The translations under genes were made by a program, and so were the position numbers. The notes below the pieces were generated by a model. It did no database searches. It had not been told where the DNA came from and worked only from the letters and a program-made list of their open reading frames with translations. Positions 1-64,000 of a DNA stretch of 64,000 nucleotides are shown here, in pieces; position 1 is the stretch's first letter, and every line of letters starts with the position of its first letter. The stretch is from Haliotis asinina (taxonomy: Eukaryota; Mollusca; Gastropoda; Lepetellida; Haliotidae), in assembly GCF_037392515.1 (NCBI RefSeq), contig NC_090283.1, forward strand, positions 31,884,249 through 31,948,248, in the 5' to 3' direction.

Positions 1-1250
1 ACGATGGACGACTGCCACTATACCGACAGAAGCCCATAAAGGCAAGTATATATCTATTAACATCAACTCTTTCAAACACTAAACTCTTTATTATCTTTAC
101 TCTCAGGACCCTGGACATCATCATCCTGGGGGCAGAAATGGACCGTGAAGTCCTCCAGAGGCAGTGACGACTGCCAGGAAGACCGTGCATGGACGGGAGG
201 GACGATGGACGACTGCCACCATACCGACAGAAGCCCATAAAGGCAAGTATATATCTATTAACATCAACTCTTTCAAACACTAAACTCTTTATTATCTTCA
301 CTCTCAGGACCCTGGACATCATCATCCTGGGGGCAGAAATGGAGCGTGAAGTCCCCCAGAGGCAGTGACGACTGCCACGAAGACGCTGCATGGACGGGAG
401 GGACGATGGACGACTGCCACCATACCGACAGAAGCCCATGAAGGCAAGTATATATCTATTAACATCAACTCTTTCAAACACTAAACTCTTTATTATCTTT
501 ACACCTAGGACCCTGGACATCATCACCCTGGGGGCAGAAATGGACCGTGAAGTCCCCCAGAGGCAGTGACGACTGCCACGAAGACGCTGCATGGACGGGA
601 GGGACGATGGACAACTGCCGCCATACCGACAGAAGCCCATAAAGGCAAGTATATATATCTATTAACATCAACTCTTTCAAACACTAAACTCTTTATTATC
701 TTTACTCTCAGGACCCTGGACATCATCATCCTGGGGGCAGAAATGGAGCGTGAAGTCCCCCAGAGGCAGTGACGACTGCCACGAAGACCCTGCATGGGCG
801 GGAGGGACGATGGACGACTGCCACCATACCGACAGAAGCCCATAAAGGCAAGTATATATCTATTAACATCAACTCTTTCAAAGAGTAACATCTTTATTAT
901 CTTCACACTTAGGACCCTGGACATCATCATCCTGGGGGCAGAAATGGACCGTGAAGTCCCCCAGACGCAGTGACGACTACCACGAAGACGCTGCATGGAC
1001 GGGAGGGACGAGGGACAACTGCCACCATACCGACAGAAGCCCATGAAGGCAAGTATATATCTATTAACATCAACTCTTTCAAACACTAAACTCTTTATTA
1101 TCTTTACACTTAAGACCCTGGACATCATCACCCTGGGGGCAGAAATGGACCGTGAAGTCCCCCAGAGGCAGTGACGACTGCCACGAAGACGCTGCATGGA
1201 CGGGAGGGACGATGGACAACTGCCGCCATACCGACAGAAGCCCATAAAGG
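1..1250. repeat. Higher-order block, 1,813-bp offset, copy 1
   Basis: The window's first 1.2 kb recurs at 1,814-3,060 in the same order of variants, including both 203-bp units. The offset of 1,813 bp equals nine units with two dinucleotide insertions. The same offset recurs at about 11,150-13,000. Confidence 0.75.
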
Positions 1251-1813
1251 CAAGTATATATATCTATTAACATCAACTCTTTCAAACACTAAACTCTTTA
1301 TTATCTTTACTCTCAGGACCCTGGACATCATCATCCTGGGGGCAGAAATGGAGCGTGAAGTCCCCCAGAGGCAGTGACGACTGCCACGAAGACGCTGCAT
1401 GGACGGGAGGGACGATGGACGACTGCCACCATACCGACAGAAGCCCATGAAGGCAAGTATATATCTATTAACATCAACTCTTTCAAACACTAAACTCTTT
1501 ATTATCTTTACTCTCAGGACCCTGGACATCATCATCCTGGGGGCAGAAATGGAGCGTGAAGTCCCCCAGAGGCAGTGACGACTGCCACGAAGACGCTGCA
1601 TGGACGGGAGGGACGATGGACGACTGCCACCATACCGACAGAAGCCCATAAAGGCAAGTATATATCTATTAACATCAACTCTTTCAAAGAGTAACATCTT
1701 TATTATCTTTACACTTAGGACCCTGGACATCATCATCCTGGGGGCAGAAATGGAGCGTGAAGTCCCCCAGAGGCAGTGACGACTTCCACGGAGACGCTGC
1801 ATGGACGGGAGGG

Positions 1814-3060
1814 ACGATGGACGACTGCCACCATACCGACAGAAGCCCATAAAGGCAAGTATATATCTATTAACATCAACTCTTTCAAACACTAAACTCT
1901 TTATTATCTTTACTCTCAGGACCCTGGACATCATCATCCTGGGGGCAGAAATGGACCGTGAAGTCCTCCAGAGGCAGTGACGACTGCCAGGAAGACCGTG
2001 CATGGACGGGAGGGACGATGGACGACTGCCACCATACCGACAGAAGCCCATAAAGGCAAGTATATATCTATTAACATCAACTCTTTCAAACACTAAACTC
2101 TTTATTATCTTCACTCTCAGGACCCTGGACATCATCATCCTGGGGGCAGAAATGGACCGTGAAGTCCCCCAGAGGCAGTGACGACTGCCACGAAGACGCT
2201 GCATGGACGGGAGGGACGATGGACGACTGCCACCATACCGACAGAAGCCCATGAAGGCAAGTATATATCTATTAACATCAACTCTTTCAAACACTAAACT
2301 CTTTATTATCTTTACACCTAGGACCCTGGACATCATCACCCTGGGGGCAGAAATGGACCGTGAAGTCCCCCAGAGGCAGTGACGACTGCCACGAAGACGC
2401 TGCATGGACGGGAGGGACGATGGACAACTGCCGCCATACCGACAGAAGCCCATAAAGGCAAGTATATATATCTATTAACATCAACTCTTTCAAACACTAA
2501 ACTCTTTATTATCTTTACTCTCAGGACCCTGGACATCATCATCCTGGGGGCAGAAATGGAGCGTGAAGTCCCCCAGAGGCAGTGACGACTGCCACGAAGA
2601 CCCTGCATGGGCGGGAGGGACGATGGACGACTGCCACCATACCGACAGAAGCCCATAAAGGCAAGTATATATCTATTAACATCAACTCTTTCAAAGAGTA
2701 ACATCTTTATTATCTTCACACTTAGGACCCTGGACATCATCATCCTGGGGGCAGAAATGGACCGTGAAGTCCCCCAGACGCAGTGACGACTACCACGAAG
2801 ACGCTGCATGGACGGGAGGGACGAGGGACAACTGCCACCATACCGACAGAAGCCCATGAAGGCAAGTATATATCTATTAACATCAACTCTTTCAAACACT
2901 AAACTCTTTATTATCTTTACACTTAAGACCCTGGACATCATCACCCTGGGGGCAGAAATGGACCGTGAAGTCCCCCAGAGGCAATGACGACTGCCACGAA
3001 GACGCTGCATGGACGGGAGGGATGATGGACAACTGCCACCATACCGACAGAAGCCCATAA
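1814..3060. repeat. Higher-order block, 1,813-bp offset, copy 2
   Basis: Partner of 1-1,250. The minus-strand reading frame at 2,336-3,058 gives the same 240-residue translation as 523-1,245, which shows very little divergence. Confidence 0.75.
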
Positions 3061-6000
3061 AGGCAAGTATATATATCTATTAACATCAACTCTTTCAAAC
3101 ACTAAACTCTTTATTATCTTTACTCTCAGGACCCTGGACATCATCATCCTGGGGGCAGAAATGGAGCGTGAAGTCCCCCAGAGGCAGTGACGACTGCCAC
3201 GAAGACGCTGCATGGACGGGAGGGACGATGGACGACTGCCACCATACCGACAGAAGCCCATGAAGGCAAGTATATATCTATTAACATCAACTCTTTCAAA
3301 CACTAAACTCTTTATTATCTTTACACTTAAGACCCTGGACATCATCACCCTGGGGGCAGAAATGGACCGTGAAGTCCCCCAGAGGCAATGACGACTGCCA
3401 CGAAGACGCTGCATGGACGGGAGGGATGATGGACAACTGCCACCATACCGAGAGAAGCCCATAAAGGCAAGTATATATATCTATTAACATCAACTCTTTC
3501 AAACACTAAACTCTTTATTATCTTTACTCTCAGGACCCTGGACATCATCATCCTGGGGGCAGAAATGGAGCGTGAAGTCCCCCAGAGGCAGTGACGACTG
3601 CCACGAAGACGCTGCATGGACGGGAGGGACGATGGACGACTGCCACCATACCGACAGAAGCCCATGAAGGCAAGTATATATCTATCAACATCAACTCTTT
3701 CAAACACTAAACTCTTTATTATCTTTACACTTAGGACCCTGGACATCATCATCCTGGGGGCAGAAATGGAGCGTGAAGTCCCCCAGAGGCAGTGACAACT
3801 TCCACGGAGACGCTGCATGGACGGGAGGGACGATGGGCGACTGCCACCATACCGACAGAAGCCCATAAAGGCAAGTATATATCTATTAACATCAACTCTT
3901 TCAAACACTAAACTCTTTATTATCTTTAGTCTCAGGACCCTGGACATCATCATCCTGGGGGCAGAAATGGAGCGTGAAGTCCTCCAGAGGCAGTGACGAC
4001 TGCCACGAAGACGCTGCATGGACGGGAGGGACGATGGACGACTGCCACCATACCGACAGAAGCCCATAAAGGCAAGTATATATCTATTAACATCAACTCT
4101 TTCAAACACTAAACTCTTTATTATCTTTACACTTAGGACCCTGGACATCATCACCCTGGGGGCAGAAATGGACCGTGAAGTCCCCCAGAGGCAATGACGA
4201 CTGCCACGAAGACGCTGCATGGACGGGAGGGATGATGGACAACTGCCACCATACCTACAGAAGCCCATAAAGGCAAGTATATATATCTATTAACATCAAC
4301 TCTTTCAAACACTAAACTCTTTATTATCTTTACTCTCAGGACCCTGGACATCATCATCCTGGGGGCAGAAATGGAGCGTGAAGTCCCCCAGAGGCAGTGA
4401 CGACTGCCACGAAGACGCTGCATGGACGGGAGGGACGATGGACGACTGCCACCATACCGACAGAAGCCCATAAAGGCAAGTATATATCTATTAACATCAA
4501 CTCTTTCAAACACTAAACTCTTTATTATCTTTACTCTCAGGACCCTGGACATCATCATCCTGGGGGAAGAAATGGACCGTGAAGTCCCCCAGAGGCAGTG
4601 ACGACTGCCACGAAGACGCTGCATGGACGGGAGGGACGATGGACGACTGCCACCATACCGACAGAAGCCCATAAAGGCAAGTATATATCTATTAACATCA
4701 ACTCTTTCAAACACTAAACTCTTTATTATCTTTACACTTAGGACTCTGGACATCATCATCCTGGGGGCAGAAATGGACCGTGAAATCCCCCAGACGCAGT
4801 GACAACTGCCACGGAGACGCTGCATGGACGGGAGGGACGATGGACGACTGCCACCATACCGACAGAGGGCCATAAAGGCAAGTATATATATCTATTAACA
4901 TCAACTCTTTCAAACACTAAACTCGTTATTATCTTTACACTTAGGACCCTGGACATCATCATCCTGGGGGCAGAAATGGAGCGTGAAGTCACCCAGAGGC
5001 AGTGACGACTGCCACGAAGACGCTGCATGGACGGGAGGGACGATGGGCGACTGCCACCATACCGACAGAAGCCCATAAAGGCAAGTATATATCTATTAAC
5101 ATCAACTCTTTCAAACACTAAACTCTTTATTATCTTTACTCTCAGGACCCTGGACATCATCATCCTGGGGGCAGAAATGGAGCGTGAAGTCCCCCAGAGG
5201 CAGTGACGACTGCCACGAAGACGCTGCATGGACGGGAGGGACGATGGACGACTGCCACCATACCGACAGAAGCCCATAAAGGCAAGTATATATCTATTAA
5301 CATCAACTCTTTAAAACAGTAACATATTTATTATCTTTACACTTAGGACCCTGGACATCATCATCCTGGGGGCAGAAATGGAGCGTGAAGTCCCCCAGAG
5401 GCAGTGACGACTGCCACGAAGACGCTGCATGGACGGGAGGGACGATGGACGACTGCCACCATACCGACAGAAGCCCATAAAGGCAAGTATATATCTATTA
5501 ACATCAACTCTTTCAAACACTAAACTCTTTATTATCTTTACTCTCAGGACCCTGGACATCATCATCCTGGGGGCAGAAATGGAGCGTGAAGTCCCCCAGA
5601 GGCAGTGACGACTGCCACGAAGACCCTGCATGGGCGGGAGGGACGATGGACGACTGCCACCATACCGACAGAAGCCCATAAAGGCAAGTATATATCTATT
5701 AACATCAACTCTTTCAAAGAGTAACATCTTTATTATCTTCACACTTAGGACCCTGGACATCATCATCCTGGGGGCAGAAATGGACCGTGAAGTCCCCCAG
5801 ACGCAGTGACGACTACCACGAAGACGCTGCATGGACGGGAGGGACGAGGGACAACTGCCACCATACCGACAGAAGCCCATAAAGGCAAGTATATATCTAT
5901 TAACATCAGCTCTTTCAAACACTAAACTCTTTATTATCTTCACTCTCAGGACCCTGGACATCATCATCCTGGGGGCAGAAATGGAGCGTGAAGTCCCCCA

Positions 6001-6784
6001 GAGGCAGTGACGACTGCCACGAAGACGCTGCATGGACGGGAGGGACGATGGACGACTGCCACCATACCGACAGAAGCCCATAAAGGCAAGTATATATCTA
6101 TTAACATCAACTCTTTCAAACACTAAACTCTTTATTATCTTTACTCTCAGGACCCTGGACATCATCATCCTGGGGGCAGAAATGGAGCGTGAAGTCCCCC
6201 AGAGGCAGTGACGACTGCCACGAAGACGCTGCATGGACGGGAGGGACGATGGACGACTGCCACCATACCGACAGAAGCCCATAAAGGCAAGTATATATCT
6301 ATTAACATCAACTCTTTCAAAGAGTAACATCTTTATTATCTTTACACTTAGGACCCTGGACATCATCATCCTGGGGGCAGAAATGGAGCGTGAAGTCCCC
6401 CAGAGGCAGTGACGACTTCCACGGAGACGCTGCATGGACGGGAGGGACGATGGACGACTGCCACCATACCGACAGAAGCCCATAAAGGCAAGTATATATC
6501 TATTAACATCAACTCTTTCAAACACTAAACTCTTTATTATCTTTACTCTCAGGACCCTGGACATCATCATCCTGGGGGCAGAAATGGACCGTGAAGTCCT
6601 CCAGAGGCAGTGACGACTGCCAGGAAGACCGTGCATGGACGGGAGGGACGATGGACGACTGCCACCATACCGACAGAAGCCCATAAAGGCAAGTATATAT
6701 CTATTAACATCAACTCTTTCAAACACTAAACTCTTTATTATCTTCACTCTCAGGACCCTGGACATCATCATCCTGGGGGCAGAA

Positions 6785-8690
6785 ATGGAGCGTGAAGTCC
6801 CCCAGAGGCAGTGACGACTGCCACGAAGACGCTGCATGGACGGGAGGGACGATGGACGACTGCCACCATACCGACAGAAGCCCATGAAGGCAAGTATATA
6901 TCTATTAACATCAACTCTTTCAAACACTAAACTCTTTATTATCTTTACACCTAGGACCCTGGACATCATCACCCTGGGGGCAGAAATGGACCGTGAAGTC
7001 CCCCAGAGGCAGTGACGACTGCCACGAAGACGCTGCATGGACGGGAGGGACGATGGACAACTGCCGCCATACCGACAGAAGCCCATAAAGGCAAGTATAT
7101 ATATCTATTAACATCAACTCTTTCAAACACTAAACTCTTTATTATCTTTACTCTCAGGACCCTGGACATCATCATCCTGGGGGCAGAAATGGAGCGTGAA
7201 GTCCCCCAGAGGCAGTGACGACTGCCACGAAGACCCTGCATGGGCGGGAGGGACGATGGACGACTGCCACCATACCGACAGAAGCCCATAAAGGCAAGTA
7301 TATATCTATTAACATCAACTCTTTCAAAGAGTAACATCTTTATTATCTTCACACTTAGGACCCTGGACATCATCATCCTGGGGGCAGAAATGGACCGTGA
7401 AGTCCCCCAGATGCAGTGACGACTACCACGAAGACGCTGCATGGACGGGAGGGACGAGGGACAACTGCCACCATACCGACAGAAGCCCATAAAGGCAAGT
7501 ATATATCTATTAACATCAGCTCTTTCAAACACTAAACTCTTTATTATCTTCACTCTCAGGACCCTGGACATCATCATCCTGGGGGCAGAAATGGAGCGTG
7601 AAGTCCCCCAGAGGCAGTGACGACTGCCACGAAGACGCTGCATGGACGGGAGGGACGATGGACGACTGCCACCATACCGACAGAAGCCCATAAAGGCAAG
7701 TATATATCTATTAACATCAACTCTTTCAAACACTAAACTCTTTATTATCTTTACACTTAGGACCCTGGACATCATCACCCTGGGGGCAGAAATGGACCGT
7801 GAAGTCCCCCAGAGGCAGTGACGACTGCCACGAAGACGCTGCATGGACGGGAGGGACGATGGACAACTGCCACCATACCGACAGAAGCCCATAAAGGCAA
7901 GTATATATATCTATTAACATCAACTCTTTCAAACACTAAACTCTTTATTATCTTTACTCTCAGGACCCTGGACATCATCATCCTGGGGGCAGAAATGGAG
8001 CGTGAAGTCCCCCAGAGGCAGTGACGACTGCCACGAAGACCCTGCATGGGCGGGAGGGACGATGGACGACTGCCACCATACCGACAGAAGCCCATAAAGG
8101 CAAGTATATATCTATTAACATCAACTCTTTCAAAGAGTAACATCTTTAATATCTTCACACTTAGGACCCTGGACATCATCATCCTGGGGGCAGAAATGGA
8201 CCGTGAAGTCCCCCAGACGCAGTGACGACTACCACGAAGACGCTGCATGGACGGGAGGGACGAGGGACAACTGCCACCATACCGACAGAAGCCCATAAAG
8301 GCAAGTATACATATCTATTAACATCAACTCTTTCAAACACTAAACTCTTTGTTATCTTTACTCTCAGGACCCTGGACATCATCATCCTGGGGGCAGATAT
8401 GGACCGTGAAGTCCCCCAGAGGCAGTGACGACTGCCACGGAGACGCTGCATGGACGGGAGGGACGATGGACGACTGCCACCATACCGACAGAAGCCCATA
8501 AAGGCAAGTATATATCTATTAACATCAACTCTTTCAAACACTAAACTCTTTATTATCTTTACTCTCAGGACCCTGGACATCATCATCCTGGGGGCAGAAA
8601 TGGAGGGTGAAGTCCCCCAGAGGCAGTGACGACTGCCACGAAGACGCTGCATGGACGGGAGGGACGATGGACGACTGCCACCATACCGAC
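6785..8690. repeat. Higher-order block, 2,418-bp offset, copy 1
   Basis: Landmarks at 6,920, 7,012, 7,726, 7,818 and 8,222 recur 2,418 bp to the right (12 units, three of them 203 bp). The match is lost at about 8,700, where the AAAGAGTAACATC variant faces AAACACTAAACTC. Ends are approximate. Confidence 0.65.
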
Positions 8691-9202
8691 AGAAGCCCAT
8701 AAAGGCAAGTATATATCTATTAACATCAACTCTTTCAAAGAGTAACATCTTTATTATCTTTACACTTAGGACCCTGGACATCATCATCCTGGGGGCAGAA
8801 ATGGAGCGTGAAGTCCCCCAGAGGCAGTGACGACTTCCACGGAGACGCTGCATGGACGGGAGGGACGATGGACGACTGCCACCATACCGACAGAAGCCCA
8901 TAAAGGCAAGTATATATCTATTAACATCAACTCTTTCAAACACTAAACTCTTTATTATCTTTACTCTCAGGACCCTGGACATCATCATCCTGGGGGCAGA
9001 TATGGACCGTGAAGTCCTCCAGAGGCAGTGACGACTGCCAGGAAGACCGTGCATGGACGGGAGGGACGATGGACGACTGCCACCATACCGACAGAAGCCC
9101 ATAAAGGCAAGTATATATCTATTAACATCAACTCTTTCAAACACTAAACTCTTTATTATCTTCACTCTCAGGACCCTGGACATCATCATCCTGGGGGCAG
9201 AA

Positions 9203-11108
9203 ATGGAGCGTGAAGTCCCCCAGAGGCAGTGACGACTGCCACGAAGACGCTGCATGGACGGGAGGGACGATGGACGACTGCCACCATACCGACAGAAGCC
9301 CATGAAGGCAAGTATATATCTATTAACATCAACTCTTTCAAACACTAAACTCTTTATTATCTTTACACTTAGGACCCTGGACATCATCACCCTGGGGGCA
9401 GAAATGGACCGTGAAGTCCCCCAGAGGCAGTGACGACTGCCACGAAGACGCTGCATGGACGGGAGGGACGATGGACAACTGCCGCCATACCGACAGAAGC
9501 CCATAAAGGCAAGTATATATATCTATTAACATCAACTCTTTCAAACACTAAACTCTTTATTATCTTTACTCTCAGGACCCTGGACATCATCATCCTGGGG
9601 GCAGAAATGGAGCGTGAAGTCCCCCAGAGGCAGTGACGACTGCCACGAAGACCCTGCATGGGCGGGAGGGACGATGGACGACTGCCACCATACCGACAGA
9701 AGCCCATAAAGGCAAGTATATATCTATTAACATCAACTCTTTCAAAGAGTAACATCTTTATTATCTTCACACTTAGGACCCTGGACATCATCATCCTGGG
9801 GGCAGAAATGGACCGTGAAGTCCCCCAGACGCAGTGACGACTACCACGAAGACGCTGCATGGACGGGAGGGACGAGGGACAACTGCCACCATACCGACAG
9901 AAGCCCATAAAGGCAAGTATATATCTATTAACATCAACTCTTTCAAACACTAAACTCTTTATTATCTTCACTCTCAGGACCCTGGACATCATCATCCTGG
10001 GGGCAGAAATGGAGCGTGAAGTCCCCCAGAGGCAGTGACGACTGCCACGAAGACGCTGCATGGACGGGAGGGACGATGGACGACTGCCACCATACCGACA
10101 GAAGCCCATAAAGGCAAGTATATATCTATTAACATCAACTCTTTCAAACACTAAACTCTTTATTATCTTTACACTTAGGACCCTGGACATCATCACCCTG
10201 GGGGCAGAAATGGACCGTGAAGTCCCCCAGAGGCAGTGACGACTGCCACGAAGACGCTGCATGGACGGGAGGGACGATGGACAACTGCCACCATACCGAC
10301 AGAAGCCCATAAAGGCAAGTATATATATCTATTAACATCAACTCTTTCAAACACTAAACTCTTTATTATCTTTACTCTCAGGACCCTGGACATCATCATC
10401 CTGGGGGCAGAAATGGAGCGTGAAGTCCCCCAGAGGCAGTGACGACTGCCACGAAGACCCTGCATGGGCGGGAGGGACGATGGACGACTGCCACCATACC
10501 GACAGAAGCCCATAAAGGCAAGTATATATCTATTAACATCAACTCTTTCAAAGAGTAACATCTTTAATATCTTCACACTTAGGACCCTGGACATCATCAT
10601 CCTGGGGGCAGAAATGGACCGTGAAGTCCCCCAGACGCAGTGACGACTACCACGAAGACGCTGCATGGACGGGAGGGACGAGGGACAACTGCCACCATAC
10701 CGACAGAAGCCCATAAAGGCAAGTATACATATCTATTAACATCAACTCTTTCAAACACTAAACTCTTTGTTATCTTTACTCTCAGGACCCTGGACATCAT
10801 CATCCTGGGGGCAGAAATGGACCGTGAAGTCCCCCAGAGGCAGTGACGACTGCCACGGAGACGCTGCATGGACGGGAGGGACGATGGACGACTGCCACCA
10901 TACCGACAGAAGCCCATAAAGGCAAGTATATATCTATTAACATCAACTCTTTCAAACACTAAACTCTTTATTATCTTTACTCTCAGGACCCTGGACATCA
11001 TCATCCTGGGGGCAGAAATGGAGGGTGAAGTCCCCCAGAGGCAGTGACGACTGCCACGAAGACGCTGCATGGACGGGAGGGACGATGGACGACTGCCACC
11101 ATACCGAC
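9203..11108. repeat. Higher-order block, 2,418-bp offset, copy 2
   Basis: Partner of 6,785-8,690. It contains the rare TTTAATATCTTC and ATACATATCT variants in the same relative positions (about 10,561 and 10,727). Confidence 0.65.
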
Positions 11109-13369
11109 AGAAGCCCATAAAGGCAAGTATATATCTATTAACATCAACTCTTTCAAACACTAAACTCTTTATTATCTTTACTCTCAGGACCCTGGACATC
11201 ATCATCCTGGGGGCAGAAATGGAGCGTGAAGTCCCCCACAGGCAGTGACGACTGCCACGAAGACGCTGCATGGACAGGAGGGACGATGGACGACTGCCAC
11301 CATACCGACAGAGGGCCATAAAGGCAAGTATATATATCTGTTAACATCAACTCTTTCAAACACTAAACTCGTTATTATCTTTACACTTAGGACCCTGGAC
11401 ATCATCATCCTGGGGGCAGAAATGGAGCGTGAAGTCCCCCAGAGGCAGTGACGACTGCCACGAAGACGCTGCATGGACGGGAGGGACGATGGGCGACTGC
11501 CACCATACCGACAGAAGCCCATAAAGGCAAGTATATATCTATTAACATCAACTCTTTCAAACACTAAACTCTTTATTATCTTTACACTTAGGACTCTGGA
11601 CATCATCATCCTGGGGGCAGAAATGGACCGTGAAATCCCCCAGACGCAGTGACAACTGCCACGAAGACGCTGCATGGACGGGAGGGACGATGGACAACTG
11701 CCGCCATACCGACAGAAGCCCATAAAGGCAAGTATATATATCTATTAACATCAACTCTTTCAAACACTAAACTCTTTATTATCTTTACTCTCAGGACCCT
11801 GGACATCATCATCCTGGGGGCAGAAATGGAGCGTGAAGTCCCCCAGAGGCAGTGACGACTGCCACGAAGACCCTGCATGGGCGGGAGGGACGATGGACGA
11901 CTGCCACCATACCGACAGAAGCCCATAAAGGCAAGTATATATCTATTAACATCAACTCTTTCAAAGAGTAACATCTTTATTATCTTCACACTTAGGACCC
12001 TGGACATCATCATCCTGGGGGCAGAAATGGACCGTGAAGTCCCCCAGACGCAGTGACGACTACCACGAAGACGCTGCATGGACGGGAGGGACGAGGGACA
12101 ACTGCCACCATACCGACAGAAGCCCATAAAGGCAAGTATATATCTATTAACATCAACTCTTTCAAACACTAAACTCTTTATTATCTTCACTCTCAGGACC
12201 CTGGACATCATCATCCTGGGGGCAGAAATGGAGCGTGAAGTCCCCCAGAGGCAGTGACGACTGCCACGAAGACGCTGCATGGACGGGAGGGACGATGGAC
12301 AACTGCCGCCATACCGACAGAAGCCCATAAAGGCAAGTATATATCTATTAACATCAACTCTTTCAAAGAGTAACATCTTTATTATCTTCACACTTAGGAC
12401 CCTGGACATCATCATCCTGGGGGCAGAAATGGACCGTGAAGTCCCCCAGACGCAGTGACGACTACCACGAAGACGCTGCATGGACGGGAGGGACGAGGGA
12501 CAACTGCCACCATACCGACAGAAGCCCATAAAGGCAAGTATATATCTATTAACATCAACTCTTTCAAACACTAAACTCTTTATTATCTTCACTCTCAGGA
12601 CCCTGGACATCATCATCCTGGGGGCAGAAATGGACCGTGAAGTCCCCCAGAGGCAGTGACGACTGCCACGGAGACGCTGCATGGACGGGAGGGACGATGG
12701 ACGACTGCCACCATACCGACAGAAGCCCATAAAGGCAAGTATATATCTATTAACATCAACTCTTTCAAACACTAAACTCTTTATTATCTTTACTCTCAGG
12801 ACCCTGGACATCATCATCCTGGGGGCAGAAATGGAGGGTGAAGTCCCCCAGAGGCAGTGACGACTGCCACGAAGACGCTGCATGGACGGGAGGGACGATG
12901 GACGACTGCCACCATACCGACAGAAGCCCATAAAGGCAAGTATATATCTATTAACATCAACTCTTTCAAACACTAAACTCTTTATTATCTTTACTCTCAG
13001 GACCCTGGACATCATCATCCTGGGGGCAGAAATGGAGCGTGAAGTCCCCCACAGGCAGTGACGACTGCCACGAAGACGCTGCATGGACAGGAGGGACGAT
13101 GGACGACTGCCACCATACCGACAGAGGGCCATAAAGGCAAGTATATATATCTGTTAACATCAACTCTTTCAAACACTAAACTCGTTATTATCTTTACACT
13201 TAGGACCCTGGACATCATCATCCTGGGGGCAGAAATGGAGCGTGAAGTCCCCCAGAGGCAGTGACGACTGCCACGAAGACGCTGCATGGACGGGAGGGAC
13301 GATGGGCGACTGCCACCATACCGACAGAAGCCCATAAAGGCAAGTATATATCTATTAACATCAACTCTT

Positions 13370-16300
13370 TCAAACACTAAACTCTTTATTATCTTTACAC
13401 TTAGGACTCTGGACATCATCATCCTGGGGGCAGAAATGGACCGTGAAATCCCCCAGACGCAGTGACAACTGCCACGGAGACGCTGCATGGACGGGAGGGA
13501 CGATGGACGACTGCCACCATACCGACAGAGGGCCATAAAGGCAAGTATATATATCTATTAACATCAACTCTTTCAAACACTAAACTCGTTATTATCTTTA
13601 CACTTAGGACCCTGGACATCATCATCCTGGGGGCAGAAATGGAGCGTGAAGTCCCCCAGAGGCAGTGACGACTGCCACGAAGACGCTGCATGGACGGGAG
13701 GGACGATGGGCGACTGCCACCATACCGACAGAAGCCCATAAAGGCAAGTATATATCTATTAACATCAACTCTTTCAAACACTAAACTCTTTATTATCTTT
13801 ACTCTCAGGACCCTGGACATCATCATCCTGGGGGCAGAAATGGAGCGTGAAGTCCCCCAGAGGCAGTGACGACTGCCACGAAGACGCTGCATGGACGGGA
13901 GGGACGATGGACGACTGCCACCATACCGACAGAAGCCCATAAAGGCAAGTATATATCTATTAACATCAACTCTTTCAAAGAGTAACATCTTTATTATCTT
14001 TACACTTAGGACCCTGGACATCATCATCCTGGGGGCAGAAATGGAGCGTGAAGTCCCCCAGAGGCAGTGACGACTTCCACGGAGACGCTGCATGGACGGG
14101 AGGGACGATGGACGACTGCCACCATACCGACAGAAGCCCATAAAGGCAAGTATATATCTATTAACATCAACTCTTTCAAACACTAAACTCTTTATTATCT
14201 TTACTCTCAGGACCCTGGACATCATCATCCTGGGGGCAGAAATGGAGCGTGAAGTCCCCCAGAGGCAGTGACGACTGCCACGAAGACGCTGCATAGACGG
14301 GAGGGACGATGGACGACTGCCACCATACCGACAGAAGCCCATAAAGGCAAGTATATATCTATTAACATCAACTCTTTCAAAGAGTAACATCTTTATTATC
14401 TTTACACTTAGGACCCTGGACATCATCATCCTGGGGGCAGAAATGGAGCGTGAAGTCCCCCAGAGGCAGTGACGACTTCCACGGAGACGCTGCATGGACG
14501 GGAGGGACGATGGACGACTGCCACCATACCGACAGAAGCCCATAAAGGCAAGTATATATCTATTAACATCAACTCTTTCAAACACTAAACTCTTTATTAT
14601 CTTTACTCTCAGGACCCTGGACATCATCATCCTGGGGGCAGAAATGGACCGTGAAGTCCTCCAGAGGCAGTGACGACTGCCAGGAAGACCGTGAATGGAC
14701 GGGAGGGACGATGGACGACTGCCACCATACCGACAGAAGCCCATAAAGGCAAGTATATATCTATTAACATCAACTCTTTCAAACACTAAACTCTTTATTA
14801 TCTTCACTCTCAGGACCCTGGACATCATCATCCTGGGGGCAGAAATGGAGCGTGAAGTCCCCCAGAGGCAGTGACGACTGCCACGAAGACGCTGCATGGA
14901 CGGGAGGGACGATGGACGACTGCCACCATACCGACAGAAGCCCATGAAGGCAAATATATATCTATTAACATCAACTCTTTCAAACACTAAACTCTTTATT
15001 ATCTTTACACTTAGGACCCTGGACATCATCACCCTGGGGGCAGAAATGGACCGTGAAGTCCCCCAGAGGCAGTGACGACTGCCACGAAGACGCTGCATGG
15101 ACGGGAGGGACGATGGACAACTGCCGCCATACCGACAGAAGCCCATAAAGGCAAGTATATATATCTATTAACATCAACTCTTTCAAACACTAAACTCTTT
15201 ATTATCTTTACTCTCAGGACCCTGGACATCATCATCCTGGGGGCAGAAATGGAGCGTGAAGTCCCCCAGAGGCAGTGACGACTGCCACGAAGACCCTGCA
15301 TGGGCGGGAGGGACGATGGACGACTGCCACCATACCGACAGAAGCCCATAAAGGCAAATATATATCTATTAACATCAACTCTTTCAAAGAGTAACATCTT
15401 TATTATCTTCACACTTAGGACCCTGGACATCATCATCCTGGGGGCAGAAATGGACCGTGAAGTCCCCCAGACGCAGTGACGACTACCACGAAGACGCTGC
15501 ATGGACGGGAGGGACGAGGGACAACTGCCACCATACCGACAGAAGCCCATAAAGGCAAGTATATATCTATTAACATCAACTCTTTCAAACACTAAACTCT
15601 TTATTATCTTCACTCTCAGGACCCTGGACATCATCATCCTGGGGGCAGAAATGGAGCGTGAAGTCCCCCAGAGGCAGTGACGACTGCCACGAAGACGCTG
15701 CATGGACGGGAGGGACGATGGACGACTGCCACCATACCGACAGAAGCCCATAAAGGCAAGTATATATCTATTAACATCAACTCTTTCAAACACTAAACTC
15801 TTTATTATCTTTACACTTAGGACCCTGGACATCATCACCCTGGGGGCAGAAATGGACCGTGAAGTCCCCCAGAGGCAGTGACGACTGCCACGAAGACGCT
15901 GCATGGAGGGGAGGGACGATGGACAACTGCCACCATACCGACAGAAGCCCATAAAGGCAAGTATATATATCTATTAACATCAACTCTTTCAAACACTAAA
16001 CTCTTTATTATCTTTACTCTCAGGACCCTGGACATCATCATCCTGGGGGCAGAAATGGAGCGTGAAGTCCCCCAGAGGCAGTGACGACTGCCACGAAGAC
16101 CCTGCATGGGCGGGAGGGACGATGGACGACTGCCACCATACCGACAGAAGCCCATAAAGGCAAGTATATATCTATTAACATCAACTCTTTCAAAGAGTAA
16201 CATCTTTAATATCTTCACACTTAGGACCCTGGACATCATCATCCTGGGGGCAGAAATGGACCGTGAAGTCCCCCAGACGCAGTGACGACTACCACGAAGA

Positions 16301-17600
16301 CGCTGCATGGACGGGAGGGACGAGGGACAACTGCCACCATACCGACAGAAGCCCATAAAGGCAAGTATACATATCTATTAACATCAACTCTTTCAAACAC
16401 TAAACTCTTTGTTATCTTTACTCTCAGGACCCTGGACATCATCATCCTGGGGGCAGAAATGGACCGTGAAGTCCCCCAGAGGCAGTGACGACTGCCACGG
16501 AGACGCTGCATGGACGGGAGGGACGATGGACGACTGCCACCATACCGACAGAAGCCCATAAAGGCAAGTATATATCTATTAACATCAACTCTTTCAAACA
16601 CTAAACTCTTTATTATCTTTACTCTCAGGACCCTGGACATCATCATCCTGGGGGCAGAAATGGAGGGTGAAGTCCCCCAGAGGCAGTGACGACTGCCACG
16701 AAGACGCTGCATGGACGGGAGGGACGATGGACGACTGCCACCATACCGACAGAAGCCCATAAAGGCAAGTATATATCTATTAACATCAACTCTTTCAAAC
16801 ACTAAACTCTTTATTATCTTTACTCTCAGGACCCTGGACATCATCATCCTGGGGGCAGAAATGGAGCGTGAAGTCCCCCACAGGCAGTGACGACTGCCAC
16901 GAAGACGCTGCATGGACAGGAGGGACGATGGACGACTGCCACCATACCGACAGAAGCCCATAAAGGCAAGTATATATCTATTAACATCAACTCTTTCAAA
17001 CACTAAACTCTTTATTATCTTTACTCTCAGGACCCTGGACATCATCATCCTGGGGGCAGAAATGGAGCGTGAAGTCCCCCAGAGGCAGTGACGACTGCCA
17101 CGAAGACGCTGCATGGACGGGAGGGACGAGGGACAACTGCCACCATACCGACAGAAGCCCATAAAGGCAAGTATATATCTATTAACATCAACTCTTTCAA
17201 ACACTAAACTCTTTATTATCTTTACACTTAGGACCCTGGACATCATCATCCTGGCGGCAGAAATGGAGCGTGAAGTCCCCCAGAGACAGTGACAACTTCC
17301 ACGGAGACGCTGCATGGACGGGAGGGACGATGGACGACTGCCACCATACCGACAGAAGCCCATAAAGGCAAGTATATATCTATTAACATCAACTCTTTCA
17401 AACACTAAACTCTTTATTATCTTTACTCTCAGGACCCTGGACATCATCATCCTGGGGTCAGAAATGGACCGTGAAGTCCCCCAGAGGCAGTGACGACTGC
17501 CACGAAGACGCTGCATGGACGGGAGGGACGATGGACGACTGCCACCATACCGACAGAGGGCCATAAAGGCAAGTATATATATCTATTAACATCAACTCTT
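13370..17600. repeat. Higher-order block, about 4.2 kb, copy 1
   Basis: The same order of variant units recurs in the next 4.2-4.4 kb. Matching landmarks are offset by 4,231 bp at the left (13,419 to 17,650), 4,030 bp in the middle (15,146 to 19,176 and 16,239 to 20,269) and 4,432 bp at the right (17,447 to 21,879). The changes are whole units, so the copies differ by loss of one unit and gain of two. Confidence 0.75.
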
Positions 17601-20600
17601 TCAAACACTAAACTCTTTATTATCTTTACACTTAGGACCCTGGACATCATCATCCTGGGGGCAGAAATGGACCGTGAAATCCCCCAGACGCAGTGACAAC
17701 TGCCACGGAGACGCTGCATGGACGGGAGGGACGATGGACGACTGCCACCATACCGACAGAGGGCCATAAAGGCAAGTATATATATCTATTAACATCAACT
17801 CTTTCAAACACTAAACTCGTTATTATCTTTACACTTAGGACCCTGGACATCATCATCCTGGGGGCAGAAATGGAGCGTGAAGTCCCCCAGAGGCAGTGAC
17901 GACTGCCACGAAGACGCTGCATGGACGGGAGGGACGATGGGCGACTGCCACCATACCGACAGAAGCCCATAAAGGCAAGTATATATCTATTAACATCAAC
18001 TCTTTCAAACACTAAACTCTTTATTATCTTTACTCTCAGGACCCTGGACATCATCATCCTGGGGGCAGAAATGGAGCGTGAAGTCCCCCAGAGGCAGTGA
18101 CGACTGCCACGAAGACGCTGCATGGACGGGAGGGACGATGGACGACTGCCACCATACCGACAGAAGCCCATAAAGGCAAGTATATATCTATTAACATCAA
18201 CTCTTTCAAACACTAAACTCTTTATTATCTTTACTCTCAGGACCCTGGACATCATCATCCTGGGGGCAGAAATGGAGCGTGAAGTCCCCCAGAGGCAGTG
18301 ACGACTGCCACGAAGACGCTGCATGGACGGGAGGGACGATGGACGACTGCCACCATACCGACAGAAGCCCATAAAGGCAAGTATATATCTATTAACATCA
18401 ACTCTTTCAAAGAGTAACATCTTTATTATCTTTACACTTAGGACCCTGGACATCATCATCCTGGGGGCAGAAATGGAGCGTGAAGTCCCCCAGAGGCAGT
18501 GACGACTTCCACGGAGACGCTGCATGGACGGGAGGGACGATGGACGACTGCCACCATACCGACAGAAGCCCATAAAGGCAAGTATATGTCTATTAACATC
18601 AACTCTTTCAAACACTAAACTCTTTATTATCTTTACTCTCAGGACCCTGGACATCATCATCCTGGGGGCAGAAATGGACCGTGAAGTCCTCCAGAGGCAG
18701 TGACGACTGCCATGAAGACCGTGCATGGACGGGAGGGACGATGGACGACTGCCACCATACCGACAGAAGCCCATAAAGGCAAGTATATATCTATTAACAT
18801 CAACTCTTTCAAACACTAAACTCTTTATTATCTTCACTCTCAGGACCCTGGACATCATCATCCTGGGGGCAGAAATGGAGCGTGAAGTCCCCCAGAGGCA
18901 GTGACGACTGCCACGAAGACGCTGCATGGACGGGAGGGACGATGGACGACTGCCACCATACCGACAGAAGCCCATGAAGGCAAGTATATATCTATTAACA
19001 TCAACTCTTTCAAACACTAAACTCTTTATTATCTTTACACTTAGGACCCTGGACATCATCACCCTGGGGGCAGAAATGGACCGTGAAGTCCCCCAGAGGC
19101 AGTGACGACTGCCACGAAGACGCTGCATGGACGGGAGGGACGATGGAGAACTGCCGCCATACCGACAGAAGCCCATAAAGGCAAGTATATATATCTATTA
19201 ACATCAACTCTTTCAAACACTAAACTCTTTATTATCTTTACTCTCAGGACCCTGGACATCATCATCCTGGGGGCAGAAATGGAGCGTGAAGTCCCCCAGA
19301 GGCAGTGACGACTGCCACGAAGACGCTGCATGGGCGGGAGGGACGATGGACGACTGCCACCATACCGACAGAAGCCCATAAAGGCAAGTATATATCTATT
19401 AACATCAACTCTTTCAAAGAGTAACATCTTTATTATCTTCACACTTAGGACCCTGGACATCATCATCCTGGGGGCAGAAATGGACCGTGAAGTCCCCCAG
19501 ACGCAGTGACGACTACCACGAAGACGCTGCATGGACGGGAGGGACGAGGGACAACTGCCACCATACCGACAGAAGCCCATAAAGGCAAGTATATATCTAT
19601 TAACATCAACTCTTTCAAACACTAAACTCTTTATTATCTTCACTCTCAGGACCCTGGACATCATCATCCTGGGGGCAGAAATGGAGCGTGAAGTCCCCCA
19701 GAGGCAGTGACGACTGCCACGAAGACGCTGCATGGACGGGAGGGACGATGGACGACTGCCACCATACCGACAGAAGCCCATAAAGGCAAGTATATATCTA
19801 TTAACATCAACTCTTTCAAACACTAAACTCTTTATTATCTTTACACTTAGGACCCTGGACATCATCACCCTGGGGGCAGAAATGGACCGTGAAGTCCCCC
19901 AGAGGCAGTGACGACTGCCACGAAGACGCTGCATGGAGGGGAGGGACGATGGACAACTGCCACCATACCGACAGAAGCCCATAAAGGCAAGTATATATAT
20001 CTATTAACATCAACTCTTTCAAACACTAAACTCTTTATTATCTTTACTCTCAGGACCCTGGACATCATCATCCTGGGGGCAGAAATGGAGCGTGAAGTCC
20101 CCCAGAGGCAGTGACGACTGCCACGAAGACCCTGCATGGGCGGGAGGGACGATGGACGACTGCCACCATACCGACAGAAGCCCATAAAGGCAAGTATATA
20201 TCTATTAACATCAACTCTTTCAAAGAGTAACATCTTTAATATCTTCACACTTAGGACCCTGGACATCATCATCCTGGGGGCAGAAATGGACCGTGAAGTC
20301 CCCCAGACGCAGTGACGACTACCACGAAGACGCTGCATGGACGGGAGGGACGAGGGACAACTGCCACCATACCGACAGAAGCCCATAAAGGCAAGTATAC
20401 ATATCTATTAACATCAACTCTTTCAAACACTAAACTCTTTGTTATCTTTACTCTCAGGACCCTGGACATCATCATCCTGGGGGCAGAAATGGAGGGTGAA
20501 GTCCCCCAGAGGCAGTGACGACTGCCACGGAGACGCTGCATGGACGGGAGGGACGATGGACGACTGCCACCATACCGACAGAAGCCCATAAAGGCAAGTA

Positions 20601-22030
20601 TATATCTATTAACATCAACTCTTTCAAACACTAAACTCTTTATTATCTTTACTCTCAGGACCCTGGACATCATCATCCTGGGGGCAGAAATGGAGGGTGA
20701 AGTCCCCCAGAGGCAGTGACGACTGCCACGAAGACGCTGCATGGACGGGAGGGACGATGGACGACTGCCACCATACCGACAGAAGCCCATAAAGGCAAGT
20801 ATATATCTATTAACATCAACTCTTTCAAACACTAAACTCTTTATTATCTTTACTCTCAGGACCCTGGACATCATCATCCTGGGGGCAGAAATGGAGCGTG
20901 AAGTCCCCCACAGGCAGTGACGACTGCCACGAAGACGCTGCATGGACAGGAGGGACGATGGACGACTGCCACCATACCGACAGAAGCCCATAAAGGCAAG
21001 TATATATCTATTAACATCAACTCTTTCAAACACTAAACTCTTTATTATCTTTACTCTCAGGACCCTGGACATCATCATCCTGGGGGCAGAAATGGAGCGT
21101 GAAGTCCCCCAGAGGCAGTGACGACTGCCACGAAGACGCTGCATGGACGGGAGGGACGATGGACAACTGCCACCATACCGACAGAAGCCCATAAAGGCAA
21201 GTATATATCTATTAACATCAACTCTTTCAAACACTAAACTCTTTATTATCTTTACTCTCAGGACCCTGGACATCATCATCCTGGGGGCAGAAATGGAGCG
21301 TGAAGTCCCCCACAGGCAGTGACGACTGCCACGAAGACGCTGCATGGACAGGAGGGACGATGGACGACTGCCACCATACCGACAGAAGCCCATAAAGGCA
21401 AGTATATATCTATTAACATCAACTCTTTCAAACACTAAACTCTTTATTATCTTTACTCTCAGGACCCTGGACATCATCATCCTGGGGGCAGAAATGGAGC
21501 GTGAAGTCCCCCAGAGGCAGTGACGACTGCCACGAAGACGCTGCATGGACGGGAGGGACGAGGGACAACTGCCACCATACCGACAGAAGCCCATAAAGGC
21601 AAGTATATATCTATTAACATCAACTCTTTCAAACACTAAACTCTTTATTATCTTTACACTTAGGACCCTGGACATCATCATCCTGGCGGCAGAAATGGAG
21701 CGTGAAGTCCCCCAGAGACAGTGACAACTTCCACGGAGACGCTGCATGGACGGGAGGGACGATGGGCGACTGCCACCATACCGACAGAAGCCCATAAAGG
21801 CAAGTATATATCTATTAACATCAACTCTTTCAAACACTAAACTCTTTATTATCTTTACTCTCAGGACCCTGGACATCATCATCCTGGGGTCAGAAATGGA
21901 CCGTGAAGTCCCCCAGAGGCAGTGACGACTGCCACGAAGACGCTGCATGGACGGGAGGGACGATGGACGACTGCCACCATACCGACAGAGGGCCATAAAG
22001 GCAAGTATATATATCTATTAACATCAACTC
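17601..22030. repeat. Higher-order block, about 4.4 kb, copy 2
   Basis: Tandem partner of 13,370-17,600. It carries the same rare variants, such as GGGGTCAGAAATGG at about 21,887 (matching about 17,455) and the ATACATATCT 203-bp unit at about 20,398 (matching about 16,368). An internal two-unit segment with CACAGGCAGTGACG is duplicated once more here. Confidence 0.73.
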
Positions 22031-25000
22031 TTTCAAACACTAAACTCGTTATTATCTTTACACTTAGGACAGTGGACATCATCATCCTGGGTGCAGAAAT
22101 GGAGCGTGAAGTCCCCCAGAGGCAGTGACGACTGCCACGAAGACGCTGCATGGACGGGAGGGACGATGGGCGACTGCCACCATACCGACAGAAGCCCATA
22201 AAGGCAAGTATATATCTATTAACATCAACTCTTTCAAACACTAAACTCTTTATTATCTTTACTCTCAGGACCCTGGACATCATCATCCTGGGGGCAGAAA
22301 TGGACCGTGAAGTCCCCCAGAGGCAGTGACGACTGCCACGAAGACGCTGCATGGACGGGAGGGACGATGGACGACTGCCACCATACCGACAGAAGCCCAT
22401 AAAGGCAAGTATATATCTATTAACATCAACTCTTTCAAACAGTAACATATTTATTATCTTTACACTTAGGACCCTGGACATCATCATCCTGGGGGCAGAA
22501 ATGGAGCGTGAAGTCCCCCAGAGGCAGTGACGACTGCCACGAAGACGCTGCATGGACGGGAGGGACGATGGACGACTGCCACCATACCGACAGAAGCCCA
22601 TAAAGGCAAGTATATATCTATTAACATCAACTCTTTCAAACACTAAACTCTTTATTATCTTTACTCTCAGGACCCTGGACATCATCATCCTGGGGGCAGA
22701 AATGGACCGTGAAGTCCCCCAGAGGCAGTGACGACTGCCACGAAGACGCTGCATGGACGGGAGGGACGATGGACGACTGCCACCATACCGACAGAAGCCC
22801 ATAAAGGCAAGCATATATCTATTAACATCAACTCTTTCAAACACTAAACTCTTTATTATCTTCACTCTCAGGACCCTGGACATCATCATCCTGGGGGTAG
22901 AAATGGAGCGTGAAGTCCTCCAGAGGCAGTGACGACTGCCAGGAAGACGCTGCATGGACGGGAGGGACGATGGACGACTGCCACCATACCGACAGAAGCC
23001 CATAAAGGCAAGTATATATCTATTAACATCAACTCTTTCAAACACTAAACTCTTTATTATCTTTACTCTCAGGACCCTGGACGTCATCACCCTGGGGGCA
23101 GAAATGGACCGTGAAGTCCCCCAGAGGCAGTGACGACTGCCACGAAGACGCTGCATGGACGGGAGGGACGATGGAAAACTGCCACCATACCGACAGAAGC
23201 CCATAAAGGCAAGTATATATATCTATTAACATCAACTCTTTCAAACACTATACTCTTTATTATCTTTACTCTCAGGACCCTGGACATCATCATCCTGGGG
23301 GCAGAAATGGAGCGTGAAGTCCCCCAGAGGCAGTGACGACTGCCACGAAGACGCTGCATGGACGGGAGGGACGATGGACGACTGCCACCATACCGACAGA
23401 AGCCCATAAAGGCAAGTATATATCTATTAACATCAACTCTTTCAAACACTAAACTCTTTATTATCTTTACTCTCAGGACCCTGGACATCATCATCCTGGG
23501 GGCAGAAATGGAGCGTGAAATCCCCCAGAGGCAGTGACGACTGCCACGGAGACGCTGCATGGACGGGAGGGACGATGGACGACTGCCACCATACCGACAG
23601 AAGCCCATAAAGGCAAGTATATATCTATTAACATCAACTCTTTCAAACACTAAACTCTTTATTATCTTTACTCTCAGGACCCTGGACATCATCATCCTGG
23701 GAGCAGAAATGGAGGGTGAAGTCCCCCAGAGGCAGTGACGACTGCCACGAAGACGCTGCATGGACGGGAGGGACGATGGACGACTGCCACCATACCGACA
23801 GAAGCCCATAAAGGCAAGTATATATCTATTAACATCAACTCTTTCAAACACTAAACTCTTTATTATCTTTACTCTCAGGACCCTGGACATCATCATCCTG
23901 GGGGCAGAAATGGAGCGTGAAGTCCCCCAGAGGCAGTGACGACTGCCACGAAGACGCTGCATGGACGGGAGGGACGATGGACGACTGCCACCATACCGAC
24001 AGAAGCCCATAAAGGCAAGTATATATCTATTAACATCAACTCTTTCAAAGAGAAACATCTTTATTATCTTTACACTTAGGACCCTGGACATCATCATCCT
24101 GGGGGCAGAAATGGAGCGTGAAGTCCCCCAGAGGCAGTGACGACTTCCACGGAGACGCTGCATGGACGGGAGGGACGATGGACGACTGCCACCATACCGA
24201 CAGAAGCCCATAAAGGCAAGTATATATCTATTAACATCAACTCTTTCAAACACTAAACTCTTTATTATCTTTACTCTCAGGACCCTGGACATCATCATCC
24301 TGGGGGCAGAAATGGACCGTGAAGTCCTCCAGAGGCAGTGACGACTGCCAGGAAGACCGTGCATGGACGGGAGGGACGATGGACGACTGCCACCATACCG
24401 ACAGAAGCCCATAAAGGCAAGTATATATCTATTAACATCAACTCTTTCAAACACTAAACTCTTTATTATCTTCACTCTCAGGACCCTGGACATCATCATC
24501 CTGGGGGCAGAAATGGAGCGTGAAGTCCCCCAGAGGCAGTGACGACTGCCACGAAGACGCTGCATGGACGGGAGGGACGATGGACGACTGCCACCATACC
24601 GACAGAAGCCCATAAAGGCAAGTATATATCTATTAACATCAACTCTTTCAAACACTAAACTCTTTATTATCTTCACTCTCAGGACCCTGGACATCATCAT
24701 CCTGGGGGCAGAAATGGAGCGTGAAGTCCCCCAGAGGCAGTGACGACTGCCACGAAGACGCTGCATGGACTGGAGGGACGATGGACGACTGCCACCATAC
24801 CGACAGAAGCCCATAAAGGCAAGTATATATCTATTAACATCAACTCTTTCAAAGAGTAACATCTTTATTATCTTTACTCTCAGGACCCTGGACATCATCA
24901 TCCTGGGGGCAGAAATGGAGCGTGAAGTCCCCCAGAGGCAGTGACGACTTCCACGGAGACGCTGCATGGACGGGAGGGACGATGGACAACTGCCACCATA

Positions 25001-28000
25001 CCGACAGAAGCCCATAAAGGCAAGTATATATATCTATTAACATCAACTCTTTCAAAGAGAAACATTTTTATTATCTTTACACTTAGGACCCTGGACATCA
25101 TCATCCTGGGGGCAGAAATGGACCGTGAAGTCCCCCAGAGGCAGTGACGACTGCCACGAAGACGCTGCATGGACGGGAGGGACGATGGATGACTGCCACC
25201 ATACCGACAGAAGCCCATAAAGGAAAGTATATATCTATTAACATCAACTCTTTCAAACACTAAACTCTTTATTATCTTTACTCTCAGGACCCTGGACATC
25301 ATCATCCTGGGGGCAGAAATGGACCGTGAAGTCCTCCAGAGGCAGTGACGACTGCCACGAAGACGCTGCATGGACGGGAGGGACGATGGACGACTGCCAC
25401 CATACCGACAGAAGCCCATAAAGGCAAGTGTATATCTATTAACATCAACTCTTTCAAACACTAAACTCTTTATTATCTTTACTCTCAGGACCCTGGACAT
25501 CATCATCCTGGGGGCAGAAATGGACCGTGAAGTCCCCCAGAGGCAGTGACGACTGCCACGAAGACGCTGCATGGACGGGAGGGACGATGGACGACTGCCA
25601 CCATACCGACAGAAGCCCATAAAGGCAAGCATATATCTATTAACATCAACTCTTTCAAACACTAAACTCTTTATTATCTTCACTCTCAGGACCCTGGACA
25701 TCATCATCCTGGGGGTAGAAATGGACCGTGAAGTCCTCCAGAGGCAGTGACGACTGCCAGGAAGACGCTGCATGGACGGGAGGGACGATGGACGACTGCC
25801 ACCATACCGACAGAAGCCCATAAAGGCAAGTATATATCTATTAACATCAACTCTTTCAAACACTAAACTCTTTATTATCTTTACACTTAGGACCCTGGAC
25901 GTCATCACCCTGGGGGCAGAAATGGACCGTGAAGTCCCCCAGAGGCAGTGACGACTGCCACGAAGACGCTGCATGGACGGGAGGGACGATGGACAACTGC
26001 CACCATACCGACAGAAGCCCATAAAGGCAAGTATATATATCTATTAACATCAACTCTTTCAAACACTATACTCTTTATTATCTTTACTCTCAGGACCCTG
26101 GACATCATCATCCTGGGGGCAGAAATGGACCGTGAAGTCCCCCAGAGGCAGTGACGACTGCCACGAAGACGCTGCATGGACGGGAGGGACGATGGACAAC
26201 TGCCACCATACCGACAGAAGCCCATAAAGGCAAGTATATATATCTATTAACATCAACTCTTTCAAACACTATACTCTTTATTATCTTTACTCTCAGGACC
26301 CTGGACATCATCATCCTGGGGGCAGAAATGGAGCGTGAAGTCCCCCAGAGGCAGTGAAGACTGCCACGGAGACGCTGCATGGACGGGAGGGACGATGGAC
26401 GACTGCCACCATACCGACAGAAGCCCATAAAGGCAAGTATATATCTATTAACATCAACTCTTTCAAACACTAAACTCTTTATTATCTTTACTCTCAGGAC
26501 CCTGGACATCATCATCCTGGGGGCAGAAATGGAGCGTGAAATCCCCCAGAGGCAGTGACGACTGCCACGGAGACGCTGCATGGACGGGAGGGACGATGGA
26601 CGACTGCCACCATACCGACAGAAGCCCATAAAGGCAAGTATATATCTATTAACATCAACTCTTTCAAACACTAAACTCTTTATTATCTTTACTCTCAGGA
26701 CCCTGGACATCATCATCCTGGGGGCAGAAATGGACCGTGAAGTCCCCCAGAGGCAGTGACGACTGCCACGAAGACGCTGCATGGACGGGAGGGACGATGG
26801 ACGACTGCCACCATACCGACAGAAGCCCATAAAGGCAAGTATATATCTATTAACATCAACTCTTTCAAACACTAAACTCTTTATTATCTTTACTCTCAGG
26901 ACCCTGGACATCATCATCCTGGGGGCAGAAATGGACCGTGAAGTCCCCCAGAGGCAGTGACGACTGCCACGAAGACGCTGCATGGACGGGAGGGACGATG
27001 GACGACTGCCACCATACCGACAGAAGCCCATAAAGGCAAGCATATATCTATTAACATCAACTCTTTCAAACACTAAACTCTTTATTATCTTTACTCTCAG
27101 GACCCTGGACATCATCATCCTGGGGGTAGAAATGGACCGTGAAGTCCTCCAGAGGCAGTGACGACTGCCAGGAAGACGCTGCATGGACGGGAGGGACGAT
27201 GGACGACTGCCACCATACCGACAGAAGCCCATAAAGGCATTTATATATCTATTAACATCAACTCTTTCAAACACTAAACTCTTTATTATCTTTACACTTA
27301 GGACCCTGGACGTCATCACCCTGGGGGCAGAAATGGACCGTGAAGTCCCCCAGAGGCAGTGACGACTGCCACGAAGACGCTGCATGGACGGGAGGGACGA
27401 TGGACAACTGCCACCATATCGACAGAAGCCCATAAAGGCAAGTATATATATCTATTAACATCAACTCTTTCAAACACTAAACTCTTTATTATCTTTACTC
27501 TCAGGACCCTGGACATCATCATCCTGGGGGCAGAAATGGACCGTGAAGTCCCCCAGAGGCAGTGACGACTGCCAGGAAGACGCTGCATGGACGGGAGGGA
27601 CGATGGACGACTGCCACCATACCGACAGAAGCCCATAAAGGCAAGTATATATCTATTAACATCAACTCTTTCAAACACTAAACTCTTTATTATCTTTACT
27701 CTCAGGACCCTGGACATCATCATCCTGGGGGCAGAAATGGAGCGTGAAGTCCCCCAGAGGCAGTGACGACTGCCACGGAGACGCTGCATGGACGGGAGGG
27801 ACGATGGACGACTGCCACCATACCGACAGAAGCCCATAAAGGCAAGTATATATCTATTAACATCAACTCTTTCAAACACTAAACTCTTTATTATCTTCAC
27901 TCTCAGGACCCTGGACATCATCATCCCGGGGGCAGAAATGGAGCGTGAAGTCCCCCAGAGGCAGTGACGACTGCCACGGAGACGCTGCATGGACGGGAGG

Positions 28001-28639
28001 GACGATGGACGACTGCCACCATACCGACAGAAGCCCATAAAGGCAAGTATATATCTATTAACATCAACTCTTTCAAACACTAAACTCTTTATTATCTTTA
28101 CTCTCAGGACCCTGGACATCATCATCCTGGGGGCAGAAATGGAGGGTGAAGTCCCCCAGAGGCAGTGACGACTGCCACGAAGACGCTGCATGGACGGGAG
28201 GGACGATGGACGACTGCCACCATACCGACAGAAGCCCATAAAGGCAAGTATATATCTATTAACATCAACTCTTTCAAACACTAAACTCTTTATTATCTTT
28301 ACTCTCAGGACCCTGGACATCATCATCCTGGGGGCAGAAATGGAGCGTGAAGTCCCCCAGAGGCAGTGACGACTGCCACGAAGACGCTGCATGGACGGGA
28401 GGGACGATGGACGACTGCCACCATACCGACAGAAGCCCATAAAGGCAAGTATATATCTATTAACATCAACTCTTTCAAACACTAAAATCTTTATTATCTT
28501 TACTCTCAGGACCCTGGACATCATCATCTTGGGGGCAGAAATGGACCGTGAAGTCCCCCAGAGGCAGTGACGACTGCCACGAAGACGCTGCATGGACGGG
28601 AGGGACGATGGACGACTGCCACCATACCGACAGAAGCCC

Positions 28640-30250
28640 ATAAAGGCAAGTATATATCTATTAACATCAACTCTTTCAAACACTAAACTCTTTATTATCT
28701 TTACTCTCAGGACCCTGGACATCATCATCCTGGGGACAGAAATGGAGCGTGAAGTCCCCCAGAGGCAGTGACGACTGCCACGAAGACGCTGCATGGACGG
28801 GAGGGACGATGGACGACTGCCACCATACCGACAGAAGCCCATAAAGGCAAGTATATATCTATTAACATCAACTCTTTCAAACACTAAACTCTTTATTATC
28901 TTTACTCTCAGGACCCTGGACATCATCATCCTGGGGGCAGAAATGGAGCGTGAAGTCCCCCAGAGGCAGTGACGACTGCCACGAAGACGCTGCATGGACG
29001 GGAGGGACGATGGACGACTGCCACCATACCGACAGAAGCCCATAAAGGCAAGTATATATCTATTAACATCAACTCTTTCAAACACTAAACTCTTTATTAT
29101 CTTTACTCTCAGGACCCTGGACATCATCATCCTGGGGGCAGAAATGGACCGTGAAGTCCCCCAGAGGCAGTGACGACTGCCACGAAGACGCTGCATGGAC
29201 GGGAGGGACGATGGACGACTGCCACCATACCGACAGAAGCCCATAAAGGCAAGTATATATCTATTAACATCAACTCTTTCAAACACTAAACTCTTTATTA
29301 TCTTTACTCTCAGGACCCTGGACATCATCATCCTGGGGGCAGAAATGGACCGTGAAGTCCCCCAGAGGCAGTGACGACTGCCACGAAGACGCTGCATGGA
29401 CGGGAGGGACGATGGACGACTGCCACCATACCGACAGAAGCCCATAAAGGCAAGCATATATCTATTAACATCAACTCTTTCAAACACTAAACTCTTTATT
29501 ATCTTTACTCTCAGGACCCTGGACATCATCATCCTGGGGGTAGAAATGGACCGTGAAGTCCTCCAGAGGCAGTGACGACTGCCAGGAAGACGCTGCATGG
29601 ACGGGAGGGACGATGGACGACTGCCACCATACCGACAGAAGCCCATAAAGGCAAGTATATATCTATTAACATCAACTCTTTCAAAGAGTAACATCTTTAT
29701 TATCTTTACACTTAGGACCCTGGACATCATCATCCTGGGGGCAGAAATGGAGCGTGAAATCCCCCAGAGGCAGTGACGACTGCCACGGAGACGCTGCATG
29801 GACGGGAGGGACGATGGACGACTGCCACCATACCGACAGAAGCCCATAAAGGCAAGTATATATCTATTAACATCAACTCTTTCAAACACTAAACTCTTTA
29901 TTATCTTTACTCTCAGGACCCTGGACATCATCATCCTGGGGGCAGAAATGGAGCGTGAAGTCCCCCAGAGGCAGTGACGACTGCCACGAAGACGCTGCAT
30001 GGACGGGAGGGACGATGGACGACTGCCACCATACCGACAGAAGCCCATAAAGGCAAGTATATATCTATTAACATCAACTCTTTCAAACACTAAACTCTTT
30101 ATTATCTTTACTCTCAGGACCCTGGACATCATCATCCTGGGGGCAGAAATGGACCGTGAAGTCCCCCAGAGGCAGTGACGACTGCCACGAAGACGCTGCA
30201 TGGACGGGAGGGACGATGGACGACTGCCACCATACCGACAGAAGCCCATA
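28640..30250. repeat. Higher-order block, 1,608-bp period, copy 1
   Basis: Eight 201-bp units whose markers recur 1,608 bp to the right: GGGGACAGA at 28,732 and 30,340, AGCATATATC at 29,453 and 31,061, AAAGAG at 29,683 and 31,291. Ends are approximate to within one unit. Confidence 0.7.
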
Positions 30251-31860
30251 AAGGCAAGTATATATCTATTAACATCAACTCTTTCAAACACTAAACTCTT
30301 TATTATCTTTACTCTCAGGACCCTGGACATCATCATCCTGGGGACAGAAATGGAGCGTGAAGTCCCCCAGAGGCAGTGACGACTGCCACGAAGACGCTGC
30401 ATGGACGGGAGGGACGATGGACGACTGCCACCATACCGACAGAAGCCCATAAAGGCAAGTATATATCTATTAACATCAACTCTTTCAAACACTAAACTCT
30501 TTATTATCTTTACTCTCAGGACCCTGGACATCATCATCCTGGGGGCAGAAATGGACCGTGAAGTCCCCCAGAGGCAGTGACGACTGCCACGAAGACGCTG
30601 CATGGACGGGAGGGACGATGGACGACTGCCACCATACCGACAGAAGCCCATAAAGGCAAGTATATATCTATTAACATCAACTCTTTCAAACACTAAACTC
30701 TTTATTATCTTTACTCTCAGGACCCTGGACATCATCATCCTGGGGGCAGAAATGGACCGTGAAGTCCCCCAGAGGCAGTGACGACTGCCACGAAGACGCT
30801 GCATGGACGGGAGGGACGATGGACGACTGCCACCATACCGACAGAAGCCCATAAAGGCAAGTATATATCTATTAACATCAACTCTTTCAAACACTAAACT
30901 CTTTATTATCTTTACTCTCAGGACCCTGGACATCATCATCCTGGGGGCAGAAATGGACCGTGAAGTCCCCCAGAGGCAGTGACGACTGCCACGAAGACGC
31001 TGCATGGACGGGAGGGACGATGGACGACTGCCACCATACCGACAGAAGCCCATAAAGGCAAGCATATATCTATTAACATCAACTCTTTCAAACACTAAAC
31101 TCTTTATTATCTTTACTCTCAGGACCCTGGACATCATCATCCTGGGGGTAGAAATGGACCGTGAAGTCCTCCAGAGGCAGTGACGACTGCCAGGAAGACG
31201 CTGCATGGACGGGAGGGACGATGGACGACTGCCACCATACCGACAGAAGCCCATAAAGGCAAGTATATATCTATTAACATCAACTCTTTCAAAGAGTAAC
31301 ATCTTTATTATCTTTACACTTAGGACCCTGGACATCATCATCCTGGGGGCAGAAATGGAGCGTGAAATCCCCCAGAGGCAGTGACGACTGCCACGGAGAC
31401 GCTGCATGGACGGGAGGGACGATGGACGACTGCCACCATACCGACAGAAGCCCATAAAGGCAAGTATATATCTATTAACATCAACTCTTTCAAACACTAA
31501 ACTCTTTATTATCTTTACTCTCAGGACCCTGGACATCATCATCCTGGGGGCAGAAATGGAGCGTGAAGTCCCCCAGAGGCAGTGACGACTGCCACGAAGA
31601 CGCTGCATGGACGGGAGGGACGATGGACGACTGCCACCATACCGACAGAAGCCCATAAAGGCAAGTATATATCTATTAACATCAACTCTTTCAAACACTA
31701 AACTCTTTATTATCTTTACTCTCAGGACCCTGGACATCATCATCCTGGGGGCAGAAATGGACCGTGAAGTCCCCCAGAGGCAGTGACGACTGCCACGAAG
31801 ACGCTGCATGGACGGGAGGGACGATGGACGACTGCCACCATACCGACAGAAGCCCATAAA
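30250..31860. repeat. Higher-order block, 1,608-bp period, copy 2
   Basis: Partner of the preceding eight-unit block. It overlaps the left part of the 5,630-bp block, so the 1,608-bp duplication and the 5,630-bp duplication are nested, and the order of events can be worked out from shared variants. Confidence 0.68.
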
Positions 31861-34800
31861 GGCAAGCATATATCTATTAACATCAACTCTTTCAAACACT
31901 AAACTCTTTATTATCTTTACTCTCAGGACCCTGGACATCATCATCCTGGGGGTAGAAATGGACCGTGAAGTCCTCCAGAGGCAGTGACGACTGCCAGGAA
32001 GACGCTGCATGGACGGGAGGGACGATGGACGACTGCCACCATACCGACAGAAGCCCATAAAGGCAAGTATATATCTATTAACATCAACTCTTTCAAACAC
32101 TAAACTCTTTATTATCTTTACACTTAGGACCCTGGACGTCATCACCCTGGGGGCAGAAATGGACCGTGAAGTCCCCCAGAGGCAGTGACGACTGCCACGA
32201 AGACGCTGCATGGACGGGAGGGACGATGGACAACTGCCACCATACCGACAGAAGCCCATAAAGGCAAGTATATATCTATTAACATCAACTCTTTCAAACA
32301 CTATACTCTTTATTATCTTTACTCTCAGGACCCTGGACATCATCATCCTGGGGGCAGAAATGGACCGTGAAGTCCCCCAGAGGCAGTGACGACTGCCAGG
32401 AAGACGCTGCATGGACGGGAGGGACGATGGACGACTGCCACCATACCGACAGAAGCCCATAAAGGCAAGTATATATCTATTAACATCAACTCTTTCAAAC
32501 ACTAAACTCTTTATTATCTTTACTCTCAGGACCCTGGACATCATCATCCTGGGGGCAGAAATGGAGCGTGAAGTCCCCCAGAGGCAGTGACGACTGCCAC
32601 GGAGACGCTGCATGGACGGGAGGGACGATGGACGACTGCCACCATACCGACAGAAGCCCATAAAGGCAAGTATATATCTATTAACATCAACTCTTTCAAA
32701 CACTAAACTCTTTATTATCTTTACTCTCAGGACCCTGGACATCATCATCCTGGGGGCAGAAATGGAGCGTGAAGTCCCCCAGAGGCAGTGACGACTGCCA
32801 CGGAGACGCTGCATGGACGGGAGGGACGATGGACGACTGCCACCATACCGACAGAAGCCCATAAAGGCAAGTATATATCTATTAACATCAACTCTTTCAA
32901 ACACTAAACTCTTTATTATCTTTACTCTCAGGACCCTGGACATCATCATCCTGGGGGCAGAAATGGAGGGTGAAGTCCCCCAGAGGCAGTGACGACTGCC
33001 ACGAAGACGCTGCATGGACGGGAGGGACGATGGACGACTGCCACCATACCGACAGAAGCCCATAAAGGCAAGTATATATCTATTAACATCAACTCTTTCA
33101 AACACTAAACTCTTTATTATCTTTACTCTCAGGACCCTGGACATCATCATCCTGGGGGCAGAAATGGAGCGTGAAGTCCCCCAGAGGCAGTGACGACTGC
33201 CACGAAGACGCTGCATGGACAGGAGGGACGATGGACGACTGCCACCATACCGACAGAAGCCCATAAAGGCAAGTATATATCTATTAACATCAACTCTTTC
33301 AAACACTAAACTCTTTATTATCTTTACTCTCAGGACCCTGGACATCATCATCCTGGGGGCAGAAATGGACCGTGAAGTCCCCCAGAGGCAGTGACGACTG
33401 CCACGAAGACGCTGCATGGACGGGAGGGACGATGGACGACTGCCACCATACCGACAGAAGCCCATAAAGGCAAGTATATATCTATTAACATCAACTCTTT
33501 CAAACACTAAACTCTTTATTATCTTTACTCTCAGGACCCTGGACATCATCATCCTGGGGACAGAAATGGACCGTGAAGTCCCCCAGAGGCAGTGACGACT
33601 GCCACGAAGACGCTGCATGGACGGGAGGGACGATGGACGACTGCCACCATACCGACAGAAGCCCATAAAGGCAAGTATATATCTATTAACATCAACTCTT
33701 TCAAACACTAAACTCTTTATTATCTTTACTCTCAGGACCCTGGACATCATCATCCTGGGGGCAGAAATGGAGCGTGAAGTCCCCCAGAGGCAGTGACGAC
33801 TGCCACGAAGACGCTGCATGGACGGGAGGGACGATGGACGACTGCCACCATACCGACAGAAGCCCATAAAGGCAAGTATATATCTATTAACATCAACTCT
33901 TTCAAAGAGTAACATCTTTATTATCTTTACACTTAGGACCCTGGACATCATCATCCTGGGGGCAGAAATGGACCGTGAAGTCCCCCAGAGACAGTGAAGA
34001 CTGCCACGGAGACGCTGCATGGACCTGAGGGACGATGGACGACTGCCACCATACCGACAGAAGCCCATAAAGGCAAGTATATATCTATTAACATCCACTC
34101 TTTCAAACACTAAACTCTTTATTATCTTTACACGTTGGACGATGGACATCATCACCCTGGGGGCAGAAATGGACCGTGAAGTCCCCCAGAGGCAGTGACG
34201 ACTGCCACGAAGACGCTGCATGGACGGGAGGGACGATGGACAACTGCCACCATACCGACAGAAGCCCATAAAGGCAAGTATATATATCTATTAACATCAA
34301 CTCTTTCAAACACTAAACTCTTTGTTATCTTTACTCTCAGGACCCTGGACATCATCATCCTGGGGGCAGAAATGGAGCGTGAAGTCCCCCAGAGGCAGTG
34401 ACGACTGCCACGAAGACGCTGCATGGACGGGAGGGACGATGGACGACTGCCACCATACCGACAGAAGCCCATAAAGGCAAGTATATATCTATTAACATCA
34501 ACTCTTTCAAACACTAAACTCTTTATTATCTTTACTCTCAGGACCCTGGACATCATCATCCTGGGGGCAGAAATGGACCGTGAAGTCCCCCAGAGGCAGT
34601 GACGACTGCCACGAAGACGCTGCATGGACGGGAGGGACGATGGACGACTGCCACCATACCGACAGAAGCCCATAAAGGCAAGTATATATCTATTAACATC
34701 AACTCTTTCAAACACTAAACTCTTTATTATCTTTACTCTCAGGACCCTGGACATCATCATCCTGGGGGCAGAAATGGAGGGTGAAGTCCCCCAGAGGCAG

Positions 34801-36170
34801 TGACGACTGCCACGAAGACGCTGCATGGACGGGAGGGACGATGGACGACTGCCACCATACCGACAGAAGCCCATAAAGGCAAGTATATATCTATTAACAT
34901 CAACTCTTTCAAACAGTAACATCTTTATTATCTTTACACTTAGGACCCTGGACATCATCATCCTGGGGGCAGAAATGGAGCGTGAAGTCCCCCAGAGACA
35001 GTGACAACTTCCACGGAGACGCTGCATGGACGGGAGGGACGATGGGCGACTGCCACCATACCGACAGAAGCCCATAAAGGCAAGTATATATCTATTAACA
35101 TCAACTCTTTCAAACACTAAACTCTTTATTATCTTTACTCTCAGGACCCTGGACATCATCATCCTGGGGCCAGAAATGGACCGTGAAGTCCTCCAGAGGC
35201 AGTGACGACTGCCAGGAAGACCCTGCATGGACGGGAGGGACGATGGACGACTGCCACCATACCGACAGAAGCCCATAAAGGCAAGTATATATCTATTAAC
35301 ATCAACTCTTTCAAACACTAAACTCTTTATTATCTTTACTCTCAGGACCCTGGACATCATCATCCTGGGGGCAGAAATGGACCGTGAAGTCCCCCAGAGG
35401 CAGTGACGACTGCCACGAAGACGCTGCATGGACGGGAGGGACGATGGACGACTGCCACCATACCGACAGAAGCCCATAAAGGCAAGTATATATCTATTAA
35501 CATCAACTCTTTCAAACACTAAACTCTTTATTATCTTTACTCTCAGGACCCTGGACATCATCATCCTGGGGCCAGAAATGGACCGTGAAGTCCTCCAGAG
35601 GCAGTGACGACTGCCAGGAAGACCCTGCATGGACGGGAGGGACGATGGACGACTGCCACCATACCGACAGAAGCCCATAAAGGCAAGTATATATCTATTA
35701 ACATCAACTCTTTCAAACACTAAACTCTTTATTATCTTTACTCTCAGGACCCTGGACATCATCATCCTGGGGGCAGAAATGGAGGGTGAAGTCCCCCAGA
35801 GGCAGTGACGACTGCCACGAAGACGCTGCATGGACGGGAGGGACGATGGACGACTGCCACCATACCGACAGAAGCCCATAAAGGCAAGTATATATCTATT
35901 AACATCAACTCTTTCAAACAGTAACATCTTTATTATCTTTACACTTAGGACCCTGGACATCATCATCCTGGGGGCAGAAATGGAGCGTGAAGTCCCCCAG
36001 AGACAGTGACAACTTCCACGGAGACGCTGCATGGACGGGAGGGACGATGGGCGACTGCCACCATACCGACAGAAGCCCATAAAGGCAAGTATATATCTAT
36101 TAACATCAACTCTTTCAAACACTAAACTCTTTATTATCTTTACTCTCAGGACCCTGGACATCATCATCCT
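30555..36170. repeat. Higher-order block, 5,630-bp period, copy 1
   Basis: Bases here match those 5,630 bp to the right, which equals 28 units of which one is 203 bp. Rare private variants confirm the register: ACGTTGGAC at 34,132 and 39,762, GGGGCCAGAAATGG near 35,168 and 40,798, AAAGAGTAAC at 31,291 and 36,921, and AGCATATATC at 31,061 and 36,691. I noticed only about ten single-base differences plus one clustered patch. The match fails left of about 30,551 and right of about 36,170, so it is one clean tandem duplication. Confidence 0.85.
30721..30921 (+). repeat. Representative 201-bp unit of the array
   Basis: This unit is close to the consensus. From the left it has GACCCTGG; an inverted repeat CTGGGGG (30,740-30,746) / CCCCCAG (30,766-30,772) with a 19-nt loop; then a second perfect hairpin GGCAGT-GACG-ACTGCC (30,774-30,789). 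The 12-mer GACGACTGCCAC occurs twice, 42 bp apart. Then comes AAAG followed by GCAAGTATATATCTATTAAC and a pyrimidine-rich run ending in CTCTCAG just before the next unit. The preceding GCAAGT...CTCAG segment (30,656-30,720, 65 bp) looks like a minimal GC-AG intron with a branch-point-like TATTAAC. All three plus-strand frames of the 136-bp remainder contain stops, so a protein-coding exon on this strand is unlikely. Confidence 0.9.
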
Positions 36171-36184
36171 GGGGGCAGAAATGG

Positions 36185-39100
36185 AGCGTGAAGTCCCCCA
36201 GAGGCAGTGACGACTGCCACGAAGACGCTGCATGGACGGGAGGGACGATGGACGACTGCCACCATACCGACAGAAGCCCATAAAGGCAAGTATATATCTA
36301 TTAACATCAACTCTTTCAAACACTAAACTCTTTATCATCTTTACTCTCAGGACCCTGGACATCATCATCCTGGGGGCAGAAATGGACCGTGAAGTCCCCC
36401 AGAGGCAGTGACGACTGCCACGAAGACGCTGCATGGACGGGAGGGACGATGGACGACTGCCACCATACCGACAGAAGCCCATAAAGGCAAGTATATATCT
36501 ATTAACATCAACTCTTTCAAACACTAAACTCTTTATTATCTTTACTCTCAGGACCCTGGACATCATCATCCTGGGGGCAGAAATGGACCGTGAAGTCCCC
36601 CAGAGGCAGTGACGACTGCCACGAAGACGCTGCATGGACGGGAGGGACGATGGACGACTGCCACCATACCGACAGAAGCCCATAAAGGCAAGCATATATC
36701 TATTAACATCAACTCTTTCAAACACTAAACTCTTTATTATCTTTACTCTCAGGACCCTGGACATCATCATCCTGGGGGTAGAAATGGACCGTGAAGTCCT
36801 CCAGAGGCAGTGACGACTGCCAGGAAGACGCTGCATGGACGGGAGGGACGATGGACGACTGCCACCATACCGACAGAAGCCCATAAAGGCAAGTATATAT
36901 CTATTAACATCAACTCTTTCAAAGAGTAACATCTTTATTATCTTTACACTTAGGACCCTGGACATCATCATCCTGGGGGCAGAAATGGAGCGTGAAATCC
37001 CCCAGAGGCAGTGACGACTGCCACGGAGACGCTGCATGGACGGGAGGGACGATGGACGACTGCCACCATACCGACAGAAGCCCATAAAGGCAAGTATATA
37101 TCTATTAACATCAACTCTTTCAAACACTAAACTCTTTATTATCTTTACTCTCAGGACCCTGGACATCATCATCCTGGGGGCAGAAATGGAGCGTGAAGTC
37201 CCCCAGAGGCAGTGACGACTGCCACGAAGACGCTGCATGGACGGGAGGGACGATGGACGACTGCCACCATACCGACAGAAGCCCATAAAGGCAAGTATAT
37301 ATCTATTAACATCAACTCTTTCAAACACTAAACTCTTTATTATCTTTACTCTCAGGACCCTGGACATCATCATCCTGGGGGCAGAAATGGAGCGTGAAGT
37401 CCCCCAGAGGCAGTGACGACTGCCACGAAGACGCTGCATGGACGGGAGGGACGATGGACGACTGCCACCATACCGACAGAAGCCCATAAAGGCAAGCATA
37501 TATCTATTAACATCAACTCTTTCAAACACTAAACTCTTTATTATCTTTACTCTCAGGACCCTGGACATCATCATCCTGGGGGTAGAAATGGACCGTGAAG
37601 TCCTCCAGAGGCAGTGACGACTGCCAGGAAGACGCTGCATGGACGGGAGGGACGATGGACGACTGCCACCATACCGACAGAAGCCCATAAAGGCAAGTAT
37701 ATATCTATTAACATCAACTCTTTCAAACACTAAACTCTTTATTATCTTTACACTTAGGACCCTGGACGTCATCACCCTGGGGGCAGAAATGGACCGTGAA
37801 GTCCCCCAGAGGCAGTGACGACTGCCACGAAGACGCTGCATGGACGGGAGGGACGATGGACAACTGCCACCATACCGACAGAAGCCCATAAAGGCAAGTA
37901 TATATCTATTAACATCAACTCTTTCAAACACTATACTCTTTATTATCTTTACTCTCAGGACCCTGGACATCATCATCCTGGGGGCAGAAATGGACCGTGA
38001 AGTCCCCCAGAGGCAGTGACGACTGCCAGGAAGACACTGCATGGACGGGAGGGACGATGGACGACTGCCACCATACCGACAGAAGCCCATAAAGGCAAGT
38101 ATATATCTATTAACATCAACTCTTTCAAACACTAAACTCTTTATTATCTTTACTCTCAGGACCCTGGACATCATCATCCTGGGGGCAGAAATGGAGCGTG
38201 AAGTCCCCCAGAGGCAGTGACGACTGCCACGGAGACGCTGCATGGACGGGAGGGACGATGGACGACTGCCACCATACCGACAGAAGCCCATAAAGGCAAG
38301 TATATATCTATTAACATCAACTCTTTCAAACACTAAACTCTTTATTATCTTTACTCTCAGGACCCTGGACATCATCATCCTGGGGGCAGAAATGGAGCGT
38401 GAAGTCCCCCAGAGGCAGTGACGACTGCCACGGAGACGCTGCATGGACGGAAGGGACGATGGACGACTGCCACCATACCGACAGAAGCCCATAAAGGCAA
38501 GTATATGTCTATTAACATCAACTCTTTCAAACACTAAACTCTTTATTATCTTTACTCTCAGGACCCTGGACATCATCATCCTGGGGGCAGAAATGGAGGG
38601 TGAAGTCCCCCAGAGGCAGTGACGACTGCCACGAAGACGCTGCATGGACGGGAGGGACGATGGACGACTGCCACCATACCGACAGAAGCCCATAAAGGCA
38701 AGTATATATCTATTAACATCAACTCTTTCAAACACTAAACTCTTTATTATCTTTACTCTCAGGACCCTGGACATCATCATCCTGGGGGCAGAAATGGAGC
38801 GTGAAGTCCCCCAGAGGCAGTGACGACTGCCACGAAGACGCTGCATGGACAGGAGGGACGATGGACGACTGCCACCATACCGACAGAAGCCCATAAAGGC
38901 AAGTATATATCTATTAACATCAACTCTTTCAAACACTAAACTCTTTATTATCTTTACTCTCAGGACCCTGGACATCATCATCCTGGGGGCAGAAATGGAC
39001 CGTGAAGTCCCCCAGAGGCAGTGACGACTGCCACGAAGACGCTGCATGGACGGGAGGGACGATGGACGACTGCCACCATACCGACAGAAGCCCATAAAGG

Positions 39101-41800
39101 CAAGTATATATCTATTAACATCAACTCTTTCAAACACTAAACTCTTTATTATCTTTACTCTCAGGACCCTGGACATCATCATCCTGGGGACAGAAATGGA
39201 CCGTGAAGTCCCCCAGAGGCAGTGACGACTGCCACGAAGACGCTGCATGGACGGGAGGGACGATGGACGACTGCCACCATACCGACAGAAGCCCATAAAG
39301 GCAAGTATATATCTATTAACATCAACTCTTTCAAACACTAAACTCTTTATTATCTTTACTCTCAGGACCCTGGACATCATCATCCTGGGGGCAGAAATGG
39401 AGCGTGAAGTCCCCCAGAGGCAGTGACGACTGCCACGAAGACGCTGCATGGACGGGAGGGACGATGGACGACTGCCACCATACCGACAGAAGCCCATAAA
39501 GGCAAGTATATATCTATTAACATCAACTCTTTCAAAGAGTAACATCTTTATTATCTTTACACTTAGGACCCTGGACATCATCATCCTGGGGGCAGAAATG
39601 GACCGTGAAGTCCCCCAGAGACAGTGAAGACTGCCACGGAGACGCTGCATGGACCTGAGGGACGATGGACGACTGCCACCATACCGACAGAAGCCCATAA
39701 AGGCAAGTATATATCTATTAACATCCACTCTTTCAAACACTAAACTCTTTATTATCTTTACACGTTGGACGATGGACATCATCACCCTGGGGGCAGAAAT
39801 GGACCGTGAAGTCCCCCAGAGGCAGTGACGACTGCCACGAAGACGCTGCATGGACGGGAGGGACGATGGACAACTGCCACCATACCGACAGAAGCCCATA
39901 AAGGCAAGTATATATATCTATTAACATCAACTCTTTCAAACAGTAACATCTTTATTATCTTTACACTTAGGACCCTGGACATCATCATCCTGGGGGCAGA
40001 AATGGAGCGTGAAGTCCCCCAGAGGCAGTGACGACTGCCACGAAGACGCTGCATGGACGGGAGGGACGATGGACGACTGCCACCATACCGACAGAAGCCC
40101 ATAAAGGCAAGTATATATCTATTAACATCAACTCTTTCAAACACTAAACTCTTTATTATCTTTACTCTCAGGACCCTGGACATCATCATCCTGGGGGCAG
40201 AAATGGACCGTGAAGTCCCCCAGAGGCAGTGACGACTGCCACGAAGACGCTGCATGGACGGGAGGGACGATGGACGACTGCCACCATACCGACAGAAGCC
40301 CATAAAGGCAAGTATATATCTATTAACATCAACTCTTTCAAACACTAAACTCTTTATTATCTTTACTCTCAGGACCCTGGACATCATCATCCTGGGGGCA
40401 GAAATGGAGGGTGAAGTCCCCCAGAGGCAGTGACGACTGCCACGAAGACGCTGCATGGACGGGAGGGACGATGGACGACTGCCACCATACCGACAGAAGC
40501 CCATAAAGGCAAGTATATATCTATTAACATCAACTCTTTCAAACAGTAACATCTTTATTATCTTTACACTTAGGACCCTGGACATCATCATCCTGGGGGC
40601 AGAAATGGAGCGTGAAGTCCCCCAGAGACAGTGACAACTTCCACGGAGACGCTGCATGGACGGGAGGGACGATGGGCGACTGCCACCATACCGACAGAAG
40701 CCCATAAAGGCAAGTATATATCTATTAACATCAACTCTTTCAAACACTAAACTCTTTATTATCTTTACTCTCAGGACCCTGGACATCATCATCCTGGGGC
40801 CAGAAATGGACCGTGAAGTCCTCCAGAGGCAGTGACGACTGCCAGGAAGACCCTGCATGGACGGGAGGGACGATGGACGACTGCCACCATACCGACAGAA
40901 GCCCATAAAGGCAAGTATATATCTATTAACATCAACTCTTTCAAACACTAAACTCTTTATTATCTTTACTCTCAGGACCCTGGACATCATCATCCTGGGG
41001 GCAGAAATGGAGCGTGAAGTCCCCCAGAGGCAGTGACGACTGCCACGAAGACGCTGCATGGACGGGAGGGACGATGGACGACTGCCACCATACCGACAGA
41101 AGCCCATAAAGGCAAGTATATATCTATTAACATCAACTCTTTCAAACACTAAACTCTTTATTATCTTTACTCTCAGGACCCTGGACATCATCATCCTGGG
41201 GCCAGAAATGGACCGTGAAGTCCTCCAGAGGCAGTGACGACTGCCAGGAAGACCCTGCATGGACGGGAGGGACGATGGACGACTGCCACCATACCGACAG
41301 AAGCCCATAAAGGCAAGTATATATCTATTAACATCAACTCTTTCAAACACTAAACTCTTTATTATCTTTACTCTCAGGACCCTGGACATCATCATCCTGG
41401 GGGCAGAAATGGAGGGTGAAGTCCCCCAGAGGCAGTGACGACTGCCACGAAGACGCTGCATGGACGGGAGGGACGATGGACGACTGCCACCATACCGACA
41501 GAAGCCCATAAAGGCAAGTATATATCTATTAACATCAACTCTTTCAAACAGTAACATCTTTATTATCTTTACACTTAGGACCCTGGACATCATCATCCTG
41601 GGGGCAGAAATGGAGCGTGAAGTCCCCCAGAGACAGTGACAACTTCCACGGAGACGCTGCATGGACGGGAGGGACGATGGGCGACTGCCACCATACCGAC
41701 AGAAGCCCATAAAGGCAAGTATATATCTATTAACATCAACTCTTTCAAACACTAAACTCTTTATTATCTTTACTCTCAGGACCCTGGACATCATCATCCT
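36185..41800. repeat. Higher-order block, 5,630-bp period, copy 2
   Basis: This is the direct tandem partner of the preceding 5.6-kb block. Differences seen include TTTATCATCT near 36,331 (T to C), AAGACACTGC near 38,031, GTATATGTCT near 38,501, and the patch at about 39,942-39,975, where the CAGTAACATC...CACTTAGG variant replaces CACTAAACTC...CTCTCAGG. The block ends about 260 bp before the array's right edge. Confidence 0.83.
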
Positions 41801-42066
41801 GGGGCCAGAAATGGACCGTGAAGTCCTCCAGAGGCAGTGACGACTGCCAGGAAGACCCTGCATGGACGGGAGGGACGATGGACGACTGCCACCATACCGA
41901 CAGAAGCCCATAAAGGCAAGTATATATCTATTAACATCAACTCTTTCAACCACTAAACTCTTTATTATCTTTACTCTCAGGACCCTGGACATCATCATCC
42001 TGGGGGTGGAAATGGACCGTGAAGTCCCCCAGAGGCAGTGACGACTGCCACGAAGACACTGCATGC

Positions 42067-42739
<673 letters not shown>

Positions 42740-42914
42740 TGTGTGAACACTACAGTATTGTCATAAATGTGCATTGACGTGCATTTCTACTATCTAACGT
42801 CCTGGATAACCAAACATTTCTCAATTTAATAACCACACGTCATAATCCGAAACTTTGAAAGGACATATTAAGTACCACGTGGTAGAGACACTAAGTCCTA
42901 CATAGGAGATAGTA

Positions 42915-44313
42915 TGTCCTACGTTGGAGATAATGACACCAAAATTTGTAATTTGTATAATAAATACAATCGTGGAATATTCATAAGCCAAGATATTGAA
43001 GACATAATGATTCTATTGTTTGCAGATGATGTTACAATGTTTTCATTTACAGCAGGTTTGCAACGATAACTGAATGTATTAGATGATTTTAGTAACAAAT
43101 GGAGTCTTGAAGTGAATACAAAAAAAATAATAAACACATATAATTTAGAAACGGTGGTACATCACAGAGAAAAGAGAAATGGTACTTTGGGGATAAACAA
43201 CTAAAAAATGTTACATATTACAAGTACTTAGGGTTGATATTCTCCTCAATGCTCTCATGGTCAAACGCTTGTAATACTCTTGCTGCACAGGCATCTAAAG
43301 CAATGGTTTCTGTATTTCATTTATTTAGAAAGAGAAGATATATCTCATTAAATACAGCCTGTGAAATATGTGATAAGAAAATTGCTTCTGTTTTATTATA
43401 CGCACGTGACATATGGGGCAGTAATTACCATCTTGTAACAGAGCAAGTGCAAACTACATATTTTGAACGATAGTTAAGGGTGGGAAAGTTTGCATCTAAC
43501 AAGGCTATACTTGGTGAGACAGGTAGATGTGATATGCTCATACTAACTCAAGTACGATGTATTAAGTATTGGATTAAGTTGTTGCAGATTTAAGTAAATC
43601 GGTATCCATATCAATGTTATGTGCTACTAAAAATAAACAGATGAAAATGGAAAATGTAATCGGGTGTCCAACATTAGAACTATATTGTTTAGAACAAGTT
43701 TTTCATTTGTGTGGATAATACAAACTGCTGGTGATGTGGATATGTTTATACGGCAGTTTAGAGAAAGATTATCTGATATGTACAAACAAACTTGGCATGA
43801 TTCTATTTGGAACTCGCATTATTTAACGCACTACTCTAAGTTGAAAGGAATTCTGGAGCCTGAATGTTAGATTTTGCAGCTGCATGATAAGTCTCTTCTG
43901 AGGGTAGTTTGTAAATTTAGAATATCGCTACATAATTTTAAAATTGTTTCTTTCAGGAGAGATAAAGACAATTGCATAACTAGCTGTGTATGTATAAATT
44001 GAAATCTTGGTGCGACTGAAGTTGAATACTATGATTTTATGCAGTGTGCAAAATATAATGAAAATCGCCAAAAGTACTTACCGCAGCTGAATGCCATGTC
44101 TCAGTGTGAACAAAGCATGATGAATGTACTACAGTTTAAAGATCCACACGTTATAAAATCAGTTGTTCTATTTTTGAAGCACCTGTTTAAGCATTATTCT
44201 TGAAAATAACACGTGGCATTGTGAAATACTGTAACCGTCAACTGTATTACACGCCGTTAGGACCACATTACTGAATAAATATGTCAGCCTGTCTGTCTGT
44301 CTGTCTGTCTGTT
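42915..44313 (+). pseudogene. 5'-truncated non-LTR retrotransposon (LINE), reverse transcriptase 3' part
   Basis: Translation at about 42,975-43,030 gives a GIFIS...ILLFADD stretch; FADD is the reverse transcriptase catalytic box. It continues into an N-K-W-S-L-E-V-N type segment, then YLGLIFSS-like and SWSNACNTLA residues (about 43,225-43,290), RDIWG (about 43,410), and a C-terminal region up to about 44,180. Many stops and frameshifts interrupt it, so it is dead. The 5' half (endonuclease and RT fingers) is missing, the usual outcome of incomplete reverse transcription. AATAAA at about 44,273 and a (CTGT)n run at 44,289-44,312 probably mark its 3' end. A second copy of the same family lies at 56,975-57,560. 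I cannot assign the clade with confidence. Confidence 0.82.
44289..44312 (+). repeat. (CTGT)n short tandem run
   Basis: Six CTGT repeats directly after the AATAAA of the LINE remnant. It is likely the element's microsatellite-type 3' tail rather than an independent microsatellite. Confidence 0.8.
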
Positions 44314-45420
44314 GTCCTTATATGCAGATTTCATGTGCCCAAGGTTTAACACGTGATTATTCGATTTCTGTACTGTATGTCAGCTGGTGACCAGTGGTGA
44401 CAGCCCGTTACTATGACAACAGACATAATGCAACCGTGACAATACTGTGTAATCAACCACCTACTGATGTGGCCTGTCTGATGGTCATGAATCACTGTGT
44501 CATGGTTCTAATAATCGTGTCATTTTGATATATTACACGCGTGTATTCAAGAGATGTACAATGAACAGGAGTCAGTGTAGTATAAAAAAATATAGCAGCC
44601 AAAATATTTATTCGTCACAAATTTATTCCTTATACGGTTTTAAAGCTCATGATGACTAGTTTAAGCCTAGATGTAAATTAGATCTTGTTGTATATAACCA
44701 GACACAGTGTCATTATAGGGACAAATATAATATTAAATACATATTATAATTTAGAGGACGATTTGGTTGCTTCTCACTGTAATGAAATCAGTTCTGTTGT
44801 GATACACACTTTTCAAGACTGATATCCCATGTTGGTGATAAATTGCTTTACTGCTGGCCGTCCAGTTGCCATGGTTGTTATACCAGCATAATTGTGTCAT
44901 TGAACTTCGATATTATACTGCTGACTAGTTATACTATATTATAGGTCATATAAATACTTTACACAAATCGTCGTATGTTATGCTAGGTATGGCTGTATCT
45001 GTCACAATCAATAAACTGTATTGACGTCATCACATGTTGTGTTTTACTTCAATAACATCAGCCTGTGGTGTGCTTCACTATAATGGGTATTATGATACAG
45101 AAATAAATCTTTCACCTGGTGAGAAAAACTTTATTTATATTTCTGTCTGTGCCCAAATATGGTGTCTACATTAATCCTTTTGTTCCACTGTGACTTGTCA
45201 GAGCCTCCTATTGAGGTGCACCGTGTTCGTTCATCCAAAACATTGCAATGCAAGTACCACTAAGGCTGCACTCATATATCTGAGAGGCGTCACAATTTTC
45301 ACCTTTCCGATCATAAACCTTCTCCCCTTGTGTTTTCTGCTGTTTGTCCTTCCGGTTGTCTGATGGCATGTTTCCCAGACACAACCTGAGCATGACGTGC
45401 CGGTTTCACATGTATTAAGG
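44314..45420. other. Intergenic, nothing recognised
   Basis: AT-rich sequence with no domain, repeat or splice pattern I can support. A 61-codon minus-strand frame at 45,208-45,393 is rich in K, E and C but has no recognisable motif or partner exon. Confidence 0.5.
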
Positions 45421-45578
45421 GAGTGAGTGAGGTTGGTTTCGCGTCGTTTTTATCAATACCCCAGCAGTATCACAGCAGAACACACCAGAAATGGGTTTCA
45501 CACATTGTATCCAGGTGGGAAATCGAATCCGGATCTTCAGTTCGCCTTACCCACAGAGCTGATCCAACGCCCCACCCA
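45421..45578 (-). mobile_element. tRNA-derived SINE with (CACT)n tail, copy 1
   Basis: Read on the minus strand, this starts with a degenerate tRNA-like head (GGGTGGGGCG...), has a B-box-like GATTCGATTTCCCAC, a body with CCATTTCTGGTGT and ends in CACTCACTC. The two plus-strand copies at 47,480 and 61,747 share head, body and tail. The A box is eroded. Open frames on both strands here are shadows of the SINE. Confidence 0.8.
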
Positions 45579-46239
45579 TTTATTAAGAAATACTGGTATC
45601 TTGAATTGAACTCTATGATCAAAATTGTTTTTGTATTGATAACACATAAATACATTTTGAGCAATCACGAAATATTGTTTTCTGATATCTCTATAACACT
45701 CTGCGGTATCTACTTGGATATTAGAAATTAATCAAACATATGTTAAATTGTTTTCCGATATATTTAAAACATTATTGATATCCTAAGCAGAATACACGTA
45801 TCTCAAAAACAACTGAAGATATCTTTAACTTCTTAATAAATGTGAGAACGGCTTGCCAAACTTCTGCTGCATTCAAAACTAGGACATTTGTTTCAGAACC
45901 GCCTATGCTTCGGCCATGCAAGTGGTGTTGACCCATTTTTCAAATCCATACTCACTAACCCTCATGAAGGTTTTTCGAAATATTATGAACTTGAAATGTC
46001 AGTGTGATTCTGTTTGGTGGGGTACTTCTAAGACGAAAATGACCTTTATGAAATCTTCTGTTCATGTATACAAACTTCCAATATGTGTATACGTAAGCTA
46101 ATGTAGCAAGAGATACTGTTGTATTTTACTTTGTGGAGAATTTACAAAGACTTTCCGAAAGACCACAGAAAAACATTTGCTGCTGTTAACACAGGAATGA
46201 ACACTGTGAAAACATTGTCGCATGATCACGGGACAGCGT
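45579..46239. other. Intergenic, nothing recognised
   Basis: AT-rich with several ATATCT-like runs. No gene, repeat or element could be identified. Confidence 0.5.
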
Positions 46240-46800
46240 ATCTGAAGACACTGAACAAGTCTAATGAGCGAACAAAGTACAGCAAATTGACACCACTGCT
46301 GATCGCCTGTCTTCAACGATGAATCAAGACGTATTCTGATGGTAAGATTTGGTGGCGGAAGTGTCATGGTTTGCGTTTTTGTTGAGTGGGATTGCAGGAT
46401 GTGATAATGCAGCTTCCGACTACCCGTTTACCCGTTGGAACCTTAATGCTGCAGTGTACCATGTGTTTTCCCCTGATTCCATTTATGGCAGCACATGGTA
46501 CAGGTATGCACTTTCAACACGACGATGCCAGACCTCATACTGCCAACTTGACCTGGAATTATCTGCAGAATGCAGGAACCCACGTCCTTGACTGGCTGTA
46601 AATATCACCTACCCTAAATCCAATCGAGCATAACTGAGATGCTCTTGGTAGAGGTCTGCGTATTCTAAGGAACCCAACCCAGAATTTACCGGATCTTGGT
46701 GCTGCTGTGAAGGAACAATGGCGTCGACTCTGCTAATGTAGTTACATGCACCAGGCTGTCCATGAGGAGGCGTCACCTGGCAATTGTATGTGATCGCACG
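46240..46800 (+). pseudogene. Decayed Tc1-like transposase
   Basis: Fragments in three frames give the Tc1 order: FNDESR (first catalytic Asp, about 46,312-46,326), RFGGGSVMV (about 46,342-46,372), QHDDARPHTA (second Asp, about 46,518-46,547) and SPTLNPIEHNWD (catalytic Glu, about 46,606-46,640). The distance between the second and third residues fits the DD34E class of Tc1. About 30 residues normally found between DESR and RFGGG are missing, and several frameshifts and stops are present. No N-terminal paired-like DNA-binding domain is visible, so this is an internal relic. The terminal inverted repeats were not located. Confidence 0.85.
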
Positions 46801-47479
46801 CTACTGAACGTTTGAAACATCACATTTTAATTCTTGTAACTTGATGTTTTGTCTTCGCCTTTTGTTGATAAATTCTGTGATCACATGGAACCGATTGTTG
46901 GTATTGTGATTATTCTCAGTCCATCCCATCGACCTTAAAAAAATAAATGATAATCTCTGTACCACATTCCTGTGTCCTTTCTTTCGTATGTAAATAAAAT
47001 CGGAGGTTGCGACCGATTAGTGTTAATGTAGCCACTTAACTCAACTGTCCACACTGTTTAAAGGTACTGTTTACACGTGTTCGTAACGTTGGAACGGTTT
47101 TGTCGTGAGTTCAATAAATCATGAAACTGAATAAAAATTGTGTCAAATTCATAACAAACCTTTACATCAAACTGCAGCTGTTCGCATCCAAGATATTTGC
47201 ACATGTTTTTCAGCAATTTATGATGATCCGAATGCAATTCACATGTATATGGTTTGCAGTTGGTTCCCCAAAATTAGCGGAGAAATTCGTCTTGGTGGTA
47301 ACCAAATATATATGCACCACATATAGTCAGTTCTTTAAGTGAGTCTTAGCTTTAGTATATATACTATATATCATCTAAACCATGAAGGCTAGAACTCTTT
47401 ACACAAAGCTGTGTGTCTCGAAGTCCAGCCACAAACGTATTATTTCAGAACACACGTATTTCATGATCTTTGGGCTAGT
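46801..47479. other. Intergenic, nothing recognised
   Basis: Contains two overlapping short open frames at 47,121-47,342 without recognisable motifs. The right end is where homology to the second TRIM copy begins. Confidence 0.5.
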
Positions 47480-47642
47480 GGGGTAGCCTAGTGGTTAAGG
47501 TGTCCGTTCGGCACGCCATAGACCCGGGTTCGATTTCCCACATGAACACAACATGCGAAACACATTTCTAGTGTCTCCCCAGGTGATAGTGCTGGAATTT
47601 AGATAAAAGCGGAGTAAAACCATACTCACTCACTCACTCACC
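47480..47642 (+). mobile_element. tRNA-derived SINE with (CACT)n tail, copy 2
   Basis: A pol III A box TAGCCTAGTGG (47,484-47,494) and B box GGTTCGATTTCC (47,527-47,538) are 33 bp apart, as in tRNAs. They are followed by a body with TTCTAGTGTCTCCC and GTGATAGTGCTGGAATTTAG and a CACTCACTCACTCACC tail. It is the leftmost sequence shared with the 61,747 copy, so it marks the edge of the TRIM segmental duplication. Confidence 0.9.
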
Positions 47643-47703
47643 ATTGAGTTTCAAATCTGTTTAAGTTAACGAAATGATTTAACATGAGCATTTTACAAAT
47701 CAC

Positions 47704-47790
47704 ACATGTTGGCGAATAGGAGCCTCACTCTGAGGGTTTCGGTTCGGATCCCGGAAAGGAATCGGTATATTACTAATAAAATATACTCCC
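47704..47790 (+). mobile_element. Second tRNA-like module downstream of the SINE
   Basis: TTGGCGAATAGG (47,709-47,720) resembles an A box and GGTTCGGATCCC (47,741-47,752) a B box, at tRNA-like spacing. The corresponding module in the duplicate has GGATTCGAATCCC (62,011-62,023), closer to a tRNA T arm. It could be a separate SINE head or a decayed tRNA pseudogene. Confidence 0.5.
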
Positions 47791-48127
47791 AAATAAAATG
47801 AAATTTTCACTTAACCGATGGTCTTACATATTCAGAACTATCCAGTGTTCGGAAAGTCACAAAAATAATGCTACAAGTTTATTTCCGCTGTTTTTACAGA
47901 TGGTAGCGCAATCTCTTGTCAGCTTCTGTTCCCTTATCCACAAACGTCGAGATATCTGGTCAGAAAGCAGTGATTTGTGCCAATCGAAGTCTGAGATGTC
48001 TCCCTTATTTAATCCGTGAGACACTTCTTACTAACAACAAAACCCAGATAATTAGAAGAAAAAAAAAGATTCTGTGAACTTGATTGAGTTTCGGAATATG
48101 TTTAGCGCCACGTACACTATGACATTC

Positions 48128-48146
48128 TATGTCCGCTTCAATCACT
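48128..48146. repeat. 19-bp dispersed motif, site 1
   Basis: TATGTCCGCTTCAATCACT, one of five near-identical sites around the two SPRY exons. This one lies in the extra 190-bp segment found only in copy A. Confidence 0.7.
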
Positions 48147-48523
48147 TTCACCACATTTCGAACTGACATCTTAATGTGACGTGTGTGGATTCACAACTGC
48201 AATAATTTCATTACAACTGTTCATGTGGGGATTTAAAACATTTACATTACACAGTAGAAACCAAATACCTGAATAAATTCATGATTTAAAACAACTTTTG
48301 ATGAATTTTTGCCATCAGTTATTTGTTGTGCCATTTCCCAGACATGTATGAAATGTATGATAAACTGGTCAACTACTGCAGAATAATAATCATAACAATA
48401 GTCATGTGGGGATGCAAAATGTTTGTAACATCCCACAGAATCCAGTCAAGTAGAAAAACAACACATTTAGATGACCTCGTTACATTCTTGTACACAACAA
48501 ATAATACATAGACAGACAACTTA

Positions 48524-48542
48524 TACGTCCGCCTTAATCACT
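48524..48542. repeat. 19-bp dispersed motif, site 2
   Basis: TACGTCCGCCTTAATCACT, about 75 bp beyond the stop codon of TRIM copy A. Its counterpart in copy B is at 62,598-62,616. Confidence 0.7.
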
Positions 48543-48602
48543 ACGATTACATTTGACAGTTTAAATAAATAAATCGCACTTGCATGTTTACACAATGTCA
48601 TG

Positions 48603-48613
48603 TTTATTTTATT
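48603..48613 (-). promoter_or_regulatory. Polyadenylation signals of TRIM copy A
   Basis: Two overlapping AATAAA hexamers on the minus strand lie within about 13 nt of the TAG stop, which would give a very short 3' UTR. The cleavage site cannot be placed from sequence alone. Confidence 0.6.
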
Positions 48614-48615
48614 GT

Positions 48616-49295
48616 CTAATTCAAGGCGTCATAGATAAGTGCCTTCTTGTTGTCAGTCATGGTGATATCTACCCCACTTGTCATCTTCATGTTGACTGTG
48701 TAGAGACTTGGCGGCCCAACACTAAACACGGGAAGGAAAGACTCCCTCCACTCAACATCCACCTTGGCTAAAACAACCTCTCTGTCCAGGTCGATGAAGG
48801 AGAGTCTCCCTCTCCCCACATCCAGCACAACGCCATAGTGGAGGGTGGCCTGTGTACCGGGTGTGTTTGATATTGTGTTTCTGTAACAATTTCCTTCCCC
48901 CTCCGGCTGCCACACGCTGGTACATAGACTCCCCAGGTGTGTGTCACAACTCTCTACACTGACACACCAGGAGCGGCGCTGTAGACAAACAAAGCACCCA
49001 CTGTCCACCTGACTCTCCTCCACCACACCCACCTCCAGGACAAGACACAACCCTCTACGCACCACACCCACCCTACAGTGTCTCTCCCAGTACTGTGGGG
49101 TGTGTGGGGCAGAGGTGACAGTAGAGGGGGATGGAGGAAGGGGGATGGAGGTGGAGGCACATGTACCCTCATATTTCCGTAACCTAACGCTGTGTGTGTG
49201 TTGTGTAGCGGGCGGCGAGTTGACCAGTTGACCGTCAGTAGTTACGTGGCACACGTCTGTGTTGGCTCGAGCAGCGTCCAGTTGTAGTTGAGGAC
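48616..49295 (-). CDS. TRIM copy A last coding exon: SPRY-type domain
   Basis: Acceptor TATTTCCAG, then 227 codons ending in TAG. SPRY-like landmarks in order are PQYWE, LVLEVGVV, WCVSVESCDTH, LDVGRGRLSFIDLD and FLPVFSVG. The segment has many cysteines. The exon is 1 codon shorter than its paralog at 62,690-63,372 and is intact. In other TRIM proteins this domain binds the target protein. Confidence 0.85.
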
Positions 49296-52200
49296 CTGGA
49301 AATATACATTTTGTTTACAGTTTAACAACTTTCCCAGACAAACAAAGTAGACATTTTATTGTCAACCTCGTTTCAATGTTCAAAAACAGCGCACTGACAT
49401 AACGGCTACCGTTTACGTGTGTGTGTGAATTTTGTCAGAATTGTGATGTATATAGATATTATAACGATGGGTAATCTAAATATTTTTCATGCAATTTTAC
49501 ACTGACGGACAATGAAATAAAACATTTTGTAAGAAATTGTTAGTTCAGCTTGTTCGCTGTCTGTAGTCAGAAATAGACACTTGCCGCCTGAAAACACATT
49601 TGTATAAACTTCATATCAGGATAAAACTATCATTTGTTGTATTCTAAACTCATCTTATACGATTTAGTAAACAAAATAGTTCTTTACATCCGAGTGTTCA
49701 ACAGACACAGTATCAACAGGTAAATTCTACGTCCGCTTCAATCACTGACCACAGTCTGAATACACTCGCTGGGCGGGACACAGGTTGTAGCGTTATGTGT
49801 ATTGACTAGAACATGTGGTAATATATCATTCCAACGCTATTTATCACTCCAACACTAAATAGTTTAACATTAGACAGTTTTCAAATTGATCATATTCTTA
49901 TATATTTACAAAGTTCATTACAAAGTTTATCAAAAATATACAATTTTCCCGGGACTCTCAATGTCTCCAGTTATTTTCACATATTTGACATTTAAGTAAT
50001 CGAAGATCATGTCTCACAAAACAAACTTTTTACACATGCGAATGGTGAAAGTCTTGTCATCAACTTGTTAAACCCATTCCAATAATATTCATGTAAATAA
50101 CGCTATAACGTCCATTGAATACTGAGCTTGCAGTTTCAACATTTATTACGGCTTTAAAGCACTAAATTGTATTATCTGCTTAATATATGGAAAACACTCA
50201 TTATTTAGGCAAATTAGCTTATTAGGCATAAATCCTCTTTAAGTATAACGTCCGTTGTTGCGGACATCGCACATGTTACTGCCGTAACCTTAGGCTGTCA
50301 TCTCACTGATTACATTGACAAAGTCTGTTACAGGTAATTGATCATCACACAATATAAATACATATAATAAGATAACACTCTGTTCAAAATGTTAACAGAA
50401 ATAATGCAAAAAAGTTTTATTATTATTAACTTATTCACTTATTCACGCAGCTGGTACATGCTCAAGGCGCCGTTTTTACCCCTTCTGTCACTGGAGGTCA
50501 ATACCAACGGGGCGCAGCTGCCCCCCTGACACACAGACACAGTACTTTGTACAAATTTATACGTTGCTGTATCCGCAAAACTACGTGTTTGCGTGAGTTC
50601 ATGTGGCCACCATCTGGTCATTTACTAACGTATCGTGGACAGGGTTGTGCATTGTACATTAGGGGTTGTGACAAAACTGAAAGAGTCAGCACACCAGATT
50701 TATACATCGGTCAAGCTCGCTGGGTCTTTAGCATCTCACAAGGCGCACCTGGCACCCCTCCCCACCACCAGGAGCCCATGCTTTAATGAGTCTGAATCCT
50801 GTTCCTTACCATCTGGTTAAAAGATGGAAACCATACATAGAATATAACCAGTCGCATGTCTTTGATAGCAAAATATCCGACACTAGAACTGGGATCGCAA
50901 TGGATTTCGGTGATACTGAAAGCGGCCGATGTGAAAGTATTTCAGTGGCGTCCTCTACAACATCCCCGGTGTTGAACACTAGGACAGAGCCAGTAAATTA
51001 TCCTGTTTGAGAAGGGCGCACATCAGTAGTGTAACGTCACCAATCACGAAACTGACTTTACTCACATAGTAATGTCAACGTGGTCCCTGTTCCTGTTTCC
51101 AGATTGTAGGTCTTACTCCCCGTATCTGTAAAACATTTCTAGGATTAAAGAAAAAAATAACTGTGCTAACAGATCTACACATGAAGAAATAAAGAGCAAG
51201 TTCGATGTCCAGGACTTGGGAGGTACTCCATCGTAGCATACTATTTCCACGACACATCTGGGTCTGTTTAACAGTGAAGATTAAACACAAATGTGACTGC
51301 TGTCGGGTATTGATAATCTTTGTCCATTATGTGTACACATATCACAATACCAGGATAACATGTTGTACAAAATCCAAATGTTGATTTCCAGGATATGTAT
51401 TTGCTAATGTTGTTAACTTGTGACCATTAATTGCTATTTTCACTGAAATCAAAGGTATGTTTGGGACTGTGTTTCTGATACATATCAGAATAGTTATGAA
51501 TCTATTCTGATAACATAGCATGACAAAAGGGACATGTAAACAGTTTTGCTATTTTCTATTTTCATAATTGCTTTCAAGGTAATGCAAAATAACCTTACCA
51601 AACTGTGGTAGTGGTTTTGTATCACTGGCAGCCTCCGGGGACGTCATCTTGAAACGAGATAAAACAATTCAATGTCGCGATCTCAGACTCACAGTTGGCA
51701 AGTTTCAGCTCGAATAAACAAGCTCAGTTCACGGACAATGGGAACATTATGCGCACTTTGGTATGGTAATCGTGAAGTATTGATGTTACTTACTTAATAA
51801 ACAACGCGACGTACATACGCATGTATCATCCAAAACTGTATTCCACAGGAGATATCGCTTATGTGAGTTCAGATGAGTTCAGCTCATATCTTCTATGAGA
51901 TATCACTTTGGCAGTACTTTTTGCACAATGTTCAGGCAATCCTATGACGTCATGAACTAATAAAGAATGATTTTGGATGATAAACAGAATCTCACATTTG
52001 CGTCTACTGATATCAATTATATCAATACTCGGTGACAGAGGTAAAAATATTCTCGGCAAGCCTCAGATATCTGTTACTTTGTCAACTCGTGTTGACATAT
52101 TTGATACCAGTGAGATTCTATATGTCTTCACACTAAGAAGTACTTACCTGCTTGTGTGCGTTCTTCATGTCAGTTAAATGGTACTCGGTGGTCTGTGCAC

Positions 52201-53516
52201 CTTTGTCTGTAAGATAATCCACAGCTGTTCATTAATCAAGTCTTTTATGTCATGATAACCAGCAAATGTTTCCTCAACTCATTTAAATGTTTATTTGAAT
52301 TATTATTGGAAATGTCTAAATACAGCGTCGATATGCCACCTTAAATAGGCATTATACCATAGGAAAATGTGAAAAAGATGTTTCAAACTTTTTCACTTTT
52401 GACAAAGCGTAATCAGTATTACTGTAAACATTAAGACGTATTCTTAAAGTATGAAGTAAGCACCTGTATGTGTGTGTTTATCAGATGCTGATCCATGTCC
52501 ACTGACAGATCCGAAGGCAGAGATGTCGGATTTCAATTTATCCAGCCCTCTCGTGTTGAATTTGGCTGCAGGTGTTCTGTGCCTCTCTGGTGGAAGTGAT
52601 CCGAGGTGCGTCTTCATTGTGTCTTGTATTGAACTCTCCAGTGTGAGAAAGTCCAAGTTTGAAGCATATCTGAGCACGGTTTTGATATAGTCTGAGGTCC
52701 ACTTGCATCGTTCACTCTCACCTTCAGAGGTAACTTGCTCAGTGTGTAGATTTGACAGTTCCTGCTTCGTCTGATTCTCAAGCTCGCTGATCAGCTCCTC
52801 CTTTCTCTGGTCGAGTTGTGACCTCAGAGAATGGAAAGTGTAGTGGATGTCCTCCTTCAGAGCACTGCTTGTCTTCTTGGTGTCATTTATGGCTTTGCTT
52901 ATGCTCTTCAAATAATCTCTCGGTGACACGTATGATGTGCAGTCACATTCTTCCCAAGTTGTTCAATCCGTCCCCTAGCAGCATCAACACCTACATCTCC
53001 AACGTCGTGATCAGCATGGTCATTAACTCTGCATTTGGCACAGATTAATATGTTGCAGGTTTTATCAAAATATTCCAGAGGATAAGGACTGTGAAGTTTG
53101 CAAACTGGTTTAGTATTTATACTTCCTGTTGCTTCGTCCACAATGGTTTCCACAACATGTCGTCTGGTAGTTTTAAAACTGTTGTGCAAGTTCTGACAAT
53201 ATTCACAGAGTAACTCCTCACACTCCTGACACCAACACACAGCCTGGTTGCCGTCATCTTCGTGTGTACAGAGAAGTTCTGTAAGGCGATGTTTGGCTGT
53301 CAGATGGAATATTTCCTTCTGTCGCACTGCATCCTTCTGGAGGCTTGTGTCTGTGAGGCTGACCTGCCTCTGACATGTAGAGCATGATATCACACCACCA
53401 GCTGCAGATGTCACACATGTCTCACACACGGCATGAAGACAGGGCAACAGGTAGGGGGAGGAGCTTTTCAGGGTAAACTGTTGCTGACAGACAGAACACC
53501 TGGGGAAGGCGTCCAT
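48616..53516 (-). CDS. TRIM-family protein (RING, B-box1, B-box2, coiled coil, SPRY), four coding exons, one frameshift
   Basis: This is the only complete host gene seen. Coding exons: 53,516-52,465, 52,206-52,148, 51,647-51,599 and 49,295-48,616. Donors are CAG/GTGCTT, CAG/GTAAGT and TTTG/GTAAGG; acceptors are CTTACAG, TTTCAAG and TTTCCAG. Phases join as 1, 0 and 1 with every joined codon open. The product would be about 614 residues. RING-TRIM proteins are typically E3 ubiquitin ligases in the cytoplasm or nucleus, often expanded in molluscs and often linked to innate immunity; the substrate is unknown. One nucleotide is missing at about 52,925-52,945, which stops the first frame at 202 codons (stop at 52,908) while the coiled-coil frame continues open. 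This is either a pseudogene, an allele or an assembly error. The acceptor-like TTTCAG just before the ATG implies noncoding leader exons upstream. Confidence 0.85.
49296..51598 (-). other. Intron 3 of TRIM copy A (2.3 kb)
   Basis: The SPRY-proximal 700 bp is homologous to the same region of copy B. A more GC-rich stretch at about 50,440-51,010 has overlapping open frames on both strands, without recognisable domains or good splice sites; I see no further gene. Confidence 0.6.
49728..49746. repeat. 19-bp dispersed motif, site 3
   Basis: TACGTCCGCTTCAATCACT in intron 3, about 430 bp upstream of the SPRY exon acceptor, matching 63,771-63,789 in copy B. Confidence 0.75.
51599..51647 (-). CDS. 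TRIM copy A coding exon 3 (49 bp linker exon)
   Basis: Acceptor CGTTTCAAG and donor G/GTAAGGTT. It encodes 16 residues (MTSPEAASDTKPLPQF) plus one base that completes a Gly codon with the SPRY exon. It begins with ATG, so it could also serve as an alternative start. Confidence 0.78.
52148..52206 (-). CDS. TRIM copy A coding exon 2 (59 bp linker exon)
   Basis: Bounded by acceptor TTATCTTACAG and a strong donor CAG/GTAAGTA. With the single base carried over from exon 1 it encodes 20 residues (DKGAQTTEYHLTDMKNAHKQ) and ends in phase 0. Small linker exons between coiled coil and SPRY are usual in TRIM genes. Confidence 0.82.
52465..53516 (-). CDS. TRIM copy A coding exon 1: RING, two B-boxes, coiled coil
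   Basis: The RING finger has the C3HC4 set C7, C10, C26, H28, C31, C34, C45, C48. B-box1 spans about residues 83-120 (C83, C94, C99, C104, C107, H111/H120) and B-box2 residues 139-170 (C139, H142, C154, C159, C162, H167, H170). A K/E/L-rich coiled coil follows in the shifted frame (52,929-52,465). The ATG at 53,516-53,514 is chosen because the RING starts at once and an acceptor-like CAG directly precedes it. The exon is 1,052 bp; phase with exon 2 requires 1,053, which independently supports loss of one base near 52,935. Confidence 0.87.
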
Positions 53517-53859
53517 TCTGAAACATGTGATATTCTAGTCTCCATTCCAGCGAGACTATTGCTGTACACCACATATCGTCAATTCAGTAATACGAATAGT
53601 TTATCAAGAATGACATACTGAATCCCCCAGTTACATGCTCTATAATTCCGCACTTAAACTTGATCAGGGAAGAATTTCAGTAAAACACCGGTAATCACAT
53701 CACATCGCATCACATTGAGTAAGGTGAAAAAGGAACAATGCGTGTGACTACTTGGAGAGATCGAGAGAGCAACACTGATGACTAATAACATCTCGGAGTA
53801 CTGAAGACTAATTACATCTCGCAGTATATTTTACGACATGAAAACTGATATTAAAACAG

Positions 53860-54180
53860 GTGGGTATGCAGGAAGGGAAAGGAGGATGGAGATAGGGGAG
53901 AGGAGGGAAATTTGTCATGGGTCGGGTCTAAATAAGAGGGAGGGGTGGGAAGTAGCAGGGAAGGCAGGTAAAGGAAAGGGTGACAGTCGTGTAGTAGAAG
54001 GATGGGCATGTACGGGGAGGGTGGCGCATGTGCAGAAAGGAGGGGGAGGAGCGCATACCTGAAGTTGGGTTATGTAGAAGGGAGAGATGTATCTCAGCAT
54101 TAAGGGTAGGTACATGTAGGAGAATCCGCTGTGGGGAAGGTGGGAGACGAGAAGAGGGAAGGATGGAGGAATAAGAAGAC
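53860..54180 (+). repeat. Purine-rich, G-rich strand-asymmetric segment
   Basis: About 320 bp are dominated by GGA, GGGA and AGGG runs on the plus strand, with several closely spaced G3-G5 tracts (for example near 53,938-53,965 and 54,030-54,052). It lies in the presumed leader intron of the TRIM gene. It may form G-quadruplex or triplex structures; no coding signal is seen. Confidence 0.55.
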
Positions 54181-54553
54181 AGTGGATCTCATTTCGCTGG
54201 TACCCCACTCATATGCAACAAAATCCACATCTTGAGCTACCTAATTGCACAGGTCTTGCGTTTACCTGATCTGCGTCTCCACACCCGGAGTTACCATTCG
54301 CAGCGTAGCTTACCTGTATCTTTACCCCTCTTCCGTGATCAACACACCCGAATACCCAGTTGCCGAATGTATAGACCTGTCTCAGTGATGTCTAACATCG
54401 TGAATTCCGCACGAAGCCTGTCCTACATATCACGTGGCTACGATAACGCCTCTATCAGGCGTTACAATCGACGATATTGAGTACGTCAAGGCAGACTGCA
54501 GTAAACATCACATGATCTACATATGCACGTATGTCGAGACAGGACACACCTAC

Positions 54554-54585
54554 CTGGAAGTATGGCTTCCTTGTTATCGAATTCA
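54554..54585 (-). other. Candidate leader exon 1b of TRIM copy A (3' end)
   Basis: Minus strand AACAAGGAAGCCATACTTCC then AG/GTAGGTGTG gives a good donor at 54,553. The sequence is related to the candidate at 55,263, including bases on both sides of the junction. The exon's 5' end is not defined. Confidence 0.5.
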
Positions 54586-55262
54586 GTTCAAACTGAATGA
54601 TTTGATGTAATGTCTATTGCCCGTTATCTCACCTCATCCCTTACTTACCCTACTGGCTTCTCCCACACTCACGGCTGGCTATCTAACAGCACAGATTATT
54701 TATCCCCTCCTCCTTCTGCCCCCCACACTACTTACACCACAAACAACGATAGACGCGATTAAAGGCCGTCGCTAAATGTTTGTCTATCGTAGTGACTCCT
54801 AGCATAATACACCTCTGAAAGTAGCCTGTCCTACACGTCGGGTACATGGCTATGTTAACGCCCGCTTGCTATGGACGACGTCGTATATATTCAGGTTGAC
54901 AGAAGTCTCGTCGTGACAAAGCATCTTCCTGTCTGATCCTTTTAAGGATATGGAATCTGTCTAAACTTAATCTGTGCTAATTCACGCCATGTTGCATTCT
55001 CATCTCGATAAACATTGCTATTTTTGTTTTGTGACTTTGATATGTTAGCTATTGTGAACACGCGACGAGTAATTGCGTCCGAAGTAGGCGTGAAAATATA
55101 ACGGTTTGTTGTTTCCTTGACGTTCGATTGTAAAAACTGAAATAATGAACAACTTGTATTTCATATGGTGCACATTGCCCTCCTACACTTACTTACAAGG
55201 TGATACATCTCTATCAAGACAACATACCTCACATATATCGCGACTGCACAGGGCACACTTAC

Positions 55263-55293
55263 CTGGAGGTTTAGCATCCTTGTTTTTGTGTCA
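55263..55293 (-). other. Candidate leader exon 1a of TRIM copy A (3' end)
   Basis: Minus strand AACAAGGATGCTAAACCTCC then AG/GTAAGTGTGCCC is a near-consensus donor at 55,262. It could splice to the acceptor before the ATG at 53,517. It would be a noncoding alternative first exon. Confidence 0.52.
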
Positions 55294-55385
55294 TTTGCGG
55301 GTCACAGGTTGAGGATCGTGTCGTACGACAGACGAACTATGATACCATCTGTCACATGACACATAACAGATAGAAAATGGTTATA

Positions 55386-55830
55386 TCATGTGTTGTTCAT
55401 TACACTGAGATCTACATTTAGCTGTGTTACAGCTGTATCATGACTGGTCCCTGTGTTGTCCGTGACACTCTGATCTTCATTTAGCAGTATCATAATTGTA
55501 TCATGACCGGTCCCTGTGTTATCCGTGACACTGGGATCTTCATTTAGCAGTATCACAGCTGTATCATGACTGGTCCCTGTGTTGTCCGTGACACTGAGAT
55601 CTTCATTTAGCAGTATCACAGCTGTATCATGACTGGTCACTGTGTTGTCCGTGACACTGAGATCTACACTTCGCAGTATCACAGCTGTATCATGGCTGGT
55701 CCATGTGTTGTCCGTGACACTGGGATCTTCATTTAGCAGTATCACATCTGTATCATGACCGGTCCCTGTGTTGTCCGTGACACTGAGATCTACATTTAGC
55801 AGTATCACAGCTGTATCATGACGAGTGCAT
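55386..55830. repeat. 63-bp minisatellite, about 7 copies
   Basis: A unit containing GTATCATGACTGGTCCCTGT and GTCCGTGACACTGAGATC repeats about seven times with few substitutions. Because 63 is divisible by three and the minus strand lacks stops, a 153-codon frame (55,847-55,386) with a 21-residue repeat results; I treat it as noncoding. It ends directly at a mariner end. Confidence 0.92.
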
Positions 55831-55831
55831 G

Positions 55832-56940
55832 TACGAGGGGATATCAAAAGGTTTTGAGCCTCGCCCTGACAAAAGCAAGAGTTTGGAATTCATACTGCTG
55901 TATTTTTCAACATAGTCCCCTTCCAACTTCACACACTTCTCCCACCTGGTTTGCCAATTGCTGATTCCTGATTCCTGAAGAACTCCACATCTTGGTCCCC
56001 TAGAAAACCCTCCACTGCAGCGATAAGCTCATAGTCATCCTGAAATTTCTGGCCCCGGATGTGTTTTTTCAGTCGACGAATGAGGTGGAAGTCGCTAGGG
56101 TCTACGTCTGGTTAATAGGGAGAGTAAGGTAAAATTTCGTACCCGCGCAGTTTCCATTGCAGCTCGACTGGTGTGGACTGGCGCATTGTCCTGGTGACGA
56201 AGAATCCCTTGCCGGATCTTTCCTCGCCGCTTCTCTTTAATGGACTGGCGTACCTGCTTCAGAAGTTTAACATAGTACTCTCCATCCATTGTCGTACCAT
56301 GAGGCAAGTAGTCGATGTGAGTAACACCTTTACTGTCCCAAAATAAAAGTTGCCATAACCTTCTTTGGGGACCTGGTCGATTTGAACTTCTTTGTACTTG
56401 GAGAGGTGACATGTTTCCATTCCATTGACTCCTGCTTGCTCTCAGGGTCATAACGATGAAGCCAGGTTTCATCACAGGTTACAATTCTAAAGTGAAATTC
56501 TTCTGGGTCGTCATGGTAACGAGTCAGCATCGCGCCACTGATGTTGACCCGAGAAAGCTTCATGTCAACAGAAATCTTTCTTGGGACCCATCTTGCACAC
56601 ACCTTGGACATGTGGAGATTGTCCTGGAGTATGCTGTGAATGGATCCATATGAAAGCCCGGTTGCATCTTCTAACTTGTGCAGGGTGATACGACGATTTC
56701 CCATCACTAGTTGATGCACGGTGTCAATGTTTGTTTAGGTGGTACTGGTTGAGGGACCGTTGTCATCATCTAAGCTCTCTCTTCCTCGCTGAAACTCTTT
56801 CACACAACGTTTGATGGTTGCAGCAGAAGGGGAAGACTCCTTGTAAACAGCAGTGAATCGCTCTCCAACCTCCTTGGCCGTGTTGCCCTCCAGGACAAGA
56901 AACTTTATTACCGCTCTATATTCAACCTTGTCCATTTTTC
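55832..56940 (-). pseudogene. Broken mariner-family transposase
   Basis: On the minus strand the order is: start (56,935), helix-turn-helix segment with SPSAATIKRCVKEFQRG, a second HTH, TCDETWLHRYDP (first catalytic Asp, about 56,455-56,490), HQDNAPVHTS (second Asp, about 56,155-56,185) and PDVDPSDF (third Asp region, about 56,088-56,112). This fits IS630/Tc1/mariner, mariner branch. Inactivating changes are a TAA at 56,735-56,737, a frameshift near 56,350, another near 56,140 and a TAA at 56,112-56,114. A terminal-repeat-like TACGAGGGGATATCAAAAGG begins at 55,832 with a TA at its edge. The opposite terminal repeat is absent. Confidence 0.88.
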
Positions 56941-56980
56941 ACAAGAAACTTTATTACTGCTCTATATTCAACCTAGTCTA
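56895..56980. repeat. 46-bp micro-duplication at the mariner 5' end
   Basis: ACAAGAAACTTTATTACCGC at 56,895 recurs as ACAAGAAACTTTATTACTGC at 56,941, with about 35 further similar bases in total. The duplicated piece is the first codons of the mariner transposase. The second copy abuts a LINE fragment, so this is a rearrangement junction. Confidence 0.8.
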
Positions 56981-57560
56981 AGAGGTATTTTTGTAACTGA
57001 AGAAAATGAAAATATACTTTTCTTGTTGTTTGCTGATGATGCAGTGTTGCTTGACAATTCAGTTATTGGGCTACAACACAAAATTATTGTGCATAAATAT
57101 TGTTAAGTTATTGTTAAGTGGGGTGTAGAATTTAACTTGGACAAGTCAAATGTAATACTCATTCGTAATGGTGGATGTTTAAAGGGCCTAGAGAAGTGGT
57201 TTTACTAGGGTAAGGAGGTTAAAACAGTTACTTACTATAAACATCTTAGTATTGTATTTTCTTCACGACTAGTTTGGTCCAAGGCTTGTGAAACTCTTTG
57301 GGTTCAGGCTAGCGTGGCCTTGTTCCCGGGTTATAAGCTAATAAAACTTTACTCTTCACTCCCATTTAGTGTAGTTCGGAAAATATTTGACAAAATTATT
57401 TATGTTTCGGAAATATGGGGTTTTACTTAAAGAGGGGACATTGAGAAAGTGTACAGTTTATTTTTGTAACAAGTGGTTGAATATTTCCAGATTTACTGCC
57501 TCTCATGTGTTATAATAATGTTTTGTAAATTTCGATTCCAGTCACACAAACTAAAGATAT
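56975..57560 (+). pseudogene. LINE fragment, same family as 42,915-44,313
   Basis: Translation gives RGIFVTEENE...LLFADD (RT catalytic box at about 57,020-57,045), a segment with NLDKSNVILIRN, YYKHLSIVFSSRLVWSKACE and SEIWGF (about 57,400-57,420). The pattern parallels the first LINE copy. It has several stops and lacks both ends. Confidence 0.82.
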
Positions 57561-57701
57561 GTAAAACAAGGTATGATAAAGGTATTGATACTGGCCATCT
57601 GTTATGCTCGAATTGTACAATGGGTGTTGTACAATGAACATGAGTATCACTTCGTGTTAGTTTACCCATATTATAAGCATCTAAGAGAACAGCTTATCTC
57701 T

Positions 57702-57766
57702 CCATATTATTTTACATATCCATATATATTTTACATATCCATATTATTTTACATATCCATATATAA
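57702..57766. repeat. AT-rich short tandem repeat
   Basis: ATTTTACATATCCATAT-type units of about 18-20 bp, three copies. Confidence 0.8.
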
Positions 57767-58567
57767 CTGTTGATATTTAACAATTCAGAACAAATAAAAA
57801 AGCTGTCTATATACTTGTAGAGAAGTTTACCTGCCTGAGATGGCATACATACTACTGAAATGTACTTTTATGTACTCTTGACCATGAGACCATGAGTTGT
57901 CACTTGCCACTTGTCACTTGTCACATATAGTAATGTGTTGAGCGCGCGGTAATATCGATGGTCTAGAATACATAATGTTCACATGGAGTATGGGCTATTG
58001 GGTAGAGGATGGACAGCGTTGTGTTGTACAGAAGATATAGTTTAGAGTGTAGAACATACGACGGTAGATGTAGACAAAGACGGTAGTGTGTTAAAAGTAC
58101 AGTGTAAAGATTAGCGGACACTCTGGAGATCACAGAGCGTATACCGATCTGTGAAAAGCATAGTGTGACTAGTCTTGTTCATGGTGTCTCAGAATGCTCA
58201 TATCACGGTGTTCATCTTGTGCCATGACGGTCATGGTTCGTCATGGTTATTGCATTCACGGTCTGAAGGGCTGTTCCTGTCATAGCATTGCTTCTTTTCA
58301 ACTCCAACAGAGACAAACCCTCATTGACAGATTAAAACGGTTACATCTGTCATGGCGAAGAACATGCTATACAAATGCATAATACTGTGAGTGGGTTTGG
58401 ATTGACGACACTCTCTTCAGTATTTCCGTAATGGCATCGTCCTATCACTTTAATGTGGTAGAAAAAACTTCTACTTCTATGCAACTTCCACATTGTTTGC
58501 AGAGTGACTTTGGTAATATTGTAATGATATACTGGCAGATCTATGTCAGTGTTCAACTCTAACTAAG
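57767..58567. other. Intergenic, nothing recognised
   Basis: Contains a small CACTTGTCACTTG-type repeat near 57,900-57,925. Two overlapping 60-68 codon frames at 58,194-58,556 show no domain. Confidence 0.5.
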
Positions 58568-58585
58568 GAGTGAGTGAGTGAGTGA
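58568..58585. repeat. (GTGA)n run at the 3' end of the jockey element
   Basis: On the element's strand this is a TCACTCACTCACTCACTC tail, the same tetranucleotide that ends the three SINE copies. Confidence 0.8.
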
Positions 58586-58774
58586 TTTCTTTGCATACAA
58601 GTATTCATGAAGAGGATTAAAAAACACAATGGAATACAGGATTAGATTCGTTAGAATAGAGTTTCGTAATATGTTGTAAAGCTAGTTTTATACGGCGTTG
58701 AGTAAGAAAAGACTCATTTGCCTCAACATAGAGACTGTCAATAGCAGAGGTTCTAAAGGACCCAAGACAAAGTC

Positions 58775-60615
58775 TTAGTGGACAGAATCAAGTAGTTTTA
58801 GGTTGTTTTTGCAGGCTCCACCATATACGATGGAGGCGTAATCAAGCTTCGAGCGGACAAGTGATCTGTATAGGTGTTGGAGAGTAGATTGATCCCCTAC
58901 CCACTTTGAGTGAGAAGCGACTTTCAGTAAATCGAGTGCCTTCATCCATTTAGTTTTTAGGTATTTGATATGCGGTAAAAATGTTAAGTGGGAGTCAAAA
59001 ATTAAACCCAAAAACTTGGCCTCCTTCACAACTTTGATGGGAGTGCAATTTAAAAATAGTTATGGTTCCTTGTGCAGCTTATATTTTCTACAAAAGTGTA
59101 GACAATTAGTTTTTGACTTAGAACATTTAAAGTCCTTTTCAAGATACCATTTATTTATCTCATCTAGACACAACTGCAGTTGTCGTTCAATAGCATGCAT
59201 ATTTTTACCTCGACAAGAAATATTAAAATCATCCACAAATAATGTTCCTTCAATTGAATCGTTTAAAACTTTTGATAAACTATTTATCTTTATACTACAA
59301 AGTGTGACTGATCTTGATGCTGAATAAAGTAACAGACAAAATACTGCCTTGTGGGACACCCCGTTCCTGATTGTAATGATCAGACAGGGTTGAACCCACT
59401 CGGATTTGAAATTGCCTGTCCTTTAAAAACTCTGATATAAAGAGAGATAACCGACCCCTTAAACCAAAATTATGTAAATCCTTTAGAATACCATGCTTCC
59501 AGGTCGTATCATAAGCTTTCTCAAGATCAAAGAAGATTGATGCAGCATGTTGCTTATTTACAATAGCATTTTTTACAAAGGACTCTAATCTTACCAAATG
59601 GTCAATGGTACTACGGTTTTTCCTGAAACCACATTGTATATTAGTTATAAGGTTATTGGTTTCAAGATACCAATTTAGTCTGTTGTTTACCATTCGTTCC
59701 ATGGTTTTACAGACGCAACTTGTTAGGGATATTGGTCTGTAATTTGGTGGGTCACTGTGATCTCGGCCAGGCTTTGGAATAGGGACAACAACAGCATTAC
59801 GCCATGAAGTAGGGAATGTCCATATTGTGTCAAAAATATTGAGAAGCGTTTCCAAACATGATTTAGGTAGATGCTTCAGGAGCTAATAGTGAATATTATC
59901 AGCCCCTGTTGCAGTATCACGAGCTTGCTCAAGGGCGGTATGTAGCTCATGTATTGAAAACAATTCATTATAGTCCTCACCGTGATCTGATTTAAAGTTA
60001 ATACTTTTCTTCTCCTGTTGTTTCTGATGTTTCTGAAATGCAGGAACATGATTGCATGAGGATGAATGTTCAGCGAGAGTTTCACCAAGTTTGTTGGCAA
60101 CATCAGTTTTATTAGTTAATATATTGCCATCATCCTTCTGATGGTGAACAGTGGATTCGGAACCTTTGCCCTTAATCCTTTGGACCATGTTCCACACCTT
60201 TGAAATTGGTGTGTTTGAATTTATTTTAGAAACATATTTTCTCCAAGACAGACGCTTATTCTGTTTAAATGTACGTCGAGCCTTGGCAGCTAAAGTTTTA
60301 AATTTGTTAAAATTATGGACAGTGGGATGACGCCGAAAATATTTTTCAGCTTGCTTCCTCCTCTTTCTGGCCTGTTTACATTCATTATCAAACCATGGCT
60401 TACGAATATGTGGAACTGCAGAGGATTTGGGTATAGTTTTGTCAGCAATGTCATTGAGTATATTTGAAAACAACTGTATGGGATCTTCACTGTTCGCAAA
60501 TACATAATGTTTTAAGCGATTAGTACACAGTGTCTCATATAATGACCAATCAGTCCTGGTAAAGTTCCTTCTTGCTAAAGGTGGATCGTCACCAGGGCTG
60601 ATTGTTTTGAGAATG
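58775..60615 (-). pseudogene. Jockey ORF2, linker and reverse transcriptase domain
   Basis: A basic linker with WFDNECKQARKRRKQAEKYF leads to RT blocks: VVPIPKPGRD and NYRPISLTSC (about 59,795-59,730), FFDLEKAYDTTW (about 59,545-59,505), RGVPQGSILS (about 59,370-59,340), LFVDDFNIS (about 59,247-59,220; the usual aromatic Y of YVDD is F here) and AKFLGLIFDSHL (about 59,020-58,985). A TAG interrupts at about 59,884-59,886, a frameshift lies near 59,320 and a stop near 59,058. Confidence 0.9.
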
Positions 60616-60619
60616 TCGG

Positions 60620-61249
60620 GGAAGTGATCACTCCCAAATAGGTCATCGTGAACCTCCAATTCAAATTCATTACATAAATTAGAATCAGCAAATGATGTAT
60701 GTTATCATGTCATTAATATGTTCCTGTAGCTGGATGTAAATAGTGGCTGAATCGTCATTGAAAATACATACGTTATTATCGGATATAAAATCCTCGAAGA
60801 TTTTACCCTTAGTATTTGTGTTGACACTTCCCCAAAGTGGGTTGTGCCCGTTTAGATCGCCCATGATTAAACATGGCTTCGGGAGTTGATCATATAGATT
60901 TTGAAGATCTGATTTTTGGATATTTGAAGAGGTATGTACAAGCTGCACAATCTCAGCGCCATGTGCAAAGTAATGCGAACAAGTACAGTTTGCAATTATG
61001 CATTTAGAGCGACAGGCCTATGGATGACGTTGTGATGTACTAAAATAGAAGCACTTCGAGTTGCACGACCCCCCTGAGGAGAAAAAGAATGGTAAGCATC
61101 ATATTGTCTCAAATTAAAATTATCTTTAAGATATGTCTCTTGGATACAGAATGCCGACGGTTGATGATCTTGTACGAGCAACTGTAACTCGTTTTAGTTA
61201 TTTTAGTCCCTCTGCAGTTCCATTGAATTATATTGGCCAGCTGAGTCAT
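60620..61249 (-). pseudogene. Jockey ORF2, endonuclease/exonuclease/phosphatase (EEP) domain
   Basis: Motifs in order: IIQWNCRG (about 61,230-61,207), CIQETYLK (about 61,150-61,127), GDLNGHNPLWGS (about 60,865-60,830) and GSDHFP (about 60,633-60,616). These are the metal-binding and catalytic blocks of the apurinic-type endonuclease that nicks target DNA. Frameshifts after NCRG and near 60,950 and stops near 60,680 break it. Confidence 0.85.
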
Positions 61250-61570
61250 GGTAGCTCAATTGGAGATCTTTCGCGAGAACGTGACGGGTGTAAGCACCTC
61301 CGCTCGTCCTGTGAGTACGGGGTCACCTCCATGTCTAGAAGTAAAGTAAAAGTATTTTGTAGAGGAACAACATGTGTTTCTTTCCTATTTATTTTTTTTC
61401 CTTTCTGCTTTTTCACTGGAATAGTGGGTGGCTGTGATGTGGCTAGTGGCTAACAGTCGTTTGTGATGACTCAGACTGAATTTCTGTCTAATACTCAGAC
61501 GTTGTTGGAGTGACTGGGGCAGTAGATTCTTTCGGTTCAGAAGCAGGTTTGTCAGATGAAAACACAGGTT
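61246..61570 (-). pseudogene. Jockey ORF1 C-terminal tail
   Basis: Fragments in shifted frames read SSDKPASEPKESTAPVTPTT, a lysine-rich stretch (about 61,385-61,415) and LDMEVTPYSQDERRCL, ending SPIELP and TGA. Serine/proline-rich and basic tails are usual in nucleic-acid-binding ORF1 products of this clade. No zinc knuckle is visible in the remaining part. Confidence 0.6.
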
Positions 61571-61746
61571 TTTCTGACTTGACCCAGGTCAAGTCTGTTT
61601 ACACAAAAACGACAAATTAAACTATATGTTGTGCTTGAAGATACATTTCATTAATTGTGTACACGTGTGGGTGTAGAATAATTTATTAAATCCTTTAGTC
61701 TCAAAGATGCATGGGCTCTATTATGTTGTTATTGACATGGGGTTAT

Positions 61747-61908
61747 GGGGTAGCCTAGTGGTCAAGGCGTTCGTTCGTCCCGCCGAAGATCGATTTGGAT
61801 TTCCCACATGGATACAACATGCGAAATCCATTTCTGGTGTCTCCCGAAGTGATAGTGCTGGAATTTAGATAAAAGCGCAGTAAAACCATACCCACTCACT
61901 CACTCACC
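61747..61908 (+). mobile_element. tRNA-derived SINE with (CACT)n tail, copy 3
   Basis: A box TAGCCTAGTGG at 61,751-61,761. The B box region is degenerate (GATTTGGATTTCCC). The body and the CACTCACTCACTCACC tail match the 47,480 copy, as does the sequence that follows (CATTGA..TTCAAATCTGTTTA), so this is the duplicated counterpart, not an independent insertion. Confidence 0.9.
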
Positions 61909-61973
61909 ATTGACCTTCAAATCTGTTTAAGTTAAAGAAATGATTTAACGTGCGCTCTTTATAGATCGCACGA

Positions 61974-62060
61974 GCTGGCGAATAGGAGCCTCAGCCACAT
62001 AGGAGAGTGTGGATTCGAATCCCGGAAAGGAATCGGTATATTACTGATAAAATGTACTCC
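61974..62060 (+). mobile_element. Second tRNA-like module, copy B
   Basis: CTGGCGAATAGG and GGATTCGAATCCC (62,011-62,023) look like A and B boxes. Homologous to 47,704-47,790. Confidence 0.5.
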
Positions 62061-62559
62061 CAAACAAAATATAACTTTAACTTTACAACTGGTCTTACAC
62101 ATTCAGAACTATCAAGTGTTTAGAAAAAAATGCATAAAAAAATGCTACAAGTTTATTTCCTCTGTTTTCACAGATATCACAGCGAAATATCTGGTCAGAA
62201 AACGGTGATTTGTGCTCCTCGTAGTCTGAGACTTCTACCTTGTTTAATCTGTAAACTAGTCATGTGTGGATTTAAAACACTTCTTACAAACAACAAAACC
62301 CAGCTAATTAGAGAAACAAACGATTCTGTGAACTGTCATAAATTCATGATTTAAAACAACTTCTGATGAATTTGTGCAATCAGTTATTTGTTGTTCCATT
62401 TACCAGACATGTTTGAAATGTTTGAAACTGGTCACCTACTGTAAATTAATAATCAGAACAATAGTCATGTGTGGATGCAAAATGTTTGTAACATCCCACA
62501 GAATCTCAGTCAAACAGAAAAAGTACACATTTAGCTGACCTCGTTACTTTCTTTATATA

Positions 62560-62579
62560 TACACACACACACACACACA
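62560..62579. repeat. Short (AC)n microsatellite
   Basis: About ten AC repeats. The homologous site in copy A has only ACACAACAAATAATACATAG, so the run expanded after the duplication. Confidence 0.85.
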
Positions 62580-62597
62580 AAAAAGACAGACAACTTA

Positions 62598-62616
62598 TAC
62601 GTTCGCCTCAATCACT
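62598..62616. repeat. 19-bp dispersed motif, site 4
   Basis: TACGTTCGCCTCAATCACT, downstream of the stop of TRIM copy B. Confidence 0.7.
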
Positions 62617-62676
62617 AAAATTACATCTGACAGTTTAAATAAATAAGTCACACTTACATGTTTACACAATGTCATG

Positions 62677-62682
62677 TTTATT
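62677..62682 (-). promoter_or_regulatory. Polyadenylation signal of TRIM copy B
   Basis: A single AATAAA on the minus strand, 8 nt beyond the stop codon, where copy A has two overlapping hexamers. Confidence 0.55.
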
Positions 62683-62689
62683 TAATTGT

Positions 62690-63372
62690 CTAATTCAAGG
62701 CATCATGGATAAGTGCCTTCTTTGTGTCAGTCATGGTGATATCTGCCCCACTTATCACCTTCATGTTGACTGTGTAGAGACCTGGCCACCCGGCACCAAA
62801 CACGGGAAGAAGAGACTCCCTCAATTCAACATCAACCTTGGCTAAAACAACCTCTCTGTCCAAGTCGATGAAGGCGAGTCTCCCCCTTCCCACATCAAGC
62901 ACAATGCCATAGTGGAGGGTGTCCTGTGTGCCGCGTGTGTTAGACATTGTGTTACTGTAACACTTCCCCTTCTCCCCCTGCTGACACACCCTGGTACAGA
63001 GACTCTCCCGGTGTGTGTCACAGCTCCCTACACAGACACACCAGGAGCTTTGCTGTAGATAAACATACCACCCACTGTCCACCTGGCTCTCCCCCACTAC
63101 ACCCACCTCCAGGACAACCCATCCCAACCCTCCACTCGCCACACCCACCCTAGAGTGCGTCTCCCAGTACTGTGGGGTGTGTGGGGTAGGGATGACAGTA
63201 GAGGGGGATGGAGAAAGGGGGATGGGGGTAGAGGCACATGTACCCCGATATTTCCGTAACCTGCTGCTGTCTCTGTGTTGCTTGGCGGGCGGCGAGTTGA
63301 CCAGCTCACCGTCTGTAGTTACGTGGCACATGTCTGTGTTGGCTCGAGCAGCGTCCAGTTGTAGTTGAGGAC
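62690..63372 (-). CDS. TRIM copy B last coding exon: SPRY-type domain (partial gene)
   Basis: Acceptor TATTTCCAG then an open frame of about 227 codons, starting in the same phase as copy A (GPQLQLDAARANTD) and ending in TAG. Landmarks are PQYWE, VVLEVGVVGES, WCVCVGSCDTH, LDVGRGRLAFIDLD and LLPVFGAG. It is open across its full length. Differences from copy A cluster in the N-terminal half of the domain, while the LDVGRGRL..IDLDREVVLAK core is almost unchanged. The RING/B-box exons should lie to the right of the window. Confidence 0.85.
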
Positions 63373-64000
63373 CTGGAAATATACATTCTGTATACAGTTT
63401 AACAAATTTCTCGACTTCAGATAACAAATTAGACATGTTAAATGTCATAATTGTGATTAAAGATATTACAACGTTGTGAAAATGTGTTGGTATTCTAAAT
63501 GTTTTTCATGCAAGTTTACAGCGACTGACATTGAAATAAACACTCTACGATACATTTTGTAAGAAATTATTCGTTGAGCTGGTGTGCTCTCTGTCGTCAG
63601 AAATAGACATTTGGCGCCTGAAAACACATTTGTATAAACTTGATATCATGATAAAACTTTCATTCTTTATATTCTAAACTCTTCTTATACGATTTAGTGA
63701 ACAATAAGACCGTCGTAGTAGTTGTTTGACGATATTTTTACATGAGTGTCTGTTATCAACAGGTAACTTCTACGTCCGCTTCAATCACTGACCACAATCT
63801 GTACACACTCGCTGGGCGGGAAACAGCTTGTTAAGTTATGTGTATTGACTTGGACACATGGTTATTTATCATTACACTAAATATTTTAATGTTTGACATT
63901 TTTTCAAATTGATCATATTCGTATTTATTTACAAAGTTCATTACAAAGTTTATGAAAAGTATACACTTTTGCCGGGAGTACACTCAATGTTGCCAGTTAA
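63373..64000 (-). other. Intron upstream of the TRIM copy B SPRY exon (partial)
   Basis: Noncoding, homologous to 49,296-50,010 throughout. Contains 19-bp motif site 5. Confidence 0.7.
63771..63789. repeat. 19-bp dispersed motif, site 5
   Basis: TACGTCCGCTTCAATCACT, identical to site 3, about 400 bp upstream of the SPRY exon acceptor. Confidence 0.75.

Follow-up and report, generated by a model that had tools for sequence, protein, structure and literature searches.

A 201/203-bp repeat of Haliotis asinina, probably a non-coding satellite that travels with gene-bearing duplications

Results

The tandem array that fills the left part of the window (the whole stretch of 64,000 nucleotides analysed here, from contig NC_090283.1, below called C4) looks like non-coding satellite DNA. 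We consider it very probable that it belongs to a satellite family with units of 201 or 203 bp that holds a fixed place in a segmental duplication of C4 and changes in length by unequal exchange. We read this family as new, and no description of a 201-bp Haliotis satellite was found among the matches listed from the titles and abstract openings of the open literature.

The array covers positions 1 to 42,066 of the window on the forward strand, as placed by Tandem Repeats Finder (TRF), an anchor scan, genome placement and leftward extension. TRF reported a single array at positions 1–42,065 (period 201, 209.0 copies, 95% matches, 0% indels, score 77456), in agreement with the preliminary description, which had counted about 208 units, and the anchor scan found 209 anchors, of whose 208 spacings 175 were 201 bp, 33 were 203 bp and none was of any other length. 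In the 203-bp units inspected, the extra 2 bp consisted of an additional TA within a TATATA run. A complete unit, in the phase starting AGGACCCTGG, can be seen in the sequence and the anchor scan at positions 105–305 (forward strand). The preliminary description had also claimed that the array was larger than the window, that it lacked transposon insertions and that its unit was complex rather than that of a simple AT-rich satellite, and these claims were all borne out. Followed in nine contiguous 10-kb pieces, the array runs on leftward beyond the window to L015:6209 (C4:31860457); the full array measures ~66 kb (327 anchors and about as many units, C4:31860457–31926314), and the window contains its right two thirds. 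Because all 326 spacings of the full array were 200–204 bp in the anchor scan, we deduced that the ~66 kb contain no insertion. The units differ pairwise at ~8 sites on average, which is far from chance, and no fixed-period higher-order repeat was seen in the array, the best lag shifting along it.

Transposon remains had been described beside the array, and we located among them a reverse transcriptase fragment (PF00078, positions 59,295–59,882, minus strand, E 7.6e-25) and a fragment of Transposase_1 (PF01359, positions 56,095–56,478, minus strand, E 3.8e-14). The right edge of the array is a dispersed repeat at positions 42,067–42,592, probably a piece of a transposon, which cuts the last unit; it recurs at C4:31613608 and C4:31187703 (98%), and diverged copies (74–81%) lie on at least 14 contigs among the matches listed. 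A second 201-bp satellite was observed at L014:5019–7220. Its kinship with the unit described here was considered and set aside, the matches between the two being short and weak (best E 0.008 over 16 bases).

Arrays of the unit were found on C3, C4, C7, C38, C69 and C70 among the matches listed, and extrapolation gives a genome total of roughly 15,700 units (3.2 Mb). Six arrays that were bounded at both ends and probed, all situated in C4:28.7–39.5 Mb of 83 Mb, measure about 66, 198, 149, 64, 217 and 471 kb (~1.16 Mb in total), and no probe inside them was negative. At a sibling locus with both breakpoints as in the window array, the array is only ~2.8 kb long and contains ~14 units, as against 327 units in ~66 kb; the arrays of the family range from about 2.8 to 471 kb, that is, from ~14 to more than 2,000 units.

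On their left, the arrays adjoin a gene, here called gene A, in the sense orientation, with donor- and acceptor-like motifs around its last exon. Among the best 40 of 1019 candidates, which were those scored, 15 places on C4, including that of the window array, match the left flank at 95–100% over all 1070 bases, and a 16th matches over 946 bases at 100%; 16 is thus a lower bound for the left edges on C4. The best candidates for the flank lie on C3, C4, C6, C7 and C38 only, and the left homology extends over at least 8.8 kb. In all six array loci read, the array edge cuts a coding exon of gene A at the same codon, truncating the last exon after TASPR, and the fusion frame of gene A and the array is open to the same stop, whereas the six other copies of gene A all continue beyond the breakpoint. 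Comparison of the flanks at five separate arrays gave differences of 0.8–2.1%, and ~200 flank bases next to gene A are invariant in five loci.

At 11 right edges, all on C4, an antisense match to a GNAT acetyltransferase runs into unit sequence, and in 18 GNAT copies the match ends at residues 114–118 (both among the best 150 of 20264 candidates), the gene being truncated at the array junction near residue 118 of the query. An untruncated copy covers residues 1–117 of the 124 of PF18014 (E 7.3e-14), and truncated copies cover residues 1–76 and 1–75. Within the match, the GNAT fusion frame is free of stops in six of the 11 junction copies and contains stops in the other five; two of the 11 lack an opposite-facing second copy among the matches listed. 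The window array itself has no GNAT edge and is bordered on the right by the transposon-like sequence instead; one sibling shares this replacement, and a further copy probably does.

Random units of the window array differ by 3.6%. Units are more alike within arrays (2.6–3.7%) than between them (3.0–4.1%), and private variants were found in all six arrays sampled; because the contrast is small and some samples comprise as few as 28 units, we regard concerted evolution as weak. Runs of as many as 18 units are repeated with their order preserved; when the unit order was shuffled 50 times, the longest such run was six. As the difference among units (3.6%) exceeds that among flanks (0.8–2.1%), most unit variation probably predates the spread of the arrays. 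The recent or continuing homogenisation proposed in the preliminary description therefore needs to be divided: local turnover is active, as seen in the repeated multi-unit blocks and the 2.8-kb and 66-kb siblings, but the bulk of the variation probably arose before the spread.

Among 839 units we counted 294 distinct substitutions, with synonymous, nonsynonymous and stop counts near the neutral expectation in all six frames, and no open, constrained frame across the units was found. Positions 151–165 of the unit vary less than the remainder; this stretch and the invariant flank bases could reflect constraint. Pfam matches of the antisense frame to HupF_HypC and Tc-38 passed over the whole protein, with no single stretch passing, and were rejected as repeat artefacts; the 67-aa translation of the unit alone had no Pfam match. 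The sequence also contains an intron-like stretch (AG/GCAAGT to CTCTCAG/GACC; positions 241–307, forward strand), and the YAG acceptor-like motif is present in 95.7% of the 839 units. In the same units, 139 of the 201 8-mers are more conserved than the donor 8-mer, and selected splicing is unsupported: conservation of the splice-like motifs does not exceed that elsewhere in the unit. The whole window gave no Rfam match at gathering thresholds, a search of 701 bases with E values allowed up to 1 gave three matches to one family (E 0.23), and folding of the 136-nt exon-like part gave no signal (z −0.35 and −1.21), so that a structured RNA family was also rejected. An exact 36-mer of the unit was absent from viral_contigs.

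Discussion

How might these arrays have arisen? The module on C4 would consist, in order, of the truncated gene A, the array and the truncated antisense GNAT acetyltransferase gene. Matches on C3 and C7, whose order is that of match coordinates rather than of continuous reading, suggest an older array near gene A, which a deletion or rearrangement may have brought against both genes. The module would then have spread along C4:28.7–39.5 Mb by segmental duplication and inversion, because the edges are shared in both orientations, and unequal exchange or slippage involving blocks of several units may afterwards have altered the length and make-up of each array, because we see block duplications, array-private variants and siblings of 2.8 and 66 kb. 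Judged from sequence, the amplification would be passive, and the present evidence supports no further function of the array.

Satellite DNA had been the default reading, and the long head-to-tail arrays without coding constraint agree with it. The array might instead be a transcribed locus, in which a transcript driven by the promoter of gene A would run into the units and form a lncRNA or a chimeric gene, or in which the GNAT gene would read into them from the opposite side. The sense orientation of gene A with its splice-like motifs, the AG/GCAAGT...YAG of the unit, the common stop at six of six gene A junctions, the six stop-free GNAT fusions and the invariant flank are all consistent with this; we nevertheless hold it to be quite improbable, because the splice-like motifs are kept no better than the rest of the unit, no frame is constrained, neither the fold nor Rfam gave a signal and five GNAT junction frames contain stops. 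Going further, one might regard the entire module from gene A to GNAT as a self-amplifying unit of selection, transcribed from the gene A promoter through the array. Its at least 15-fold spread on one chromosome would then be due, for example, to a meiotic advantage or to a role as a heterochromatin seed specific to that chromosome, and the length of the array would set its variable dose; to this we give very little credence. A tandem array of coding genes or exons on the antisense strand is extremely improbable: minus-strand open frames reach 2,323 aa, but substitution is neutral, 22.6% of 5000 random units have at least one frame that stays open around the whole repeat, and 203-bp units, which account for 65 of the 97 spacings in two pieces of the 29.1-Mb array, shift the frame. 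We judged the 781-aa open frame that spans the array at positions 39,782–42,127 (minus strand) to be fortuitous.

A centromeric or pericentromeric satellite with a kinetochore or heterochromatin role would fit the ~1.16 Mb gathered in six arrays on C4 and the extrapolated genome total, but duplicated gene-bearing DNA separates the arrays over more than 10 Mb and only six contigs carry them among the matches listed, so we think this role unlikely. Constant flanks enclosing an array also recall the Helentron/HINE elements of Crassostrea gigas, whose central repeats form satellite-like arrays (PMC7492417). That our array is the centre of such an element is very unlikely: the flanks are truncated genes within kilobases of gene-bearing duplication, the homology on the left reaches 8.8 kb or more, and the best flank candidates, on five contigs, do not show the distribution of a dispersed element; moreover, 84% of the oyster arrays hold fewer than 5 monomers (PMC7492417), compared with ~14 to more than 2,000 units, in few clusters of about 2.8–471 kb, here. 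A collapsed or falsely expanded assembly is, from the sequence, most unlikely, because the arrays have private variants, the flanks differ among loci, and no stretch of 2 kb or longer is exactly repeated within the 65,834 bp tested, so that long reads could place the array.

We return to the reading of a satellite carried by a segmental duplication. Great-ape subterminal caps are reportedly linked to segmental duplications. As in those caps (PMC12154684), a satellite expands along with duplicated sequence; unlike the caps, the arrays here are interstitial and lie mostly on one chromosome-scale contig, with truncated genes at their edges. Set beside the oyster satellite Cg170/HindIII (PMC7492417), the family is similar in its long head-to-tail arrays, a unit near 170–200 bp and many copies, but differs in that its arrays adjoin the same truncated genes and have spread with them.

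Satellite arrays are here seen travelling with gene-bearing duplications. The sibling loci with common breakpoints form a natural series of array lengths, while the flank adjoining the array differs by only about 1–2% in the five loci aligned, so that how fast and in what way satellites grow and shrink becomes measurable inside one genome. As a separate observation, which favours the Haliotis assignment of this genome without proving it, Egg_lysin (PF01303), absent from all 14 control genomes, gave six matches, all on C14 and all above the cut-off; lysin is a mark of abalone and near relatives.

Extent and turnover of the satellite array

We regard the array as belonging to a new satellite family, ordinary in type, whose setting is both unusual and useful. 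Within the assembly of Haliotis asinina (1.143 Gb in 159 contigs), a single array was found to occupy window positions 1-42065 (TRF: period 201, 209.0 copies, 95% matches), and an anchor scan of the window yielded 209 anchors, giving 208 spacings, 175 of 201 bp and 33 of 203 bp; the approximately 208 units proposed in the preliminary description are thus borne out. Its expectation that the array continues beyond the window also held, in that reading 90 kb leftward placed the array start at about C4:31860457 (C4 being the contig that holds the window, at 31884249-31948248), and the full array therefore comprises about 66 kb, or 327 units. The reported freedom from insertions applies to this entire length, because all 326 spacings were 200-204 bp. 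No insertion was found among 514 spacings from eleven 10-kb pieces of other arrays; a single irregular spacing (142 bp) was left out of the unit alignment.

No exact repeats of 2 kb or more were present within the 66-kb array. Blocks of as many as 18 units recur in the same order with two or fewer differences per unit, the longest recurring run being 6 units when the unit order was shuffled (50 shuffles). Random unit pairs in the window array differ by 3.6%. Among the six arrays sampled, pairs differ by 2.6-3.7% within arrays and by 3.0-4.1% between arrays, and all six carry private variants, although some samples were small.

Two truncated genes at the array edges

A 1,070-base query straddling the left edge matched at full length at no fewer than 15 places on C4, including the window array's own edge (95-100% identity), and a sixteenth C4 left edge matched 946 query bases at 100%. 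In the five loci aligned, the approximately 1.9 kb adjoining and just inside the array differs by 0.8-2.1% in substitutions, and homology with the 34.24-Mb locus extends over at least 8.8 kb at 92-98%. Gene A, a coding exon, breaks off after ...TASPR at all six array loci read and continues in frame into the array; six of six other copies, on contigs C3, C6, C7 and C38, extend past this point. The frame is intact as far as ...LLSADETVE-stop in two of these six and broken in three, and the C6 copy is fused to a neighbour in tandem. Searches of Pfam and PDB up to E 1 found no relative of gene A. Apart from the satellite, the exon region of gene A also occurs in tandem, at C6:33022757-33041798 (about 1,496 bp per copy) and C4:39694340-39700582 (about 860 bp per copy).

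The loci at 28.74 and 34.31 Mb are 95% identical over 1 kb at their right edges, and the flank of each is an antisense exon of a GNAT acetyltransferase (PF18014; E 6.9e-8 over profile 1-76 and E 9.4e-6 over 1-75, of 124). The GNAT match continues into unit sequence at 11 or more places, the query's own included, all on C4 among the matches listed; six of these 11 contain no stop inside the match and five contain two or three. Nine have an opposite-facing second GNAT copy 20-43 kb away, and none was seen for the other two among the matches listed. In a genome search, the match ended at residue 114-118 in at least 18 GNAT copies. An untruncated copy, which goes on as ...EVSEGDVVVVNSYVENH, matches PF18014 over profile 1-117 (E 7.3e-14).

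The right edge of the window array differs from this GNAT edge. At window position 42066, the last unit is interrupted and is followed by a dispersed repeat, diverged copies of which (74-81%) lie on at least 14 contigs. The same edge sequence is found at 98% at two other C4 places, 31613608 and 31187703, the former of which pairs with the left edge at 31.61 Mb, the sixteenth described above. The left breakpoint, mid probe and right breakpoint of this sibling all consist of units (about 1.2 of 2.8 kb read), and the 67 bases of gene A directly before the array are absent. Because the sibling array measures about 2.8 kb (14 units) compared with 66 kb in the window array, and their left flanks are identical over 946 bases, a roughly 23-fold change in array length, by growth or loss, has taken place over a short divergence.

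Array sizes and copy number

Both boundaries were located for six arrays, which together cover about 1.16 Mb. The window array (about 66 kb) was read whole, and the others were sampled with probes and 10-kb pieces and have approximate lengths of 198 kb at C4 28.741-28.939 Mb, 149 kb at 29.076-29.225 Mb, 64 kb at 34.244-34.308 Mb, 217 kb at 38.644-38.861 Mb and 471 kb at 39.043-39.514 Mb. No probe or piece inside these five was negative. An exact 30-mer of the unit has 8,638 occurrences in the genome (reversed control, 0) and is carried by 462 of the 839 units sampled; by extrapolation, the genome contains about 15,700 units, or 3.2 Mb. This estimate is rough, because the share of carrier units varies among arrays from 0.23 to 0.82. 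In the C4 pieces read, array orientation falls into blocks, minus at 28.7-29.2 and 38.6-39.5 Mb and plus at 31.9 and 34.2 Mb, and the C4 edge matches listed point to comparable blocks with some exceptions, a pattern that could reflect large inversions after the duplications across C4:28.7-39.5 Mb.

Coding, splicing and RNA structure of the unit

Could the unit encode a protein? One antisense frame is open all round the unit, producing open frames as long as 2,323 aa. However, some frame of this kind arises in 22.6% of 5000 random units with a similar composition, and the antisense frame of the satellite is put out of phase by the 203-bp units and contains a stop in 18 of the 577 201-bp units. 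Among 839 aligned units, the 294 distinct substitutions comprise synonymous, nonsynonymous and stop changes in near-expected numbers in each of the six frames, and we therefore rejected a coding unit. Selection for splicing at an intron-like stretch of the unit (AG/GCAAGT...CTCTCAG) was not supported, because its donor 8-mer is retained in 86.8% of units, compared with 89.9% for the median 8-mer, and 139 of the 201 8-mers of the unit are better retained. Low-frequency changes are equally common per site in the intron-like (1.09) and exon-like (1.10) parts. The 136-nt exon-like part folded no better as RNA than shuffles, and Rfam gave no match at gathering thresholds. Diversity at unit positions 151-165 is below that of the rest of the unit (839 units).

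Origin and neighbourhood

How might this arrangement have arisen? The position of gene A on C3 is 47.679 Mb, and among the matches listed the unit nearest to it is at 47.659 Mb; the corresponding distance on C7, again among the matches listed, is about 10 kb. From these coordinates, we infer that the satellite predates the C4 edges. A deletion or rearrangement might then have brought it against gene A and GNAT, after which the combined module would have multiplied on C4 in both orientations.

Elsewhere in the genome, Egg_lysin (PF01303) matched six places on contig C14, all above the cut-off, and none of 14 control genomes. This supports an abalone as the source, since lysin is not known outside abalone and closely related animals. 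A second satellite-like array, of 11 copies and likewise with a 201-bp period, lies about 9 kb to the left of the main one (positions 5019-7220 of the 10-kb piece L014). Its sequence is unrelated, giving only short weak matches to the main unit. TRIM-like gene pieces, related at 79-84%, flank the array on both sides, at window 52444-53534 (minus strand; RING, B-box PF00643 at E 2.3e-9 and a weak coiled coil) and in the leftward 10-kb piece L015 and upstream. Two open frames that resemble each other, at window 48616-49314 and 62690-63505 (minus strand), have weak SPRY matches below the cut-off (E 0.0019 and 0.01). A 63-bp minisatellite of 6.9 copies at window 55389-55822 has a minus-strand frame that is open through every copy.
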